Notes under the pieces: model-generated
What the model was told of the DNA's origin: nothing
The model's input: only the letters and a program-made list of their open reading frames with translations
Database searches by the model: none
In this document: one piece after another, positions 1 to 64,000 of the stretch
Position numbering within the stretch: position 1 is the first letter of the stretch
Layout: each line of letters opens with the position of its first letter
Translations under genes and position numbers: made by a program
Assembly: GCF_004011835.1 (NCBI RefSeq)
Contig: NZ_RKLN01000003.1
Coordinates: 434,001-498,000 of the forward strand
Length of the DNA: 64,000 nucleotides
Reading direction: 5' to 3'
Origin: Rhodococcus spongiicola
GTDB lineage: Bacteria > Actinomycetota > Actinomycetes > Mycobacteriales > Mycobacteriaceae

Positions 1-585
1 GAGACCTTCCTCACCGAGGAACTGCCTGCCTACCTCGCGACCCGGGGCGTCTCCCGGTCCAACAACGCCGTCGTGGGTCTGTCGATGGGCGGCTCGGCCG
101 CACTGACGCTGGCGGCATACCACAAGGATCAGTTCAAGTTCGCGGGCTCCTTCTCCGGCTATCTCAACATCTCTGCACCCGGCATGCGTGAGGCGATCCG
201 TGTCGCCATGCTGGACGCCGGCGGCTTCAACGTCGACTCGATGTGGGGTCCGCCGTGGAGCACTGCGTGGCTTCGAAACGATCCGTTCGTCTTCGCCCCA
301 CTGCTTCGTGGGACCTCGCTGTACATCTCGTCCGGTAACGGCCTCATGGGCGAGTTCGACAACCCGGTCGGCTTCGTCGGATCATTCAACACCTCGACTG
401 CGATGGGCCTCGAGGCGATCGCATTGGCGAACACGAGGGCGTTCCAGCTGAAGATGGACTCGCTCGGCATCCCTGCGACATACGACTTCACCAATGCCGG
501 AACGCACTCCTGGGCGTATTGGGCCGAAGAGCTGTGGAAGGCACGCCCGCAGATCCTCCACGCCCTGAACGCTCAGTGGTCCTGA
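1..585 (+). CDS. Mycolyltransferase / antigen 85-type esterase, C-terminal part
   Basis: The frame is open from the first base, so this is the last 194 residues of a gene that starts upstream. It belongs to the alpha/beta-hydrolase esterase family of antigen 85 mycolyltransferases, which act outside the membrane and move mycolic acids between trehalose esters and arabinogalactan. The nucleophile motif GLSMGG is intact near residue 25 of the visible part, and GTHSWAYW near the end carries the catalytic His in the context typical of antigen 85. The signal peptide is outside the window. The final codons run into a 17-bp tandem repeat that crosses the stop. A simple secreted esterase of the same fold cannot be excluded. 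Confidence 0.85.
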   Translation, partial: ETFLTEELPAYLATRGVSRSNNAVVGLSMGGSAALTLAAYHKDQFKFAGSFSGYLNISAPGMREAIRVAMLDAGGFNVDSMWGPPWSTAWLRNDPFVFAPLLRGTSLYISSGNGLMGEFDNPVGFVGSFNTSTAMGLEAIALANTRAFQLKMDSLGIPATYDFTNAGTHSWAYWAEELWKARPQILHALNAQWS

Positions 586-631
586 ACGCCCAGTGGTCTT
601 GAACGCCCAGTGGTCTTGAACGCCCAGTGGT
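566..631. repeat. 17-bp tandem repeat crossing the stop of the mycolyltransferase gene
   Basis: Nearly four head-to-tail copies of a 17-bp unit (TGAACGCCCAGTGGTCT) start at 566, 583, 600 and 617. The second copy begins with the TGA that stops the gene. Later copies are almost identical to each other and lie outside the coding region, so the last codons plus stop have been copied downstream. Confidence 0.9.
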
Positions 632-645
632 GACGGGTGCGGCTG

Positions 646-1251
646 TCAGTTACCCCGCACCATGTCCACGAACAGACGGTGAACTCGGAGGTCGCCGGTG
701 ACCTCGGGGTGGAACGAGGTCGCGAGAACATCATCCTGCCGAACGGCCACGATGTGCCCCTCGGCGGGACCTTCCGGCACCCGCGCAAGCACGTCGACGC
801 CCGCCCCCGCCTGCTCGACCCACGGTGCTCGGATGAACACCGCACGCACTGGACCTCCGTCTATGCCGGCGAAATCCAGATCCGCCTCGAACGAGTCCAC
901 CTGACGGCCGAACGCATTCCGTCTCACGGTGATGTCCAGCCCGTTGAGGTGTTCGGCGTCCGGGCGGGTGTCGAGAATCTCGCTCGCGAGCAGGATCATT
1001 CCCGCGCACGACCCGTACGCGGGCATGCCGGCCTTCAACCGGGCGCGCAGTGGCTCGAGCAAATCGAAAACCGTCAGCAGACGACTCATAGTCGTCGATT
1101 CGCCGCCCGGAATCACAAGTCCATCCACGGATTCGAGCTCCGACACCCTCCGCACGCCGATGCCCCGCGCCCCACAGGATTCGACTGCCGCGAGGTGCTC
1201 ACGAACGTCTCCCTGCAAAGCGAGTACGCCGACGGTCGGTTGGTTTGCCAC
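646..1251 (-). CDS. pdxT: Pyridoxal 5'-phosphate synthase glutaminase subunit PdxT
   Basis: This is the glutaminase half of the PdxS/PdxT complex, which frees ammonia from glutamine for ring closure of pyridoxal phosphate by PdxS. The 201-residue product has the family hallmarks in order: [13 protein letters not shown] at the N-terminus, GGESTT oxyanion strand, AYGSCAGMI with the nucleophilic Cys, and SFHPEVTGD with the His-Glu pair. The GTG at 1251 was chosen because the family starts right before VGVLALQGD. An open frame continues upstream to 1596, but that part covers a 24-bp repeat and does not resemble PdxT. It sits in the order pdxS-tesB-pdxT, as in mycobacteria. Confidence 0.95.
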
Positions 1252-1326
1252 TGATGAAAGTCCTGAACTGCTCGACGCCTCTGACACGAAAACGTTATCA
1301 GCAGGCGCCCACGGTCCCGTTGCCCA

Positions 1327-1398
1327 CTGTCCGGCGGACACCATCCAGATCTGTCCGGCGGACACCATCCAGACCTGTCCGGCGGACAACATCCAGGT
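1327..1398. repeat. Three copies of a 24-bp tandem repeat between tesB and pdxT
   Basis: Copies start at 1327, 1351 and 1375 and differ at a few bases (core CTGTCCGGCGGACACCATCC). The core contains a small dyad, TCCGGCGGA. The array lies 76 bp upstream of the pdxT start and 29 bp beyond the tesB stop, so it would be transcribed if the two genes are cotranscribed. Confidence 0.9.
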
Positions 1399-1427
1399 GA
1401 GGGGGCCGCGTGCGCAGGGGCATGCGA

Positions 1428-2249
1428 TCAGTCCTGCCGCAGCAGGCGGGTCAGCCCCTCCTGCACTACCGCCGCAACGAGGTTGCCACTGCGATCGAAG
1501 ATCCGTCCCTGCGTCAGCGCGCGCCCGAATCCCGCGGACGGCGAGGTCTGGTCGTAGAGCAACCAGTCGTCGGCGCGGAAGGGCCGCATGAACCACAAGG
1601 CGTGGTCGAGCGACGCGCTCTGGATCTGCGCGTCGGGGTGAATGGTACTGGCCGACCCCAGCAGGGTCATGTCACTCATGTACGCGAGCGTGCAGACGTG
1701 GAAGACCGGATCGTCAGGAAGTGCCTCGCGCGAGCGGAACCAAACCTGTTGCTGGACGGTGACACTGGGTTTGCGAGCGATCCGGTCGGCCGGAACGTAT
1801 CGCAGATCCCAGTCCGCCCACTCGCGGAACTCCCAGGAAATCTCCTCCGAGACCAACGTCGACGCATCGGGCAGGTCCTCCGGCGCCGGCACGGGCGGCA
1901 TCTCGTCTGCGTGCACGATGCCCTCGTCGAATACATGGAACGACGCCGACATCGTGAAAATCGCCTGCCCGTCCTGAACAGCCGTCACCCGGCGGGTAGC
2001 AAACGAGCGGCCGTCCCGGATCCGGTCCACCAGGTAGACGATCGGCATCGCAGGATTGCCCGGGCGGAGGAAGTAGCCGTGCAGCGAATGGACGTTGAAG
2101 TGCTTGTCGACGGTGCAGACTGCAGACACCAGTGCCTGTCCGGCGACCTGGCCACCGAAGGTTCGCGGCAGCATGGTCTCGATGGCGATCCCCCGGAATA
2201 TGTCCTTCTCGAGCCGCTCGAGTTCCAGGATCTGCTCGATCTTCGCCAT
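1428..2249 (-). CDS. tesB: Acyl-CoA thioesterase II (TesB family)
   Basis: The 273-residue protein is a double hotdog-fold thioesterase that hydrolyses acyl-CoA to free acid and CoA in the cytoplasm. Typical TesB stretches are visible: [10 protein letters not shown] near the N-terminus, the [11 protein letters not shown] strand, and the second-half segments [21 protein letters not shown] and [15 protein letters not shown] 2249 gives the usual N-terminus; the frame stays open to 2441, but that extension runs across the pdxS terminator. The gene sits between pdxS and pdxT, an arrangement also found in Mycobacterium. A link between thioesterase and vitamin B6 synthesis is not obvious, so the position is probably inherited rather than functional. 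Confidence 0.92.
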
Positions 2250-2295
2250 GACGAGACTCCTTCTACGGGGACGCTCGCTCAGGCTAGCAACGAGC

Positions 2296-2352
2296 GAGAG
2301 ACGGAGGTGGTGGGGACCGTATCGGGTCCCCACCACCTCCGCGGGGTCTCTC
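2296..2352 (-). terminator. Strong hairpin terminator after pdxS
   Basis: A perfect 16-bp stem (2303-2318 with 2325-2340) closes a 6-base loop. A second 7-bp arm (GAGAGAC 2296-2302 with GTCTCTC 2346-2352) extends the stem past a 5-base bulge. It lies 19 bp beyond the pdxS stop and before tesB. tesB therefore probably has its own promoter or depends on read-through. No long T tract follows, as is common in actinobacteria. Confidence 0.8.
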
Positions 2353-2370
2353 AAATCGACCGGGTTCAGA

Positions 2371-3273
2371 TCACCAGCCGCGTTCGGCGAGCCGGTGCGG
2401 GGCGGGGAGATCGTCGACGTTGATGCCAACCATGGCTTCACCGAGGCCGCGAGAGACCTTGGAGAGCACGTCGGGGTCGTCGTGGAAGGTGGTGGCCTTC
2501 ACGATTGCGGACGCGCGCTCTGCCGGATTGCCGGACTTGAAGATGCCCGAGCCGACGAACACACCCTCGGCGCCGAGTTGCATCATCATCGCCGCGTCCG
2601 CAGGGGTCGCGATGCCACCGGCGGTGAACAGGGTGACCGGGAGCTTGCCGGCCTTGGCCACCTCTACGACCAGGTCATAGGGCGCCTGAAGTTCCTTCGC
2701 CGCGACGTAGAGTTCGTCCTCCGGGAGGGAGGTCAGGCGGCGGATCTCCTGGCGGATCTTGCGCATGTGAGTGGTGGCGTTGGAGACGTCGCCGGTACCG
2801 GCCTCGCCCTTGGAGCGGATCATCGCCGCTCCCTCGTTGATCCGGCGCAGGGCCTCTCCGAGGTTGGTGGCACCGCACACGAACGGGACCGTGAAGGCGA
2901 ACTTGTCGATGTGATTCTCGTAGTCGGCGGGCGTAAGGACCTCGGACTCGTCGATGTAGTCCACGCCGAGGGACTGCAGGATCTGGGCTTCGACGAAGTG
3001 GCCGATGCGCGCCTTGGCCATGACGGGGATGGACACGGCGCGGATGATGCCGTCGATCATGTCCGGGTCAGACATGCGCGAGACACCGCCTTGAGCACGG
3101 ATGTCGGCCGGGACCCGCTCGAGGGCCATGACCGCAACAGCGCCTGCGTCTTCGGCGATCTTCGCCTGCTCGGGGGTGACCACGTCCATGATGACGCCGC
3201 CCTTGAGCATCTCGGCCATGCCCCGCTTCACGCGCGCAGTGCCGGTCATGGGGGTGGTGTCGGGGGTGCTCAC
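2371..3273 (-). CDS. pdxS: Pyridoxal 5'-phosphate synthase lyase subunit PdxS
   Basis: PdxS condenses ribose 5-phosphate, glyceraldehyde 3-phosphate and ammonia from PdxT into pyridoxal phosphate. The 300-residue product has the highly conserved TIM-barrel motifs: [37 protein letters not shown] with the Schiff-base Lys, and [20 protein letters not shown] 3273 is preceded by AGGAG at a suitable distance. Near-invariant sequence makes the assignment secure. A strong hairpin follows the gene. Confidence 0.97.
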
Positions 3274-3436
3274 AGCAAACTCCTGGGTTCTCGCCGGCTT
3301 CTGACGGTCTGGCGCCTACGGTTCCGCACGGCCCCGCAGTGCATTGGTGATTCGGTGCATTGGCAATTCTAGGACGCGGCGGCGACGGTCCCGATATCCA
3401 GTGCCGGGATAGCCAACCGCTGTGGCATGCGTCATA

Positions 3437-4453
3437 TCAGCGGATCGCGTGGACCTCGGGCTCCTCGTGACGAACGACCGCGAGATTCGCCTCGTCGAGC
3501 AGATCCGGCAGATCCTGCGGGTACACGGGTTCACCCTTCCGCTGTATCTCCCGGATCTCCGGCGCGGTGCACCAGCGATGTTCGGTGATCGTTTGCTGCT
3601 CGAATTCGGTGAAGCCGTCACGATGCGGCATGAACTCGTCGGTCCGTACCGCGAAGAACAACTCCTCGGACCGGATCAGCTCACCCGCGAACGGAAACAC
3701 CGCCACCCGCCGCCACAACGGGCCCCGCAGCGCTTCGGTAGGCACGGCCCGGCCGGTCTCCTCACGGATCTCGCGCACAGCCGCAGCGCGGAGTGTCTCA
3801 CCCGTCTCGACGGCACCACCGACGGTGAACCAGAACGCTGCCTCGGGTGTCTCGGGATCGTGCCCCCGCATCAGTAACACCCGACCGCTCTGATCGAGCA
3901 TCACGACCCGGGCCGACGTTCGAACCTCGTCGAGTTCCGGGCCTTGTGATTGGGTCCGCTCGGCAATCTCGAAGTACGTCGGCAGCGGTGCCGTTCCACC
4001 CAGGTGCAGCCACCGGACCGGACGCCGGGTACGCAGGGCGAGGGTGTCGCGCACAGCGTCGTTGTGGAACCGTCGAGCGATCAGCACACGCGCTTCGGCA
4101 TCCGCCAGCTCGGCGACCAGCTGCGGCGGGAGACTGGTGTTGTCGAGGGTCGTCAATGCCCCCGACAACGCATTCTCGGCCGCCTCACGTTGCGCGCGGT
4201 TCGCCCGTTCAGCCTGGTCAGCGAGCGCCGTCAGTCGTTTGCTTTCGATAGATGCATACGCCACGGACGACGCGATCGCCCGCACGACCACGGCCCTTCG
4301 CGCGAGCGCCGCATCGAGCGCCTGCCACGACAGATCGGAACGCACGTGCAGCCGGTCGAGTCGATTCGCACTCGCATACGCCCACGCACCCATCACCGCG
4401 ATCACGGCGGCGACGAACGCCACGATCAGAATCGTCAGGGCGGAGAAGGTCAT
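3437..4453 (-). CDS. Membrane-anchored LemA-like / NUDIX hydrolase
   Basis: This 338-residue protein starts with one hydrophobic segment (about residues 5-28). A LemA-like helical region follows, with ANRLDRLHVRSDLSWQALD near residues 28-48 and further helices to about 150. The C-terminal half is a NUDIX domain: GGAVETGETLRAA followed by REIREETG gives a complete NUDIX box. NUDIX enzymes cleave nucleoside diphosphates linked to another group; the substrate here is unknown. It overlaps pimA by 4 bp (ATGA), placing it last in the phosphatidylinositol mannoside operon, as Rv2609c is in M. tuberculosis. A CDP- or GDP-linked substrate is a guess from context. Confidence 0.8.
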   Translation of the reverse strand: MTFSALTILIVAFVAAVIAVMGAWAYASANRLDRLHVRSDLSWQALDAALARRAVVVRAIASSVAYASIESKRLTALADQAERANRAQREAAENALSGALTTLDNTSLPPQLVAELADAEARVLIARRFHNDAVRDTLALRTRRPVRWLHLGGTAPLPTYFEIAERTQSQGPELDEVRTSARVVMLDQSGRVLLMRGHDPETPEAAFWFTVGGAVETGETLRAAAVREIREETGRAVPTEALRGPLWRRVAVFPFAGELIRSEELFFAVRTDEFMPHRDGFTEFEQQTITEHRWCTAPEIREIQRKGEPVYPQDLPDLLDEANLAVVRHEEPEVHAIR

Positions 4454-5577
4454 GCGCCTACCTCTCTCACACCGTCAGAACCGACCGTGACCGTCTCGTA
4501 CACCCGCAGGATCTGCTCCGCCACGACCGGCCAGTCGTACTCGCCCACCACAACGCCCGCAACATCTGTCAGCGCCCGACGTCGGTCCTCGTCACCGAGC
4601 ACGGTATCGATCGCGGCCGCTAGAGCCGCCGAGTCACCGACCGGTACGAGCAACCCCGCCGTGCCGTCCCGCAAGACGCGCCGGAAGGCGTCCAGTTCGC
4701 TGGCGACGACAGGTGCTCCCGCCGCCATCGCCTCGACGAGCACTATTCCGAAGCTCTCACCACCTAGGTTCGGGGCGCAGTACACATCGGCGCTACGCAG
4801 TGCCGACGCCTTCTCCGCATCGCTCACCTGTCCGAGCAAGCGCAGGTGTCTTGCGTATTGCCCCGCTTCCCTGCGCAGCTTGTCCTCGTCGCCGCGACCG
4901 ACCACGAGGATCTCGAGATCGGGGTATTTCTCGACGAGTTCAGGCAACGCACTGAGCAGTATCGCCATGCCCTTGCGGGGCTCGTCGTACCGGCCGAGGA
5001 ACAACACCGTCTTGCCCGGGCGTGGGTAGCCGGGCAGCGGTGCTGCGTTCGCGAAGGCTGGGACGTCGACACCGTTCGGGATCTCCACCGCATCCGAGCC
5101 GAGCGATTCGACCTGCCAGCGGCGCGCCAGCGCGGACACCGCGATACGCCCGCTGATCTTCTCGAGGTACGGCTGGAGTACGCCCTGAAAGGTGCTGAGA
5201 ACCAACGACCTCGTCGTCGATGTGTGGAACGTTGCCACGATCGGGCCTTCCGCGATCTTCATCGCGAGCATCGACAGACTCGGCGCGTTCGGCTCGTGAA
5301 TGTGCAGGACGTCGAAGTCGTTCTCGGCGATCCAGCGCCTGGTCCGCGCATAGGCCAACGGTCCGAACGTCAAGCGGGCGACGGACCCGTTGTAGGGGAT
5401 AGCGACGGCACGGCCCGCCGAGACGACGAAATCCGGCAGCACGGTTCTGTCGGACGCCGGTGCGAGGACACTGACCTTGTGCCCCCGTTCGATGAGGGTC
5501 TCGGCAAGCTCGACGACGTGCGCCTGTACTCCGCCGGGCACGTCGAAGGAGTATGGGCACACCATGCCGATCTTCAC
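4450..5577 (-). CDS. pimA: Phosphatidyl-myo-inositol mannosyltransferase PimA
   Basis: PimA adds the first mannose from GDP-mannose to phosphatidylinositol at the inner face of the membrane, starting PIM, lipomannan and lipoarabinomannan synthesis. The 375-residue GT4 enzyme shows the N-terminal loop SFDVPGGVQAHV, the NGVDVPAF acceptor/donor region, FLGRYDEPRKGM, and ESFGIVLVEAMAAGAPVVAS with the E-x7-E donor-binding motif. GTG 5577 fits the family start (MKIGMVCPYSFD type) and overlaps the patA stop by 4 bp (GTGA). An open frame to 5754 is ignored because it overlaps patA. Translational coupling along the operon is likely. Confidence 0.95.
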   Translation of the reverse strand: MKIGMVCPYSFDVPGGVQAHVVELAETLIERGHKVSVLAPASDRTVLPDFVVSAGRAVAIPYNGSVARLTFGPLAYARTRRWIAENDFDVLHIHEPNAPSLSMLAMKIAEGPIVATFHTSTTRSLVLSTFQGVLQPYLEKISGRIAVSALARRWQVESLGSDAVEIPNGVDVPAFANAAPLPGYPRPGKTVLFLGRYDEPRKGMAILLSALPELVEKYPDLEILVVGRGDEDKLRREAGQYARHLRLLGQVSDAEKASALRSADVYCAPNLGGESFGIVLVEAMAAGAPVVASELDAFRRVLRDGTAGLLVPVGDSAALAAAIDTVLGDEDRRRALTDVAGVVVGEYDWPVVAEQILRVYETVTVGSDGVREVGA

Positions 5578-6479
5578 GGCGACTCCATACGTGCGCGACG
5601 AGCCTCGGACAGGTCGCCGAGCCACAGCGGCTGGAGCATGTGCCAGTCCGCCGGATGAGCGGCGATGTTCGCGGCGAAGCGATCGGCCAGTGCCTGCGTC
5701 GCCGACGCCAGCCCGTCCGAGACGTCGATCGGCGGGTCGATCGAAAAGCCCCACCCGTCATCGGTGAACCAGCAGTGCACCGGCAGTAGTGGCGCACCGG
5801 TGTCGATGGCGAGCTTTGCCGGGCCCGCCGGCATTCGGGTGGGTTCGCCGAAGAACGTCACGGGCACGCCCTTCGCCGCCAGATCCCGCTCACCGAGCAG
5901 GCACACCACCTTGTTCTCCTGCAATCGCGTCGTCAGTGCCTCGAACGGCGGCTGCTCACCACCGCTGAGAGGGAAGATCTCCATGCCGAGGCCCTCACGA
6001 TATTCGACGAATCGCTGGTAGAGCGACTCCGGCTTCAAGCGTTCGGCGACCGTGGACAGCCCGCCCCACGTCTGCGTGCACCACACCCCGGCCATGTCCC
6101 AGTTGCCACTGTGCGGCAGCGCCAGGATGGCGCCCTTGCCGTCGGCCATAGCCTTGTCGAGGTACTCGACTCCCGAAACGAAGGGGTCGATTGTCGCCGT
6201 GGTCGCCGCCAAGTCCATCGACGGCAACCGGAACGCCTCGCGCCAATAGCGTGCGTACGAACGAAGCGAATCCCGGATCAGGTCGTCGGGTACCTGCCCC
6301 GGAGGGACCCCGAGCACCCGGGCAAGGTTCCGGCGCAACTGCTGCGGGCCCCCGCCCCGCCGGGCGGCGAAATCCGCGCCGGCATCGAACACCGCGACCG
6401 CCAGTCGCTCCGGCAGTGCCCGCACGATCCGCCACCCGGCCGCGTAGCCGAGATCGGTGGCCCGCTCGGAGAACGTCAC
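5574..6479 (-). CDS. patA: Phosphatidylinositol mannoside acyltransferase
   Basis: This enzyme acylates the mannose added by PimA, giving Ac1PIM species. The 301-residue protein belongs to the lysophospholipid acyltransferase (LpxL/HtrB-like) family: LPHSGNWDMAG carries the catalytic H-x4-D motif and GERDLAAKG plus MPAGPAKLAIDTGAPLLPV are family blocks. ATG 6479 overlaps the pgsA stop by 4 bp and its own stop overlaps the pimA start. The gene order pgsA-patA-pimA is conserved in mycobacteria and supports the substrate assignment. Confidence 0.93.
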   Translation of the reverse strand: MTFSERATDLGYAAGWRIVRALPERLAVAVFDAGADFAARRGGGPQQLRRNLARVLGVPPGQVPDDLIRDSLRSYARYWREAFRLPSMDLAATTATIDPFVSGVEYLDKAMADGKGAILALPHSGNWDMAGVWCTQTWGGLSTVAERLKPESLYQRFVEYREGLGMEIFPLSGGEQPPFEALTTRLQENKVVCLLGERDLAAKGVPVTFFGEPTRMPAGPAKLAIDTGAPLLPVHCWFTDDGWGFSIDPPIDVSDGLASATQALADRFAANIAAHPADWHMLQPLWLGDLSEARRARMESP

Positions 6480-7159
6480 GGGCCTTCCCCTGCTCCGTGG
6501 TTCTGCTCGGCACGGGGTGCGGCCGGAAGCAGGTCACGCGCGCCGGACGAGTTGCGGACGGCGAGTACGCGCTGGAACACCGTGATGATGCTCGCCACCG
6601 CGAGGATCCACATCGCGACGTACACCGCCCAATGCAGCCATCCGATGCCGAAATAGCCTGCGATACCCGTCAGGCCGGCACCCACCAGCACGATGATCAG
6701 CCGGTCCGGACGCTCGATGAGACCGCCGTCCGCGGACAGCCCGCTCGCTTCCGCACGTGCCTTCGCGTACGAGATCACCTGCGATGTCACGAGACAGATC
6801 AGCGTCGCGACCAGCAGACTCTTGCTGTTCTCGTGGTAGACGGCCCACCACGCCAGGCCCGCGAAGATCGCACCGTCGGCGATGCGGTCGCATGTCGCGT
6901 CGAGCACCGCGCCATATCGCGTGCCGCCACCACGGGCGCGTGCCATGGCGCCGTCGAGCATGTCGAACATCACGAAGAACCAGATCACCATGGTTCCCCA
7001 GAACAGATGCCCAGACGGGAAGAGGGTCAGCGCAGCGACGATACTCGCGACCGTGCCGATCACCGTGACCGCGTCCGGGGTCAGCCCAGTCCTCACCAAG
7101 GCGCGGCCCATCGGCGCTGTCACCTTGGATACCGAGGCACGCCCGAAGAAACTCAGCAT
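6476..7159 (-). CDS. pgsA: Phosphatidylinositol phosphate synthase PgsA1
   Basis: This is a membrane CDP-alcohol phosphotransferase of 227 residues. The signature D-x2-DG-x2-AR-x8-G-x3-D-x3-D is complete in DMLDGAMARARGGG followed by GAVLDATCDR. In actinobacteria with this gene order the enzyme joins CDP-diacylglycerol and inositol 1-phosphate to give phosphatidylinositol phosphate, the precursor of PIMs. About six hydrophobic segments are visible. It stands upstream of patA and pimA in the same operon, supporting inositol rather than glycerol specificity. Confidence 0.93.
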   Translation of the reverse strand: MLSFFGRASVSKVTAPMGRALVRTGLTPDAVTVIGTVASIVAALTLFPSGHLFWGTMVIWFFVMFDMLDGAMARARGGGTRYGAVLDATCDRIADGAIFAGLAWWAVYHENSKSLLVATLICLVTSQVISYAKARAEASGLSADGGLIERPDRLIIVLVGAGLTGIAGYFGIGWLHWAVYVAMWILAVASIITVFQRVLAVRNSSGARDLLPAAPRAEQNHGAGEGP

Positions 7160-7253
7160 TCCACTCCCCCCTCCCTGTTCAAGTCGCGGTGCCGGGCCTT
7201 CTCGGACCCAGAGCCCAATCCTCCCACGCTGCGAGCCAGCCGACCTTCGTGAA

Positions 7254-7814
7254 TCACTCGTTCCAGGCCCCCGCGAGCAGTGCCCGCGTCTCGCGCAGCA
7301 ACTGCGGCATCACCTTCGCGCCGCTGAGTACGGTGATGAAGTTCGCGTCACCGCCCCAGCGCGGAACGATGTGCTGATGCAGGTGCTCGGCAAGCGATCC
7401 ACCGGCGGCCGCACCGAGGTTGAGACCGACATTGAAACCGTCCGGGCGAGAGACCCGCTTGATGACGCGGATCGCCTGCTGTGTGAACGCCATCAACTCG
7501 GCGCTTTCCTCGACTGTCAGATCCTCGAGCGCCGAAACGCGACGATAGGGCACGACCATCAAGTGGCCCGGGTTGTACGGGTACAGATTGAGCACCGCGT
7601 ATACCAACTCGCCCCGAGCGACGATCAATCCCTCCTCGTCGCTCATCTTCGGGATCTCGCTGAACGGCCCCTCACTCGAACTCGAGGTTTTGATGGCTTC
7701 CGCGATGTACGACATCCGATGCGGTGACCACAACCGCTGCAGCCGGTCGGGATCGCCCGGGCCCGTGTCGACGAGGGCGCCGTTCTCGATGTTGTCGTTC
7801 GGCTGACCGGTCAC
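7254..7814 (-). CDS. HIT-family hydrolase / Ap4A phosphorylase-like protein
   Basis: The 186-residue protein is a histidine-triad nucleotide-binding enzyme: [13 protein letters not shown] carries the H-x-H-x-H motif and [12 protein letters not shown] is the upstream family block. The M. tuberculosis counterpart (Rv2613c, same gene order) is described as a diadenosine tetraphosphate phosphorylase. The start overlaps the thrS stop by 4 bp, so the two are probably translated together, which fits removal of Ap4A formed by aminoacyl-tRNA synthetases. That functional link is an inference. Confidence 0.9.
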
Positions 7815-9877
7815 CGCGCACCACCGAGCAATTCAGCTGTGGGCGAGGCGTTTTCACGTCGCGCGATCCACTCGCTGATCATATTGACTGCTTCGGGGAC
7901 GGCGACGCCGTTGATCTGCGTGCCGTCGCGGAAACGGAAGCTCACCGCACCGGCTTCGACGTCGCGTTCACCTGCGAGCAGCATGAACGGCACCTTCTGG
8001 GTGGTATGGGTGCGGATCTTCTTCTGCATGCGGTCGTCGCTCCCGTCCACCTCGGCACGTACACCGATCGCTCTGAGTTGCCCCACGACTTCGAAGAGGT
8101 GGTCTTGGTGCGCTTCGGCGACCGGGATGCCCACGACCTGAACGGGTGCGAGCCACGCCGGGAAAGCGCCCGCATAGTGCTCGGTGAGTACGCCGAAGAA
8201 CCGCTCGATGGAACCGAACAGTGCGCGGTGGATCATCACCGGGCGCTGCTTGGTGCCCTCGGGGCCGGTGTACTCGAGATCGAAACGCTCGGGCAGGTTG
8301 AAGTCGAGCTGAATAGTCGACATCTGCCAACTGCGACCGAGCGCGTCCTGCACCTGCACGGAGATCTTCGGGCCGTAGAACGCCGCCCCGCCTGGGTCGG
8401 GCACCAGATCCAGACCCGATGCCTCGCCGACCTCACGCAGGGTCTCGGTGGCCTCCTCCCACAGCGCGTCGTCGCCGACGAATTTGTCCGGGTTCTTGCT
8501 CGACAGCTCGAGGTGGAAGTCTTCGAGTCCGTAGTCCGCGAGCAGGCCCAGCACGAACTGCAACGCCGTGGTCAGCTCGTCGCGCAGTTGCTCTCTGGTG
8601 CAGTAGATGTGCGCGTCGTCCTGCGTCATGCCGCGGACGCGAGTGAGGCCGTGCACGACGCCGGACTTCTCGTAGCGGTACACCGAACCGAACTCGAACA
8701 TGCGCAGCGGCAGCTCGCGGTAGGAACGTCCCCGTGACGCGAACACCAGGTTGTGCATCGGGCAGTTCATCGGCTTGAGGTAGTAGTCCTGGCCGGGTTT
8801 GCGGACGGTGCCGTCCTCGTTCAGTTCCTCGTCGATGTGCATCGCCGGGAACATGCCGTCGCGGTACCAGTCCAGGTGACCGGAAACCTCGTACAGATGA
8901 CCCTTGGTGATGTGCGGAGAGTAGACGAACTCGTAGCCCTCCTCGACGTGTCGCCTTCGCGAGTAGTCCTCCATCTCCTGACGGACGATTCCGCCCTTGG
9001 GGTGGAACACCGGCAGCCCCGAGCCGAGCTCGTCGGGGAACGAGAACAGGTCCAACTCGGCACCGAGCTTGCGGTGGTCGCGACGCTCGGCCTCGGCCAG
9101 CAGCTCGAGGTGCCTGTCGAGCGCCTCGTTCGACTCCCACGCTGTGCCGTAGATGCGCTGAAGGTCCTCGCGGCTCTGGTCACCGCGCCAATAGGCGGCT
9201 GAGCTGCGGGTCAGCTTGAAAGCCGGGATGTGCTTGGTGGTGGGAATGTGCGGGCCGCGGCACAGGTCGCCCCACACCCGCTCTCCGGTGCGCGGGTCGA
9301 GGTTGTCGTAGATCGTCAGCTCATTGCCACCGACCTCCATCACCTCGGGGTCGTCGGTGAGCGACTCGTCGCTTCTCGATTTGTCACTGATCAGCTCGAG
9401 CTTGAACGGCTCATTGGCAAGTTCGGCACGAGCGTCCTCGATGTCCTCGACGACGCGACGAGAGAACCGCTGGGCGCCCTTGACGATCTGCTTCATCCGC
9501 TTCTCGAGCCTCGAGAGGTCCTCCGGCGTGAAGGGACGGTCCACACGGAAGTCGTAGTAGAAGCCGTCCTTGATCGGCGGGCCGATACCGAGCTTGGCCT
9601 CGGGGAACTCCTGCTGGACGGCTTGCGCGAGGACGTGCGCGGCCGAGTGCCGGATCACGCTGCGACCATCCTCGGTGTCCGCGGTAACGGCCTCGATCTC
9701 CACGTCGGCGTCCGGCGCCCACGACAGATCCCGCAACTGCCCATCTGCATCGCGGACGACGACGACCGCATCGGGCCCTTTGCCAGGAAGCCCGGCCTCA
9801 CGCACCGCCGTGCCCGCAGTACTCCCGGCAGGCACTTTGACACGTGCGGCTGGGGTGACGGATGCGGCGGTGGTCAC
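7811..9877 (-). CDS. thrS: Threonyl-tRNA synthetase
   Basis: This 688-residue class II synthetase attaches threonine to tRNA-Thr. In order it shows an N-terminal TGS-type domain (about 1-75), the editing domain with [12 protein letters not shown] (His cluster near 80), the catalytic core with [13 protein letters not shown] (zinc Cys) and [21 protein letters not shown], and a C-terminal anticodon-binding domain from about 590. Full length for an actinobacterial enzyme. It is the first gene of the operon thrS-HIT-pgsA-patA-pimA-NUDIX. No T-box leader was recognised upstream. Confidence 0.97.
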
Positions 9878-9986
9878 GACGATGCGCTCCTAGGTGCGAG
9901 GGTGCGCCCTCGGATAAGGGCGATCTCATGTTATCGGGGTCGCATCGTCACCAGTGGAGCCATCCCACCGTCGGTGGGATCGGCCG

Positions 9987-10478
9987 CTACAGCGGGCTCT
10001 CCAGCCACGGCTGGTCGAGCCCCACCCACGTTCCGAGCAACTCGAACGTCCCGAGCACCCACAGAGTCGCGAGGACGACGATCGTGGTGAACAGCACGCC
10101 CAAACCCTTGACGACGGCGGATTGCCGCGAGAACCACGCCATGAACCTGTCGTATCGCACGCGGACCCGGTGCAGCAGTCGATGTGCCCATGCGAACTCC
10201 GACGCGAGGATACCCAGACCGGCGAAGACGATCAGCCATCCCGGACCGGGGTACGGAATCGCCACGATCCCCACCGCGAGGACGGCCGCCCCTACGACAC
10301 CCACGCCGAGTCGGTACGCCAGGTTCATCGACGGGTTCGCCGCAATCCTTGCGCGACGCCGCTTCCACCTGTGCTCGACCTCCTCGAGAGCCTCGATCGG
10401 GTGGAATCCGTCCTCCATCGACTCGACGGCCGCCTGCCGTCCCTCGCGGGGATGTTCATTCACCGGCCGATCCCCCAT
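9987..10478 (-). CDS. TIGR02611/PGPGW-motif small membrane protein
   Basis: The 163-residue product has two predicted hydrophobic hairpins. The first contains IPYPGPGWLIVFAGLGILA, the PGPGW motif that defines this actinobacterial family of unknown function. A basic segment EVEHRWKRRRARI precedes the first hydrophobic stretch. ATG 10478 was chosen because GAGGGTG lies just upstream; longer frames to 10757 lack such a site. It is divergent from the SIMPL lipoprotein gene and follows the direction of thrS but with a 109-bp gap, so it may have its own transcript. Confidence 0.8.
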   Translation of the reverse strand: MGDRPVNEHPREGRQAAVESMEDGFHPIEALEEVEHRWKRRRARIAANPSMNLAYRLGVGVVGAAVLAVGIVAIPYPGPGWLIVFAGLGILASEFAWAHRLLHRVRVRYDRFMAWFSRQSAVVKGLGVLFTTIVVLATLWVLGTFELLGTWVGLDQPWLESPL

Positions 10479-10646
10479 GTCCGCACCCTCTAGACGTCCA
10501 CGCCGACCGACATGCCGGCACACCTCAAGCGTACCGAGGCACGGGGCGTCACCACTGTTACGCCCCGCACGTATCCGAGTCGCGCAAGCTCGATCGATCC
10601 GGACGATCCGGGCGTGTCGCCGTGGGCGTTGATGGATAGTGAGCCA

Positions 10647-11372
10647 ATGCACAGACAACGAATGAGCCGGGTCCTCATGGCTGCCGGCGCGACCGCCGTG
10701 TCGATCCTGGTCATCACGGGATGCTCGCGGGGTCCGTCGGACCCCGCGGATGGTCAACCCGCTGGAATCAGTTCCCAGGGCACCGGCACGGTAACGGGCA
10801 CCCCCGACACCCTCACGGTGGTATTAGGCGTCCAAACGCAAGCCGCAAGCGCGCAGGCAGCGCTTGCCGAGAACTCCGAGAAGGCCACTGCCCTGATCGA
10901 CACTCTGAAGACCAGCGGGGTGGCAGCGGAAGACATCCAGACGAGCAATCTTGCCGTGAACCCGACCTGGGAACAGGGCGGTGCCCGCATCAACGGGTAC
11001 CGAGTCACCAATCAGGTGACTGCAACCCTGCACGACATCCCTGCGGCTGGAGAACTCATCGACGCCGCGGCGAGCGCAGTCGGTGACGCGATACGGATAC
11101 AACAGACAACATTCTCCATCGCCGACGACGGTGAACTGCGCGCCGAGGCACGCGCACAGGCGGTGCAGCAGGCCCAGGCGCAGGCCCGACAGATCGCGGA
11201 CGCCGCCGGGGTGACGCTGGGCAAAGTGCGGTCAATCGTGGAGATCCCCCAGACCTCCCCGGGTGTGCCGACGCCGTACGCCTCGCCCGAAGCCAGGATG
11301 GACGCGGTTCCCATCGAGCCCGGTTCGCAGGAACTCGACGTGCACGTCGCGGTGACGTACGAGATCCGCTGA
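10647..11372 (+). CDS. SIMPL-domain (DUF541) lipoprotein
   Basis: The 241-residue protein begins with a short basic stretch and hydrophobic segment ending in the lipobox ITGC at about residue 25, so it should be lipid-anchored outside the membrane. The mature part is a SIMPL/DUF541 domain: GTGTVTGTPDTLTVVLGV at the start, alternating charged helices, and SIVEIPQ toward the end. Family members are periplasmic or surface proteins of largely unknown function. ATG 10647 gives a proper signal peptide; upstream in-frame codons would spoil it. A hairpin terminator follows 58 bp after the stop. Confidence 0.85.
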   Translation: MHRQRMSRVLMAAGATAVSILVITGCSRGPSDPADGQPAGISSQGTGTVTGTPDTLTVVLGVQTQAASAQAALAENSEKATALIDTLKTSGVAAEDIQTSNLAVNPTWEQGGARINGYRVTNQVTATLHDIPAAGELIDAAASAVGDAIRIQQTTFSIADDGELRAEARAQAVQQAQAQARQIADAAGVTLGKVRSIVEIPQTSPGVPTPYASPEARMDAVPIEPGSQELDVHVAVTYEIR

Positions 11373-11430
11373 CCGACCCTGCACCCGCGAATCACGCCGA
11401 GAGCGGGAAGGATCGAAAGTACAAGGAACG

Positions 11431-11468
11431 GAAGAGGCTCCGTCCGATACATCGGACGGAGCCTCTTC
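11431..11468. terminator. Bidirectional hairpin between SIMPL gene and tRNA-Val
   Basis: Arms 11431-11448 and 11451-11468 are perfect complements over 18 bases (GAAGAGGCTCCGTCCGAT and its reverse complement); with a realistic loop the stem is about 16 bp. It lies just after the SIMPL gene on the plus strand and just after the tRNA-Val gene on the minus strand, so it can stop both transcripts. Confidence 0.75.
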
Positions 11469-11474
11469 CTGTTG

Positions 11475-11546
11475 TGGTCCCGGCTGGGATCGAACCAGCG
11501 ACCTCCCCGGTGTGAACGGGACGCTCTTCCACTGAGCCACGGGACC
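11475..11546 (-). tRNA. tRNA-Val (anticodon CAC)
   Basis: On the minus strand a full cloverleaf folds: acceptor GGTCCCG/CGGGACC, D stem GCTC/GAGC, anticodon loop TTCACAC giving anticodon CAC, T stem GCTGG/CCAGC with loop TTCGATC, discriminator A. CCA is not encoded. It reads GTG codons. Confidence 0.95.
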
Positions 11547-11928
11547 GAGCCACGACAACACCTCGCGGCCGAACGAGACGAAACACTAACACGCACCCGC
11601 ACCCGAGTACGAATCCCCTGGTTGTAATTCGCTTCGATCGATCCACACCTGACCATGATCGATCTGGGGACAACGGAGAACCCAAGTCCCGAAGCACGAA
11701 TGAGGGTCGAGATCGCCGTCGAGGGGACCCCGCGAACAGCTGGATTTGGTGGTCGCCGACGTCCGATGGCCGACGGCTACGGCGTCTCGAATCGGTCCGC
11801 TCGCACACTTACGCAAATGCCGGCAAGTGCGCACGTCCCAATTCTGACCAGCGGGTTTGTGCCTTTCTCGAGTGGTCCGCTAATGTTCTCTCCGCACCGG
11901 GGACGAAACGCCGCCCACCGGAGCAAAT
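11547..11928. promoter_or_regulatory. Non-coding gap with divergent tRNA promoters
   Basis: No convincing gene is seen in these 382 bases. A sigma-A-like promoter for the plus-strand tRNA cluster is plausible: TTGTGC at 11857-11862, an 18-base spacer and TAATGT at 11881-11886, about 40 bases upstream of the first tRNA-Gly. On the minus strand TAGTGT near 11585-11590 could be the -10 box of tRNA-Val. An open frame from 11655 runs into the tRNA genes and is not believed. Confidence 0.5.
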
Positions 11929-12001
11929 GCGGATGTAGCGCAGCTGGTAGCGCATCACCTTGCCAAGGTGAGGGTCGCGGGTTCGAATCCCGTCATCCGC
12001 T
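11929..12001 (+). tRNA. tRNA-Gly (anticodon GCC), first copy
   Basis: Cloverleaf with acceptor GCGGATG/CATCCGC, anticodon stem TCACC/GGTGA and loop TTGCCAA giving anticodon GCC, T loop TTCGAAT, discriminator T. CCA is not encoded in this copy (CGA follows). An identical tRNA body is repeated at 12218. Confidence 0.96.
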
Positions 12002-12026
12002 CGAGAGGTTGGACTCGACCTTTTAT

Positions 12027-12097
12027 GGTGGAGTGGCCGAGTGGTGAGGCAACGGCCTGCAAAGCCGTGCACACGGGTTCGATTCCCGTCTCCACCT
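12027..12097 (+). tRNA. tRNA-Cys (anticodon GCA)
   Basis: Acceptor GGTGGAG/CTCCACC, anticodon loop CTGCAAA giving GCA, T stem ACGGG/CCCGT with loop TTCGATT, discriminator T. CCA is not encoded. It lies 25 bp after the first tRNA-Gly and 1 bp before tRNA-Val, so the three are probably cut from one transcript. Confidence 0.95.
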
Positions 12098-12098
12098 C

Positions 12099-12173
12099 GC
12101 GCGATTAGCTCAGCGGGAGAGCGCTTCCCTGACACGGAAGAGGTCACTGGTTCAATCCCAGTATCGCGCACCA
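12099..12173 (+). tRNA. tRNA-Val (anticodon GAC), first copy
   Basis: Acceptor GCGCGAT/ATCGCGC, D stem GCTC/GAGC, anticodon stem CTTCC/GGAAG with loop CTGACAC giving GAC, T loop TTCAATC, discriminator A and encoded CCA at 12171-12173. An identical copy lies at 12361. Confidence 0.95.
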
Positions 12174-12217
12174 AGTTTCGAGGCGGTATGCTGCCGAGGA
12201 GCTCGAGTGAACAACAT

Positions 12218-12293
12218 GCGGATGTAGCGCAGCTGGTAGCGCATCACCTTGCCAAGGTGAGGGTCGCGGGTTCGAATCCCGTCATCCGCTCCA
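12218..12293 (+). tRNA. tRNA-Gly (anticodon GCC), second copy
   Basis: The 73-base body is identical to the copy at 11929, but this copy has CCA encoded after discriminator T. Flanking sequence differs, so the duplication covers little more than the tRNA gene itself. Confidence 0.96.
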
Positions 12294-12320
12294 GGGTCGG
12301 CCCTCGAAAAGGCCGACCAC

Positions 12321-12346
12321 GAAGCCCCCAGGATTCTGGGGGCTTC
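12321..12346 (+). terminator. Hairpin between the second tRNA-Gly and the last tRNA-Val
   Basis: GAAGCCCCCAG (12321-12331) pairs perfectly with CTGGGGGCTTC (12336-12346) over a GATT loop. It has the form of a terminator but a tRNA gene follows within 15 bp, so it may end only part of the transcripts or serve as a processing spacer. Confidence 0.6.
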
Positions 12347-12360
12347 GCATGAAGAGACCC

Positions 12361-12435
12361 GCGCGATTAGCTCAGCGGGAGAGCGCTTCCCTGACACGGA
12401 AGAGGTCACTGGTTCAATCCCAGTATCGCGCACCA
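12361..12435 (+). tRNA. tRNA-Val (anticodon GAC), second copy
   Basis: Sequence identical to the copy at 12099 including the encoded CCA. It is the last gene of the cluster Gly-Cys-Val-Gly-Val and is followed at once by a strong terminator. Confidence 0.95.
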
Positions 12436-12440
12436 ACGAA

Positions 12441-12472
12441 CGGGGCACCTCCACGCGGAGGTGCCCCGTTTT
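12441..12472 (+). terminator. Rho-independent terminator of the tRNA cluster
   Basis: CGGGGCACCTCC pairs with GGAGGTGCCCCG over an ACGC loop (arms 12441-12452 and 12457-12468) and is followed by TTTTCTT. This is a textbook intrinsic terminator. Confidence 0.9.
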
Positions 12473-12539
12473 CTTGCGCGGCGGATCCATCTTCGACTGA
12501 TCCAGCAGACTCGAACGTGAGGGATTCCTCATGTATTGT

Positions 12540-12612
12540 CGTCGGTGCCATCCCCCCGATGGTGCGGAGCCCCAGCCAAGACCCCCCATCCACGGCTGGG
12601 GCTCATTTCTGT
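12540..12612 (+). ncRNA. Probable 6C small RNA
   Basis: Two hairpins with cytosine-run loops stand side by side, which is the definition of the actinobacterial 6C RNA family. The first has stem GCCATC/GATGGT around 12547-12563 with a C-rich loop. The second has the long stem GAGCCCCAGCC (12567-12577) with GGCTGGGGCTC (12594-12604) and a loop containing six C; ATTTCTGTT follows and may end transcription. TATTGT at 12534-12539 just upstream could be a -10 box. 6C RNAs act on mRNAs through the C-rich loops in relatives. A covariance search of the family model would settle it. Confidence 0.75.
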
Positions 12613-12747
12613 TCCAGGCTTCTTCAGCGCCGAGATCTTGGTACGCCGCCGCGGGCGCCACTCCCAGTCCGTCGCCCAACGCCGGTACGGCGATTGCTGT
12701 TTCACCGCGATGAACAGCGGACCAAACACGCCACGAAACAGAGCTGA

Positions 12748-13968
12748 ATGTTGGACACTCGTCCAGTGAATCGAAACGCGAACACCCTCAGCCGAGCGCG
12801 AGTTTCCGCAGCGGTCGCCTTCGGTCTCCAAGGGTTCATGCTGGCCGCCCTACTCACGCAGCTCCCGCAGTTCAAGGACGACCTCGGATTCAGCGACAGT
12901 CTCGTGGTGGGCGCGGTGGTCGGTGTGTCCATCGTGGCCGGGGTTGGAAGCGTGGTCGCCGAACAACTCGCGAAGGCCACCTCCAGTCGAACCACGCTGC
13001 GGGTCGGCCTGCTCGTCATCGCTGCTGCCGCCGTCTTCATTGCATTCGCTTCCTCGACAACGACATTCCTTGCGGCGTTCGCGTTCTACGGGATCGGACT
13101 GGGCATGGTCGACGCCGCCGCCAACATGCAGGCGGTTTCCATCCAGCACGCCTACGGACGAGTCATCCTGTCGTCATTCCACGCGGCATGGAGCGTCGGC
13201 GCGATCCTGGGTGCGCTCTTCGTTTCGGCATTTTCCGGCTTTGGACTCTCCGTCGAAGTGTGCGTGCTGATCGCCGCCGCGGTCGTTGCACTCGGATGTT
13301 GGGCTATCGGGCCGCGCCTGCTGCATACAGGACATCAGCGAACATCCGACATGCCAGCCGGACCCCTGTCGGTTCCCCTGTGGCCGTTCCTCGCGCTCGG
13401 GGCCGCGATGGTGCTCTTCTATGCGATCGACTTCGGAATCGGCAACTGGTCGGCGCTGTACCTCAAAGAAGTGCTGCTGTCCGATGCAAGCACCGCCGCC
13501 CTCGCGATGGCCGCGTACCAGATCACAGCCCTGATCTCCCGTCTGACGGGCGACTATTGGGTGCGCCGATTCGGCGAGATCGCCGTCGTTCGCGTCGGCG
13601 CAACGGTCAGCGTCGTCGGTTTGCTCGTCGTCGTGCTTGCGCAGGCCCCCGCCGTCGCCCTCGCCGGGTTCTTCGTAGTAGGCCTCGGCGCCCCGGTCGT
13701 CGCTCCCTTGTGTTTCAGCGCGGCAGGACGGCTCGCACCACCGGACCAGACCGATGCCGTCATCGCGCGGATCAACATGTTCAACTACGCCGGCACCGTG
13801 ATCGGCGGTGCAGTGATCGGCGGCCTGGCGTGGGCCACCGATCTACGTATCGGCTTCATCGCGCCGCTGCTGTTCGCAGCCGCATTGTTCCTGCTCGCGC
13901 CCGCGTTCGCGCCGAGGCAGGTTTCTACCGCCGCCACCGAGACGAAATCGAGGTCCACCACGTCCTGA
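12748..13968 (+). CDS. MFS transporter
   Basis: The 406-residue protein is strongly hydrophobic, with about 12 predicted membrane segments in two six-helix halves. It has the MFS pattern of a single small-residue-rich helix after a loop and a positively charged central loop. It resembles the FucP/YbjJ-like subgroup of sugar or drug transporters by eye, but no substrate motif is distinctive. ATG 12748 is used; RBS-like AACAGAGCTGA is weak. The 6C RNA is upstream. A 24-bp tandem array starts 10 bp after the stop, leaving 231 bp before the next gene. Confidence 0.8.
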   Translation: MLDTRPVNRNANTLSRARVSAAVAFGLQGFMLAALLTQLPQFKDDLGFSDSLVVGAVVGVSIVAGVGSVVAEQLAKATSSRTTLRVGLLVIAAAAVFIAFASSTTTFLAAFAFYGIGLGMVDAAANMQAVSIQHAYGRVILSSFHAAWSVGAILGALFVSAFSGFGLSVEVCVLIAAAVVALGCWAIGPRLLHTGHQRTSDMPAGPLSVPLWPFLALGAAMVLFYAIDFGIGNWSALYLKEVLLSDASTAALAMAAYQITALISRLTGDYWVRRFGEIAVVRVGATVSVVGLLVVVLAQAPAVALAGFFVVGLGAPVVAPLCFSAAGRLAPPDQTDAVIARINMFNYAGTVIGGAVIGGLAWATDLRIGFIAPLLFAAALFLLAPAFAPRQVSTAATETKSRSTTS

Positions 13969-13977
13969 CCGGGCACA

Positions 13978-14156
13978 CCCGGACGGTGCCAACAGGTCCG
14001 ACCCGGACGGTGCCAACGCGTCCGTCCCGGACGGTGCCAACGCGTCCGACCCGGACAGTGCCAACGCGTCCGACCCGGACAGTGCCAACGCGTCCGACCC
14101 GGACAGTGCCAACGCGTCCGACCCGGACAGTGCCAACGCGTCCGACCCGGACAGTG
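13978..14156. repeat. 24-bp tandem array, seven full copies and one partial
   Basis: Copies begin at 13978 and recur every 24 bases to 14145, then a partial copy of 11 bases follows. The unit has the core CCCGGACAGTGCCAACGC. The first three copies carry CGG where later ones carry CAG; the last four full copies are identical, which points to recent expansion at that end. It fills the gap between the MFS stop and the GNAT start. There are no spacers, so it is not CRISPR. The array is open in several frames but is not judged coding. Confidence 0.92.
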
Positions 14157-14199
14157 GTGTACTTACCGGGACGGACGACGATGCACTCGAGGTGAGGTT

Positions 14200-14730
14200 G
14201 TGACGATTTCCGTGGACCGCGCCGGACTCTGGGACGCAGAGGCACTCGCTGACGTCGCTGCGGCGACCTTCCCGCTCGCTTGCCCACCGCACGCGACGAA
14301 GGAAGACATCGCAGCATTCATCGACAACGTTCTCTCGGTGGAAAAGTTCAGCGAGTACCTCACGGATCCGACTCGCACGGTCCTCAAGGCAACCAGCAAC
14401 GGTGAGATCGTGGGCTACGTGATGCTCATCGACGGCGCACCCGAGGACGAGGACGTCCGGTCTGCGGTGTCGCTGCTTCCGACAACGGAGATCAGCAAAC
14501 TGTATGTGCTGCCCGACAAGCACGGCGCGGGAGTATCTTCGGCACTCATGCATGCCGTGGTCGACTACGCGCGCAACGCGAACTGCGCCGGTGTGTGGCT
14601 GGGCGTCAACCAGGAGAACGAGCGTGCGCAAAGGTTCTACGTCAAGAACGGCTTCAAGAAAGTCGGCACGAAGACCTTCCAAGTGGGCGCGCAGACGCAC
14701 CACGACTTCGTGATGCAACGCAGCATCTGA
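14200..14730 (+). CDS. GNAT-family N-acetyltransferase
   Basis: The 176-residue product has the GNAT fold: KLYVLPDKHGAGVSSALMHAVVDYA carries the acetyl-CoA pyrophosphate loop (Q/R-x2-G-x-A type, here K-HGAGVS), followed by WLGVNQENERAQRFYVKNGFKKVG, the usual motif A/B end. GTG 14200 follows GAGGTGAGG at good spacing. The acceptor is unknown. Its place before a ZapE ATPase and a RibD-like gene matches Rv2669 in M. tuberculosis. The last six codons with the stop are repeated downstream. Confidence 0.9.
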   Translation: MTISVDRAGLWDAEALADVAAATFPLACPPHATKEDIAAFIDNVLSVEKFSEYLTDPTRTVLKATSNGEIVGYVMLIDGAPEDEDVRSAVSLLPTTEISKLYVLPDKHGAGVSSALMHAVVDYARNANCAGVWLGVNQENERAQRFYVKNGFKKVGTKTFQVGAQTHHDFVMQRSI

Positions 14731-14784
14731 AAGCAACGCAGCATCTGAAAGCAACGCAGCATCTGAATGCGAAACGGCATCTGA
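14713..14784 (+). repeat. 18-bp repeat of the last codons and stop of the GNAT gene, four copies
   Basis: ATGCAACGCAGCATCTGA (14713-14730) is the natural end of the gene (M-Q-R-S-I-stop). Two near-identical copies follow at 14731 and 14749, then a diverged one at 14767. All are in the same frame and each ends in TGA. Copies 2-4 lie beyond the first stop and are therefore untranslated unless read-through occurs. Confidence 0.95.
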
Positions 14785-14834
14785 CCGACGACGCAGCTGA
14801 CCGAAGCATCGTCCCGAGGCAATACCCGGGTCGG

Positions 14835-15848
14835 TCAGGCAGCGACCTCGAACCGCGACAGAGCGAGAAGACGCGACGTGGCACGGAGGTACTTCTTGCG
14901 GTAACCGCCGGCGAGCATCTCCGGCGTGAAGATCTCGTCGAGCTTCGCACCGGACACCGTGACGGGGATACCGGCGTCGTACAGGCGGTCGGCGAGGACG
15001 ACCAGACGAAGCGCGACGGACTGGTCCTCCGCCGGGCGCACACCCTTGAGGAACACCGCCGGAATCCCCTCGACGAGCTTGCCGTAGCGCGAGGGGTGCT
15101 GGGTGCTCAGGTGCGTGCACAGCTCGTCGAACTCGTCCAGCGTGGCGCCGTCGATCGACTTCGCCCGCTCGATCAGGTCGGCGTCGTCGGTGGGCTCTGG
15201 CGCCGGCGGCAGGTCACGGTGGCGGTAGTCGGGGCCGTCGACGCGGATGGTCTCGAAAATCGAGGCCAGCTTCTTGATCTCGCGCAGAAAATCCTGTGCG
15301 GCGAAGCGGCCCTCGCCGAGCTGGCCGGGCAAGGTGTTCGACGTCGCGACGATCGAGACCCCGCGTACGGACAACTCCGTCAACAGTCGGGAGATGAGCA
15401 TCGTGTCACCCGGATCGTCGAGTTCGAACTCGTCGATGCACAGCACACTGTGCGACGACAACTCCTCGACAGCCCGGTTGAAGCCGAGGGCACCCACCAC
15501 GTGCGTCAACTCGACGAACGTTCCGAATGCCTTGGGGGACGGCGAGCTGTGGAAGATCGATGCGAGCAGGTGAGTCTTGCCGACGCCGAAGCCACCATCG
15601 AGGTACAGGCCGGCGCCCGTCGCCTGAGTCTTGCGCCCGAACAGGCCGCGTCGGCCACCACTACGGATCTTGGCGACCTTTGCGGAGAACTCCTCGGCCG
15701 TGCGAACCGCGGTGGCCTGACTGGGTTCCTTGGGGTCGGGAATGTAGGACGCGAAACTGACCTCGTCGAACATCGCCGGGGGCACCATTTGAGCTACCAA
15801 CTGATCGGCCGGCACCACCGGATTGCGATCGACAAGACGCGCATACAT
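14835..15848 (-). CDS. zapE: ZapE/AFG1-family cell-division ATPase
   Basis: The 337-residue protein is an AAA-type ATPase of the AFG1/ZapE family. It has Walker A GGFGVGKTH (about residue 95), Walker B VLCIDEFEL, and the sensor segment IVATSNTLPGQLGEGRF. In Proteobacteria ZapE acts on the FtsZ ring at constriction; in actinobacteria the role is less defined. It is transcribed away from the RibD-like gene, and the two starts are very close, as in the M. tuberculosis Rv2670c/Rv2671 pair. Confidence 0.9.
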   Translation of the reverse strand: MYARLVDRNPVVPADQLVAQMVPPAMFDEVSFASYIPDPKEPSQATAVRTAEEFSAKVAKIRSGGRRGLFGRKTQATGAGLYLDGGFGVGKTHLLASIFHSSPSPKAFGTFVELTHVVGALGFNRAVEELSSHSVLCIDEFELDDPGDTMLISRLLTELSVRGVSIVATSNTLPGQLGEGRFAAQDFLREIKKLASIFETIRVDGPDYRHRDLPPAPEPTDDADLIERAKSIDGATLDEFDELCTHLSTQHPSRYGKLVEGIPAVFLKGVRPAEDQSVALRLVVLADRLYDAGIPVTVSGAKLDEIFTPEMLAGGYRKKYLRATSRLLALSRFEVAA

Positions 15849-15870
15849 GCACCGAGCGTATAGACGTGCT

Positions 15871-16668
15871 GTGATCGAACACGTGCACCGCCTGGATAAT
15901 GCGAGCTACCTCACACGGGACGAGACCGGCGGCGACTGGCCGGCCGAGTTGCGCGACGAAGACCTGCGGTCACTGTACGGCTATCCGACGCCGCTCGACA
16001 GGCCCTGGGTGCGTGTCAACTTCATCTCCAGCATCGACGGAGCCGCGACCGTCGACGGCACCAGCGCGCGGCTGGGCACACCCGCCGACCAGCGCGTGTT
16101 CGGGGTGCTTCGCGAGCTCGCCGACGTGATCGTCGTCGGCGCCGGCACAGTCCGGGCCGAGAACTACGGCGGCGCGCGCACAGGTGGTGCACTGGCTGCC
16201 CGACGCCGCGAGCGCGGGCTCGCCGAGGTCCCACCGATCGCGGTTGTCACCGCGAGCGGACGGCTCGATCCGACGTCGAGGCTGTTCACCGATACGGCCG
16301 TGCCGCCGCTGGTGTTGACGTCGGCCCGGGTAGACGTCGGAGGCCTCGGTCGGTTGCGCGCCGCGGGCGCCGACGTCGAGGTCGTCTCCGAGGACGCGAT
16401 CACCGGTTTCGCGATCGTCGCCGCCCTCCAGCGTCGGAGGCTTCACCGAGTGCTGTGTGAGGGCGGACCGGGGCTCTTCGGCACACTCACCGCCGACGGT
16501 GTCGTCGACGAACTCTGCCTTACGACGTCGCCGAAACTGGTGGCCGGCGGCGCCGGACGGATCGCCGTCTCCCCCAGCGCTTGTCCGACACCGATGACCC
16601 GCGTGCACGTCCTCGGCGACGGCGACGGAACCCTGCTCACCCGATGGGTACGGACCCGCGATGAGTGA
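15871..16668 (+). CDS. RibD C-terminal-domain pyrimidine reductase
   Basis: The 265-residue product has the bacterial RibD reductase/DHFR-like fold: WVRVNFISSIDGAATVDG at the start, VIVVGAGTVRAENYG, and VLCEGGPGLFGTL with DELCLTTSP near the end. Such proteins reduce 5-amino-6-ribosylaminouracil phosphate in riboflavin synthesis. The M. tuberculosis counterpart Rv2671 has also been connected with dihydrofolate reductase-like activity. GTG 15871 is chosen; ATG 15847 would overlap the divergent zapE start. The stop overlaps the next gene start by 8 bp. Confidence 0.88.
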   Translation: MIEHVHRLDNASYLTRDETGGDWPAELRDEDLRSLYGYPTPLDRPWVRVNFISSIDGAATVDGTSARLGTPADQRVFGVLRELADVIVVGAGTVRAENYGGARTGGALAARRRERGLAEVPPIAVVTASGRLDPTSRLFTDTAVPPLVLTSARVDVGGLGRLRAAGADVEVVSEDAITGFAIVAALQRRRLHRVLCEGGPGLFGTLTADGVVDELCLTTSPKLVAGGAGRIAVSPSACPTPMTRVHVLGDGDGTLLTRWVRTRDE

Positions 16669-18235
16669 GCGACCTGGCAGGCTGTTCGGCATGCGCAGAA
16701 TCGGGGTGGCCGCGATCGTCCTGGCTGTCAGCACGGCGTGCGGTGCCGGGCCCTCCGATCGACCCGAGGTCGCCGTCGTCGAACAAGGCGGTGGTTCCGC
16801 GCCGACGACCGAAACGACCCCCGACATTCCACAACTGCAGACCCCGGTGCGAGATCTCGATTGGGCCGACTGCAAAGACTCGACCCTCGGGCCCTTGGGC
16901 CTCGGGGCGGGTCCGGCGGGACTGTCGCTCGAGTGCGCTCGTTTCACCACATCCGTCGACGCGTCCGAACGCAGGGCACACGTGATCCAGATCGGCGCGA
17001 TGCGTGCTCGGCTGCCACAGACTCCCGACAATGTCGCACCTCTGGTTCTCACGTCGGGTTCCGACCTGGCCTCGACGAGCACCCTAGCCGCGCTGGCGAC
17101 CGGCCCGAGCGCAAGTTTGCTCGAACGGCAGCCGATCGTCGCGATCGACCGGCGCGGCATCGGCACTTCGACGCCGCTGGACTGCGGTCCTAGGGTCGAC
17201 CGTCGAGCACTCGCAGATCTCGGGCAGTTCACGGCAGGCGACGCATCCACCGTCGACGAAGTGGCCGCGTTGGGGCGGGACGCGACGGTCGAATGCACCG
17301 ACGAACTGCAGCCCTACGAACTCGACTTCGACACCTCGCACGCCGCGGACGACCTCGAGCAACTCCGCCAGCTATGGCAGGTTGACGGCCTGGGCCTGCT
17401 CGGTACCGGCAACGGTGCTGCCGTCGCCCTCGCTTACGCGGCGAAGTACCCGGCACATGTGGGGCGGTTGGTACTCGATGCACCCCCGGCGACCACTGTC
17501 GACGCTGCAACGGCCGCCGAACAGCGAGTCCAGGGGCAGGAAGCGGCGCTCGCCGACTTCAGCCGCCGGTGTGCGGCGTTGAACTGCTCTCTCGGTCCGG
17601 ACCCGACCGCGACGATCACGGCACTGCGCGACCAAGCAGCTGCCGGGAGACTCGAGGCGGTGTCGTCCAGTTCCCTACTCACCGCCGTCTCGGCATTCAT
17701 CGGGTCGCCGAGGGGTGACCAGGCCGCACGGGTCCGCGAGTTGGCGGACATCCTGGCGACCGCCGAGGGCGGCGACGTCGCGCCGCTGCAAGATCTGATC
17801 GAAACCTCGGAAACGGCGGTCGGCACCGACGGCCAATTCGTGGCGCGGTGCAGCGACGGCCAGCAATGGCCCGGTCCGGGACGCGCGAAGGACCTACAGC
17901 AGACATGGGCGGAGAAGTACCCGGTCTTCGGCGCCGACGCCGCGGTGGCACTGATGCGGTGTGCCGCCTGGCCGACGATGGCACCACCACCGCTACCCAG
18001 CACGATCCCGGTTCCCGTCCTCGTGTTCAGCGGCGCGGCGGATCCCGTGATCGGCAATGGCGGGATGGCGACTGTCACCGGCAGCCTGACGAGCGCGGGT
18101 GCCATGTGGTCAAGCGTGACCTGGGAGGGATACGGACACCCTGTCGTCACGCACTCCGATTGCGCGCGTCAGGCTCTCGACCGGTACCTGGATTCGGCAA
18201 CACTGCCGCCGAACGGCAGCGCGTGTCCGGCCTGA
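16661..18235 (+). CDS. Alpha/beta-hydrolase lipoprotein lacking the nucleophile
   Basis: The 524-residue protein starts with a signal peptide whose lipobox-like VSTAC ends at about residue 27. It then has an alpha/beta-hydrolase core and a TAP-like C-terminal region, resembling secreted S33-type peptidases such as Rv2672. The strand-turn-helix that should read G-x-S-x-G reads GTGNG, so the nucleophile position (residue 250) is Gly. The Asp of SGAADPVIG (461) and His of GYGHP (493) are kept. It may be non-catalytic, binding peptides or lipids, or use another residue. ATG 16661 overlaps the upstream stop by 8 bp. Confidence 0.82.
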   Translation: MSERPGRLFGMRRIGVAAIVLAVSTACGAGPSDRPEVAVVEQGGGSAPTTETTPDIPQLQTPVRDLDWADCKDSTLGPLGLGAGPAGLSLECARFTTSVDASERRAHVIQIGAMRARLPQTPDNVAPLVLTSGSDLASTSTLAALATGPSASLLERQPIVAIDRRGIGTSTPLDCGPRVDRRALADLGQFTAGDASTVDEVAALGRDATVECTDELQPYELDFDTSHAADDLEQLRQLWQVDGLGLLGTGNGAAVALAYAAKYPAHVGRLVLDAPPATTVDAATAAEQRVQGQEAALADFSRRCAALNCSLGPDPTATITALRDQAAAGRLEAVSSSSLLTAVSAFIGSPRGDQAARVRELADILATAEGGDVAPLQDLIETSETAVGTDGQFVARCSDGQQWPGPGRAKDLQQTWAEKYPVFGADAAVALMRCAAWPTMAPPPLPSTIPVPVLVFSGAADPVIGNGGMATVTGSLTSAGAMWSSVTWEGYGHPVVTHSDCARQALDRYLDSATLPPNGSACPA

Positions 18236-18285
18236 GCTGGGGGTGCCCGGCCCAGTGCGCTCGACCAACGGTGTAACGTGCCGTC

Positions 18286-19536
18286 GTGTTCCTTCGACGA
18301 TTCGAGCCGCGTACCGGCCGCACCACCGCCGAGGTCATCAACTTCGCGCTGTGGCCCATCGCCGTGATGACGGTGATCCATCGAGTGGTCATCAGGGCGG
18401 TCAACGGATCCGTCACGGACGACTTTGCGCCGGTCTATCAGGCCGCCCTGGCATTCCTCAATCGTCGTGAGGTCTACACCGCCAACTTCAACTCGGTGGA
18501 CCCGCACTATCTCTACCCACCGAGCGGCACGCTGCTCATGGCACCGATCGCGATCATCGATCCGGAGAAGTCCCGTTGGCTGTTCATCCTGGTCAACGCG
18601 ATCGCCGTAATCATCGCGCTGTATCTGCTGCTCAAGATGTTCAATCTGGCCCTGAACTCCATCGCGGCACCCATCACGCTGTTCGCCGCCTTCTCCACCG
18701 AGACGGTGACGAACACACTGGTATTCACGAACATCAACGGGCTCGTTCTGCTCGGCGAGATCGCCTTCCTGTTGTTGATGCTCCGCCGCAAAGACCTGTG
18801 GTCGGGCGCGGCAATCGGTCTGACCTTCGCGGTGAAGCCAATTCTGGCGCCGTTGATGTTGTTGCCTCTCGTACGAGGTCAGTGGAAGGTGTTCGTCACC
18901 GCTATCGGCGTCCCGCTCGTACTGACCGCCATCGCGTGGCCACTGTCGGTGGACCCGATGGCGTTCATCCAGCACACGGTGCCCTACCTGACGGAGTCGC
19001 GCGACTACTTCAACAGTGCGATCGTCGGCAACGGAACGTACTACGGGCTGCCCGTCGCGCTGATCTGGGTACTGCGCATCGGGTTCGCCGCAATGGTCGC
19101 GGTATCCCTGTGGCTGCTCTACCGGTACTACCGCAACGACGAGCTGTTCTTCATCGCGACCAGCTCGGGGGTGCTGCTTACGGCATCGTTCCTGCTCGGC
19201 TCGCTCGGCCAGCTGTACTACTCGATGCTGCTCTTCCCGCTCGTGATGACCGTGGTGCTACGCAACTCGGTGATTCGCAACTGGCCGGCGTGGCTCGCGC
19301 TCTACGGCATCCTCAGCGCCGACGACTGGATCTCGCACCGGTTCTTGCAAGCCGGTCGAGCCGCCGAGTATCTCAAGCCCACGCTGGGGTGGAGCCTGCT
19401 GCTCTTCGTCGTGTTCGCAGTGCTGGTGAACCGGTACCTCTTCGCAAGACGTGAGGGTCGCCTCGACCGCGGCATCGACCCCGATTTCCTCGTCTCCGAC
19501 GGGCCGGCGCCGACACCCACACCGGCCAAGCTGTGA
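18286..19536 (+). CDS. aftC: Alpha-(1->3)-arabinofuranosyltransferase AftC
   Basis: AftC is a polytopic GT87 enzyme that uses decaprenyl-phosphoryl arabinose outside the membrane to add branching arabinose residues to arabinogalactan and lipoarabinomannan. The 416-residue product has about ten hydrophobic segments, the early acidic motif VTDDFAPVYQ after the first helix and the LYPPSGTLL block. Gene order (hydrolase-aftC-msrB) matches Rv2672-Rv2674. GTG 18286 is used. It fits with the antigen 85 and PIM genes in a mycolic-acid envelope. Confidence 0.9.
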   Translation: MFLRRFEPRTGRTTAEVINFALWPIAVMTVIHRVVIRAVNGSVTDDFAPVYQAALAFLNRREVYTANFNSVDPHYLYPPSGTLLMAPIAIIDPEKSRWLFILVNAIAVIIALYLLLKMFNLALNSIAAPITLFAAFSTETVTNTLVFTNINGLVLLGEIAFLLLMLRRKDLWSGAAIGLTFAVKPILAPLMLLPLVRGQWKVFVTAIGVPLVLTAIAWPLSVDPMAFIQHTVPYLTESRDYFNSAIVGNGTYYGLPVALIWVLRIGFAAMVAVSLWLLYRYYRNDELFFIATSSGVLLTASFLLGSLGQLYYSMLLFPLVMTVVLRNSVIRNWPAWLALYGILSADDWISHRFLQAGRAAEYLKPTLGWSLLLFVVFAVLVNRYLFARREGRLDRGIDPDFLVSDGPAPTPTPAKL

Positions 19537-19570
19537 CGCCGCCTACGGCGGCACGTATTAGCGTGGAGGC

Positions 19571-20008
19571 ATGAGTTCGACACAGGATTCCGGTCTCCCC
19601 GAACCGAAGTTCCGTCGCGATGACACCGAGTGGCGAGCGCACCTGACTCCCGAGGAGTATCACGTGCTGCGGCAAGCCGGAACGGAACGACCGCACGTCG
19701 GCGAGTACACGAACACCGAGACCGAGGGCGTGTACACGTGTCGCGGATGCGGCGCCGAGCTGTTCCGCAGCACCGAGAAGTTCGAATCGCACTGCGGGTG
19801 GCCGTCGTTCTTCGATCCGGCCGACTCCGATGCCGTGATCCTGCGCCCCGACAACTCCCTGGGGATGCGACGGGTCGAGGTCGTGTGCAGCAACTGCCAC
19901 AGCCATCTCGGTCACGTATTCGAGGGCGAGGGGTACCCGACCCCGACCGACAAGCGCTACTGCATCAACAGCATCTCGCTGCGACTGCAGTCCGCGGACG
20001 GCTCTTAG
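19571..20008 (+). CDS. msrB: Peptide-methionine (R)-S-oxide reductase MsrB
   Basis: MsrB reduces the R isomer of methionine sulfoxide in proteins. The 145-residue protein has both zinc pairs (CRGCG and CSNCHSHLGHVF), the substrate segment HCGWPSFF, and the catalytic Cys in KRYCINSISL. ATG 19571 sits 7 bp after the sequence GCGTGGAGG, a good ribosome site. It probably has its own expression, 34 bp after aftC. Confidence 0.97.
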   Translation: MSSTQDSGLPEPKFRRDDTEWRAHLTPEEYHVLRQAGTERPHVGEYTNTETEGVYTCRGCGAELFRSTEKFESHCGWPSFFDPADSDAVILRPDNSLGMRRVEVVCSNCHSHLGHVFEGEGYPTPTDKRYCINSISLRLQSADGS

Positions 20009-20059
20009 AACTCCACCCCCTGGCGGCCAGTCGGCCGCTGGGGCACCTTCTCGAATGTA

Positions 20060-20080
20060 GTAGCTTGCTTACCAAGTTAC
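20060..20080. promoter_or_regulatory. Probable PadR operator
   Basis: A dyad GTAGCTTG-N5-CAAGTTAC (7 of 8 bases symmetric) lies 17 bp upstream of the padR ATG. Its size and position fit PadR-family autoregulation. Outer bases GTAG and CTAC extend the symmetry weakly. Confidence 0.55.
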
Positions 20081-20096
20081 TGCTACCTTGTTGTGC

Positions 20097-20459
20097 ATGA
20101 GTCCATCGGTGGAACGCCGCAGCCTGATCCTGCGAGGAGTGCTCGATCTCTGCCTGCTCGCCGTGCTTCGGGAACGACCCGTCTACGGCTACGAACTCAC
20201 CGAGAGACTGGCCGAGCAGGACCTGCTGGTAGCGGGAGGTTCGTCCTACCCACTGCTCGCCCGCCTCGAGAAGGCCGGATTGGTCGAATCCGAGAGCCGC
20301 CGCTCCGAATCGGGTCCGCCGAGGAAGTACTACTCGTTGTCCGCCGACGGCCGAAAGGCACTCACAGAGGGAACAGCCGAATGGTTCAAGGTGGCCAAGA
20401 GTGTCGATGCACTACTGGGTCCGAATCCGGAAACCACATCAGGGGAGGAACACTCGTGA
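20097..20459 (+). CDS. PadR-family transcriptional regulator
   Basis: The 120-residue protein is a short PadR-type winged helix regulator: RGVLDLCLLAVLRERPVYGYELTERL, then SSYPLLARLEKAGLVESE and PPRKYYSLSADGR, the standard PadR recognition region and wing. ATG 20097 is favoured over the TTG at 20088. The stop overlaps the next gene start by 4 bp (GTGA), so the pair is coupled. PadR genes often sit before a membrane protein with a HAAS-like domain, which is what follows here. Confidence 0.92.
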   Translation: MSPSVERRSLILRGVLDLCLLAVLRERPVYGYELTERLAEQDLLVAGGSSYPLLARLEKAGLVESESRRSESGPPRKYYSLSADGRKALTEGTAEWFKVAKSVDALLGPNPETTSGEEHS

Positions 20460-20984
20460 ACGAGGACAACTACGAACCGACCGAACCGTCACAACCGGAG
20501 GCCGACCCGCGGATCCTGCGACAAGCTGCCCGCATATGGCTCAGGGCAGCGGTGCGGCCCGCGGACCGCCGTGTCCTGCTCGCCGAGTTGTCGGCCGAAC
20601 TGACCGCCGCCGGCGCGGCTGGGCTGCCTGCCAGCACGGTCATTGGCGAAGACCCCGAGCACACCCTACGGGCATGGGCCGACGAACGCGGGCTGTCCGG
20701 ACGATCCCTACGCATTCTGCTGGTCGTCCCAGTTCATGACGTTGCGCCAAGTGCGCGATCCACGCTCAGGAAGCACCGCCAAGTGGCTCGCTGCCACCCT
20801 GCAGGCCGGCGCCGCGGTGGCGACGGCAGCGGGCGTCGGGGTTGCGCGGGTACTCGGATTCACAACCGAACCCGAGACATTCATCTCAGTCATCACAGCC
20901 GTGGCCGTCGTCCTCGCCGCGACGGCCACCTTCGCCCGCTACTTCGCCACTCGCCCGCGGGCTGCGGTTACGGCAGCGAGTTGA
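20456..20984 (+). pseudogene. HAAS-like membrane protein, frameshifted
   Basis: From GTG 20456 (RBS AGGGGAGGA) a frame encodes about 92 residues of a soluble helical region resembling the HAAS/DUF1700-type partner of PadR regulators (RILRQAARIWLRAAVRPADR). The matching C-terminal half with two hydrophobic segments (KWLAATLQAGAAVATAAGVG and VITAVAVVLAATATFARYF) is in the next frame and ends at 20984. One extra base near 20731-20735 (CAGTTCATGAC) accounts for it; removing one T joins VVPV to MTLRQV. It could be a recent mutation, a sequencing error, or two reading frames. The 3' end overlaps hemQ by 17 bp. Confidence 0.7.
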
Positions 20985-21663
20985 CCAACTGCTCGACGGA
21001 CACGCGTGGGCCGGTGAAGAACGGGGTCTCCTCGCGCACGTGCATGCGCGCCTCGGTGGCGCGCAGGTCGCGCATCAGGTCGACGATGCGGTCGAGCTCG
21101 GGCGCCTCGAACGCGAGGATCCACTCGTAGTCACCGAGCGCGAACGCGGGAACGGTGTTGGCACGCACGTCCGGGTAGCCACGGCCGGCCTTGCCGTGGT
21201 CGGCGAGCATCTTGCGGCGCTCCGCCTCGGGCAGCAGGTACCACTCGTACGAGCGCACGAACGGGTACACACAGAGGTAGTTGCCCGGATCCTCGCCCGC
21301 GATGAATGCTGGAACGTGGCTCTTGTTGAACTCGGCCGGGCGGTGCAGCGCGACGTTGGACCACACCGGATCGCTCGCCTGACCCAGGTCGGTGGTGCGA
21401 CGGAAGTCGGCATACAGCTTCTGCAGGTCCTCGAGCCGCTCCGCGTGCGTCCAGATCATGAAATCCGCGTCGGCCCGGACGCCTGCGACGTCGTAGATGC
21501 CGCGCACGACGACGTCACTGTCTTCGAAGGAGTCGAAGAAGTCCTGGGCGTTCTTCACCGCGGCAGCGCGGTCCTCGCCGAGAACGCCGGGCTGAACCTG
21601 GAAGACCGAGAACATCGCGTAGCGAAGGGTGGAGTTGAGCTTGTCGTAGTCGAGGCGTGCCAT
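20968..21663 (-). CDS. hemQ: Coproheme decarboxylase HemQ (ChdC)
   Basis: HemQ converts coproheme to haem b with peroxide, the last step of the coproporphyrin-dependent pathway of Gram-positive bacteria. The 231-residue protein belongs to the chlorite dismutase-like family: [13 protein letters not shown], then [19 protein letters not shown] with the proximal His, and [20 protein letters not shown] 21663 is chosen over a longer frame that overlaps hemG. It is 4 bp after hemG and probably in one operon with hemE and hemG. Confidence 0.95.
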
Positions 21664-21667
21664 GGCC

Positions 21668-23044
21668 TCATCCTGCCACTCGCGCCGCGAGGCGTGTCGC
21701 GGCCGTGGTCGCCGACGCCACGCACGCCGGAACCCCGACCCCGTGCAGATAGGCGCCGGCGACCTCGAGACCGTCGATCTCACCGGCCGCGGCTTCGATC
21801 GCCGCGACCCGGTCTAGGTGGCCGGGCGCGTATTGCGGCAGCCCGCCGTGCCACCGCTGGACGAACGCTTCGACCGGCTCGGCCTGGACGCCGGTGACCG
21901 TCTCGAGGTCCCCCCGCGCCATCGCGATCAGGTCGGCGTCTGGTGCATCGACCACGGCCGCGTCGCCGAACCGGCCGTACGAGGCGCGCACCAGCGCGAC
22001 GTCTCGCGTGGCGAGGTGCGGCCACTTGCGGCTCGACAGCGTGAATGCTTTGGCCCCCAGGGATTCTCCCGTCGCAACGAGGATGCCGGAGTTCTCCGGA
22101 ATCCCCGTCTCAGTGGCCTTGTCGCGAGGCAGGGCCAGTGCCACGACCGCAGAGGATGCGAGTTCGATGTCCCGGGCAGCCGCAGCGAGTCGCGGGGCAG
22201 GCTCGGCGACCAGTCGGACCATGTCCGGGGCGGGTACGGCGAGGACCACACCGTCGACGTGACCGACCGGCTCGAGCCACCAGCCCCGTTCGTCGCGGCG
22301 CAGCCCCGTGACGGGCGCGTCGAGGATCTCGCGCGGGCCGGCGGCGTAGCGAAGCGCCTCGAGCAGTGTTCCGTAGCCGTCGCGCAAGGTTCCGAACACG
22401 GGACCAGGTGACGGTGTCGGCAGAGCCGCGAGCACCGCGGCGGTGAGGCTGGTCGCACCTGCGTCGAGCGCGGCCGCAAGCGCCGGGAGGGCGGCCCTCA
22501 CGCCGATCGAGTCGGACAGGCCCGAGTAGACGCCACCGAGCAGTGGGTCGACGCTGCGGCGCACCACCTGCTCGCCGAAGCGACCGGCGACCAAGGTCGC
22601 GACGTCGACGTCTGCGACGTCGTCCCACTCGAAAGGCACCGACGGTTCTGCGGCGATCCGCGCGAGGGTGTCGGCGTCGACGAGCCCGGCTACCGATTCC
22701 GCCGCCGCCGGGATGCCCATGAGGGTGCGGGCGGGCAAGGGGTGCAGCTGCCCTCCGGACCAGATGAGCGGCTGCCGTCCGGCCGGATGGACCAACTGGT
22801 CCTCGAGGCCGAGCTCGACGATCAAGTCGGCCACCTCGGGCCGTCGGGCTATGAACGCCTCCGCGCCGACGTCAACCAGGCCGTCCCCGAGTGGCACCGT
22901 GCGCAGCTTGCCACCGAATCGGGACTCCGCCTCGACGATGGTGATCTCGGCGTCGGCACCCAACAGCTGGCGCAGCCGGTACGCCGCGACCAAACCGGTG
23001 ACGCCGCCGCCGACGACCCCTACCGAGAGACGCCGACCGGTCAC
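21668..23044 (-). CDS. hemG: Coproporphyrinogen III oxidase / protoporphyrinogen oxidase HemY
   Basis: The 458-residue FAD enzyme begins with the dinucleotide motif [16 protein letters not shown] and ends with [20 protein letters not shown], typical of the HemY/HemG amine-oxidase-like family. With HemQ next to it, the enzyme most likely oxidises coproporphyrinogen III to coproporphyrin III (CgoX activity) rather than protoporphyrinogen. GTG 23044 overlaps the hemE stop by 4 bp. The name hemY is also in use for this family. Confidence 0.95.
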
Positions 23045-24138
23045 AGCGAATGCACCAACTCCACGACGTCGGTCAGTACTGCCGGATCGGTCTCCGGAAG
23101 AACCCCGTGTCCGAGGTTGAAGATGTGCCCGGTTGCACCGGCCGCGATTGCGGCGTCTGCCTCACGGCAGATGCGCCGGACCTGTTTCTCCACCGCGTCC
23201 CAGCCCGCGAACAGCACGGCCGGATCCAGGTTGCCCTGCAGCGACTTGCCCGGTCCGACGCGACGCGCCGCCTCGTCGAGCGGGATCCGCCAGTCCACGC
23301 CGACGACGTCGGCACCGGCTTCGCCCATCGCACCGAGCAGCTCACCGGTGCCTACACCGAAGTGGATGCGCGGAACCCGCGCGGACTCGACCTCGATGAA
23401 CACCCGCTCGGAGTGCGGCAGCACGAACTCGCGGTACTCGGCCAACGACAGCGCACCGGCCCAGGAGTCGAACAGTTGCAGCGCGTCGACTCCGGCGTGC
23501 AGCTGCGCCTGCAGGAACGCGATGGTGATGTCGGTGATTCGGCCCAGCAGCGAGTGCCACGTCTTGGGGTCGGCGTGCATGAGCGCCTTGGTCCGCTCGT
23601 GGTTACGGCTCGGACCGCCCTCGACCAAGTACGACGCGAGCGTGAAAGGAGCACCGGCGAAACCGATCAGCGGTGTTGGGCCCAGCTCCGCGGTGAGCAA
23701 GCGCACCGCGTGCGCGACGGCGCCGACCTCGTCGGGGACCAGCCGGGGCAGCGCCTCGACGTCGGCCCTCGATCGAACCGGATTCGCCACAACCGGTCCG
23801 ACGCCGGCCACGATGTCGAGGTCGACGCCGGCTGCCTTGAGCGGAACGACAATGTCGGAGAACAGGATCGCTGCGTCGACCTTGTGCCGCCGCACGGGCT
23901 GCATCGTGATCTCACAGACGAGTTCCGGGTCGAAACAGGATTCGAGCATCCCGATCCCTCCCCGTATTTTCCGATACTCCGGCAACGAACGTCCGGCCTG
24001 GCGCATGAACCACACGGGTCGATGCTTCGCCGGGCGGCCGATGGCCGCGGTCAACAATGGCGCGTCGTCGAGAACCCGTCGAGCGGGGTACTCGGTCCGT
24101 CCGGCCATGCCTGCATTCGTATCTTCCAAGCCGCTCAT
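23041..24138 (-). CDS. hemE: Uroporphyrinogen decarboxylase HemE
   Basis: HemE removes four acetate carboxyls from uroporphyrinogen III, giving coproporphyrinogen III for HemY and HemQ. The roughly 365-residue TIM-barrel protein carries [18 protein letters not shown], the invariant UroD signature with substrate-binding Arg residues, plus [10 protein letters not shown] and [20 protein letters not shown] 24138 is preferred because GGAG lies 5 bases upstream; ATG 24156 is an alternative 6 codons longer. It is the first gene of the hemE-hemG-hemQ operon. Confidence 0.96.
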
Positions 24139-24225
24139 CGCGCTCCATGCTGCCATGACGCCGCGCCGGGGCGGAATCGGCGCGCCTCCACCGCGCTACC
24201 AGGTGCGGCGTCTAACGTCCGCGGT

Positions 24226-25140
24226 GTGACACCCCCGGGATTATCCAGCGAACCCGCGCCGTTCCGCGCCGCCGTCGACGCCATGAACTCCGCCGTGGTT
24301 CACCCGGAGATAGCCGTCGGTCCGATCCGCCCGCCACAGCGACTCGCGCCGTACAGCTACGCCATCGGTGCCGAGGTGCGCCACCCCGACATCGGTACCG
24401 CTGCCGAGCAATCCGAGGCGGAGGCGTTCGGACGTCTGATCCTGCTGTACGACCCCAATGGCGACGAGGCGTGGAACGGCACCATGCGACTGGTCGCGTA
24501 CATCCAAGCCGACCTAGAGCCCGCTCTCGCCGCCGACCCACTGCTCCCCGAGGTCGCATGGAGTTGGCTCGTCGATGCGCTCGAGGCGAAGGCAGACGAG
24601 ATCGTCGCGCTGGGCGGCACGGTCACCTCGACCACTTCGGTGCGATACGGCGACATCGCCGGTCCACCGCGCTCGCACCAACTCGAGTTGCGGGCGTCGT
24701 GGACCCCGACGTCGACCGATCTGGCTCCGCACGTCGAGGCATACTGCGATGTCCTCGCCGACGCCGCGGGTCTCCCGCCCGCAGGAGTCACCGAACTCGA
24801 CAAACGGGGCCGCCGACAAACGGGGCCGCTAGCTACACGTGTCCCGACGGCGCTCGAAGCACAAGCTCGCGCAGCCCCGCCTCTGGACATCGCCGCTGAC
24901 AAGCTTTCTGGATCTTGGGATCGGTCATCTTGGGATCGGTCGGGGCAGCGAGCAACTGCGGAGCAATCTCCGACCACTGACCGATCGTACCGAAACTCGT
25001 CCCGGCGCGGCGTGCCCGGGACGCTCGCCACTGCATTCACCCGCTGTGCGCCTGGCAGTAACCAGTCGTCGAAACAAGAACGTAACCTGACACTTCCAAA
25101 TGTACTCAACCATGACCTTTGTCACATCACGAGCGAGTAG
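24226..25140 (+). CDS. DUF3000 family protein with an abnormal C-terminal extension
   Basis: Residues 1 to about 196 match the actinobacterial DUF3000 family (function unknown), with RPPQRLAPYSYAIGAEV, GRLILLYDPNGDEAWNG and LRLVAYIQADLEP-like blocks, as Rv2680 next to hemE in M. tuberculosis. The family normally ends near ELDKRGR. Here a 16-bp tandem duplication (24799-24830) shifts the frame just before a TAG (24830-24832) that would stop the unduplicated frame. The frame then reads about 100 further residues of low-quality coding sequence rich in Ser and Arg to 25140. GTG 24226 is the start. Confidence 0.8.
   Translation: MTPPGLSSEPAPFRAAVDAMNSAVVHPEIAVGPIRPPQRLAPYSYAIGAEVRHPDIGTAAEQSEAEAFGRLILLYDPNGDEAWNGTMRLVAYIQADLEPALAADPLLPEVAWSWLVDALEAKADEIVALGGTVTSTTSVRYGDIAGPPRSHQLELRASWTPTSTDLAPHVEAYCDVLADAAGLPPAGVTELDKRGRRQTGPLATRVPTALEAQARAAPPLDIAADKLSGSWDRSSWDRSGQRATAEQSPTTDRSYRNSSRRGVPGTLATAFTRCAPGSNQSSKQERNLTLPNVLNHDLCHITSE
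24799..24830 (+). repeat. 16-bp tandem duplication abolishing the DUF3000 stop
   Basis: Two copies of a 16-base unit (GACAAACGGGGCCGCC) stand at 24799-24814 and 24815-24830, differing only in the last base. In the second copy the original frame would read GAC AAA CGG GGC CGC TAG. Because 16 is not a multiple of 3, the first copy throws the reading frame off this stop. Confidence 0.93.
24912..24941 (+). repeat. 15-bp tandem repeat in the DUF3000 extension
   Basis: ATCTTGGGATCGGTC occurs twice without a gap (24912-24926, 24927-24941). It lies in the former intergenic space that is now read as the DUF3000 extension (SWDRSSWDRS). Confidence 0.92.
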
Positions 25141-25141
25141 T

Positions 25142-25155
25142 TAGAACCAGTTCTA
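25142..25155. promoter_or_regulatory. KstR-like operator upstream of the wax ester synthase gene
   Basis: TAGAACCAGTTCTA is a perfect palindrome apart from the central CA and matches the TnnAACnnGTTnnA box of the TetR-family regulator KstR, known from cholesterol and lipid genes of mycobacteria and rhodococci. It lies 11 bp upstream of the ATG at 25167. Outer GTAGTTA and TAACTAC arms are offset and partly symmetric. Position suggests repression. Binding by another TetR-family protein is possible. Confidence 0.6.
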
Positions 25156-25166
25156 CCGTTAACTAC

Positions 25167-26603
25167 ATGGAGAGACTCAGCGGAATGGACGCCAGCTTCC
25201 TCTACCTCGAAACCCCGACACAGATGCTCCATGTCTGCGGTCTGATCATCATGGATGGGTCCACGATCCCCGGTGGCTACTCGTTCGCGAAACTGCGCGA
25301 CGAACTCGCGATTCGTGTGGAGGCGATGCCGAGCTTCAAACGACGCCTCGCGGACACACGGTTCAACCTCGACCATCCGGTCTGGGTCGACGACCCCGAT
25401 TTCGACATCGAGCGGCACGTCCACCGGATCGCAGTCCCCGCGGGCGGTCGGGAGGAACTGGCCGAGCTGTGCGGATCGATCGCGAGCCAGCCCATGGATC
25501 GCGCGCGCCCGCTGTGGGAGATGTTCTTCATCGAAGGTCTAGAGGACGGCTCGATCGCGGTGATGTCGAAGATGCACCACGCGAACGTCGATGGTGTCAC
25601 CGGGGCCAACCTGATGTCTCAGCTGTGCAGCCTCGAACCCGACGCTCCCCGACCCGACTTCGACCACATTCCCAACGGAGCCGGCACCGCCAGCTCGCTC
25701 GACATCGCCGTCGACGGCATGCTGGCATTCGTCGCACGACCGTTGAGGATTGCGAAGATGCTGCCAGGCAGCCTGGCCCTGTTGCCCCGTTGGATCGAAA
25801 GGGCTCGCAAGGGCGAGGCCATGCCGGCACCGTTCACTGCTCCGCGCACCTCGCTGAACGGTGCGATAACCGGACACCGAAGCATCGCGTACGGAGAACT
25901 GAGCCTCGACGACGTCAAGCTCGTCAAGAACACCTTCGGAGTCAAGGTCAACGACGTGGTGTTGACGATGTGCGCGGGCGCGCTGCGCAAGTACCTCGAG
26001 AACCGCGACGAACTGCCCGATGAGTCGCTGGTGTCCATCGTCCCGGTCTCGGTACACGACAAGTCGGATCGCCCCGGGACGAACCAGATCTCGGCGATGT
26101 TCACCCAACTCGGCACCGATATCGCCGATCCGGTCGAGCGGCTGTACATGATCGCGGAACGCAACACGATCAACAAGGACCACAACGAAGCGCTCGGTGC
26201 GACGCTCCTACAAGACTGGGCGCAGTTCGCCGCGCCGGCCGTGTTCGGGAGCGCGATGCGGGTGTACGCCTCGTTGAAGCTGGCCGAGCGTCACCCCGTG
26301 GTGCACAACCTGGTGGTCTCGAACGTGCCCGGTCCCCCACTGCCGCTGTACTTCATGGGCGCGCGCATCAAGCAGATGTACCCCCTCGGACCGGTCTTTC
26401 ACGGCGCCGGCCTCAACGTGACGGTGATGTCGCTCAACGGCCGCCTCGACGTCGGCCTTGTCGCCTGCAAGGAACTCGCGCCGCACCTGTGGGATCTCGC
26501 CGATGCGTTCCCGGAAGCTCTCGCCGAACTCGTCAAGGCCGCGCGGGCGCACACCCGGAAGCAGAAGCGGCGCGCAGCCTCTGCGCGACCTGCCGCTCGT
26601 TGA
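25167..26603 (+). CDS. Wax ester synthase / diacylglycerol acyltransferase
   Basis: The 478-residue WS/DGAT enzyme esterifies acyl-CoA to diacylglycerol or fatty alcohol for storage lipid. The catalytic HHxxxDG motif is intact as MHHANVDG (His 137 and 138). The N-terminus LSGMDASFLYLETPTQMLHV and the segments NVPGPPLPLYFMGA and GLNVTVMSLNGRLDVGLVA are classic for the family. ATG 25167 fits the family start. A KstR-like box precedes it. In M. tuberculosis the neighbours DUF3000 and RNase D are adjacent, so this gene looks inserted here. A weak 18-bp repeat begins at the stop. Confidence 0.93.
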   Translation: MERLSGMDASFLYLETPTQMLHVCGLIIMDGSTIPGGYSFAKLRDELAIRVEAMPSFKRRLADTRFNLDHPVWVDDPDFDIERHVHRIAVPAGGREELAELCGSIASQPMDRARPLWEMFFIEGLEDGSIAVMSKMHHANVDGVTGANLMSQLCSLEPDAPRPDFDHIPNGAGTASSLDIAVDGMLAFVARPLRIAKMLPGSLALLPRWIERARKGEAMPAPFTAPRTSLNGAITGHRSIAYGELSLDDVKLVKNTFGVKVNDVVLTMCAGALRKYLENRDELPDESLVSIVPVSVHDKSDRPGTNQISAMFTQLGTDIADPVERLYMIAERNTINKDHNEALGATLLQDWAQFAAPAVFGSAMRVYASLKLAERHPVVHNLVVSNVPGPPLPLYFMGARIKQMYPLGPVFHGAGLNVTVMSLNGRLDVGLVACKELAPHLWDLADAFPEALAELVKAARAHTRKQKRRAASARPAAR

Positions 26604-26690
26604 TCCCCCCCAGCCGGTTGATCCCCAGAGGAAGGACGTCCCAGCGCAGACCCGGGCTTGCCCCGCCAAACCCACGTAGAGTTTTTGGCT

Positions 26691-27923
26691 ATGCCAGACA
26701 GCACCGAGCGCGCCTCCAAACCCGTACCACTGCTGGTTCCGGCCGACGGGGTGCCACCGGTGATCGGCGGCGGCGCCGACGTCCGTGACGCCGCCGAGCG
26801 ATTGGCTGCGGGCAGCGGTCCGCTTGCCGTCGACGCCGAGCGGGCATCGGGTTTTCGCTATTCGCCCCGCGCCTACCTCGTGCAGCTGCGGCGGGCAGGT
26901 GCTGGGACCTTCCTGCTCGACCCGATCCCGACGGCCGCGGACCTCGCACCGCTACGGGATGCGATCAACGACCTCGAGTGGATTCTGCACTCGGCCGATC
27001 AGGATCTGCCGTGCCTGGCCGAGTTGGGTCTCCAACCAGCGAAGCTGTTCGACACCGAGCTGGCCGGAAGACTCGCAGGCTTCGAGCGCGTCGGATTGGC
27101 GGCGATCGTCGAGCGCACCCTGGGGCTGGAACTGCGCAAGGGGCACGGTGCCGCCGACTGGTCCACGCGACCGCTGCCGGAAGCATGGCTCAACTACGCC
27201 GCGCTCGACGTCGAGGTTCTCCTGGAGTTGCGCGGCGCCATGACGAAAGAGCTTGCAGCGCAAGGCAAAACCGAGTGGGCTGAGCAGGAGTTCGAGCACG
27301 TCCGCCAGACCGGACCCCCGAAGCCCAAACCCGACCGTTGGCGACGAACCTCGCAGATCCACAGCCTCAAGAACCCCCGCCAGCTCGCCGCGGTCCGTGA
27401 ACTGTGGACGACCCGTGACGAAGTCGCTCGCAAGCGGGACATCTCACCCACCCGCATCCTGCCGGACTCGGCGATCGTAGCGGCCGCAAGTGCCGACCCG
27501 ACCAGTCTCGAGGCCCTGCGCGCCCTGCCGGTGTTCGGCGGACCGCGTCAGCGCCGATCTTCTCGGCTCTGGCTCGCGGCGCTCGAGCGAGCCCGCGCGC
27601 TTCCCGACGACGAACTCCCCCCGGTTAACCAACCGTTCACCGGTCCCCCGCCGGCCAGCCGCTGGGCGAAGCGCAACCCCGACGCCGCCGCCCGGCTGAG
27701 CGCCGCCAAGGCCGAGATCACGGGCCTGAGCGAGCGCGTCCACGTACCGGTCGAGAATCTACTGAGCCCGGAACTGGTGCGGCGCGTGTGTTGGGACCCC
27801 CCGGCCACCGAGCGGGATACGGCCGTGGTCATCGACGAGATCCTCGCGGCCGCCGGCGCGCGTCCGTGGCAACGTGAGCTGACCGTACCGATCCTTGCCG
27901 AGGCCGCCCGGACACAGCCCTGA
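26691..27923 (+). CDS. rnd: Ribonuclease D-like 3'-5' exonuclease with HRDC domain
   Basis: The 410-residue protein has an N-terminal DEDD exonuclease domain: VDAERASGFRYSPRAYLVQLRR (first Asp-Glu), HSADQDLPCLAELG (middle Asp), and LNYAALDVEVLLELR with the final Asp-x4-Y-like block. A helical HRDC region follows (about 210-290) and a C-terminal extension. It trims structured RNAs such as tRNA precursors. ATG 26691 was picked over a longer frame. It matches Rv2681. A loose CCGGCCA/TGGCCGG hairpin (27934-27967) follows. Confidence 0.92.
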   Translation: MPDSTERASKPVPLLVPADGVPPVIGGGADVRDAAERLAAGSGPLAVDAERASGFRYSPRAYLVQLRRAGAGTFLLDPIPTAADLAPLRDAINDLEWILHSADQDLPCLAELGLQPAKLFDTELAGRLAGFERVGLAAIVERTLGLELRKGHGAADWSTRPLPEAWLNYAALDVEVLLELRGAMTKELAAQGKTEWAEQEFEHVRQTGPPKPKPDRWRRTSQIHSLKNPRQLAAVRELWTTRDEVARKRDISPTRILPDSAIVAAASADPTSLEALRALPVFGGPRQRRSSRLWLAALERARALPDDELPPVNQPFTGPPPASRWAKRNPDAAARLSAAKAEITGLSERVHVPVENLLSPELVRRVCWDPPATERDTAVVIDEILAAAGARPWQRELTVPILAEAARTQP

Positions 27924-28044
27924 ACAGCGGAAACCGGCCAACCACTGCGCCGTATGTTACTGGCCGGTAGATAGCGCTAGAGTGGTGCGTGCCGGGTCAC
28001 AGCACCCGCAGTGACCACATCATTGTCGCCAGGAGGAATCCAGC

Positions 28045-29262
28045 GTGGCTGCTTCCGCTACTCAAAGAAAAGTCGTCTTCGTCGACGGCATCCGCACGCC
28101 GTTCGGCAAAGCCGGACAGAAGGGCATTTATGCCGAGACCCGTGCCGACGACCTGGTCGTCAAGTCCATCCGGGAACTGCTGCGCCGCAATCCCCAGCTC
28201 GATCCCGCGCAGATCGACGAGGTCGCCATCGCTGCAACCACCCAGACCGGAGACCAGGGCCTGACCATCGGCCGCACATCCGCGATCCTTGCAGGGCTGC
28301 CCGAGACGGTGCCCGGCTTCGCGATCGACCGTATGTGTGCCGGCGCCATGACCGCCGTGACGACCACCGCGTCCGGCATCGGCTTCGGCCAGTACGACGT
28401 CGTGATCGCCGGCGGCGTCGAGCACATGGGCCGGCACCCCATGGGCCAGGGTGCCGATCCGAACCCGCGCTTCCTCGCCGACCGCCTGGTCGACCAGAGC
28501 GCACTCGTGATGGGCAACACGGCCGAGAACCTGCACGACCGGTTCCCGTCGATCACCAAGGAGCGCACCGACGCCTACGCCGTCGCGTCGCAAAACAAGT
28601 TCGAGGCTGCCAAGAAGGCCGGATGGATCGCCGACACGCTGGTGCCGGTCGCGACCCGCTCCGAGGCGGGCTGGGGCCTGGCCACCGAGGACGAACCGCC
28701 GCGCCCCGGCACCACCGTCGAGGACCTCGCCAAGCTCAAGACGCCGTTCCGTCCGGCAGGCCGGATCACCGCCGGTAATGCTGCCGGCCTCAACGACGGT
28801 GCCACCGCCTGCCTCCTCGCGGGCGAGGACACTGCCACCGAACTTGGCCTCCCGGTCGGCATGCGCATGGTCGGCTTCGCCTTCCAGGGTGTCGACCCCG
28901 CCGTCATGGGCATCGGCCCGGTGCCGGCCACCGAGAAGCTGCTGGCCCGCACCGGCCTGAAGATCGAGGACATCGGCCTGTTCGAGATCAACGAGGCATT
29001 CGCGGTGCAGGTGCTCGCGTTCCTCGAGCACTTCGGAATCGCCGACGACGACCCGCGTGTCAACCAGTGGGGCGGCGCGATCGCCTGCGGCCACCCGCTC
29101 GCGTCCTCCGGTGTGCGCTTGATGACGCAGCTCTCGCGTCAGTTCGCACAGAACCCCGACGTCCGCTACGGCCTCACCACCATGTGCATCGGCCTCGGAA
29201 TGGGCGGCGCCGTCATCTGGGAGAACCCCAACCACGCTGACTACGAGGCGGGAGCCAAGTAA
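28045..29262 (+). CDS. fadA: Acetyl-CoA C-acyltransferase FadA (thiolase)
   Basis: FadA is the thiolase of the fatty acid beta-oxidation complex and cleaves 3-ketoacyl-CoA. The 405-residue product has DGIRTPFGKAG at the start, the acyl-accepting Cys98 in DRMCAGAMTAV, NEAFAVQVLAF, GGAIACGHPLASSG and the second active Cys in TTMCIGLGMGGA. GTG 28045 is preceded by AGGAGGAAT. fadB starts directly after its stop. A possible -10 box TAGAGT lies at 27978-27983. Gene order and sequence match mycobacterial FadA-FadB (Rv0859-Rv0860), located elsewhere in M. tuberculosis. Confidence 0.95.
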   Translation: MAASATQRKVVFVDGIRTPFGKAGQKGIYAETRADDLVVKSIRELLRRNPQLDPAQIDEVAIAATTQTGDQGLTIGRTSAILAGLPETVPGFAIDRMCAGAMTAVTTTASGIGFGQYDVVIAGGVEHMGRHPMGQGADPNPRFLADRLVDQSALVMGNTAENLHDRFPSITKERTDAYAVASQNKFEAAKKAGWIADTLVPVATRSEAGWGLATEDEPPRPGTTVEDLAKLKTPFRPAGRITAGNAAGLNDGATACLLAGEDTATELGLPVGMRMVGFAFQGVDPAVMGIGPVPATEKLLARTGLKIEDIGLFEINEAFAVQVLAFLEHFGIADDDPRVNQWGGAIACGHPLASSGVRLMTQLSRQFAQNPDVRYGLTTMCIGLGMGGAVIWENPNHADYEAGAK

Positions 29263-31368
29263 ATGACCGACATCGCAAACGCTTTCGCCGACGAGGTCGT
29301 CACCAACGCCTACACCAAGCTGGTGTCGGTTCCCGGTATCGATGGCCCGGTCGCACTGATCACGCTCGACAACGGCTTCGATCACACCAAGCCGAGTTCC
29401 TTCGGCCCGCGCGGTCTGCTGGCCCTCGACAAGGCGCTCGACGAGGCGTTCGACGCCAAGCCGAGCGCGATCGCTGTCACCGGCAAGCCGTTCATCTTCG
29501 CCGCGGGCGCCGACCTCAAGGGCGTTCCGAGCATCTCCGCACGCGAGCAGGGCCTCGAGCTCGGCCGCCTCGGCCACCGCGTGTTCCGCCGCCTGCGCGA
29601 GTCCACCGTGCCGACCTTCGCTTTCGTGAACGGTGTCGCACTCGGTGGCGGACTCGAGGTGGGCCTGCACTGCCACTACCGCACGTTCGCGGACAACGTC
29701 GGCGCCCTCGGCCTCCCCGAGGCGATGCTCGGCCTGGTACCCGGCTGGGGCGGAACGCAGTTGCTGCCCAACCTGATCGGGCCGTCCAACGCCGTCACCG
29801 TCGCGATCGAGAACCCGCTCAACAACGGCAAGGTCATCAACTCGAAGAAGGCGCTCGAGGTCGGCATCGCCGACGTCGTGCTTGGTTCGGCAGATTTCAT
29901 CGAGCAGTCCCTGGCATGGGCCGCGAAGGTGCTCGCCGGTGAGATCACCCCCGCTCGTCCGGAGATCGACCGTGGCCAGACCTGGGACGATGCCATCGCC
30001 CGCGCGAAGGCGATTGTCGAGGGCAAGACCAAGAACAACGCCCCCGGCGCGGTTCGCACGGTCGAGCTGCTCGAACTCGCCCGCACCACCGACCTCTCCG
30101 ACCCGAAGTCGCTGGACGCCGGTTTCGCCGCCGAGGACGAGGCGCTTGCCGACCTACTGATGACCAACGAGCTGCGTGCTGGGCTGTACGCGTTCGATCT
30201 GGTGAACCGGCGGGCCAAGCGTCCGGCCGGCGCACCGGACAAGTCGCTGGCCCGCAAGATCACCGGCGTCGGCATCGTGGGCGCGGGCCTGATGGCGAGC
30301 CAGCTGGCGATGCTGTTCGTCAAGCAGCTGAAGGTGCCGGTGATCCTCACCGACATCGATCAGGAGCGCATCGACAAGGGTGTCGGCTACGTCCATAGCG
30401 AGATCGACAAGCTCCTCGCCAAGGGCCGCCTGTCCCAGGACGGCGCGAACCGCCTCAAGGCACTGGTCACCGGTTCGCTCGACAAGGCCGCGTTCGCAAA
30501 GACCGACTTCGTCATCGAGGCCGTCTTCGAGAACATGGACGTCAAGAAGAAGGTCTTCGCCGAGCTCGAGGAGCACATCTCCCCCGAGACCGTGCTGGCT
30601 ACGAACACGTCGTCGCTGTCGATCACCGAGATGGCTGCGGACCTCGAGCACCCTGAACGGGTCGTGGGCTTCCACTTCTTCAACCCCGTCGCCGTGCTCC
30701 CGCTACTCGAGGTCATCAAGGGCGAGCAGACCGACGATGCAACTCTCGCAACGGCATTCGCCACAGCGAAGTCGCTGAAGAAGTCGGCCGTACTGTGTGC
30801 GGACCTGCCCGGGTTCGTGTTCAACCGCCTGCTCACTCGCGCACTCGGCGAGGTCATGAACGCCGTCGACGAGGGCACCCCGTTCGACGTCGCCGACAAC
30901 GCGATCACCGAACTCGGCATGCCGATGACGCCGCTCGCGTTGCTCGCTCTCGTCGGCCCCGCGGTCGCGCTGCACACCGGCGAGACCCTCCACGCCGCCT
31001 ACCCGGAGCGGTTCAAGCCGTCGCCGGGACTCCAGGCCATCGTCGAGGCCCGGAAGACTGGTGTATGGACCTGGACCGACCAGGGCCAGGTCATCGACCC
31101 CGAGGTCGCGGCGCTGTGGCAGCAGGGCGACCAGCCGTCGACCGCAGAGGAGGTGCTCGAGCGCACCCGGCGCGCATTCGCGGAGGAGATCCGGATCATG
31201 CTCGAGGAGGGCGTGGTCGCCGCTCCCGAAGACATCGATCTGTGCCTGATCCTGGGCGGTGGCTTCGGCTTCTGGAACGGCGGTATCACGCCGTACCTGG
31301 ACCGCACCGGCACGTCGGCCGCGGTGAACGGCACCCCGTTCCTGGCCAAGGGTGTCGCGAGCGTCTGA
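29263..31368 (+). CDS. fadB: FadB: enoyl-CoA hydratase / 3-hydroxyacyl-CoA dehydrogenase
   Basis: The 701-residue multifunctional protein carries an N-terminal crotonase domain (to about 220) with FIFAAGADLKGVPS and GGGLEVGLHCHYR, then an NAD-binding 3-hydroxyacyl-CoA dehydrogenase domain starting GVGIVGAGLMASQLA (about 340), ATNTSSLSITEMA and VVGFHFFNPVAVLPLLEVI. It forms the alpha part of the trifunctional complex with FadA and hydrates and oxidises enoyl-CoA. ATG 29263 abuts the fadA stop (TAAATG), so translation is coupled. A hairpin terminator follows. Confidence 0.96.
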   Translation: MTDIANAFADEVVTNAYTKLVSVPGIDGPVALITLDNGFDHTKPSSFGPRGLLALDKALDEAFDAKPSAIAVTGKPFIFAAGADLKGVPSISAREQGLELGRLGHRVFRRLRESTVPTFAFVNGVALGGGLEVGLHCHYRTFADNVGALGLPEAMLGLVPGWGGTQLLPNLIGPSNAVTVAIENPLNNGKVINSKKALEVGIADVVLGSADFIEQSLAWAAKVLAGEITPARPEIDRGQTWDDAIARAKAIVEGKTKNNAPGAVRTVELLELARTTDLSDPKSLDAGFAAEDEALADLLMTNELRAGLYAFDLVNRRAKRPAGAPDKSLARKITGVGIVGAGLMASQLAMLFVKQLKVPVILTDIDQERIDKGVGYVHSEIDKLLAKGRLSQDGANRLKALVTGSLDKAAFAKTDFVIEAVFENMDVKKKVFAELEEHISPETVLATNTSSLSITEMAADLEHPERVVGFHFFNPVAVLPLLEVIKGEQTDDATLATAFATAKSLKKSAVLCADLPGFVFNRLLTRALGEVMNAVDEGTPFDVADNAITELGMPMTPLALLALVGPAVALHTGETLHAAYPERFKPSPGLQAIVEARKTGVWTWTDQGQVIDPEVAALWQQGDQPSTAEEVLERTRRAFAEEIRIMLEEGVVAAPEDIDLCLILGGGFGFWNGGITPYLDRTGTSAAVNGTPFLAKGVASV

Positions 31369-31403
31369 CGCAATTCAGGAATGGGTCTGACTCGGCCCAA
31401 AAA

Positions 31404-31434
31404 GGGGCGCACTCCCGTCGGGGGGTGCGCCCCC
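31404..31434 (+). terminator. Intrinsic terminator after fadB
   Basis: GGGGCGCACTCCC pairs with GGGGGTGCGCCCC (arms about 31404-31416 and 31422-31434) with a short loop, followed by TTT. It ends the fadA-fadB transcript 35 bp after the fadB stop. Confidence 0.85.
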
Positions 31435-31587
31435 TTTGGCATCCAAGCAGGCGAATCGTAGCTGGTGGGAGGCCAGATCGTCGCAGGCATCGCGCGACCT
31501 CGCAAACCCAAGAGTTTTATGGTACGCAACGAAACGAATTCGGCGTAGCGTGCGGTCTGGACGATTCTCCTGACGGGAGGCACGCAA

Positions 31588-33024
31588 ATGTCGAATCTCG
31601 ACACTACCGGCCAGCCCCCGGCCGCTCACGCGGCCGTCGGACTGGCCGTTCTCTTTTCTTCGGCAGCAGCGCTCGGCGGTTTCCTCTTCGGGTACGACAC
31701 CGCAGTCATCAACGGCGCGGTGGGTGCGATTCGCGACAAGTACGACATCGGCGCCGCCGCGACCGGGTTGACGGTGTCGCTGACGCTGCTCGGTTGCGCA
31801 GCCGGCGCGTGGGTCGCCGGAGGCATTGCCGACCGGCTCGGCCGCATCAAGGTGATGCAGATCGCCGCCGTGCTGTTCATCGTGGGTGCTTTCGGGTCCG
31901 CGTTTCCCTTCGGCGTCGTCGACCTGACGTTGTGGCGAATCTTGGGCGGTATTGCCGTCGGTTTCGCGTCGGTGATTGCGCCGGCGTACATCGCGGAGAT
32001 TGCACCTGCCGCAATCCGCGGGCGACTCGGGTCGATGTACCAGCTGGCGATCGTGCTCGGCATCGCGATCTCTCAGCTGATGAACTACGCGATCTCGGCG
32101 ACCGCGGGCGGCGCACGCGGGGAACTGCTAGGAGTCGAGGCCTGGCAGTGGATGCTCGCGATCGAAGCCGTGCCGGCCCTGCTCTACCTCGTCATGACCC
32201 TCACCATCCCTGAATCACCCCGGCACCTGGTGCGATGCGGCCGCGAAGATGCAGCACGCAAGATCATCGCCGAGATCGAGGGAGGCAACGACGAGGTCGT
32301 GGCGCACCGGATCCAGGAGATCTACAACACCTTCGGGGCCGAACACGTCCATATCGGTGAAAGGGCACTGTTCTCCAAGTCGTCCGGCGTTGCGGCGCTC
32401 GTGTGGGTCGGCATCACGCTGGCTGCGCTGCAACAGTTCGTCGGCATCAACGTCATCTTCTACTACTCGAACACGCTGTGGCAGGCGGTCGGGTTCGGTG
32501 AGGATCGCTCGCTGCTCATCAGCGTCGTCAGTGCCCTGGTCAACATCCTCGGCACATTCGTCGCCATCGCGGTGATCGACCGGATCGGACGCAAGCCACT
32601 GCTGCTGATCGGCTCGGTCGGCATGGCGGTCTCCCTCGCCACCGCAGCGGTCTGTTTTAGTTCGGCAACCGTCACGACCAACGACATCGGCGAGTCCGTG
32701 GCCACGCTGTCCGGCGCCAACGGCACCGTCGCCCTGATCGGCGCGAACTCCTTCGTCTTCTTCTTCGCTCTGTCCTGGGGCCCCGTCGTGTGGGTCCTCA
32801 TCAGCGAGATGTTCCCCAACCGGGCCCGCGCCGCGGCGGTCGGAGTCGCGACCGCATCGAACTGGGTGGCGAATTTCCTTGTGTCGGCTACATTTCCGTC
32901 GCTGGCCGACTGGAATCTGTCGGTCACGTATGCCGGATACGCCGTGATGGCGCTGCTCTCGATCTTCATCGTTCAGAAGTTCGTCAAAGAGACGCGGGGT
33001 CGCACTCTCGAACAGGCCGGCTGA
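31588..33024 (+). CDS. MFS sugar porter
   Basis: The 478-residue protein belongs to the sugar porter family. It shows LGGFLFGYDTAVINGA, the GRIKVMQ and RILGGIAVGFASVIAPAYIAEIAP signatures, PESPRHLV after helix 6, the QQFVGINVIFYYSNTLW sugar-binding segment, and DRIGRKPLLL in the second half, with FVKETRGRTLE at the C-terminus. It probably imports a hexose or polyol with protons. ATG 31588 follows GGGAGG. No sugar-catabolic gene lies nearby, so the substrate is unknown. Confidence 0.93.
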   Translation: MSNLDTTGQPPAAHAAVGLAVLFSSAAALGGFLFGYDTAVINGAVGAIRDKYDIGAAATGLTVSLTLLGCAAGAWVAGGIADRLGRIKVMQIAAVLFIVGAFGSAFPFGVVDLTLWRILGGIAVGFASVIAPAYIAEIAPAAIRGRLGSMYQLAIVLGIAISQLMNYAISATAGGARGELLGVEAWQWMLAIEAVPALLYLVMTLTIPESPRHLVRCGREDAARKIIAEIEGGNDEVVAHRIQEIYNTFGAEHVHIGERALFSKSSGVAALVWVGITLAALQQFVGINVIFYYSNTLWQAVGFGEDRSLLISVVSALVNILGTFVAIAVIDRIGRKPLLLIGSVGMAVSLATAAVCFSSATVTTNDIGESVATLSGANGTVALIGANSFVFFFALSWGPVVWVLISEMFPNRARAAAVGVATASNWVANFLVSATFPSLADWNLSVTYAGYAVMALLSIFIVQKFVKETRGRTLEQAG

Positions 33025-33208
33025 CCGAGAGGCGGTTGACGCTTCGGGACTGCCCGGCCGACACTGGTCATGGATCCTCGCGACGCTGTACCGTGCGGCA
33101 CCCGGCGTCGCCGGGGCGTGTCCGCACAGCGTGCCGCTGGAATGGTGCCGCGTCGTCCGCATTGAACCACTCGAGAATCGGCCCACCGCCGCGTCCGGAG
33201 GAACCGAT

Positions 33209-34804
33209 GTGAGCGTCGACCCGAAACAGGCCCGCCTCTGGATCGTCGGTGGCGGTATCGCCGGAATGGCCGCCGCTGCCTTCGCAATCCGGGATGCCGG
33301 ACTCCCCGGCGAGAACATCCACATCCTGGAAGAACTCGACATCGAGGGCGGCTCGCTCGACGGTGCCCGCTCCCCTGCCGTCACCGACGGATGGGTCAGC
33401 CGTGGTGGACGCATTCTCGAGGAAGATGCCTACCAATGCACGTGGAACCTGTTCGAGTCGATCCCGTCGCTCGAGAATCCCGACATCAGCGTCCGCCAGG
33501 AGATTGTCGACTTCAGCGCGAGGGTCAAAACGAACGAGAAGGCACGCCTGATTGACTCACGACACAACATCATCGACGCATCGAAGCTCGGCCTCGACAG
33601 TCGGGACCGGCTCGAGATGGTGCGGCTGCTGAGTGTTCCCGAACGCGCTCTCGGGGCGCGACGGATCGACGAGATGTTCGGTGGCCACTTCTTCACGACG
33701 AATTTCTGGCACATGTGGCGTACCACGTTCGCGTTCCAGAAGTGGCACTCGGCGGCCGAACTTCGCCGCTACTTCCTGCGTTTCGTCCAGGACTTCCCTC
33801 GGATCCACACGCTCTCGGGCGCCCGCCGGACCGTCTACAACCAGTACGACTCGATGGTCGTCCCCCTGCAACGCTGGATGTGGGCGCGTGGCGTCGATGT
33901 TCGTTTCGCGACCCGCGTACTCGATGTCGATTTCGCACAGACCGGAAGGCTGCGCCGAGCGACCAGGCTGCACATCGAGGACGCGAACGGAAGGTCCACG
34001 ATCGAACTCGGCGAGAACGACTTTGCGTTCGTCGGGCTCGGCTCGATCACCTCGGACACCACCTACGGTGGCAACGATGATGTGCCCGCCCTCGTCCGCG
34101 ACCGCGTGGACCACGGCTGGTCGCTTTGGGAAGAGATAGCAAAGAAGGCAACGGATTTCGGCCGGCCCAACACTTTCTACGGCAACATCGACGAGAACAA
34201 GTGGAAATCATTCACGCTCACGATGCGTGGCGATGCGCTCCTTCGCCGCATCGCCGTGTACACCGGAAACCAGCCGGGAACGGGCGGGTTGACAACCTGG
34301 TTCGAATCGGGATGGACACTGTCCGCCGTCGTCGCTCACCAGCCACACTTCCCCGAGCAGCCCAAGGGCATCTACACGCTGTGGGGATGCGGCTTCGACA
34401 TCGACAGTGACGGCGACTACGTGAGAAAGAAGATGTCCGAGGCCACCGGGAAGGAGATCCTCACCGAACTCATCCACCAGTACGGCTTCGAGGACTTACT
34501 CGACGAGGTGCTCGCCACCACCGATGTCACGACGGTGATGATGCCCTACGCGTCGGCACTGCTGAGCCGGCGCGTGCCCGAGGACCGCCCCAAGGTGATC
34601 CCGGACGGTGCGGAGAACTTCGCGTTCCTCGGTCAGTTCACCAATCTGCCCGAGGACGTCGTGTTCACCGTCGAATACTCGGTGCGTGGAGCGATGCTCG
34701 CCGTCTACACCCTGTTCGACGTCACCGCACCCATCCCGCCGATCTACCACGGCCTGCTCGACCCGAAGGTGGGCGTCAAGGCACTCGAAGCGGCGTTTCG
34801 CTAG
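33209..34804 (+). CDS. ohyA: Oleate hydratase
   Basis: Oleate hydratase adds water to the 9-10 double bond of oleic acid and uses FAD in a structural role. The 531-residue protein has the FAD motif WIVGGGIAGMAAAAF followed by GGSLDGARSP, the family block GGRILEEDAYQCTWNLF, TTNFWHMWRTTFAFQKWHSA, YNQYDSMVVPL, and near the end FAFLGQFTNLPEDVVFTVEYSVRGAM. GTG 33209 was chosen because GGAGGA lies 7 bases upstream; an open frame to 33131 lacks that support. It is the second fatty-acid gene set near fadAB and WS/DGAT. Confidence 0.94.
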   Translation: MSVDPKQARLWIVGGGIAGMAAAAFAIRDAGLPGENIHILEELDIEGGSLDGARSPAVTDGWVSRGGRILEEDAYQCTWNLFESIPSLENPDISVRQEIVDFSARVKTNEKARLIDSRHNIIDASKLGLDSRDRLEMVRLLSVPERALGARRIDEMFGGHFFTTNFWHMWRTTFAFQKWHSAAELRRYFLRFVQDFPRIHTLSGARRTVYNQYDSMVVPLQRWMWARGVDVRFATRVLDVDFAQTGRLRRATRLHIEDANGRSTIELGENDFAFVGLGSITSDTTYGGNDDVPALVRDRVDHGWSLWEEIAKKATDFGRPNTFYGNIDENKWKSFTLTMRGDALLRRIAVYTGNQPGTGGLTTWFESGWTLSAVVAHQPHFPEQPKGIYTLWGCGFDIDSDGDYVRKKMSEATGKEILTELIHQYGFEDLLDEVLATTDVTTVMMPYASALLSRRVPEDRPKVIPDGAENFAFLGQFTNLPEDVVFTVEYSVRGAMLAVYTLFDVTAPIPPIYHGLLDPKVGVKALEAAFR

Positions 34805-34810
34805 CAGCCT

Positions 34811-34842
34811 TTACCCGACGCTCGGATTACCCGACGCTCGGG
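34811..34842. repeat. 16-bp repeat crossing the dxs stop
   Basis: Two copies of a 16-bp unit (plus strand TTACCCGACGCTCGG plus one base) start at 34811 and 34827. On the dxs strand each reads as the codons for P-S-V-G followed by TAA. The copy at 34827-34842 encodes the true end of Dxs; the other lies just beyond the stop. Confidence 0.93.
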
Positions 34843-36767
34843 TTGGAGCCGTCGACCTTGTCCAGGCCGCCGCCGGTCTCGACACGGTCCAGCCCGACCA
34901 CCCACCCGGTTACCTGCCTGGTGATGTCCTGCGCGGTGAGGCCGAGTTCGCGGTGCACCTCTTGGCGCGACGCGTGATCGAGGAACTGCTGCGGCACGCC
35001 CAGATCCCTGCACGGCGTGTTCACGCCCGCCGCGCGAAGTGCCGCCGACACCGTCGATCCGATGCCGCCGTGGAGGCCGTTGTCCTCGATCGTGACGACC
35101 ATCCTGAAGTTCTCGGCGAGCTTGACCACCGACTCGGGCACCGGCAGCACCCAGCGCGGATCGATCACCGCGGCGGTGATGCCGTGCTGGCTCAGCCGCT
35201 CCGCCGTCTCGAGCGCGGTGGCCGCGAAGGAACCGACCGCGACGAACAGGACATCACCACGGTCACCCTCTGGCATCTGCAGCACGTCCACGACGCCGTC
35301 GAGCCGGTGAACCGCGGGGACGTCCTCGCCTACCGCGCCCTTGGGGAATCGGATCACCGTCGGGCCGTCGTCGACCGCGAGCGCCTCCTGCAGCTCTTCA
35401 CGCAGCGTCGCCGCATCACGAGGGGCTGCGACCCGAATGCCCGGGATGATGCCCAGGAGGGACAGATCCCACACGCCGTTGTGGCTCGCGCCGTCCGAAC
35501 CTGTGATGCCGGACCGGTCCAGCACGATCGTGACGGGCTGCTTCAACAGCGCGACGTCCATGAGCAACTGGTCGAACGCACGGTTGAGGAACGTCGAGTA
35601 GACGGCGACCACCGGGTGCATCCCGCCGAGGGCGAGACCGGCGGCCGAGGTGACCGCATGCTGTTCGGCTATACCGACGTCGAACATCCGTTCCGGGAAG
35701 CGCTCCCTGAAAGCGGCCAGGCCCGTGGGGCCGGGCATCGCGGCGGTGATCGCGACGATGTCGTCCCGCTGGTCGGCATGCTCGATCAATTCCATGGAGA
35801 ACACCGACGTCCAGTCCAGTGCGGACGCACCGCGAGACTTGCCGGTGAGCGGATCCATGACACCGGTGGCGTGCATCTGGTCGTCGACGTGGTTCTCGGC
35901 GGGTGCATACCCCATGCCCTTGCGGGTGACCGCGTGGACGATCACCGGACCACCGAAGGCTTTCGCACGCCGCAGCGCCGACTCCATCGCAACCTCGTCG
36001 TGCCCATCGACCGGACCGAAGTACTTGATCCCGAGATCGGTGAACATCACCTGGGGGCTGACCGCGTCCTTGAGTCCGGCCTTCATCGCATGCAGCACCT
36101 GATAGGCGGCGTGTCCGACCCAGGGCGTCTCCCTGACCATCCGCCGACCGCCCTCGAGGATGCGCTCGTAGCCGGGTTGCAGGCGCAGCGAGGCCAGATG
36201 GTCGGCGAGACCCCCGATCGTCGGCGCATACGAACGGCCGTTGTCGTTGACGACGATGACGACCGACCGGCCCTTGCCGGCAGCTATGTTGTTGAGCGCC
36301 TCCCAACACATACCGCCGGTCAGCGCGCCGTCGCCCACGACGGCGACCACGTGACGGTGGCGCTGCCCGGACAACTCGAACGCCTTGGCCATCCCGTCCG
36401 CGTAAGACAGCGCGGCCGACGCGTGCGACGACTCGACCCAGTCGTGCTCGCTCTCGGCGCGTGAAGGGTACCCGGACAACCCACCCTGCTTGCGGAGCGA
36501 GTCGAACTCGTCTTTGCGGCCGGTGAGGATCTTGTGGACGTAGGCCTGATGGCCGGTGTCGAAGATGATCGGGTCGGACGGCGAATCGAACACCCGATGC
36601 AACGCGAGCGTCAACTCGACCACACCGAGGTTGGGGCCGAGGTGGCCACCGGTGGCGGACACCTTGTGGACGAGGAACTCGCGGATCTCCGCGGCGAGCT
36701 CCTTCATCTGCGCGGCATCGAGCCCACGCAGGTCGTCAGGCGTCTGGATGTGGTCGAGGACACCCAA
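34827..36767 (-). CDS. dxs: 1-deoxy-D-xylulose-5-phosphate synthase
   Basis: Dxs makes 1-deoxy-D-xylulose 5-phosphate from pyruvate and glyceraldehyde 3-phosphate with thiamine diphosphate, the first step of isoprenoid and decaprenyl-phosphate synthesis. The 646-residue protein has [29 protein letters not shown], the ThDP motif [16 protein letters not shown], and [17 protein letters not shown] in the pyrimidine domain. TTG 36767 is preferred because GGAGGGA is 8 bases upstream. GTG 36794 keeps the frame open but has no ribosome site. Matches Rv2682c. Confidence 0.95.
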
Positions 36768-37143
36768 CGAGATCGCTCCCTCCAGCAAGTTCACGGACTG
36801 TCACGCAACAGCCCGGCAAGTCTACGGAGCGACCGGATGCGGCACCCAACGGCCTCTGAACCGAGCGCGCCGAGGCACCCGATCGCACAACCCAGACTGT
36901 TCGATCATCTTACTGTTGCTCCTCGCCGAGGTAGCCGACGAGTTCGTCACGTCGGTCACAAGAGGGTCGATCCGGAGGCCGAACGATCCGGATGTCAGAC
37001 GATCGTGATGTCATCTGGGGCGCGGACACCGCCCGCGAAAAGCAATTGCGCCGACCCGACCGATCCGACAGTCTGGGACAGCGATCGAGTTGCGACTTCA
37101 TTCACACCAGACCGACCTCGTACACACCAGACCAGGGGGGCCG
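36768..37143. other. Divergent intergenic region between dxs and the ABC transporter
   Basis: No gene is recognised. TAAGAT on the minus strand (36907-36912 on the plus strand as ATCTTA) could be the dxs -10 box, leaving a 5' leader of about 135 bases. CGATCCGG is repeated at 36968 and 36984, and GATGTCA at 36991 and 37007, with 16-base spacing. ACACACCAGACC-like sequence repeats with a 20-base period at 37103 and 37123 just before the ABC start. Confidence 0.4.
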
Positions 37144-38160
37144 ATGAAACCCGACACCGCACTCGCGATCGAGACTACTGGGCTGATCAAACGGTTCGGC
37201 TCGAACACCGCGGTCGCGGGCGTCGACCTGTCCGTCCCCTCGGGCGGTGTTTACGGCGTGCTGGGGCCCAACGGTGCCGGAAAGACGACAACCATCCGGA
37301 TGCTCGCGACTCTCCTACCGATCGACGGTGGAAGCGCACGCGTGCTCGGCTACGACGTCGCCCGGGAAGCCGAGACCGTGCGGAGCAAGGTGTCTCTCAC
37401 CGGCCAGTTCGCGTCACTCGACGAGGATCTGACAGGCACCGAGAATTTGGTTCTGCTCGGCAGGCTGTACGGGTACTCCCGCGCCGCCGCCCGGGCGCGG
37501 TGCGAACAACTCCTCGACGCGTTCGGCCTCGAAGATGCCGGTGGACGGCAGGTCAAGACCTACTCGGGCGGCATGCGGCGGCGCATCGACATCGCCGCGA
37601 GCATCATCGTGACCCCCGAGTTGATCTTCCTCGACGAGCCGACCACCGGCCTGGACCCCCGCAGCCGCAACCAGGTGTGGGAGATCGTCCGGGCGCTAGT
37701 CGCCGGCGGCACGACCGTACTACTCACCACCCAGTACCTCGACGAGGCCGATCAGCTCGCAGACCGGATCGCCGTCATCGACCACGGCAGGGTGATAGCC
37801 GAGGGAACCACCGGAGAACTCAAGTCCTCCGTGGGCTCCGGGGCGCTTCACGTGAGGGTTGCCGAGCCGCCACGCCGCCGCGATGCGGCTGCCGTCCTCG
37901 AGCGAGAACTGCGAGTGCCGGTGGTGCTCGAGTCCGACCCGGCGGCTCTGACCGTGCGCATCGACGACCGCCAACGGGTAGCCCGAGCTCTCGCCGCCCT
38001 CGACGACGAACACCTCGCCGTTACGACGTTCGCCCTCGGCCAGCCCAGCCTCGACGAGGTATTCCTCGCCCTCACCGGACATGGCGCCGAACGGCCTCCG
38101 GGCAGCGGACCGGGCACCGACACATTCGGCACCGACACATTCAAGGAGGACGCATCGTGA
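37144..38160 (+). CDS. DrrA-family ABC transporter ATPase
   Basis: The 338-residue protein is the nucleotide-binding subunit of a two-gene exporter of the daunorubicin-resistance (DrrA) family. It has Walker [11 protein letters not shown], the Q-loop Q in [22 protein letters not shown] signature [14 protein letters not shown], Walker [18 protein letters not shown], and the DrrA C-terminal domain. ATG 37144 follows AGGGGGG. A 15-bp repeat near the end (38113-38142) duplicates GTDTF in frame. The stop overlaps the permease GTG (GTGA). The substrate is unknown, a drug or lipid being typical. Confidence 0.93.
38113..38142 (+). repeat. 15-bp in-frame duplication near the ATPase 3' end
   Basis: GGCACCGACACATTC occurs twice without a gap and encodes [10 protein letters not shown] in the flexible tail, 6 codons before the stop. 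Being a multiple of 3 it leaves the frame intact. Confidence 0.92.
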
Positions 38161-38987
38161 CCGACACCATCACCACCTCGCCACAGGCGGTGGGAAATGT
38201 CCTGCAGACGTCCGGTCCGCGCCCCCCACGCCCGAATGCGCTGTCGACGTCACTGTCGTTCGGCTGGCGTTCGCTGCTCAAGATCAAGCACGTTCCGGAG
38301 CAGCTGTTCGACGTGACAGCGTTCCCGATCATGTTCACGCTGATGTTCACGTACCTGTTCGGTGGGGCATTGGCTGGTTCGACCAGCGCCTATGTGCAGT
38401 TCCTCATCCCAGGCATCCTCGTGCAGACCGTCGTCATGATCACGATGTACACCGGTCTGACGTTGAACAAGGACATCCAGAAGGGCGTCTTCGACCGCTT
38501 CCGATCGCTACCCATCTGGCGGCCGTCGCCTCTCGTCGGCGCACTGTTCGGTGACATCGTGCGCTACACGATCGCATCGGTAATCGTGCTCACCCTCGGA
38601 CTGATCATCGGCTTCCGCCCCGCCGGCGGTTTCGTCGGGGTTGTCGCCTCGGTCGTTCTGCTTCTGCTGTTCGCGTTCAGCCTGTCGTGGGTGTGGACGA
38701 TGTTCGCGATGTTGATGCGTACCGAGCAGGCCGTCATGGGCGTATCGATGTTCATCCTGTTCCCGCTCACATTCGCGAGCAACATCTTCGTCGACCCGTC
38801 GACCATGCCGGGCTGGTTGCAGGCCTTCGTCAATGCCAACCCGATCAGCCATCTCGTGACGGCACTGAGGGACCTGGCAGAGGGATCGTTCGAGTTCGGT
38901 CAGCTGACCGTGGTGCTCCTCTGGTGCGCAGGATTCATCGTCGTCTTCGGCCCCCTCACGATGCGGCTCTACAACCGCAAGACATAG
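38157..38987 (+). CDS. DrrB-family ABC-2 transporter permease
   Basis: The 276-residue integral membrane protein has six predicted hydrophobic segments and ABC-2 family features: [54 protein letters not shown] and [18 protein letters not shown]. The RFRSLP cytoplasmic loop is typical of DrrB permeases. GTG 38157 overlaps the ATPase stop, so the two are translated together. A terminator and an 18-bp repeat follow. Confidence 0.93.
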
Positions 38988-38993
38988 CCCCAG

Positions 38994-39053
38994 GAGACGG
39001 AGCTGGCCCTGCAGACGGAACTAGCCCTGCAGGCGGAACTAGCCCTGCAGACG
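38994..39053. repeat. 18-bp tandem repeat after the ABC permease
   Basis: Three copies of an 18-bp unit (core CAGACGGAACTAGCCCTG) start at 38994, 39012 and 39030, and six bases of a fourth follow. The array begins 7 bp after the permease stop. Confidence 0.9.
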
Positions 39054-39077
39054 TGCCCAGGCCCTGCGAACGTGGCG

Positions 39078-39107
39078 GTGGCCCACTACCGAACGGTCGT
39101 GGGCCAC
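39078..39107. terminator. Hairpin between convergent ABC permease and DHA2 exporter genes
   Basis: GTGGCCCAC (39078-39086) pairs with GTGGGCCAC (39099-39107). It lies between two convergent genes, 91 bp after the permease and 22 bp after the exporter stop, so it can end both transcripts. Confidence 0.65.
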
Positions 39108-39128
39108 TGTTCATCCCTGTTCCTGCCG

Positions 39129-40811
39129 CTAGACCTTGACGGTTTCGGTGGCAGCCTCACTCCGCTCACCGACCACAGCAGGCTCCTGCTCACCGACCTC
39201 GGCGGTCTTCTGCTCACCGGCCTCGGCAGGCTCCTCGACGTCGATCGTCGTCCGTAGCGGCGCGTTCGGAATCAGGATCACGCAAACGAGCGTGATCACC
39301 GCGAACAGGCACGCAACCAGGAACAACCGTCCCGTCGCGTCGCCGTACGCGGTGCGGATGATCATCGCGATCGGCGCGGGCAACGCATTCAGATCGAGAT
39401 TGCCACCGCCCGCCGACTGAGTGTCGATTCCGAGGCGGGCGAAGCCCTCGGCTGACAACGTCGTGACGCGGGACGCGAGGATCGACCCCAGGACCGACAC
39501 CCCGATCGCGCCACCGAACGTGCGGAAGAACGCGATCGAACTACTCGCGGCACCGATGTTCTTGACACTCACGGTGTTCTGTACGGCAAGCACCAGGTTC
39601 TGCATCAAGCAGCCGACGCCGACGCCGACAACTGCGATGTAGACGCCCACCAACTCCAGGCTGGTGGCGTGATCGATCGTGGAGAGCAGACCGAATCCGA
39701 TCACGAGCAGGGCCGCGCCTGCGACGATGAACGGCTTCCACTTTCCGAAACGGGTGATCAGCCGACCCGAGCCGATCGAGGCGATCAGCATGCCCGCCAC
39801 CATGGGAATGGTCAGGAAGCCGGCGATGGTCGGGCTGTGACCACGCGCAGTCTGGAAGTACTGGCCGAGGAAAGTCGTCGCACCGAACAGGCCAACACCG
39901 ACAGCTACCGAGGCGATGATTGCCAGGCCGGTGGTCTTCTCGGTGACGATGTGCAGCGGGATGATCGGCGACTTCGCCTTGGTCTCGACGATCACCATTG
40001 CGATCAGCAGCGCCACGCCGACCCCGACGTACAGCGCGGACTCCTTGGAGATGAAGTCGTAGTACCCGGCCTTGCCGGCGAACGACACCCAGATCAACAG
40101 GACGCTGACGCCTGCGGCGAGCAGCGTAGCGCCCAACCAGTCGATGGAGACGTCGTCCTTGCGCTCGGTCGGGATTCGAAGGGTGCGCTGCAGCAGGATG
40201 AGGGCAACCACTGCGAGCGGCAGGCACACGAAGAAGCACCAACGCCAGCCGAGTGGGCTGTCGACGATCACGCCACCGAGGAGCGGGCCACCCGACATCG
40301 ACACCGCCATCGCGGCACCGGTGTACCCGGCGTAGCGGCCGCGGTCGCGCGGCGGGATGATGCTCCCGATGATCGCCACTACCAGCGCGGTCACGCCGCC
40401 CATGCCGATGCCCTCGACGACGCGCCCCGCCAACAGGACCGGGACGTTGTGGGCGAAACCGGCGATGCCCGTCCCCACGACGAAGAGCACGATGGCGGTC
40501 TGGACGAGGACCTTCTTGTTGAACAGGTCCGCGAGCTTCCCCCAGATCGGGGTCGACGCCGCGTTCGCGAGCAGCGCTGTGGTGATCACCCACGCATACT
40601 GCGTCTGGGAGCCTTTCAGGTCCCCGATGATCGTAGGCAGTGCCGTGGTGACGATCGTCGTGCTGAGCAGCGCGGTGAACAGCGCCGCGATGAGGCCTGC
40701 GAGGACCTCTAGGATCTGGCGATGGGTCATCGCCTCGTGGCCGTCGGCCGTCCTGCTCTCCCCAACTGATGTCACCCCAACCGAGGTCGTCGCTGGTGCT
40801 GATCTCTTCAT
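39129..40811 (-). CDS. DHA2 (14-TMS) MFS drug exporter
   Basis: The 560-residue protein is a 14-helix MFS antiporter of the DHA2 family (EmrB/QacA-like). LSTTIVTTALPTIIGDL and NAASTPIWGKLADLFNKK are the helix 1 and loop 2-3 motifs, and VVEGIGMGGV and GPLLGGVIVDSPLGWRWCFFV contain the antiporter motif C. It likely pumps toxic compounds out with protons. ATG 40811 follows GGGAGAACAC. The acidic C-terminal tail repeats GEQ/E-P motifs. It is downstream of a MarR gene on the same strand, which probably controls it. Confidence 0.93.
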   Translation of the reverse strand: MKRSAPATTSVGVTSVGESRTADGHEAMTHRQILEVLAGLIAALFTALLSTTIVTTALPTIIGDLKGSQTQYAWVITTALLANAASTPIWGKLADLFNKKVLVQTAIVLFVVGTGIAGFAHNVPVLLAGRVVEGIGMGGVTALVVAIIGSIIPPRDRGRYAGYTGAAMAVSMSGGPLLGGVIVDSPLGWRWCFFVCLPLAVVALILLQRTLRIPTERKDDVSIDWLGATLLAAGVSVLLIWVSFAGKAGYYDFISKESALYVGVGVALLIAMVIVETKAKSPIIPLHIVTEKTTGLAIIASVAVGVGLFGATTFLGQYFQTARGHSPTIAGFLTIPMVAGMLIASIGSGRLITRFGKWKPFIVAGAALLVIGFGLLSTIDHATSLELVGVYIAVVGVGVGCLMQNLVLAVQNTVSVKNIGAASSSIAFFRTFGGAIGVSVLGSILASRVTTLSAEGFARLGIDTQSAGGGNLDLNALPAPIAMIIRTAYGDATGRLFLVACLFAVITLVCVILIPNAPLRTTIDVEEPAEAGEQKTAEVGEQEPAVVGERSEAATETVKV

Positions 40812-40838
40812 AGAAGTGTTCTCCCACACTGATCGGCT

Positions 40839-40892
40839 GCTAGTGGTGCGGATGCTGCTAGTGATGCAGATACTGCTCGTGATGCGGCTCCG
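40839..40892. repeat. 18-bp repeat crossing the marR stop
   Basis: Three degenerate 18-bp copies start at 40839, 40857 and 40875. On the marR strand they read PHHEQY, LHH-stop-QH and PHH-stop-QP. The gene ends at the stop in the middle copy (40858-40860). Confidence 0.8.
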
Positions 40893-41340
40893 GGCGGACC
40901 GTGAGCGAGTCGGTGAGTCGTTCGATGGTCGACAACGCGGCCACCACTTCTTCGTGGCTCCATCCGGCGAGCAGTCTGCGCAGACGCGCGGACCTGCGTT
41001 CATTCGTGGTGCGCAGAATCTCTTCCCCCTCGACCGAGACCTGCACACGGAACGCCCGCTTGTCGTGGGGGTCCGAGCGTCGCTCGACGAGGCCGGCGTC
41101 GACCAATTCGCTCAACTGTCGACTGAGCGCCGACTCGCTCACGTGCAGAACCGACGCGAGCTCGTTCTGGCGACACGGGCCATGAACGGACAACACGAAC
41201 AGCACTCCGGCCAGGGCGGGGGCGATCGGATCGCCCTCACCACTCTTGATCGCGCATTTGAGTGACCGCCCGAAGAGGAAGATCGCGTCGACCAGCCCCT
41301 GAACGGGATCAGCCTGAACGGGATCTGCCTGGACGGTCAT
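40858..41340 (-). CDS. MarR-family transcriptional regulator
   Basis: The 160-residue protein has the MarR winged helix: CRQNELASVLHVSESALSRQLSELVDAGLVERR is the helix-turn-helix and HDKRAFRVQVSVEGEEIL the wing. Residues 4-13 are a QADPV-QADPV duplication from a 15-bp repeat at 41299-41328. It lies 46 bp upstream of the DHA2 exporter gene and is probably cotranscribed with it. A 20-bp palindrome at 41380-41399 is the likely operator. The ligand is unknown. Confidence 0.93.
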   Translation of the reverse strand: MTVQADPVQADPVQGLVDAIFLFGRSLKCAIKSGEGDPIAPALAGVLFVLSVHGPCRQNELASVLHVSESALSRQLSELVDAGLVERRSDPHDKRAFRVQVSVEGEEILRTTNERRSARLRRLLAGWSHEEVVAALSTIERLTDSLTVRPEPHHEQYLHH

Positions 41341-41379
41341 CGGATACCCCGAATCCTCAATAAGGGTTACTTGCAGATC

Positions 41380-41399
41380 GCAACTATATACTTAGTTGC
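41380..41399. promoter_or_regulatory. Probable MarR operator over the promoter
   Basis: GCAACTA-TATACT-TAGTTGC is a perfect 7-bp dyad with a 6-base centre. On the minus strand the centre and right arm supply a TATA-like -10 element, about 40 bases upstream of the marR start. A second partial copy, TTGCAGA, lies at 41371 and TTGCAGAC at 41396. This fits autorepression of marR and the exporter. Confidence 0.65.
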
Positions 41400-41514
41400 A
41401 GACGTTAAGCAATTGCTTCCGCGAAGCGACCCGGATATGGGTGGCCACGACCTGGCGAATCGGGCTGATCCCAGGCCCTGGATGTGACCAGGACCACCTA
41501 CAACGTGCGCGAAC

Positions 41515-42780
41515 TCAGCGAGTGAGCAGCGCGAGACTCTCGACGTGGTGAGTGAGCGGGAAGGCGTCGAACGCGCGTATCTTCTCCAGCCGGAAGCCGT
41601 GCTCTCGGTAGAGGGAGATGTCGCGCGCGAAGGACGCCGGATCGCACCCGATGTGCACGATGCGTTCTGGGTCGGCCGCGGCGATGAGGGCTACGACTTC
41701 CTTGCCCGCGCCCGCACGCGGCGGATCGAGGACGACCACCTCCGGTGCAGGCAGGTCCCGCAGGGCCCGCCCGGCGCGAGCGGCGTGCAGGTGCACCTGC
41801 GGCAGATCGGCCATGGCTGCGGAAGCATCGGCCACGGCCTGCCGTGAGAACTCCACGGAATCGACCCGCCCCAGCGGGCCCACCTGATCGGCCAGGGCAG
41901 CCGCGAAGACCCCGACACCGCCGTACAGATCCCACACTGCGGCGCCGTTCGACGCCTGGGCCCATTCCCCGACCACTGCCGAATACGTCGATGCCGCGCC
42001 ACGGTGAGCCTGCCAGAAGCCGGTTGCCGACAACGACCACTCCCGCTCACCGACACGCTCGACGGCTCGGCCGGAACCGATCACCACTCGCTCGGCTCGA
42101 ACTTCCGCCGATGCTGCCCGCCTGGCCGTCGCCCCGCGCCGGCCCGGGCTGCGGCGACCTGTACGCGACACCTTGGGCGGTGCCATCTCGACAACGTGCC
42201 GCTGCCCGAGCGCGTCCAACGCCACCTGCACCTCGGCACCCGGGTGCCACGACCGCTCAGCGAGGCCGGAGTAGGCGACGGGATCGATCTGCGGACACGC
42301 CAGGCAGGTCTCGATATCGAGGCTGCGGAAGCGGTGGAAACCGGGACGCCCGTCGGCGTCGACAGCGAGCCGCACCCGAGTACGCCAACCGGTCCCGTCT
42401 GCGGTGCCGGGCAATTCCTCGACATCGACGCCTACGTCCACCCCGGCGATGCGCAGAAGCTGCTCGGCGACGACGGCAGCCTTCATGGCGCGCTGAGCGC
42501 TCAGAGTCGCGTGCGAGTAGTCGCAGCAGCCCGCACCGCCGGGACCGGAGATCGGGCACAGTGCCGCGACGCGATCCGGGGACGACTCGAGGATCTCGAC
42601 CGCGTCAGCGCGGCAGAACGATCCCCCGCGGTCCTCCGTGACCTCCGCGATCACCCGCTCACCTGATAGTCCGTGTCGCACGAACAGCACCCGACCCTCA
42701 TGGCGGGCGACGCAGAACCCACCATGGCCAGGTTTGCCCAACTCGACTTCGAACCGACGTCCGGACCAGTTCACGCTCAC
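41515..42780 (-). CDS. TRAM-domain class I SAM RNA methyltransferase (TrmA/RumA family)
   Basis: The 421-residue protein starts with a TRAM RNA-binding domain (about 1-60) and has the Cys-rich segment LCPISGPGGAGCCDY, then a SAM-binding fold with VWDLYGGVGVFAAAL, VVVLDPPRAGAGKEV and the catalytic Cys in HIGCDPASFARDI. Family members methylate C5 of uridine in tRNA or rRNA; the exact target cannot be told from sequence. Between the domains there is a basic insert (RTGRRSPGRRGATARR). It overlaps the APC permease gene by 4 bp, as Rv2689c and Rv2690c do. Confidence 0.9.
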   Translation of the reverse strand: MSVNWSGRRFEVELGKPGHGGFCVARHEGRVLFVRHGLSGERVIAEVTEDRGGSFCRADAVEILESSPDRVAALCPISGPGGAGCCDYSHATLSAQRAMKAAVVAEQLLRIAGVDVGVDVEELPGTADGTGWRTRVRLAVDADGRPGFHRFRSLDIETCLACPQIDPVAYSGLAERSWHPGAEVQVALDALGQRHVVEMAPPKVSRTGRRSPGRRGATARRAASAEVRAERVVIGSGRAVERVGEREWSLSATGFWQAHRGAASTYSAVVGEWAQASNGAAVWDLYGGVGVFAAALADQVGPLGRVDSVEFSRQAVADASAAMADLPQVHLHAARAGRALRDLPAPEVVVLDPPRAGAGKEVVALIAAADPERIVHIGCDPASFARDISLYREHGFRLEKIRAFDAFPLTHHVESLALLTR

Positions 42781-44792
42781 CTGCCGGTCTTGCCTTCCTC
42801 ATCGAACCCACGTCTGATTGCGCCGGGCGCATGGCCGGGCGCCTGGTCGGCGCGCTCGCGTTTGATCCTCTCCGATGAAGTCAGCTGCCAGGGCACACTT
42901 GTGACCATCACACCGGGCTGGAACAACAGCCGACTCTTCAGTCGCAGCGCGCTCTGGTTGTGCAGCAGTTGCTCCCACCAATGGCCGACGACGTACTCCG
43001 GGATGAACACCGTGACGACATCGCGAGGCGAATCGCGTCGCACCCGGCGCACGTAGTCGAGGATCGGTTTGGTGATCTCGCGGTAAGGCGACTCGATCAC
43101 CTTCAGCGGCACCGAGATGTCGGTTTTCTCCCACTGCCGGACCAGGGCACGGGTATCGGACTCGTCGACGTTGACTGTGATCGCCTCGAGAGTGTCCGGG
43201 CGGGTGGCCCGCGCGTATGCAAGGGCCCGCATTGTCGGCGTGTGCAATTTCGAGACCAGCACGATCGAGTGGGTACGGCTCGGCAGGACCCCATCCCACT
43301 CCTGCTCGTCGAGTTCTGCCGAAACCCCGTCGTAGTGGCGTCGGATCGACTTCATCAGGACGAAGATCGCAATCATCGCTACGATCGCGATCCACGCCCC
43401 TGCCAGGAACTTGGTAAGCAGCACGATCACCAGCACCGCACCGGTCATCGCCAGGCCCACCGAGTTGATCACGCGTGAACGCATCATCCGCGTGCGCTGA
43501 CCGGGATCTGTCTCCGTCCTCAGGTGCCGGGTCCAGTGCCGAATCATGCCGGTCTGGCTCAACACGAACGAGACGAACACGCCGACGATGTAGAGCTGGA
43601 TCAGCCTGGTGACCTCGGCCTCGAAGACGACTACGAACGCGATTGCCGCACCGGACAGGAACAGGATGCCGTTGCTGAACGCCAGTCGGTCACCGCGGGT
43701 GTGAAGCTGGCGCGGAAGGTACCGGTTCTGCGCGAGAACGGATCCGAGAACCGGAAACCCGTTGAAAGCGGTGTTCGCCGCGAGCACCAGGATCAGCGCC
43801 GTCGCAGTCGTGATGAAGAAGAACCCGACCGGAAAGTCGGAGAAGACCGTCTCGGCGAGCTGGGCGATCAGTGTCTTCTGCTGGTAGCCCTCGGGTGCGC
43901 CGACGAGTTGGTCCGCCGGGTCGGCGGCATACACGATACCGATCTTCTCGGCCAGGATGATGATGCCCATCAGCAGCGTGATGGCGAAGGCGCCGAGCAG
44001 TGCCAATGTCGTGGCAGCGTTTCGAGCCTTCGGCTTCCGGAACGCCGGTACACCGTTGCTGATCGCCTCGACGCCGGTCAGCGCAGCGCAGCCGGACGAG
44101 AACGCCCGCGCAATGAGGAACGCGAACGCGATGCCGTACAGGTGCGTATCTTCGGCCTGAAGATCGAACGCCGCCGACTCGGCCTGGACGTCTTCACCGA
44201 AGATGTAGATACGCGCAAAACCCCAAGCCAGCATGAGCAACATGCCGAAGATGAACGCGTACGTCGGAATGGCGAAAGTGGTCCCAGACTCCCGGACGCC
44301 GCGCAGGTTGATCGCCGTCAGCATGGCGATCGCCGCGACCGCGAACAGCACCTTGTGCTCGGCGACGAACGGCACCGCCGACCCGATGTTCGACGCCGCC
44401 GAGGAGATCGACACCGCTACCGTCAACACGTAATCGACCATCAACGCGCTACCGACGACCAACCCCGCGTTGGGTCCGAGGTTCACCGTGGCGACCTCGT
44501 AGTCGCCGCCCCCGGATGGGTACGCGCGCACATTCTGTCGGTAGCTCGCGACCACAACTGCCATCAGGATGGCGACGGCCAGACCGATCCACGGCGCGTA
44601 GACATACGCGGTAATGCCCGCGATCGACAGCATCAGGAAGATCTCTTCCGGCGCGTAAGCAACCGATGACATCGCGTCCGACGCGAAAACAGGCAGCGCG
44701 ATCCGCTTGGGCAGCAGAGTGTGCCCGAGCTTGTCGGTCCGGAACGGCCGCCCCAGAATCAGCCGCTTCGCAGCGGTGGAAACCTTCGACAC
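42777..44792 (-). CDS. APC-family permease
   Basis: The 671-residue protein has 12 predicted membrane segments in the first ~440 residues, with FASDAMSSVAYAPEEIF at helix 1 and GVEAISNGVPAFRKPKARNAATT, features of the APC superfamily. A soluble C-terminal domain of about 200 residues follows, with RTHSIVLVSKLHTPTMRALAYARA and ESPYREITKPILDYVRRVRR, resembling universal-stress-like domains of related K+ or amino-acid permeases. Substrate is uncertain. It is divergent from ceoB, which fits an ion-linked role. Confidence 0.85.
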   Translation of the reverse strand: MSKVSTAAKRLILGRPFRTDKLGHTLLPKRIALPVFASDAMSSVAYAPEEIFLMLSIAGITAYVYAPWIGLAVAILMAVVVASYRQNVRAYPSGGGDYEVATVNLGPNAGLVVGSALMVDYVLTVAVSISSAASNIGSAVPFVAEHKVLFAVAAIAMLTAINLRGVRESGTTFAIPTYAFIFGMLLMLAWGFARIYIFGEDVQAESAAFDLQAEDTHLYGIAFAFLIARAFSSGCAALTGVEAISNGVPAFRKPKARNAATTLALLGAFAITLLMGIIILAEKIGIVYAADPADQLVGAPEGYQQKTLIAQLAETVFSDFPVGFFFITTATALILVLAANTAFNGFPVLGSVLAQNRYLPRQLHTRGDRLAFSNGILFLSGAAIAFVVVFEAEVTRLIQLYIVGVFVSFVLSQTGMIRHWTRHLRTETDPGQRTRMMRSRVINSVGLAMTGAVLVIVLLTKFLAGAWIAIVAMIAIFVLMKSIRRHYDGVSAELDEQEWDGVLPSRTHSIVLVSKLHTPTMRALAYARATRPDTLEAITVNVDESDTRALVRQWEKTDISVPLKVIESPYREITKPILDYVRRVRRDSPRDVVTVFIPEYVVGHWWEQLLHNQSALRLKSRLLFQPGVMVTSVPWQLTSSERIKRERADQAPGHAPGAIRRGFDEEGKTGR

Positions 44793-44901
44793 CGCAAAAG
44801 CGTATGCCGTCCATGCCCATGCGCGGCGTCAGGGCGGCCATCCGACGTATTTTCGGGTCGTGCTTGTTCCTGTACGCGCGCGCTGTACCGTTCGATTCGA
44901 T

Positions 44902-44955
44902 ACCGACGGCATTCCGTCGGTCCCCGAAGCGAGAAATGTCCCCGAAGCGAGAAAT
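44902..44955 (+). repeat. Hairpin and 18-bp tandem repeat upstream of ceoB
   Basis: ACCGACGG-CATT-CCGTCGGT (44902-44921) can form an 8-bp stem. Directly after it GTCCCCGAAGCGAGAAAT occurs twice without a gap (44920-44937 and 44938-44955). Both lie in the ceoB leader; the second copy ends 11 bp before the start codon. Confidence 0.85.
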
Positions 44956-44966
44956 GGAGAGGACGG

Positions 44967-45632
44967 GTGTACGTAGTCGTCATGGGATGCGGCCGGGTCG
45001 GCTCGTCCCTAGCTACCGCACTGAGCCGGATCGGCCACGAAGTGGCCGTGATCGACCGAGACCCGAGCGCGTTCCTTCGCCTGGGTCCGGACTTCCCCGG
45101 GCACACGGTGGTCGGGATGGGATTCGACCGCGCGGTGCTGGTGCGCGCCGGAATCGAACGCGCGCAAGCATTCGCGGCCGTATCGTCGGGTGACAATTCG
45201 AACATCATCTCCGCGCGAGTCGCGCGAGAGACGTTCGACGTCGAACGGGTGGTCGCCCGTATCTACGACGCCAAACGCGCCGCCGTGTACGAGCGGCTCG
45301 GAATCCCGACAATCGCGACCGTGCCATGGACCACCGACCGCTTCATGCTCGCCCTCCAACAGGACGACCAGATTTCGAAGTGGCGCGATCCCTCGGGCAC
45401 GGTCGTCGTCACCGAGCTGTCTCTGCACGAGGACTGGGTCGGTCGCCGCATCACCGAACTCGAGTCCGCGACATCGTCGCGTGTCTCGTTCATCATCCGA
45501 TTCGGGACCGGGATCCTCCCGGACCGCAGGACCGTGTTCCAGTCCCAGGACCAGGTGTACATCGCAGCGGTGGCTGGGACCGTTGCCGAGGCAGTCGCCC
45601 TCGCGGGAAGCCCTCCACCGTCCGACGACTGA
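44967..45632 (+). CDS. ceoB: TrkA-type K+ uptake regulatory subunit CeoB
   Basis: The 221-residue protein has an RCK N domain with the dinucleotide motif VVVMGCGRVGSSLATAL and the acidic strand-2 end VAVIDRD, then a TrkA-C domain (about 135-215). Such subunits gate K+ channels or symporters by binding NAD(H) or nucleotide. GTG 44967 follows GGAGAGGAC. It pairs with ceoC 63 bp downstream, as in M. tuberculosis Rv2691-Rv2692. No TrkH/TrkG channel gene is in the window. Confidence 0.92.
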   Translation: MYVVVMGCGRVGSSLATALSRIGHEVAVIDRDPSAFLRLGPDFPGHTVVGMGFDRAVLVRAGIERAQAFAAVSSGDNSNIISARVARETFDVERVVARIYDAKRAAVYERLGIPTIATVPWTTDRFMLALQQDDQISKWRDPSGTVVVTELSLHEDWVGRRITELESATSSRVSFIIRFGTGILPDRRTVFQSQDQVYIAAVAGTVAEAVALAGSPPPSDD

Positions 45633-45695
45633 CGTCCCACCGGTCATGACTCCCTTCTCGATCGCCTTGATCGACTACCCGATTGGATGCCTCCG

Positions 45696-46352
45696 ATGAG
45701 AGTGGCCATCGCAGGAGCCGGCGCCGTAGGCCGCTCCATCGCCCGCGAACTCGTCCGCAGCGACCACCACGTCATGCTGCTCGAGCGCAACATCGAACAC
45801 GTCGAGGCCGACTCCATTCCCCAAGCAGAGTGGGTACACGCCGACGCGTGCGAGCTCAGTCTGCTCGAGGCAGCGAACCTGGAGACGTACGACGTCGTGA
45901 TTGCCGCGACCGGAGACGACAAGGCCAACATCGTGCTGAGCCTGCTCGCGAAGACCGAGTTCGGTGTGGGCAGGGTGGTGGCGCGCGTCAACGATCCACG
46001 CAACGAGTGGCTGTTCGACGAGTCCTGGGGTGTGGACGTAGCGGTGTCGACACCGCGAATGCTGGCCTCGCTCGTCGAGGAGGCCGTCTCGGTGGGCGAC
46101 CTGGTTCGGCTGATGACCTTCCGTCAAGGTCAGGCCAACCTCGTCGAGGTCACCCTGCCTGACAACACCCCCCTTGCGGGCAAGCCGGTTCGCAAGCTGC
46201 GACTACCTCGCGACGCGGCACTCGTCACCATCTTGCGGGGTGGACGTGTGATCACCCCGCAGCCGGACGATCCGTTGGAGGGCGGCGATGAGTTGCTGTT
46301 CGTTGCCGCGGTCGATGTCGAGGACGAGCTACGCGCCGCGATCGACATCTGA
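45696..46352 (+). CDS. ceoC: TrkA-type K+ uptake regulatory subunit CeoC
   Basis: The 218-residue protein has the same RCK N plus TrkA-C layout as CeoB: MRVAIAGAGAVGRSIAREL with HHVMLLERN at the nucleotide site, then LVRLMTFRQGQANLVEVTL and a C-terminal GGDELLFVA strand. ATG 45696 is used; ATG 45687 three codons earlier is equally possible. CeoB and CeoC probably assemble together. The 3' end overlaps the convergent DUF3159 gene by 24 bp. Confidence 0.92.
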   Translation: MRVAIAGAGAVGRSIARELVRSDHHVMLLERNIEHVEADSIPQAEWVHADACELSLLEAANLETYDVVIAATGDDKANIVLSLLAKTEFGVGRVVARVNDPRNEWLFDESWGVDVAVSTPRMLASLVEEAVSVGDLVRLMTFRQGQANLVEVTLPDNTPLAGKPVRKLRLPRDAALVTILRGGRVITPQPDDPLEGGDELLFVAAVDVEDELRAAIDI

Positions 46353-47078
46353 GTCGGTTCGCCGGCTTGGAGCGGATCCTTCACCGGCCTCCTCCTGACC
46401 GCTCTCGCGGGCGACGTCGGTCTCCTTGCCGGCTGCTGCCGATGGTGCCGTCTCGAGGTCCGCGGGCTCCGGAGCGGGTTCCACGATCCGGTCCGCGCGT
46501 CGGACGGCCCAGATGGTCACAAGCAGAGCCAAACCGGTGAGGGGCCACCCCATGCCGATGCGGGCAACCGCCAGCCAACCGGTCTGGTCGGCGTCGTAGA
46601 GCTCGGACTGGACGAAGTAGCGCGCACCGAACACCAGGGCCCATGCGGCGGTCGCGACATCGTACGCACGCACTGCCACAGGGTGGGCGCGCCATGCATT
46701 GCCATGACCGTTCAGATATCCCCAGACCACACCGACCAATGGTCGCCTCACGAGGATCGAGGCAACGAAGGCGCCCGCGTACACCAGGCTCGTGTAGATG
46801 CCGAACAGGAAGTAGCCCTTCGCATCACCGGTCTGATACGCGATGAACGCACAAACACCGACGCCGAGGAATCCGGAAACCGCGGGCTGGATCGGTCCAC
46901 GGCGCACGATACGCCACAAGAGGATTCCGGTCGCCACACCCAGAGCGATCCAGATGGCCGCAACCAGGCCCCAAATGCTGTTCGCCGGAACGAATGCAAC
47001 GATCGGCAATGTCGAGTAGACCAGCCCGCTCAGTCCCCCGAGCTGGTCAAGAATCGTCTGCTGCTTCGTTTCGGTCAC
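46329..47078 (-). CDS. DUF3159 membrane protein
   Basis: The 249-residue protein has about six hydrophobic segments between residues 20 and 205 and a Glu/Asp-rich tail. LGGLSGLVYSTLPIVAFVPAN at the N-terminus and GYLNGHGNAWR in the middle are typical of the actinobacterial DUF3159 family, function unknown (Rv2693c in M. tuberculosis). It runs opposite to ceoC with overlapping 3' ends. Confidence 0.85.
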   Translation of the reverse strand: MTETKQQTILDQLGGLSGLVYSTLPIVAFVPANSIWGLVAAIWIALGVATGILLWRIVRRGPIQPAVSGFLGVGVCAFIAYQTGDAKGYFLFGIYTSLVYAGAFVASILVRRPLVGVVWGYLNGHGNAWRAHPVAVRAYDVATAAWALVFGARYFVQSELYDADQTGWLAVARIGMGWPLTGLALLVTIWAVRRADRIVEPAPEPADLETAPSAAAGKETDVARESGQEEAGEGSAPSRRTDSDVDRGA

Positions 47079-47134
47079 GGGACGAGAGTGCCATATCCGG
47101 CGCGAGGGCGTCCCAACCGGGGACTGTGGACCAG

Positions 47135-47512
47135 TCAGGAATCACCACGTAGCTCGTAGTACGGATTGAAGATGACCTTTTGCCCGCCTCGGTCACCTAC
47201 GCGACCACGCACCAGCAACTTCTTGCCCGGCTCGATTCCCGGAATACGCCGCCGACCGATCCACACCAGCGTCACCGGGTCGGTGCCGTCGAAGAACTCG
47301 GCCTGCACAGTGGCGTTCGCCGCTTTCGGACACGCTTCGACACTCCGCAGGCGGCCGAGCATCGTGACCTCTTCACCCCGCGAGCAATCGCAGGCGCGCG
47401 TCGCGCCTGAGGCCTGCGCGGTTTCCACCATCTCTTCCGCGTCCAACTGCTCGAGATCTTCGGTGAGTCTGCGAGTCAGCCGACGAAAGTAACCTGCCGC
47501 GGCGGGTGCCAT
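47135..47512 (-). CDS. OB-fold nucleic-acid-binding protein
   Basis: The 125-residue protein starts with a helical segment and then an OB-fold: EVTMLGRLRSVEACPKAANATVQAEFFDGTDPVTLVWIGRRRIPGIEPGKKLLVRGRV, split here only by conserved loops. Such domains bind nucleic acid; this one resembles Rv2694c. ATG 47512 follows AGGAGCTCGCT; a longer frame starts at 47599. Two Cys (CDC) precede the fold. Confidence 0.82.
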   Translation of the reverse strand: MAPAAAGYFRRLTRRLTEDLEQLDAEEMVETAQASGATRACDCSRGEEVTMLGRLRSVEACPKAANATVQAEFFDGTDPVTLVWIGRRRIPGIEPGKKLLVRGRVGDRGGQKVIFNPYYELRGDS

Positions 47513-47667
47513 AGCGAGCTCCTGGACACGTGACGACGCAGGTCTTGCGCCGTACAACAAGGCTTTCGCGGGGCCCGTTAGAGGCCCTGCACTGGTCATC
47601 TGAATGTCACTGTAACCCTAAAGTGACCTGACAACCACAGCCATGCGGTATTGGTCTAAATCGGACA

Positions 47668-48387
47668 GTGCAAGATCTACGCATGCAGCAACCCACGTGG
47701 CCCGCGGTGGCCGTTGTCCTACCCGGAACCGGCTCCGACGCCGATTTCGCCGACCGCGCTTTCCGAGAGGCGTTGACTCAGGTGGCGGTCGACACGGTAG
47801 CGGTCGAGCCGGACCCGCAGCGAGTCGTCGAGAGTTACCGTGCCGCGATGGACCGGGCCGCCGACATCCACGGCCGTATCGTCGTCGGCGGCGTGTCGAT
47901 CGGTGCCGCGGTCGCGATCGAGTGGGCCGCCGCGAACCCCGATCGCGTCGCGGCAGTCCTGGCGGCCCTGCCCGCATGGACCGGGTCGCCGGTCGGGGCT
48001 CCGGCCGCCGCGAGCGCCAACTTCACGGCCGCGCAACTTCGCATCCATGGTCTCGAGGCCGTGACCGCCGAGATGACCGCATCGAGTCCGCCGTGGCTGG
48101 CCGACGAACTGACTCGCTCATGGCGCGCGCAGTGGCCGCATCTGCCGTCGGCACTGGAGGAGGCGGCCACCTACCACGCTCCCGACAGTGCGGTGCTCAC
48201 CCGTGTCCGAGTCCCGGTCGGAATCGCGGCCGCCATCGATGACGCCGTCCATCCGTTCACTGTGGCGAAGGAGTGGGCGTCGATGTTGCCCCGGGCAGAG
48301 ATGTCGGAGCTAACCCTCGACGCGGTCGGCACCGATCCCGCCGCCCTCGGCAGGGCATGCCTCGCCGCAATCGAGCGGATCGAGTAA
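47668..48387 (+). CDS. Alpha/beta hydrolase
   Basis: The 239-residue protein has an alpha/beta-hydrolase core with nucleophile motif GGVSIGAAVAIEWA and a late IDDAVHPFTVA segment that supplies Asp and His. The N-terminus VAVVLPGTGSDADFADRAF fits a family found at this locus in mycobacteria (Rv2695). No signal peptide, so cytoplasmic. GTG 47668 or ATG 47683 could start it; no good ribosome site precedes either, and a leaderless start is possible. Substrate unknown. Confidence 0.82.
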   Translation: MQDLRMQQPTWPAVAVVLPGTGSDADFADRAFREALTQVAVDTVAVEPDPQRVVESYRAAMDRAADIHGRIVVGGVSIGAAVAIEWAAANPDRVAAVLAALPAWTGSPVGAPAAASANFTAAQLRIHGLEAVTAEMTASSPPWLADELTRSWRAQWPHLPSALEEAATYHAPDSAVLTRVRVPVGIAAAIDDAVHPFTVAKEWASMLPRAEMSELTLDAVGTDPAALGRACLAAIERIE

Positions 48388-48394
48388 CGAGCCC

Positions 48395-49312
48395 CTAGAG
48401 CCCGAGTTGCTGCATCGCCGAGCCCGACTCACCGCGACGTGGCGGCTCGGGCCTGTTCTGCGGCTGTTGCGGCTGCTGTACCTGTTGTGGTTGCTGTCCC
48501 TGCTGCGGCTGCCGTCCCTGCTGCGGCTGCTGTCCCTGCTGCGGCTGCTGTCCCTGCTGCGGCTGCTGTCCCTGCTGCGGCTGCTGTCCCTGCTGCGGCT
48601 GCTGTCCCTGCTGTGCGGCTTGCTGGGCCGCTGCCTGCTGCTGGGCCGCCGCCTGCTGCTGGGCCGCCGCGAGCTGCTCGGCGAGCGCCTGTGGCAGAAC
48701 GACCGGCAGCGGGGTCCGCACGGGGTGCGGATCGTCGCCGCGCCTCACAACCGTGTCGTCCAGGACGGTCCGCGCAATCTCCACGAGCGGCGAACCGACC
48801 GCGACGTTGCCGGACGGGCCGGCGACTACGCACCGGATCATCCAGCGGGGCCCCTCCACGCCTATGAACCGGAGATCCGCGTTCTGCGTCACACCGACAA
48901 CCTCACGGCCCCACGGCCCGCTCTCGATGCCGACCTCCGCGTTGTCGCCTCGGAGCGACTCCGCCAGCTCGGACGCCACCTCGCGCCACTGTCCCGGAGA
49001 CTTGGGCGCAGCGTAGGCGGAGACGGTGATGCGACCGAACTGGGTGACCAGGTGGACCGCCTGCGGTGTTCCGTCAGGCGACATCTCCACCTGAAGCTGG
49101 GCCCCCTCGGGGATCGGGAACAGCACCGAACCGAGGTCCAACCGAGTCGCCGCCGGCTCCACTCCCTCGGGGAGATCACTCACGTCGTAAGGGCCACCTT
49201 CGACGTCATCGAAGGGGACATCGAGTCCGGAGCCGTCCGGGGCATCGACCTCCTCGACGTACTCCGACACCTGCCCAGGAGCGGTGCCCTTCTTCTTCCG
49301 ACGTCCCAACAT
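48395..49312 (-). CDS. DUF3710 protein with a Gln-rich repeat tail
   Basis: The 305-residue protein has the DUF3710 domain (about 45-205), marked by RLDLGSVLFPIPEGAQLQVE, QFGRITVSAYAAPKSPGQWR and FIGVEGPRWMIRCVVAG, as in Rv2696c next to dut. The C-terminal third is Ala/Gln-rich and then has GQQPQQ repeated about seven times (18-bp units at 48483-48608). The tail is likely disordered. Function is unknown. ATG 49312 is 3 bp after the dut stop, so the two are cotranscribed. Confidence 0.88.
   Translation of the reverse strand: MLGRRKKKGTAPGQVSEYVEEVDAPDGSGLDVPFDDVEGGPYDVSDLPEGVEPAATRLDLGSVLFPIPEGAQLQVEMSPDGTPQAVHLVTQFGRITVSAYAAPKSPGQWREVASELAESLRGDNAEVGIESGPWGREVVGVTQNADLRFIGVEGPRWMIRCVVAGPSGNVAVGSPLVEIARTVLDDTVVRRGDDPHPVRTPLPVVLPQALAEQLAAAQQQAAAQQQAAAQQAAQQGQQPQQGQQPQQGQQPQQGQQPQQGQQPQQGRQPQQGQQPQQVQQPQQPQNRPEPPRRGESGSAMQQLGL
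48483..48608. repeat. 18-bp coding repeat, seven copies
   Basis: The 18-base unit (TGCTGCGGCTGCTGTCCC on the plus strand) repeats seven times from 48483 to 48608. The first two copies are diverged and the last five identical. It encodes GQQPQQ in DUF3710 and keeps the frame, so copy number could vary without harm. Confidence 0.92.
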
Positions 49313-49315
49313 GGA

Positions 49316-49861
49316 TCAGGCCCCTTCCCTCGGCAACCGCGTCAATTCGTGCGGGCGGCCTTCCGTACCAACGAAATCGTCAAAATCCTGATCGCGCGCC
49401 ACCAGGCTTGCATGTCCGCCACTCGACCCGTAACCGCCGGTGCCACGGACGGTTTCATCGAGGGAATCAACCTCCACGAAATCGACGAGTTCGACCTTCT
49501 GCACGACCAGCTGCGCTATCCGGTCGCCGCGACGCAATTCGATCGGCGTCTCGAGATCGTGGTTGATCAGGCAGACCTTGATCTCACCGCGATACCCGGC
49601 GTCGACGGTGCCGGGAGTGTTCACGACGGACAGACCGGTCTTGGCGGCCAGCCCGGACCGGGGATGGATGAGGCCGACAGTGCCGACAGGAAGCGCGACC
49701 GCGACGCCCGTGCCGACCAGGGTCCGGCGTCCGGGCTCGATCGTGACGTCGGTCGTGGTGCACAAATCGACTCCGGCGTCGCCCTCGTGGGCACGCCGAG
49801 GCAGCGGGATACCGGGGTCCAGTCGCTTCAATGCGATGGCAGGGAGATCGCTCACGTGCAC
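49316..49861 (-). CDS. dut: Deoxyuridine 5'-triphosphate nucleotidohydrolase
   Basis: Dut splits dUTP to dUMP and pyrophosphate, keeping uracil out of DNA. The motifs are in order: [12 protein letters not shown] (motif 1), [11 protein letters not shown] (motif 2), [16 protein letters not shown] (motif 3), [14 protein letters not shown] (motif 4) and [11 protein letters not shown] (motif 5), with a longer C-terminal tail of about 30 residues. GTG 49861 starts a typical N-terminus; a frame open to 49879 is possible. 181 residues. Confidence 0.95.
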
Positions 49862-49898
49862 CGAGACTACCTGGCACACGTGCCCTACCCTGGCATAC

Positions 49899-50411
49899 GT
49901 GCCCGAATCGTCTCAGCCAGCACCGACCACATCCGACAACGCCCGAGAGCCGGTCTACTCCGAGCGCCTGTGGGTTCCATGGTGGTGGTGGCCTGCCGGA
50001 TTGTTCGTCGCCGGTTTGCTGGCCGCGGAGGTCCACATGGGTTCTCCGGGCATCCGGCAGTGGCTTCCGTACGTCCTTTTGTTCCCGTTCCCGGTGTGGC
50101 TGCTGCTGTGGGTCTCACGCCAGCGGGTCGAGGTGTACGGCGGGCCGAACCCAGAACTCAGGGTCGGTCGGGCGCACCTGCCACTGTCGGTGGTGTCGCG
50201 AACTGCGGCGATTCCGCCGTCGGCGAAAAGCGCCGCGCTCGGCCGCCAACTCGATCCGGCGGCGTTCGTCCAGAACAAGTCCTGGGTCAAGGACACGGTC
50301 CTGATCGTCCTCGAGGACCCCGAGGATCCCACGCCGTATTGGTTGGTCAGCACGAGGCGGCCAGCCGAACTGCTGGCCGCCATCGGCCGCGGGACTTCCG
50401 CAAGCGGCTAG
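49899..50411 (+). CDS. DUF3093 membrane protein
   Basis: The 170-residue protein has two hydrophobic segments ([18 protein letters not shown] and [19 protein letters not shown]) after YSERLWVP, then a soluble domain ending GTSASG, the pattern of actinobacterial DUF3093 (Rv2698). Function unknown. GTG 49899 is the start; it lies 37 bp from the divergent dut start. Confidence 0.87.
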
Positions 50412-50435
50412 TCCGTCTGCTGCGCAACCGTTTCG

Positions 50436-50738
50436 TCAGGCGGCACAGTCCACGCAAATCATGACGCCGTTCTCCTCGCTGGCGAGACGGCTGCGGTGGT
50501 GAACCAGGAAGCAACTCGAGCAGGTGAACTCATCCGCCTGCTTGGGTACCACCCGTACCGACAGTTCCTCGCCCGACAGGTCCGCACCAGGTAGTTCAAA
50601 CGACTCCGCGGTATCGGACTCATCGACGTCGACGACCGCCGACTGCGCCTCGTTGCGTCGTGCCTTCAGTTCTTCCAGGGAATCCTCGGATACCTCGTCG
50701 GAATCCGAGCGCCTGGGTGCGTCGTAGTCGGTTGCCAT
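50436..50738 (-). CDS. DUF4193 small zinc-ribbon-like protein
   Basis: The 100-residue protein has an acidic N-terminal half and a C-terminal zinc-ribbon: FTCSSCFLVHHRSRL and MICVDCAA supply two CxxC pairs. DUF4193 members (Rv2699c) are abundant, conserved in Mycobacteriales, and of unknown function. ATG 50738 follows GAGGGGAAAAG. The upstream 485 bp are non-coding, so a regulated promoter is likely. The gene is convergent with DUF3093. Confidence 0.9.
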   Translation of the reverse strand: MATDYDAPRRSDSDEVSEDSLEELKARRNEAQSAVVDVDESDTAESFELPGADLSGEELSVRVVPKQADEFTCSSCFLVHHRSRLASEENGVMICVDCAA

Positions 50739-51223
50739 TTTCTTTTCCCCTCGTCCTCTTGCGTGTATCCCCGGTACCCGGGCTGCCGAAACCCCACGGT
50801 GACGGCGATCCTCGGAACCCGACAGTGATGTAGATCCGTTCCTGTGGCTGTAACAACGCATCAGCTCACTCGGAAGTGCCCATGACGTCTTCCGAAAACA
50901 TGACCTACACCTCACTTTCGTTTCCTCCGGGCCCTCTCGAAATCGTGTGGTTTCACGATTGGGGCCGCCAGACAATAGCCGACGACTCAGCGAAAGTGGC
51001 AACTGGACCGGACACGGTCGAAAACTGTCCGTCAATCGTCATCAACCACTGAGCAAGTCGAGACATTCCTGGCCGGGTAGGTATCGGGGGGTGACCGAAC
51101 GGGGATCTACAGTTGGCTACGGGACGGCGGCGACCAGTGCGATCGTGGCCGGAACCACACCAACTCTTTTCCTTGTTTTCGGCGGACATCCCACCCGCAT
51201 ACCTGACGGAGAGGTCACACACC
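50739..51223. other. Non-coding gap between DUF4193 and cei
   Basis: These 485 bases hold no gene I can support. CGGACA...TGTCCG (51012-51034) forms a loose dyad. TAGGTAT near 51079 and TACAGT near 51108 could serve as -10 elements for cei. An open frame crossing into cei in another frame looks like shadow coding. Divergent promoters for both flanking genes must lie here. Confidence 0.4.
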
Positions 51224-51907
51224 GTGGTTTCACTGATCACCAATGGCAGCTCGACCGACGATCGGGGCCGCCCGTTTCGCCGCCGCCGCGCCCTGCCCGT
51301 GATCGCGCTGATCTCGGTCCTGGCCCTGCTCGGGGTCATGGTGTGGGTGAAAATCCTCACCGAAACCGAGGTGTACGCCACAACAGTCGACTGCAACCCC
51401 CCGGTGATGCCGAATTCCCCGGACGCCCCCACGCCACAGCCGCTGGGCGAGGTCGTCGACCGAGACACGCTGCTCGACGTCGCCCCAGCCCCACTGTCCG
51501 AGACCCGAGTCCGCGTCTACAACGCGAACGGCCAACGCGGACAGGCGGCCGATGTCGCCACCCAGCTGCGCGACTACGGGTTCGCCAGCGCGCCCGACGT
51601 GGAGGTGGGCAACGACCCCGTGTACGTGGATCAGAACCTGCAGTGCCACGGGCAAATTCGGTTCGGCCCTAACGGACTGTCCGCCGCGAGCACGCTCTGG
51701 TTGGTGGCACCGTGCGCCGAACTCATCGAGGACGGCCGGACCGACGACACCGTCGACCTGGCACTCGGCACCTACTTCGCGGACAGCATCACTCCGAACG
51801 CGGACGCCCAGGAAGTCCTCAGCACGTTGAGGGATCCGCTTGCCGGAACCGCTCCGGCGCCGCTCGATCCCGGCCTGCTCAGCGCCGCTCGCAACGCACG
51901 CTGCTGA
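51224..51907 (+). CDS. cei: Envelope integrity protein Cei (LytR C-terminal domain)
   Basis: The 227-residue protein has one membrane helix (about residues 25-45: LPVIALISVLALLGVMVWV) followed by an extracellular LytR C-terminal-like domain with VRVYNANGQRGQAADVATQL and GFASAPDVEVGND. Two Cys pairs may form disulfides. In mycobacteria Cei (Rv2700) is needed for envelope integrity and virulence. GTG 51224 follows GGAGAGG; a longer frame has a basic leader without support. Confidence 0.87.
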   Translation: MVSLITNGSSTDDRGRPFRRRRALPVIALISVLALLGVMVWVKILTETEVYATTVDCNPPVMPNSPDAPTPQPLGEVVDRDTLLDVAPAPLSETRVRVYNANGQRGQAADVATQLRDYGFASAPDVEVGNDPVYVDQNLQCHGQIRFGPNGLSAASTLWLVAPCAELIEDGRTDDTVDLALGTYFADSITPNADAQEVLSTLRDPLAGTAPAPLDPGLLSAARNARC

Positions 51908-51925
51908 CGGCCGACCCGGGCCGGC

Positions 51926-52825
51926 TCAGGGAATCGGGTCGTACACACCCGCCGACCGGAACACCGCCTCCAGGTCGTCGGCGATCCCCGGGGCCATCGC
52001 GATGACCACCTCACCCGCCGCACCGCGGGTATCCGGTGTCGGCAGGTGTACCCGGGCGCCCGCCTCGCTGGCGATCAACGCGCCTGCCGCCCAGTCCCAC
52101 GGATTGAGTCCATGCTCGAAGGTCGCGTCGACCCGCCCCGATGCGACCATGCACAGATCCAGCGCGGCCGACCCGATCCTGCGGATGTCGCGGACGTGCG
52201 GCAGCACCTTGCCGAGTAGTCGGCCCTGCGCGCTGCGGCGCTGCGCGCTGTACGCAAACCCGGTCGCAAGCAGGGCCAGGGACGAGTCGGTCACCGGATT
52301 GCAAGACAGCACACCGGAGTGGTCGGCGTCGGTGAACGTCGCACCCTCCCCCGCCGCCGCGGAGTACGTGATACCGCCGGCGACGTCCACGACCGCTCCG
52401 GCTACCGAGACGCCGTCGACCTGTGCGGCCACCGAGACCGAGTAGGCAGGGATTCCGTACAGGAAGTTGACGGTCCCGTCGATCGGGTCGACCACCCAGC
52501 GCGTCCCGCCGATGCCGTTCTCACCGCCGCCTTCCTCGCCCAGGATGGCGTCCTGCGGGCGGAGTTCGGCCAGACGCGTCCGGATGAGCTGCTCGGCCTC
52601 TGTGTCGACCACCGTCACGGGGTCAGTGGGCGTGCTCTTGGACTGCACCGAATTGCCGGCGCGGGCGCGCACCTGCGCACCCATCACTCCGAACACCTCC
52701 GGGCGCCGCGCTCGCACCAGCGCTGCGGCGGCTTCCGCTACGGTCACCGCGACCTCCCGGAGCACGCTCGGGGCGCTGGAAGTGGCGGCGGCGTGGTCGG
52801 TGGTGGAGTTGTGGATAACACCCAT
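51926..52825 (-). CDS. suhB: Inositol-1-monophosphatase family protein SuhB
   Basis: The 299-residue Mg2+-dependent phosphatase hydrolyses inositol 1-phosphate or related sugars. It has LGEEGG (metal Glu), VVDPIDGTVNFLYGIP (Asp-Pro-Ile-Asp-Gly-Thr metal site), GSAALDLCMVASGRVDA and NPWDWAAGALI (third metal Asp). The ATG at 52825 gives a 46-residue lead before the core. SuhB in M. tuberculosis (Rv2701c) supplies inositol for phosphatidylinositol and mycothiol. It is convergent with cei by 18 bp. Confidence 0.93.
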   Translation of the reverse strand: MGVIHNSTTDHAAATSSAPSVLREVAVTVAEAAAALVRARRPEVFGVMGAQVRARAGNSVQSKSTPTDPVTVVDTEAEQLIRTRLAELRPQDAILGEEGGGENGIGGTRWVVDPIDGTVNFLYGIPAYSVSVAAQVDGVSVAGAVVDVAGGITYSAAAGEGATFTDADHSGVLSCNPVTDSSLALLATGFAYSAQRRSAQGRLLGKVLPHVRDIRRIGSAALDLCMVASGRVDATFEHGLNPWDWAAGALIASEAGARVHLPTPDTRGAAGEVVIAMAPGIADDLEAVFRSAGVYDPIP

Positions 52826-52936
52826 GGACGTATCGCACCACATGCGGAGTTCACTCCGCCCCCCGAATCGCGAAGCCGAACGCCCGGAAACCAACTACTG
52901 TCGGCGCTGACCTCGGCTCGCGGAAGGAGACAAACG

Positions 52937-53701
52937 ATGGGCGCGCTCGGATTCGGTGTGGACATCGGCGGGAGCGGCATCAAAGGTGGGATCGTCAACC
53001 TCGACACCGGCGAACTGATCGAGGATCGAATCAAGATCGAGACACCGCAACCTTCGATGCCCGACGCGGTCGCTGCGACGGTGGCCGAGATCGTGGCGCG
53101 GGCCGGGTGGGAGGGTCCGGTCGGGGTCACGCTGCCGGCCGTGGTGAAGGCTGGAGTCGCGCGGACGGCCGCAAACATCGACAAGACGTGGATCGGGACG
53201 GACGCGCGCATGCTGTTCTCGACCGCTCTCGGCGGTCGTGAGGTGGCCGTTCTCAACGACGCCGACGCCGCCGGCCTGGCGGAAGACCGCTACGGGGCGG
53301 GTAGGGACGCCGAAGGTGTCGTGATCCTGCTGACGTTCGGAACCGGGATCGGGTCGGCGCTCATCCACGATGGTGTCCTGTTCCCGAACACCGAGTTCGG
53401 GCACATGGAGGTCGACGGGAAGGAGGCCGAGCACCGGGCCGCGGCCTCGGTCAAGGACACGAAGGACTTGTCGTACAAGGAGTGGGCAGCAGAGGTGACC
53501 CGGGTACTGCGTCGATTCGAGGAGCTGTTGTGGCCCGACTTGTTCATCGCGGGCGGTGGCATCAGCCGAAAGCACGACAAGTGGATTCCTCGACTCGAGA
53601 ACCACACACCGGTCGTTCCGGCTGCTCTGCTCAACACAGCCGGCATTGTCGGCGCCGCGCTGACCGCGACGAATCGCCTGCAAAAGGGCATCTCTCCGTA
53701 A
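52937..53701 (+). CDS. ppgK: Polyphosphate glucokinase PpgK
   Basis: PpgK phosphorylates glucose using inorganic polyphosphate or ATP. The 254-residue ROK-type kinase has [17 protein letters not shown] (phosphate-1), [28 protein letters not shown] (phosphate-2), and [16 protein letters not shown], the PpgK-type region next to the active site. ATG 52937 follows GGAAGGAG. It runs divergent to suhB with a 111-bp gap and just before sigA, as in M. tuberculosis (Rv2702). Confidence 0.95.
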
Positions 53702-53824
53702 CAATTTCGAAGCTGTCGTTACAATGGGCAGGGCCGGCTGTGAGTCGGCGAGAACCCGACAGACCTCTCCGCCGGAACTCCACTCTGGCGTGACGCCGCA
53801 CGACACCGTCACGAAAGGGCGTAC

Positions 53825-55207
53825 GTGGCAGCCACCGAAATGCGTCAGACCGCAGATTCCACTCCCGAATCAGCGACCACTGAATCCACCGCCGAGGCGA
53901 CTGCCAATAGCGCGCCCGCCGCCAAGAAGGCACCGGCGAAGAAGGCCGCCGCCAAGAAGGCACCGGCGAAGAAGGCCGCCGCCAAGAAGGCACCGGCGAA
54001 GAAGGCGGCGAAGAAGACCGCCGCCAAGAAGACTGCTGCCAAGAAGACCAACGCCAAGGCCACCACCAAGGCGGAGAAGCCAAGCGATGACGGCGCCGAG
54101 CAGGACGACATCGACATGGCCGAACTCGACGTCGCCGCCGGAGAGCTCATCGACGAGGAGGTCGTCGTCGAGGGTGACGAGGAGACCGCCGAGCCGTCCG
54201 AGAAGGACAAGGCGTCCGGCGACTTCGTTTGGGACGAGGAGGAGTCCGAGGCGCTCCGCCAGGCCCGCAAGGACGCCGAGCTCACCGCTTCCGCCGACTC
54301 GGTACGCGCCTACCTGAAGCAGATCGGCAAGGTCGCGCTGCTGAACGCCGAGGAGGAGGTCGAGCTCGCCAAGCGCATCGAGGCCGGTCTGTTCGCGACC
54401 TACAAGCTGGCAGAGACAGCCGAGAAGGGCGAGAAGCTCTCCCCGACGGATCGCCGGAACCTGAGCTGGATCCACCGCGACGGCAACCGCGCGAAGAACC
54501 ACCTCCTCGAGGCGAACCTTCGTCTGGTCGTCTCGCTCGCCAAGCGCTACACCGGACGTGGCATGGCCTTCCTGGACCTGATCCAGGAAGGCAACCTGGG
54601 CCTGATCCGTGCCGTCGAGAAGTTCGACTACACCAAGGGCTACAAGTTCTCGACCTATGCCACGTGGTGGATCCGCCAGGCGATCACGCGCGCGATGGCC
54701 GACCAGGCCCGCACGATCCGTATCCCCGTCCACATGGTCGAGGTCATCAACAAGCTCGGCCGCATTCAGCGCGAGCTGCTTCAAGATCTGGGCCGTGAGC
54801 CCACACCGGAAGAGCTCGCGAAGGAAATGGACATCACGCCGGAGAAGGTGCTGGAGATCCAGCAGTACGCGCGTGAACCCATCTCTTTGGACCAGACGAT
54901 CGGAGACGAGGGCGACAGCCAGCTCGGTGACTTCATCGAGGACTCCGAAGCAGTCGTCGCGGTCGACGCTGTCTCGTTCACACTGTTGCAGGATCAGTTG
55001 CAGTCGGTACTCGAGACGCTCTCCGAACGCGAGGCCGGTGTCGTGCGCCTGCGGTTCGGTCTCACCGACGGCCAGCCGCGAACCTTGGACGAAATCGGCC
55101 AGGTCTACGGCGTGACACGTGAGCGGATCCGCCAGATCGAATCGAAGACGATGTCGAAGCTGCGTCACCCGTCGCGTTCGCAGGTGCTGCGCGACTACCT
55201 GGACTGA
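53825..55207 (+). CDS. sigA: Principal RNA polymerase sigma factor SigA
   Basis: The 460-residue sigma-70 factor drives housekeeping transcription. Regions are intact: 1.2 ([16 protein letters not shown]), 2 ([49 protein letters not shown]), 3 and 4.2 ([20 protein letters not shown]). The N-terminal ~150 residues are a Lys/Ala-rich then acidic extension, containing three [10 protein letters not shown] repeats (30-bp units, 53921-54010). GTG 53825 follows AAAGGG. TACAAT at 53720-53725 may be a promoter -10. An 11-bp repeat follows the stop. Confidence 0.97.
53921..54010 (+). repeat. 30-bp in-frame repeats in the sigA N-terminal tail
   Basis: Three tandem 30-bp copies encode [10 protein letters not shown] at residues 33-62. 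They are nearly identical at base level, more alike than codon degeneracy requires. The pattern resembles Lys/Ala tails of actinobacterial nucleoid proteins such as HupB. Confidence 0.85.
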
Positions 55208-55217
55208 CGCCACCGAC

Positions 55218-55239
55218 TAGCTAGCAAGTAGCTAGCAAG
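55218..55239. repeat. 11-bp tandem repeat after sigA
   Basis: TAGCTAGCAAG occurs twice without a gap (55218-55228, 55229-55239), starting 11 bp after the sigA stop. CAAGAC/GCAAGACC variants follow to about 55275. Confidence 0.8.
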
Positions 55240-55300
55240 ACCAGTCACCGACCAGCAAGACTGTTGGCAAGACCTGGCACTAGCGAAGCTCTCGCGCCGG

Positions 55301-56503
55301 TCAGCTCGCGGGGAAAGAGTCCACGGTCTCTTCCTCGCGAGGCCGGCGCCGCTGGAACAGCCTGACAAGGGGTTCCGCCGCACGTGCGCCGATCGGTCCG
55401 AGAACCGCCATCAGCAACACGTAAGCGGTTGCCAGCGCGGCAAGTTCGCCCTCCACAGCGCCCGACGCGACCGCGAGTCCAGCGATGACGATTGAGAACT
55501 CACCGCGCGCGATGAGCGCTGTGCCGGCACGCGCCCGACCCATCAGGCCGATTCCCTGGCGCCCTGCAGCCCACCAGCCGGTCAGCACCTTGGTTGCCGT
55601 CGTCACGACCGCGAGACCGATTGCGGGCAACAACACCGGCGGAATCGTTGCCGTGTCGGTGTTGAGGCCGAACACGAGAAAGAACATCGCCGCGAACAGG
55701 TCCCGCAGCGGCTCGAGCAGTCGTGTCGCGTTGCGGGCCGTGGATCCGGAAATCGCAATGCCCAGGAGGAACGCACCGACCGCGGCAGATACCTGCAGGG
55801 CCGACGCCAGCCCGGCAACCAGCAGCGCGGCTCCGAGCAGTTTGAGCAGGAACACCTCCCGATCCTTGCTGTCGATGAGCGCGGACACGACGTTTCCGTA
55901 GCGCAGCGCGACCAGCAGCACGACGGAGATGACCGCGAACGAGATCCCGACGGACTGCAACCCGGCCAAGAAGCTCACGCCGGCGAGCACCGCGGTGAGG
56001 ATCGGTAGGTAGAAGGCCATCGCGAGGTCCTCGAACACGAGGATCGAAAGCACGATCGGGGTTTCACGGTTACCCAGGCGCCCGAGATCACCGAGAACCT
56101 TCGCGACGATGCCCGACGACGAGATGTAGGTGACCCCACCCATTACGAGCGCGCCGACCGGACCCCATCCGAGCATCAAGGCCAACGCAGCGCCGGGCAC
56201 CGAGTTGAGCACCAGATCGACCACGCCCGCGAGCCTGGACCTCTTCAGGCCCGTCACCAGTTCTGCGGCCGTGTACTCCAAACCCAGTAGCAACAGCAGC
56301 AAGACCACGCCGATCTCGCTTGCAAGATGACTGAACTCATCGATGCCATCCAGATGGATGAAGCCGCCCTGACCAAAGCTCAGGCCTGCGATCAGATAGA
56401 GGGGGATCGGCGACATGCCGACTCGGCCGGCCAGACGACCGAGTACGCCGAGCACGAGAAAGATCGCGCCGAGCTGGACGAGGGCCAGTGCGGTACCTGT
56501 CAT
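55301..56503 (-). CDS. CPA2-family cation:proton antiporter
   Basis: The 400-residue membrane protein has about 12 hydrophobic segments and Kef/CPA2-type features: PLYLIAGLSFGQGGF, GVVLLLLLLGLEYTA, TYISSSGIVAKVLGDLG and the central ILVFEDLAMAFYLPIL, plus ARAGTALIARGEFSIVIAGLA. It exchanges K+ or Na+ for protons. ATG 56503 is used; GTG 56509 is an alternative. The gene for its cytoplasmic TrkA-C regulator lies directly upstream on the same strand. Confidence 0.92.
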   Translation of the reverse strand: MTGTALALVQLGAIFLVLGVLGRLAGRVGMSPIPLYLIAGLSFGQGGFIHLDGIDEFSHLASEIGVVLLLLLLGLEYTAAELVTGLKRSRLAGVVDLVLNSVPGAALALMLGWGPVGALVMGGVTYISSSGIVAKVLGDLGRLGNRETPIVLSILVFEDLAMAFYLPILTAVLAGVSFLAGLQSVGISFAVISVVLLVALRYGNVVSALIDSKDREVFLLKLLGAALLVAGLASALQVSAAVGAFLLGIAISGSTARNATRLLEPLRDLFAAMFFLVFGLNTDTATIPPVLLPAIGLAVVTTATKVLTGWWAAGRQGIGLMGRARAGTALIARGEFSIVIAGLAVASGAVEGELAALATAYVLLMAVLGPIGARAAEPLVRLFQRRRPREEETVDSFPAS

Positions 56504-56527
56504 CTCCACGTATTCGCTGCGTCGGGA

Positions 56528-57010
56528 TCAGCCGTGCGCAAGGATCTTGGCGGCCTGCTCGAGGCCGTCCTGGGTGCCCACCACTACGAGAAGATCACCA
56601 TTGGTGAACAGGAAGTCCGGGCCCGGAGAAGGCATGACCTGGCCGGCCCGCATCACTGCGACGATCGACACTCCGGTGCGGGTACGCATAGCGGTCTCCC
56701 CGAGCGTGCGGCCATCCCATGGGGAGTTGTCCGTGATCGGCAGCTGACGTGTGCTGATCCCGGGCAGGTCGCGGTGCTCCTGCTGCAACTGCGCGACGAG
56801 TTGAGGGGCGCCGAGGAGATTCGCGAGTACCGACACCTCCTCCGACTCGAGGGGGATAGACGCCGTGCAGGCGTCTGGGTCATCGAGTTTGGAGATGATC
56901 AGGTCGGTGCGACCGTCGCGGTGAGTGACAACACCAATGCGTCGACCCGTCGCGAGTACGAAGTCCTTGCGGACGCCGATACCTGGCAGAGGCGTCACTT
57001 CCACGTTCAT
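56528..57010 (-). CDS. TrkA-C domain regulatory subunit of the antiporter
   Basis: The 160-residue soluble protein has an N-terminal domain with GIGVRKDFVLATGRRIGVVTHRDG and a C-terminal TrkA-C (RCK_C) domain: TLGETAMRTRTGVSIVAVMRAGQVMPSPGPDFLFTNGDLLVVVGTQDGLEQA. This matches KhtT-like regulators that sense nucleotide or stress and open the partner antiporter. It is 24 bp upstream of the antiporter start, so the pair is one operon. Confidence 0.9.
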   Translation of the reverse strand: MNVEVTPLPGIGVRKDFVLATGRRIGVVTHRDGRTDLIISKLDDPDACTASIPLESEEVSVLANLLGAPQLVAQLQQEHRDLPGISTRQLPITDNSPWDGRTLGETAMRTRTGVSIVAVMRAGQVMPSPGPDFLFTNGDLLVVVGTQDGLEQAAKILAHG

Positions 57011-57067
57011 GGTTCAACGTTAGCGCCATGAGCCGACGCAACCACCAATACCCCCGGAATTCCCGAC

Positions 57068-57097
57068 GATGCCGACCCGACCGATGCCGACCCGACC
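57068..57097. repeat. 15-bp tandem repeat after the DUF952 gene
   Basis: GATGCCGACCCGACC occurs twice without a gap (57068-57082, 57083-57097), 9 bp beyond the DUF952 stop on the minus strand. Confidence 0.9.
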
Positions 57098-57106
57098 GGA
57101 GCCCGC

Positions 57107-57520
57107 TCACTCCAGCGGCGCAAACACCCCGGTCGCGTCGGGCTGGTAGTCGGCTACCTCGATGACCGAGTCCGTTGGCAACGCGCCGTACAGGTGCGGG
57201 AATCTCATCGACGGGGGGTCCGATGGGGACCCGGGCTCCCAGCGAACGTCGGCACCGAGTAGGTCCGGATCCAGATGCAGAAGCACCAAGTCGCGCCGGC
57301 CCGCGAAGAGTCGGTTGGCGGGGAGGTGGACCTGCTCGGGCGTGGACAAGTGCACGAAGCCGTCGGTGGCGAATCCGGCCGGGATGCGCTGGCCGTCCCG
57401 CTGCGCGGCCACCCACTCGTCCTTGGTGCACATGTGGACGAGCCGCCGTCCGGGTCCGCTCGTGGGCGGTTCGCTCGAGGGCGGTTCGCTCGAGGGCGGT
57501 TCGTTCAAGGGCGCCGACAT
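57107..57520 (-). CDS. DUF952 family protein
   Basis: The 137-residue protein has the DUF952 fold seen in plasma-protein-like small domains: RLVHMCTKDEWVAAQRDG, GFVHLSTPEQVHLPANRLFAGRRDLVLLHLD and FPHLYGALP. Function unknown. ATG 57520 follows GGGGAGGG. Residues near 8-22 repeat PPSSE because of a 15-bp tandem repeat around 57466-57510. The 3' end also abuts a repeat. Confidence 0.87.
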   Translation of the reverse strand: MSAPLNEPPSSEPPSSEPPTSGPGRRLVHMCTKDEWVAAQRDGQRIPAGFATDGFVHLSTPEQVHLPANRLFAGRRDLVLLHLDPDLLGADVRWEPGSPSDPPSMRFPHLYGALPTDSVIEVADYQPDATGVFAPLE

Positions 57521-57696
57521 GCGTACCCTCCCCTGCACCTGTTGGAGCCGTAACTGTTGAAAAGGACACACCGACAATACGTCGGGAACAACCCAATCCA
57601 GCTGAACGTCTGACATTGTGGACCTACCGCGTCATCCCCGACGCGGCGGAAGACCCCAGGTGGTGGGTGCGAACCCACCATCAGTTCGGAGGAGTC

Positions 57697-57891
57697 ATGC
57701 CCGGAACACTGACCAGCACCCCGTTGACCGCTGCCGACCGGTGCGACCGGTGCAGCGCAGGAGCCCGTGTGCGCGCCGTGCTTGCCAGCGGAGGAGAACT
57801 TCTCTTCTGCCAGCACCACGCCAACGAGCACGCCGGCCGTCTCCGTGAGATGAACGCGACAATCGTCGACGACTCCGAGGCGACCCTCTAG
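57697..57891 (+). CDS. DUF7455-type small zinc-ribbon protein
   Basis: The 64-residue protein has CDRCSAGARVRAVL and LLFCQHHANEH, a likely Cys2-Cys-His zinc site, followed by a short acidic tail. Families of this kind are conserved in actinobacteria with unknown function. ATG 57697 follows GGAGGAG. A strong terminator follows at 57934. Confidence 0.8.
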   Translation: MPGTLTSTPLTAADRCDRCSAGARVRAVLASGGELLFCQHHANEHAGRLREMNATIVDDSEATL

Positions 57892-57933
57892 CGCGTCAGC
57901 CTTCCGGGCGGACCACCGTCCGTCCCCGGTACC

Positions 57934-57968
57934 GAAGCGGGTGACCACGATCTGTGGTCGCCCGCTTC
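57934..57968 (+). terminator. Strong hairpin after the DUF7455 gene
   Basis: GAAGCGGGTGACCAC pairs with GTGGTCGCCCGCTTC over a 5-base loop (57934-57948 and 57954-57968), with only a T-G wobble inside, and is followed by TGTTTCTG. A clear intrinsic terminator. Confidence 0.88.
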
Positions 57969-57976
57969 TGTGTTTC

Positions 57977-58030
57977 TGCAGACAGTGCTCATGCAGACAG
58001 TGCTCCTGCAGACAGTGCTCCTGCAGACAG
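57977..58030. repeat. 15-bp tandem repeat between convergent genes
   Basis: TGCAGACAGTGCTCC-type units start at 57977, 57992 and 58007, with a partial fourth at 58022. It lies 9 bp after the DUF7455 terminator and 49 bp beyond the helicase stop. Confidence 0.9.
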
Positions 58031-58078
58031 ATGCGCTCCGGGCTTCCGCCACCCGGAAGATCGCGGCGCGGCGTTGGC

Positions 58079-59815
58079 CTACCACTGACGCAGCATCGCG
58101 ATGCGGTCGGTGAGTTGCTCGACGGTGGCGATCGCTGTCGGCGGGCCACCGCACATCCGGCGCAGTTCACCGTGAATGACGCCGTGCGGCTTGCCGGTCC
58201 GATGATGATGCATCGCGACAAGGGAGTTGAGTTCGCGCCGCAGACTCGCGAGCTGCCCGGCGGCCGCGACTCGCTCGGTGACCGCCTGCGCCGCCGGGAC
58301 GGCCACCGGTTCCGAGGCTGCAGCAGACTTGTCCAGCTGCTTCTGCTGCCGCTGCCGCAGCAGAGCCCGCATCTGCTCGGCATCGAGCAGCCCGGGCAGA
58401 CCGAGGTAGTCGGCCTCCTCGTCGGATCCGGAAAAGGTAGCCGTGCCGAAGGAAGAGCCGTCGTAGATCACCTGGTCGAGCTCGGCGTCGGCGCCCAGGG
58501 ACGTGAACGCCTTCTCCTCCTCGCCGGGTTCGTCCTCCTGCTTGTTCGCGGCAGCCAGCAGGACGTCGTCGAGCCCATCCTTCTCCCGGTGCGGCTTGCC
58601 GAGGACGTGGTCGCGCTGAGCCTCGAGCTGGCTGGCGAGGTCGAGCAGAATCGGGACGGACGGCAGGAACACGCTCGCCGTCTCTCCCTTGACCCGAGAA
58701 CGCACGAATCGACCGACGGCCTGCGCGAAGAACAACGGGGTCGACGCGCTCGTGGCGTAGACACCGACGGCCAGCCTGGGCACGTCGACGCCTTCGGACA
58801 CCATGCGCACCGCGACCATCCATTTCTGGGTGCTCTCGGAGAACTCGGCGATCCGGTTGGACGCAGTCGGGTCGTCGGACAGGACCAACGCCGGTGCCTC
58901 GCCGGTGATCGCCTCGAGCCTGCCGGCGTAGGCGCGGGCCGCTGCCTGGTCGGTGGCGATCACCAGCCCCCCGGCGTCCGGCATCCCACCGGCACGCAGC
59001 TGACCGAGACGCGTGTTCGCGGCGGTGAGCACCGACGGGATCCAGTCACCGGCCGGGTCGAGTGCCGTGCGCCAGGCTCGGGCCGTCTGCTCCGCGCTGA
59101 GCGGCTCACCGAGGCGGGCGGCGAACTCCTCGCCCGCGCTGTTGCGCCAGCGGGCCTCACCGGAATACGCCAAGAACACGACCGGACGGACCACACCGTC
59201 AGCAAGGGCGTCGGCGTAGCCGTACGCATGGTCCGCCTTCGAACGCATGTGGCCCTCGTTGTCAGGCTCGTACGTCACGAAGGGAATCGAGCTGTCGTCG
59301 CTGCGGAAGGGTGTTCCGGTCAAGGCGAGCCGGCGGGTGGCGTCGCCGTACGCCTCGCGAATCGCCTCACCCCAGCTCTTCGCGTCGCCGCCATGGTGGA
59401 TCTCGTCGAGAATCACCAAGGTGCGGCGCGCCTCGGTTCGGGCGCGGTGTTTGAACGGGTGAGACGCGACCTGCGCATAGGTCACGACGACGCCGTCGTA
59501 GTCCGACGAGGTCTGACCCGTCGAGTTCGAGAAGCGCGAGTCCAGGGCGATGCCGATGCCTGCGGCCGCCTCGGCCCACTGATGCTTGAGGTGCTCGGTC
59601 GGGGCGACCACGGTGATCTGGTCCACAGTGCGGTCTCGCAACAGCTCGGACGCGACCCGAAGAGCGAACGTGGTCTTGCCTGCGCCCGGTGTGGCAACAG
59701 CGAGGAAGTCCCGCGGCTTGGTTGCCAGGTACTTCGTCAGAGCGCGCCGCTGCCACCCGCGTAGCAAGTTGGTGGGAACAGGTGCACGATCGAGACTTCC
59801 GGGTTCAGCGCTCAC
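58079..59815 (-). CDS. DEAD/DEAH-box helicase
   Basis: The 578-residue protein is a superfamily 2 helicase. Motif I is ATPGAGKTTF, motif II LVILDEIHHGGD, motif III LALTGTPFRSD and motif VI AVGRFVRSRVKG; the middle contains VSEGVDVPRLAVGVYATSAST. The C-terminal part (after about 400) is specific to actinobacterial members. Role in DNA or RNA metabolism is not defined. GTG 59815 is preferred, near the conserved start of the helicase core; the frame stays open to 60010 without a good start. Confidence 0.87.
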   Translation of the reverse strand: MSAEPGSLDRAPVPTNLLRGWQRRALTKYLATKPRDFLAVATPGAGKTTFALRVASELLRDRTVDQITVVAPTEHLKHQWAEAAAGIGIALDSRFSNSTGQTSSDYDGVVVTYAQVASHPFKHRARTEARRTLVILDEIHHGGDAKSWGEAIREAYGDATRRLALTGTPFRSDDSSIPFVTYEPDNEGHMRSKADHAYGYADALADGVVRPVVFLAYSGEARWRNSAGEEFAARLGEPLSAEQTARAWRTALDPAGDWIPSVLTAANTRLGQLRAGGMPDAGGLVIATDQAAARAYAGRLEAITGEAPALVLSDDPTASNRIAEFSESTQKWMVAVRMVSEGVDVPRLAVGVYATSASTPLFFAQAVGRFVRSRVKGETASVFLPSVPILLDLASQLEAQRDHVLGKPHREKDGLDDVLLAAANKQEDEPGEEEKAFTSLGADAELDQVIYDGSSFGTATFSGSDEEADYLGLPGLLDAEQMRALLRQRQQKQLDKSAAASEPVAVPAAQAVTERVAAAGQLASLRRELNSLVAMHHHRTGKPHGVIHGELRRMCGGPPTAIATVEQLTDRIAMLRQW

Positions 59816-60117
59816 TTCGCACCTCGCCACTGGCTTCGCACGATTGTTCCCACTCCTTGCTTCCCCACTGCTTCTTGCTTCACTGTCGTCGGCTGCCGGC
59901 CGCTCGGTTCCGGCACGAAATTCGGCGACGCCCGCGGAGGAGCCTAGCGCCCTGAACCGGCCGATTTCGCATCGCCCACGCCCACCCGGGGTGTCCTGGA
60001 CCGACGACACTCTGCGTCACCTCGACCGCCGATCGCGCCTTGGTGGCAGAATCGGTCGGGGCACGTCGGGGGCCACAGCGGGTATTCGATCGCGCCGTCA
60101 GGAATCCTGGGATCACG
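59816..60117. other. Intergenic region between helicase and YhjD-like genes
   Basis: No separate gene is seen. CTTCGCACCTCGCCACTGG and CTTCGCACG are partial direct repeats near 59815-59840, and CTTGCTTC/CTTCTTGCTTC repeats near 59855-59880. If the helicase starts further upstream, at 60010, part of this would be coding on the minus strand. Confidence 0.4.
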
Positions 60118-61266
60118 ATGAGCGAAACGCCGTCCGCCATGAGGCGCCACCCGCTTCGGTTGTGCATGCGGGTCGGCGGTCGCACAGCCTCGAAGGCGTG
60201 GAGCGACTCGATCTTCGGCAGGTCCGCCACCGCCGCGTTCTGGCAGACCCTGTCGCTGCCGCCACTTCTGCTGGGACTGCTCGGCAGTCTCGGCTACGTC
60301 GGCGGATGGTTCGGCCCCAACACGGTCGAGATCATCCAGTCGAAGATCGTCACGTTCAGCCAGACAGTGTTCAGCGAGAACATCGTCGACCAAATCATCG
60401 AGCCGACCGTCTCGGACGTTCTCGTGCGGGGGCGGCCGGGGATCATCTCTGCCGGCTTCCTGTTGTCACTGTGGGCTGGGTCGTCGGCGATCTCGACCTT
60501 CGTCGACTCGATCGTCGCGGCACACGGACAGCAGGACGCCCGGCACCCTGTCTGGCAGAGGGTGTTCGCCTTGCTGCTCTACGTGGGGTTCCTCATCCTG
60601 TCGGTCTTCACCCTCCCCCTCGTCGCGCTGGGCCCGACGATGATCGGTCGGGTTCTTCCGGAGTCTTGGCACACCGTTGGAGCCGAGATGGTCGACGCCT
60701 TCTACTACCCGGCGGTCGGGCTGATGCTCCTCGTGGGACTGACCACCCTCTACAAGGTGGCACTGCCCAAGTCGTTGCCATGGCACCGCCTGCTCGGTGG
60801 AGCGCTGCTCGCCGGCGTGTTCTTCCTGACGGCAAGCACGGTCCTTCGGAGCTACCTGACCTGGGTGACCGGCACCGGGTACACCTACGGGGCGCTGGCG
60901 ACGCCGATCGCCTTCCTGCTGTTCGCGTTCTTCCTGGGGTTCGCGATCGTGCTCGGGGCCGAATTCAACGCCACGATTCAGGAATTCTGGCCGGCGAGGG
61001 CCACCCGAATCGAGCAGGTACGCGATTGGATCGCGGCTCAGTCTGCGGTCGATGAGTCCGAGGATGGCAGCCGGGTCACCAATCTGACCCGGCGCCTGGC
61101 CACGGGCCCCATCCGATTCAGGTCGGATCGATCCATTCCGGATCCGTCACAGTCGGATCCGTCAGAATCGAACGACGACGCGGCGGTGGGCACACACGAC
61201 GTCGACGCACCCACAGCTCAATCCGAAGACCCGGGGACTCAGTCGCCCTTGCGAAGCCCGTCGTAG
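60118..61266 (+). CDS. YhjD/YihY-BrkB-like inner-membrane protein
   Basis: The 382-residue protein has the BrkB/YihY fold with about six membrane segments: FWQTLSLPPLLLGLLGSLGYV, GIISAGFLLSLWAGSSAISTFVDSI, and ALATPIAFLLFAFFLGFAIVLGAEFNATI. In Proteobacteria YhjD can take part in lipid A/LPS export; its role in actinobacteria (Rv2707) is unknown. ATG 60118 is used. The Ser/Asp-rich tail contains DPSQSDPSES repeats from a 15-bp duplication near 61134-61165. The 3' end overlaps DUF3039 by 28 bp. Confidence 0.88.
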   Translation: MSETPSAMRRHPLRLCMRVGGRTASKAWSDSIFGRSATAAFWQTLSLPPLLLGLLGSLGYVGGWFGPNTVEIIQSKIVTFSQTVFSENIVDQIIEPTVSDVLVRGRPGIISAGFLLSLWAGSSAISTFVDSIVAAHGQQDARHPVWQRVFALLLYVGFLILSVFTLPLVALGPTMIGRVLPESWHTVGAEMVDAFYYPAVGLMLLVGLTTLYKVALPKSLPWHRLLGGALLAGVFFLTASTVLRSYLTWVTGTGYTYGALATPIAFLLFAFFLGFAIVLGAEFNATIQEFWPARATRIEQVRDWIAAQSAVDESEDGSRVTNLTRRLATGPIRFRSDRSIPDPSQSDPSESNDDAAVGTHDVDAPTAQSEDPGTQSPLRSPS

Positions 61267-61475
61267 ACCTTCTTGCACTCCGGGCATACCGGAGAACCGG
61301 GCTTCGCGGACTTTGTGACCGGGAAGACCTCGCCGCACAGCGCGACGACGTGGGTGCCCATCACCGCGCTCTCGGCGATCTTGTCCTTCTTCACGTAGTG
61401 GAAGAACTTGGGTGTGTCGTCGTCGGTGGTCTCGTCGGTGGTGGTATCGGGAAGTTCCTTTGTGGAAGTGCTCAC
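61239..61475 (-). CDS. DUF3039 small protein
   Basis: The 78-residue protein has KFFHYVKKDKIAESAVMGTHVVALCGEVFPV and PVCPECKKVYDGL, a CxxC zinc-like pair plus one Cys earlier, the actinobacterial DUF3039 pattern (Rv2708c). Function unknown. GTG 61475 gives the family length; the frame is open to 61493. It is convergent and overlapping with the YhjD-like gene. Confidence 0.87.
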   Translation of the reverse strand: MSTSTKELPDTTTDETTDDDTPKFFHYVKKDKIAESAVMGTHVVALCGEVFPVTKSAKPGSPVCPECKKVYDGLRKGD

Positions 61476-61583
61476 GAAACCATGATGCCGCACATCAGCG
61501 CACCAGCGTCATATGCGGCCCCACTGTCGTATGGAGCCGCACCGTCATGTGCATTTGACTTCCGAAGGTGCAACAGTAGAACC

Positions 61584-61940
61584 ATGGCAAGAACTTCGGG
61601 GTTCGGCGAGAATGCCGAGAGCGGTACACCTCGCCACCCGGCGTTGATCACCGAGGCTGCCCAGTCCATCGAGGATCAACACCGGGCGCGCGTCAGGAAG
61701 TACCTGACGATCATGTCTTTCCGGATCCCGGCCTTGGTTCTCGCAGCGATCGCGTACGGCGCTTTCGGGAATCCCTGGATCTCGGTGGGCATCATCGCAG
61801 TGTCCATTCCGCTGCCCTGGATCGCTGTCCTCATCGCAAATGACAGGCCTCCCCGGTCGAAGGACGAGCCCAGCCGGTACGACCACCGCGACGCAGCCCG
61901 CGCGCTCGAGTCCCGGATGCACCGCACCATCGACGGCTGA
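61584..61940 (+). CDS. DUF3099 membrane protein
   Basis: The 118-residue protein has HPALITEAAQSIEDQHRARVRKYLTIMSFRIP and then two hydrophobic segments (about 43-60 and 65-85), the DUF3099 pattern (Rv2709). Function unknown. ATG 61584 is used, and a divergent DUF3039 gene lies 108 bp upstream. Confidence 0.87.
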   Translation: MARTSGFGENAESGTPRHPALITEAAQSIEDQHRARVRKYLTIMSFRIPALVLAAIAYGAFGNPWISVGIIAVSIPLPWIAVLIANDRPPRSKDEPSRYDHRDAARALESRMHRTIDG

Positions 61941-61983
61941 CTCGCCGGGCCGTCTGCTCGCCGACGGCTGCGACAATGCTCGG

Positions 61984-63462
61984 GTGAATCGTGACCTCCT
62001 GCTGTCCATCTGTGGTCCGCTACGCGACGCGCTGACGCGCACGCGGTACGACATCGACTCGATCGTCGACCTCCTCGGCGTCGACGCGCACGCGGCACTC
62101 GGAAGATACGAGCCTGTTCCCGTCCGCAGAGCCAGTGAGAACGGCGGCGAACTCGGCCAGCTGGTCCGGCTGTTCCTTCTGGGCGACGACTGCCCGGCGG
62201 CCGACGTCGCGACTGCGTTGCGGCCGCTCGACCTCGACGCCGCGGTTGCCGCAGGCCTGCTCTCCCGCGATAACGACACCGTTCGCGCCGAGCTGGACCT
62301 GCGACCCCTCGATCTGGGCAGCGGAAACCGGTGGACGTTGGCCGACCTCGACGGCGCAATGCGTCCCCGCGAGAGCGGCGACGACCACGTCATCGGCGTC
62401 GGAGAGGCGTCGCTGTCACTGCTACGGGGTACCCCGACCCGCCCGGTCGGCACCGTGCTCGACGTCGGTACCGGATGCGGAATCCAGGCACTACGTGCCG
62501 CCGACTATGCAGGCAAGGTCACCGTCACCGACATCAACCCACGTGCCCTGGCGCTCACCGCCGCTACCGCGGCGCTGAACGGACTCGACTTCGAGATCCT
62601 CGAGGGATCGTGGTTCGAACCCGTGAGCGGCCGGCGTTTCGACCAGGTGGTCGCGAATCCGCCGTTCGTAGTCGGTGAGGCACGCGTCACACACACCTAC
62701 CGTGATTCCGGTCTGAACCTCGACGGGGCGAGCGAGTTGATGATCTCCGGTGCCGTCGACTATCTCGAGCCCTGTGGCACGGCGGCGCTGCTCGCGTCGT
62801 GGCTGCATGTCGACGGTGAGGACTGGCGTCAGCGGGTCGCGTCGTGGCTACCGGCGCACGGGATCGACGCCTGGATCGTCCAACGGGACGTCGCCGATCC
62901 CGCCCTGTACGTCGGGACGTGGCTACGCGACGGCGGGTCGGACCCCCGGGACCCCGCCGTGGAAGCGCGCGCGAATGCGTGGCTCGACCATCTCGAGGGG
63001 GCGGACGTCGTGGGCATCGGATTCGGATTCGTGTACCTGAGACGCACGGACGCGCCGTCGGACATTCTGTGTGAGGACCTCCGTCACGGCTTCGACGATC
63101 CACTCGGCGACGAAGCTCTCGCGTACTTCGATCGCCTCGCGTGGCTCCGCGACAACGACGTCCTTTCGGCGCGGTTCGAGGTCCGGACCGAGACGGCACT
63201 CGAACGGGTATATCTGCCCGACGAGGACGGCTGGCGCCAGGTGGTGGCGCGGGTGCACCGCGGCCACGGGCCGCGGTGGCAGCACGAGGTCGACGACCTC
63301 GCTGCGGCCCTACTCGCGGGGATGCGCCCCAACGGGTTGCCGTTGGAAGACCTCGTCACGCTTCTCGCGTGCGCACACGACGAGGACGAAGAATCACTCG
63401 CGGCCACGGCCGTACTGCTGGTCCACTCCCTTGTTCGACACGGCCTGATCGAACCGGCCTGA
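61984..63462 (+). CDS. SAM-dependent methyltransferase with an N-terminal helical domain
   Basis: The 492-residue protein has an N-terminal helical domain of about 120 residues and then a SAM fold: VLDVGTGCGIQALRAADYAGKVTVTDIN (motif I) and VANPPFVVGEA with the NPPF catalytic motif of N-methyltransferases such as PrmC/HemK and RsmC. It probably methylates an amide or base nitrogen of protein or RNA; the target is open. GTG 61984 is used. The stop is formed inside a 14-bp tandem repeat. sigB follows. Confidence 0.85.
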   Translation: MNRDLLLSICGPLRDALTRTRYDIDSIVDLLGVDAHAALGRYEPVPVRRASENGGELGQLVRLFLLGDDCPAADVATALRPLDLDAAVAAGLLSRDNDTVRAELDLRPLDLGSGNRWTLADLDGAMRPRESGDDHVIGVGEASLSLLRGTPTRPVGTVLDVGTGCGIQALRAADYAGKVTVTDINPRALALTAATAALNGLDFEILEGSWFEPVSGRRFDQVVANPPFVVGEARVTHTYRDSGLNLDGASELMISGAVDYLEPCGTAALLASWLHVDGEDWRQRVASWLPAHGIDAWIVQRDVADPALYVGTWLRDGGSDPRDPAVEARANAWLDHLEGADVVGIGFGFVYLRRTDAPSDILCEDLRHGFDDPLGDEALAYFDRLAWLRDNDVLSARFEVRTETALERVYLPDEDGWRQVVARVHRGHGPRWQHEVDDLAAALLAGMRPNGLPLEDLVTLLACAHDEDEESLAATAVLLVHSLVRHGLIEPA

Positions 63463-63482
63463 TCGAACGCGGCTGGTCGAAC
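63441..63482 (+). repeat. 14-bp tandem repeat creating the methyltransferase stop
   Basis: CGGCCTGATCGAAC occurs at 63441-63454 and 63455-63468, with a diverged third copy at 63469-63482. The unit is not a multiple of 3, so the second copy is read in another frame and supplies the TGA at 63460-63462. Confidence 0.9.
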
Positions 63483-63577
63483 CGGCCTGACGCCCGTTCC
63501 CAACCTCCCCTTCTCAGGAACTTCTCAGGGGAACTGCGGAAATCCGCAGGTCGCGGACCATCGAATCGAACGCCGCC

Positions 63578-63605
63578 GGGAACTTTCCCGGTCCGTCGGG
63601 GCGTT
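63578..63605 (+). promoter_or_regulatory. SigE/SigH-type promoter upstream of sigB
   Basis: GGGAAC (63578-63583) and CGTT (63602-63605) are separated by 18 bases and lie 35 bp before the sigB ATG. This is the consensus of ECF sigma factors SigE and SigH, which drive sigB in mycobacteria. The -35 part lies in a CCGGGAA/TTCCCGG dyad. Confidence 0.65.
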
Positions 63606-63640
63606 GAGGCATATGAGACACCCTGACGAGGAGGCACGTC

Positions 63641-64000
63641 ATGACAAGCCCCAGCACCACTCGACCCCGCATCACCGACTCCGACCTGGACGGCCAGAGC
63701 CCGGCCGCGGATCTCGTTCGCGTCTATTTGAACGGGATCGGCCGCACCGCTCTGCTGACCGCAGCGGACGAGGTGGATCTGGCGCGGCGGATCGAGGCTG
63801 GGTTATACGCGGCCTACGTGCTCGAGAAGAAAAAGCGACTCTCGGTCGCGAAGAAGCGCGATCTGGCCGCGATCGTCCGCGACGGCGAGGCAGCACGGCG
63901 CCACCTGCTCGAGGCGAACCTCCGCCTCGTCGTGTCTCTCGCCAAGCGCTACACCGGGCGTGGCATGCCGCTGCTGGATCTGATCCAGGAGGGAAACCTC
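63641..64000 (+). CDS. sigB: Primary-like sigma factor SigB, N-terminal part
   Basis: The visible 120 residues start with a short tail and then region 1.2 ([33 protein letters not shown]) and the start of region 2 ([28 protein letters not shown]), closely matching SigA but without its long Lys/Ala extension. SigB directs stress and stationary-phase genes. ATG 63641 follows GAGGAGG. Its place next to DUF3039-DUF3099 matches Rv2710. The gene runs off the window. Confidence 0.93.

Follow-up and report, generated by a model that had tools for sequence, protein, structure and literature searches.

The short tandem arrays of the 64,000-nucleotide stretch analysed here (the window) are ordinary bacterial minisatellites in the making. 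Judged by comparison with related sequences, they appear to be young, lineage-specific tandem duplications, many of which arise from single-copy local sequence. The explanation that we consider probable as a whole combines young duplications, a placement driven by survival and a duplicating process that has a preferred length and no need of microhomology, with end joining as the best candidate. The unusual part is the mutation itself, which has a preferred length of 14-18 bp, mostly lacks microhomology at its junctions and is commoner than in four congeners. The host genome (G000), a draft assembly of 29 contigs in which contig C23 carries the window, is a member of the Rhodococcus equi (Prescottella) group. 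Each species was represented by one genome in the comparisons; the nearest relative compared (G004) is collinear with G000 over the whole contig and 92.2% identical across 648,631 aligned bases. Genes were called with our own script, uncurated, and arrays were detected with TRF, at thresholds such as a period of at least 8 and a score of at least 40 or at least 50.

At a period of at least 8, TRF reported 31 arrays in the window with a score of at least 40 and 24 with a score of at least 50, compared to 5, 3 and 3 and to 0, 1 and 1, respectively, in three first-order Markov shuffles of the window. The arrays therefore far exceed those of shuffled sequence. TRF also recovered, within a few bases, 12 of the 13 arrays that had been described as recurring at gene 3' ends, as well as the two internal ones (38113 and 48483, the latter at 48464), whereas a weak array at 26601-26634 went unreported even at a score of 30. 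The earlier list had been selective: it left out the noncoding arrays at 3339, 24912, 36968, 44920, 57453 and 57726 and 11 further arrays within called genes, where 13 of the 31 window arrays lie (period at least 8, score at least 40). At a score of at least 50 and a period of 10-40, the window holds 24 arrays; the first 384 kb of the contig have 6-9 per 64 kb, and bins farther downstream come close to the density of the window, with up to 9 per 32 kb. An Rfam scan of the window returned six tRNAs and nothing more.

Several arrays lie over the end of a gene. A 17 bp unit repeated 4.0 times (564-631, plus strand) covers the end of an esterase-like gene (ORF end 585) in a convergent gap that has one unit in G004; the current stop is a TGA within the second unit, one codon past the last Trp of the G004 protein, and the G004 counterpart has its own stop directly after that Trp. 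The perfect 18 bp array at 14715-14767 (plus strand, 2.9 copies, with degenerate copies to 14784) spans the stop of a GNAT gene (14200-14730), holds this stop in its first copy and leaves a protein that ends identically in G004. On the minus strand, a 16 bp array (34811-34841, 1.9 copies) lies in a 22 bp convergent gap and over the stop of a DXP synthase gene (34827-36794, minus), at a site with one unit in G004, G007, G002 and G009, and an 18 bp array (40836-40887, 2.9 copies) covers the end of a MarR-type gene (40858-41340, minus) that has two units and a different protein end in G004. The 14 bp array at 63441-63490 (plus strand, 3.6 copies) crosses the stop of a methyltransferase-type gene (61984-63462, plus); by eye, G009 already has an imperfect pair there. 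A further stop crossing, claimed at 24799-24830, did not hold up. The TRF array (24798-24829, plus strand) is a perfect 16 bp duplication (2.0 copies) that contains no in-frame stop, lies inside a DUF3000 frame and abuts the TAG; it is single-copy in G004, and the duplication shifts the frame, which then extends to 25140.

Other arrays follow stops at short distances. On the plus strand, a 24 bp array (13977-14156, 7.5 copies) comes after the stop of an MFS gene (13968), where G004 has a longer degenerate segment and G013 a 24 bp array; an 18 bp array (38995-39053, 3.3 copies) starts 8 bp past the stop of an ABC-2 permease (38987), and a perfect 11 bp duplication (55218-55239, 2.0 copies) 11 bp past that of a sigma-70-type factor (55207), both sites being without an array in G004. 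Minus-strand examples are a 24 bp array (1327-1396, 2.9 copies) 32 bp past the stop of an acyl-CoA thioesterase gene (1428-2249, minus; about one unit in G004), a 16 bp array (3339-3369, 1.9 copies) 68 bp past the end of the gene at 3437-4453 (minus) and common to G004, a 15 bp array (57062-57098, 2.5 copies) 9 bp past the stop of a DUF952 gene (57107, minus; no array in G004) and another of 15 bp (57976-58030, 3.7 copies) 49 bp past the stop of a helicase-type gene (58079-59767, minus), where G004 has a 15 bp array of other consensus. A 15 bp array at 57453-57513 (minus strand, 4.1 copies), partly common to G004, falls in the N-terminal part of the DUF952 gene or upstream of it. The noncoding array at 24912-24941 (plus strand, 2.0 copies) is a perfect 15 bp duplication whose site has no array in G004. 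Within genes, an in-frame 15 bp duplication (38113-38142, plus strand, 2.0 copies) sits near the C-terminus of an ABC ATPase with one unit in G004, and an in-frame 18 bp array (48464-48613, minus strand, 8.3 copies) lies within the called gene 48395-49270 (minus).

At the orthologous place in G004, 48 of the 80 noncoding arrays of C23 have no array, 23 have one of the same period, 4 one of another period and 5 are without close anchors; the corresponding numbers for the 17 noncoding arrays of the window are 12, 4, 1 and 0, and several window loci are single-copy or shorter in the relative. The draft state of the host assembly could suggest an assembly artefact, but this is extremely improbable, given the point differences among units within arrays, the 23 same-period arrays in a separate assembly and the arrays of the single-contig genome G016. 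Bacterial minisatellites or VNTR loci likewise consist of head-to-tail units of about 10-30 bp that differ in copy number between relatives and often lie in gaps. The arrays share the defining head-to-tail unit (roughly 9-100 bp) and variable copy number, and we see no essential difference, many of them being young, two- to four-copy and narrow in unit length. Dispersed intergenic repeats (palindromic units, MIRU, STAR) have one sequence common to many loci and also lie between genes, but the units here are unrelated. Noncoding unit pairs on the contig sharing at least 8 bases numbered 48 of 3,160 against 38 expected from shuffled units, and those sharing at least 10 bases 5 against 3.2, in agreement with the earlier observation that the units differ in sequence; an element of the MIRU or STAR type, or of the type of the palindromic units described as dispersed intergenic repeats (PMC2884548), was rejected on these counts.

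Judged by length alone, arrays are enriched near stops: of 102 arrays in gaps up to 600 bp, 69 were stop-side (p = 2e-7). Such a bias would be expected if duplication or repair were directed to gene 3' ends, as through stalled transcription or replication-transcription conflict, but much the same bias was found in larger non-array indels, of which 77 were stop-side and 43 start-side (compared to arrays, p = 0.67). The split for small indels, excluding those beside arrays, was 299 to 225 (p = 0.048 against arrays), which leaves a small stop-side residual in favor of an aimed process. Over nine classes of gap sequence, models based on length (p = 2e-7) or substitution rate (p = 0.001) were rejected as predictors of array counts and one based on the small-indel rate was not (p = 0.14). 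Arrays, small indels and other, larger indels all peak after stops and are scarcest before starts; including indels beside arrays, the 1-25 bp after stops had 1.56 arrays and 21.2 small indels per kb and 13.5% substitutions, and the 1-25 bp before starts 0.20, 4.5 and 7.0%. Array placement seems largely to follow general indel tolerance, gene ends being where harm is small. As their placement largely tracks the sites where indels of any kind persist, arrays gather behind stop codons, and most of the apparent targeting becomes a survival effect.

Over equal lengths inside genes, we counted 32 arrays 30-90 bp before stops and 15 arrays 30-90 bp after starts, unlike small indels, which were equal in the two zones (0.25 per kb each, including those beside arrays). 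This difference also speaks for an aimed process, and a small residual 3' bias in array placement is possible. On the other hand, gene cores carry arrays too (118 in 1,028 kb), and a perfect 18 bp duplication (44920-44956, plus strand, 2.1 copies; one unit in G004) lies in a divergent gap, 11 bp upstream of the start called for a TrkA-type gene, and is a counter-example to stop targeting. We therefore regard a process aimed at gene ends as quite unlikely. What stands of the local duplication or repair process proposed in the first-pass annotation is the local, locus-by-locus duplication; its targeting is doubtful, as other indels share the bias.

Stop-crossing arrays made up 32 of the 133 noncoding arrays, in excess of a uniform placement null (20.9 +/- 4.5) and of an indel-weighted null with a coding part of at most one unit (15.7 +/- 3.8), an excess that an aimed process could also explain, but in line with an indel-weighted null (35.9 +/- 5.4). 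As the three nulls disagree, we used edge densities directly. Among arrays reaching at least 5 bp past the stop, 30 had their 5' edge 0-30 bp inside the gene (in 22.8 kb), about equal to the 35 arrays starting 0-30 bp after it (in 22.6 kb); small indels, excluding those beside arrays, fall from 21.2 to 2.6 per kb at the stop. No such array had its edge 30-45 bp inside the gene (0 in 11.4 kb), an absence that is partly forced because only long arrays could still reach the stop. By TRF borders, the stop falls within the first copy in 31 of 39 array-stop pairs and within a later copy in 8, including 3 of the 5 in the window. Stop crossing is explained by the geometry of the duplication, with the first copy containing the stop: these arrays can survive because that copy leaves the end of translation, and hence the protein, unchanged. 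The rule is simple, in that a tandem duplication with the stop in its first copy is invisible to the protein. G000 has 27 stop-crossing arrays (605 genes) and G004 has 10 (567 genes), a difference that counts against survival alone.

That the arrays were selected for, as back-up stops or terminators, is very improbable. The 18 bp spacing at 14715 does keep the copied TGAs in frame with each other, but in-frame spacing was not enriched in stop-crossing arrays (13 of 32, against 47 of 101 other noncoding arrays; p = 0.68), which goes against the suggestion that copied stops act as back-ups. Nor would selection fit the 48 of 80 loci without an array in G004 or the frame at 24798, which misses the stop used in G004. 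The suggested link to termination fared no better, since the units of 126 arrays fold no more than matched gap controls (means of -5.5 and -5.6 kcal/mol; p = 0.53). Duplication of a terminator or hairpin was rejected on the same folding result, and a scan of 34700-41400 gave 3 terminator-like sites where 2.0 were expected.

The lengths of the duplications are more distinctive. Among noncoding indels, tandem copies made up 4 of 222 at 4-10 bp, 4 of 31 at 11-13, 13 of 65 at 14-18, 4 of 32 at 19-26 and 1 of 44 at 27-60, and perfect noncoding pairs numbered 7 at 10-13 bp, 32 at 14-18 and 6 at 19-32. Among indels in genes, the fractions were 5 of 58 at 4-10 bp (4 of 22 at 8-10) versus 11 of 34 at 14-18. 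These intragenic 4-10 bp copies count against a length valley, as do the perfect noncoding pairs of 6, 7, 8 and 9 bp, which exceed the shuffle (81, 17, 9 and 6 against 49.7, 9.0, 6.0 and 1.0). At the junctions of 30 noncoding two-copy pairs, 0, 1, 2, 3 and at least 4 extra bases matched in 17, 7, 2, 1 and 3 cases; 15.6, 8.7, 3.6, 1.4 and 0.7 would be expected if homology had no role. Junction homology was 0-1 base in 24 of the 30, as chance predicts, and in 17 of 25 pairs in genes. At least 4 bases were shared in 3 of the 30 and in 5 of the 25, the latter counting against blunt junctions. A search for a nick-site motif at the duplication edges yielded at most 0.14 bits over 70 pooled edges.

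Slippage is the likely way in which formed arrays change copy number. As the origin of the duplications, replication slippage of the ordinary kind, primed from short direct repeats and requiring nothing special, would agree with the 6-9 bp pairs above shuffle, the minority of junctions with at least 4 shared bases and the imperfect pair of G009 at 63441. It is nonetheless unlikely, as tandem copies make up a far smaller share of the noncoding indels at 4-10 bp than at 14-18 bp, and the direct repeats expected at duplication edges are absent from most pairs, young noncoding ones having junction homology at chance level. We infer that the process behind the duplications would favor lengths of 14-18 bp and do without microhomology. 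The best candidate, which we put forward tentatively, would be staggered double-strand breaks that are filled in and then end-joined by Ku and LigD; the two-copy seeds could afterwards expand through slippage or unequal recombination. End joining of staggered breaks, or else flap ligation, accounts for the data better than primed slippage does.

Consistent with end joining, most junctions lack microhomology and the host has Ku and LigD. In mouse cells, classical nonhomologous end joining (NHEJ) of double-strand breaks with protruding ends is described as yielding tandem duplications that are likewise short and local, the duplicated segment deriving from the protruding ends (PMC5730883); those events are mammalian and nuclease-induced, whereas ours would be deduced from natural bacterial sequence. 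Natural insertions in rice are also tandem duplications, and have been ascribed to patch-mediated double-strand breaks, with nicks on both strands (Vaughn and Bennetzen, 2014, as cited in PMC7407515 and PMC5730883), though in a plant genome and likened to our arrays without a comparison of size distributions. Alternatively, unremoved 5' flaps could be ligated at Okazaki junctions or repair patches, so that the flap sequence is duplicated. By analogy to FEN1-type mutants, flap ligation would yield local, flap-length duplications whose size is bounded both below and above. Duplications of the flap type are flanked by homology, however, which most pairs here lack, and matches to the 5'-nuclease family (two per genome, in open frames) are equal in number in G000, G004 and 12 congeners; this route seems unlikely. 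Among the open-access matches listed, judged by title, no paper dealt with gene-end targeting of such repeats or with 14-18 bp blunt duplications in bacteria. A comparison of close actinobacterial species thus yields a spectrum of tandem duplications that can be read, and the narrow lengths and blunt junctions in it might allow bacterial end joining to be tested on natural genomes.

Perfect noncoding arrays numbered 45 in 1,410 kb of G000 and G004 and 12 in 400 kb of G016 and G021, compared to 1 in 320 kb (56 kb of noncoding DNA) of four congeners bearing Ku and LigD and 6 in 800 kb of three Ku-less genomes; sets not sorted by Ku gave 5 in 533 kb (Rhodococcus-type loci) and 21 in 993 kb (other actinobacteria). 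Because the four congeners have both proteins and so few arrays, Ku and LigD are not sufficient. Loss of an obvious repair gene in the lineage was rejected, as Ku, LigD, RecC, the exonuclease VII large subunit, the PolA/FenA nuclease family and NucS were all matched in G000 and G004. A more speculative idea, which we rate as rather unlikely, is that the G000/G004 lineage gained a distinct mutational process, one that produces tandem duplications without homology, centred on 14-18 bp, throughout the chromosome and that gene ends merely record; its cause would be a changed supply of breaks or changed end processing, such as a difference in Y-family polymerases. The strongest Y-family match of 8 of 12 congeners (165-173 bits) is absent from G000 and G004, each of which has instead a 143-bit match in a 372-aa frame.

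The window lies in a 727,511-base contig (C23) of a 3.97 Mb genome (G000). The closest named relatives of one 701-residue window protein are those of Prescottella defluvii (93%) and P. equi (94%), in a collection that may not contain the window's own genome. The nearest of the genomes compared, G004 (3.7 Mb), is collinear along the entire contig and 92.2% identical to G000 across 648,631 aligned bases, a figure that omits unaligned segments longer than 1.5 kb between anchors; the remaining 12 congeners are larger (4.4–5.8 Mb). Using TRF, we identified in the window 31 arrays of head-to-tail copies with a period of ≥8 and a score of ≥40, compared to 5, 3 and 3 in three shuffles (24 versus 0, 1 and 1 at a score of ≥50). 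The first-pass annotation had reported 13 such duplications at or just after stop codons, and TRF recovered all except the weak case at 26601. These 13 were a selection from the arrays present, as 13 of the 31 detected by TRF are inside called genes. Furthermore, the noncoding array at 44920–44956 is in a divergent gap just upstream of a called start. Genes in the window and in later analyses were called with our own codon-usage script, which gives approximate starts and misses some genes, such as the DUF3000 gene at 24220–25140; a Pfam scan of 20 frames assigned a family to 16. As the annotation had proposed, the units are not a dispersed element, since sequence sharing between them did not exceed chance. 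Nor did array units fold better than matched gap sequence.

Array density varies along C23, with 6–11 arrays (score ≥50) per 32 kb of G000 at 386–642 kb, where the window (434–498 kb) is located, and 2–6 in the first 386 kb, a contrast that is less clear in G004. The GC skew changes sign near 160–195 kb, possibly marking a replication terminus. Repeats of 30 and 15 bp at 53916–54058 lie in the N-terminal region of a sigma-70-type factor gene and are also present, with differing copy numbers, in G004 and two congeners (G009 and G007). The tRNA run at 11929–12435 (Gly-Cys-Val-Gly-Val) carries Gly(gcc) and Val(gac) twice each, a pattern resembling the duplication of a short block.

Comparison with G004 indicates that many of the arrays are young. 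The alignment is interrupted at several of them, and six loci (564, 1327, 24798, 34811, 38113 and 44920) have two to four units in the window and one in G004. At other loci G004 either lacks an array or carries one that differs; the arrays at 3339 and 40836 are common to both. Among 80 noncoding G000 arrays on the contig, 48 had no array in G004, 23 had one of the same period, 4 had one of another period and 5 could not be placed. The reverse test with 53 noncoding G004 arrays gave 26, 21, 4 and 2, respectively. The site at 13977–14156 may have held an array for long, because the orthologous gap of the congener G013 contains a 24 bp × 2.4 array whose unit is similar in part.

The arrays' preference for gene 3′ ends could reflect a duplication process aimed at them, as the annotation had suggested, or the survival of duplications where indels are tolerated. 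In gaps of ≤600 bp in G000 and G004, 69 arrays were nearer the stop and 33 nearer the start, despite the greater length of start-side sequence (75.6 versus 54.6 kb). At 1–25 bp after stops there were 1.56 arrays per kb, 13.5% substitutions and, counting those beside arrays, 21.2 small indels per kb; at 1–25 bp before starts the values dropped to 0.20 per kb, 7.0% and 4.5 per kb. Away from arrays, larger indels showed a bias indistinguishable from that of the arrays (77 stop-side versus 43 start-side; p = 0.67) and small indels a slightly weaker one (299 versus 225; p = 0.048). Across nine classes of gap sequence, array counts fit the small-indel rate (p = 0.14) and were not predicted by sequence length (p = 2e-7) or substitution rate (p = 0.001). 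Most of the gap pattern can thus be explained without targeting. A 3′ bias beyond the small-indel expectation is, however, left over inside genes, where 32 arrays lie 30–90 bp before stops versus 15 at 30–90 bp after starts, in zones of equal length and equal small-indel rate (0.25 per kb). Either a modest targeting effect on gene 3′ ends or a greater tolerance of protein C-termini could account for this difference. Hence, the original observation is sound, but only half of its interpretation holds: duplication is indeed a local process, but an aim at gene ends was not demonstrated and is mostly unnecessary.

Arrays that cross the stop leave the protein unchanged at any unit length when the first copy includes the stop. 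By TRF borders, this was the case in 31 of 39 array-stop pairs in G000 and G004; in the other 8, including 3 of the window's 5, the stop was inside a later copy. For stops with at least 20 bp of gap downstream, the 5′ edges of arrays reaching past the stop had a density of 1.23 per kb at 30–15 bases and 1.40 per kb at 15–0 bases before the gene end, compared to 1.93 per kb in the first 15-base step after the stop and 1.16 per kb in the second. No stop-passing array started in the 15 bases preceding the last 30 (0 in 11.4 kb), in part because only long arrays could reach the stop from there. Small indels inside the gene, at 2.6 and 1.7 per kb, were far rarer than just after the stop (21.2 per kb). 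We gave these edge densities more weight than a placement simulation, in which the stop-crossing count (32 of 133) exceeded the expectation of two nulls but not of the third (20.9 ± 4.5 expected if uniform, 35.9 ± 5.4 if indel-weighted, and 15.7 ± 3.8 if indel-weighted with a coding part of at most one unit). Start-crossing arrays numbered 4, compared to 23.1, 13.0 and 6.7 expected under the same nulls. The proposal that copied stops act as back-ups was not supported: the in-frame spacing that they would require occurred in 13 of the 32 stop-crossing arrays and in 47 of the 101 remaining noncoding ones. At most window loci, protein ends agree with those of G004 or differ by about one residue; array 40836 is an exception, the two species ending the gene in different frames. 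In the DUF3000 gene, the duplication at 24798–24829 (16 bp unit) is directly before a TAG, and its 16 bases shift the frame, which runs to 25140, about 100 codons longer than in G004. The predicted protein would therefore carry a species-specific C-terminal tail.

Two features of the sequences, length and junctions, argue against an origin by primed slippage. Tandem copies made up 4 of 222 noncoding G000-G004 indels of 4–10 bp, near the chance level (0.05–1.6%, measured for lengths 5, 6, 8 and 10), versus 13 of 65 at 14–18 bp; in genes they were 5 of 58 and 11 of 34. Perfect noncoding pairs likewise numbered 7 at 10–13 bp, 32 at 14–18 and 6 at 19–32. The claim of an empty range below 10 bp is weakened by the excess of shorter pairs over shuffles (81 versus 49.7 at 6 bp, 17 versus 9.0 at 7, 9 versus 6.0 at 8, and 6 versus 1.0 at 9). 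As if homology were irrelevant, 24 of 30 noncoding two-copy pairs shared 0 or 1 base at the junction; in genes 17 of 25 did, and 5 shared ≥4. With one rule throughout, at most one extra junction base was present in 24 of 37 two-copy pairs in G000 and G004 versus 12 of 34 elsewhere (p = 0.018). Unit lengths were more narrowly distributed in these two genomes, where 33 of 45 units were 14–18 bp long, than in the pooled sets of Rhodococcus-type loci, other actinobacteria, G016 and G021 (19 of 38). It is this favoured length, together with the blunt junctions, that merits further study.

Ku and LigD, the candidate end-joining makers of the duplications, are present in G000 and G004, which have 45 perfect noncoding arrays in 1,410 kb. 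Four congeners with both proteins (G002, G007, G009 and G013) have 1 in 320 kb (p = 7e-6 per noncoding base, or 0.002 when the poorly called G009 is left out), and thus Ku alone fails to explain array richness. The count was 6 in 800 kb for three Ku-less genomes and 12 in 400 kb for G016 and G021, which carry Ku. Among loci whose Ku status was untested, those of Rhodococcus type gave 5 in 533 kb and those of other actinobacteria 21 in 993 kb. Hence, the G000/G004 lineage is richer in arrays than these congeners yet not unique. The top Y-family polymerase match of 8 of the 12 congeners is absent from G000 and G004; both have a match of lower score in a 372-aa frame (G000:C28:14783-15214 and G004:C17:449643-450074).
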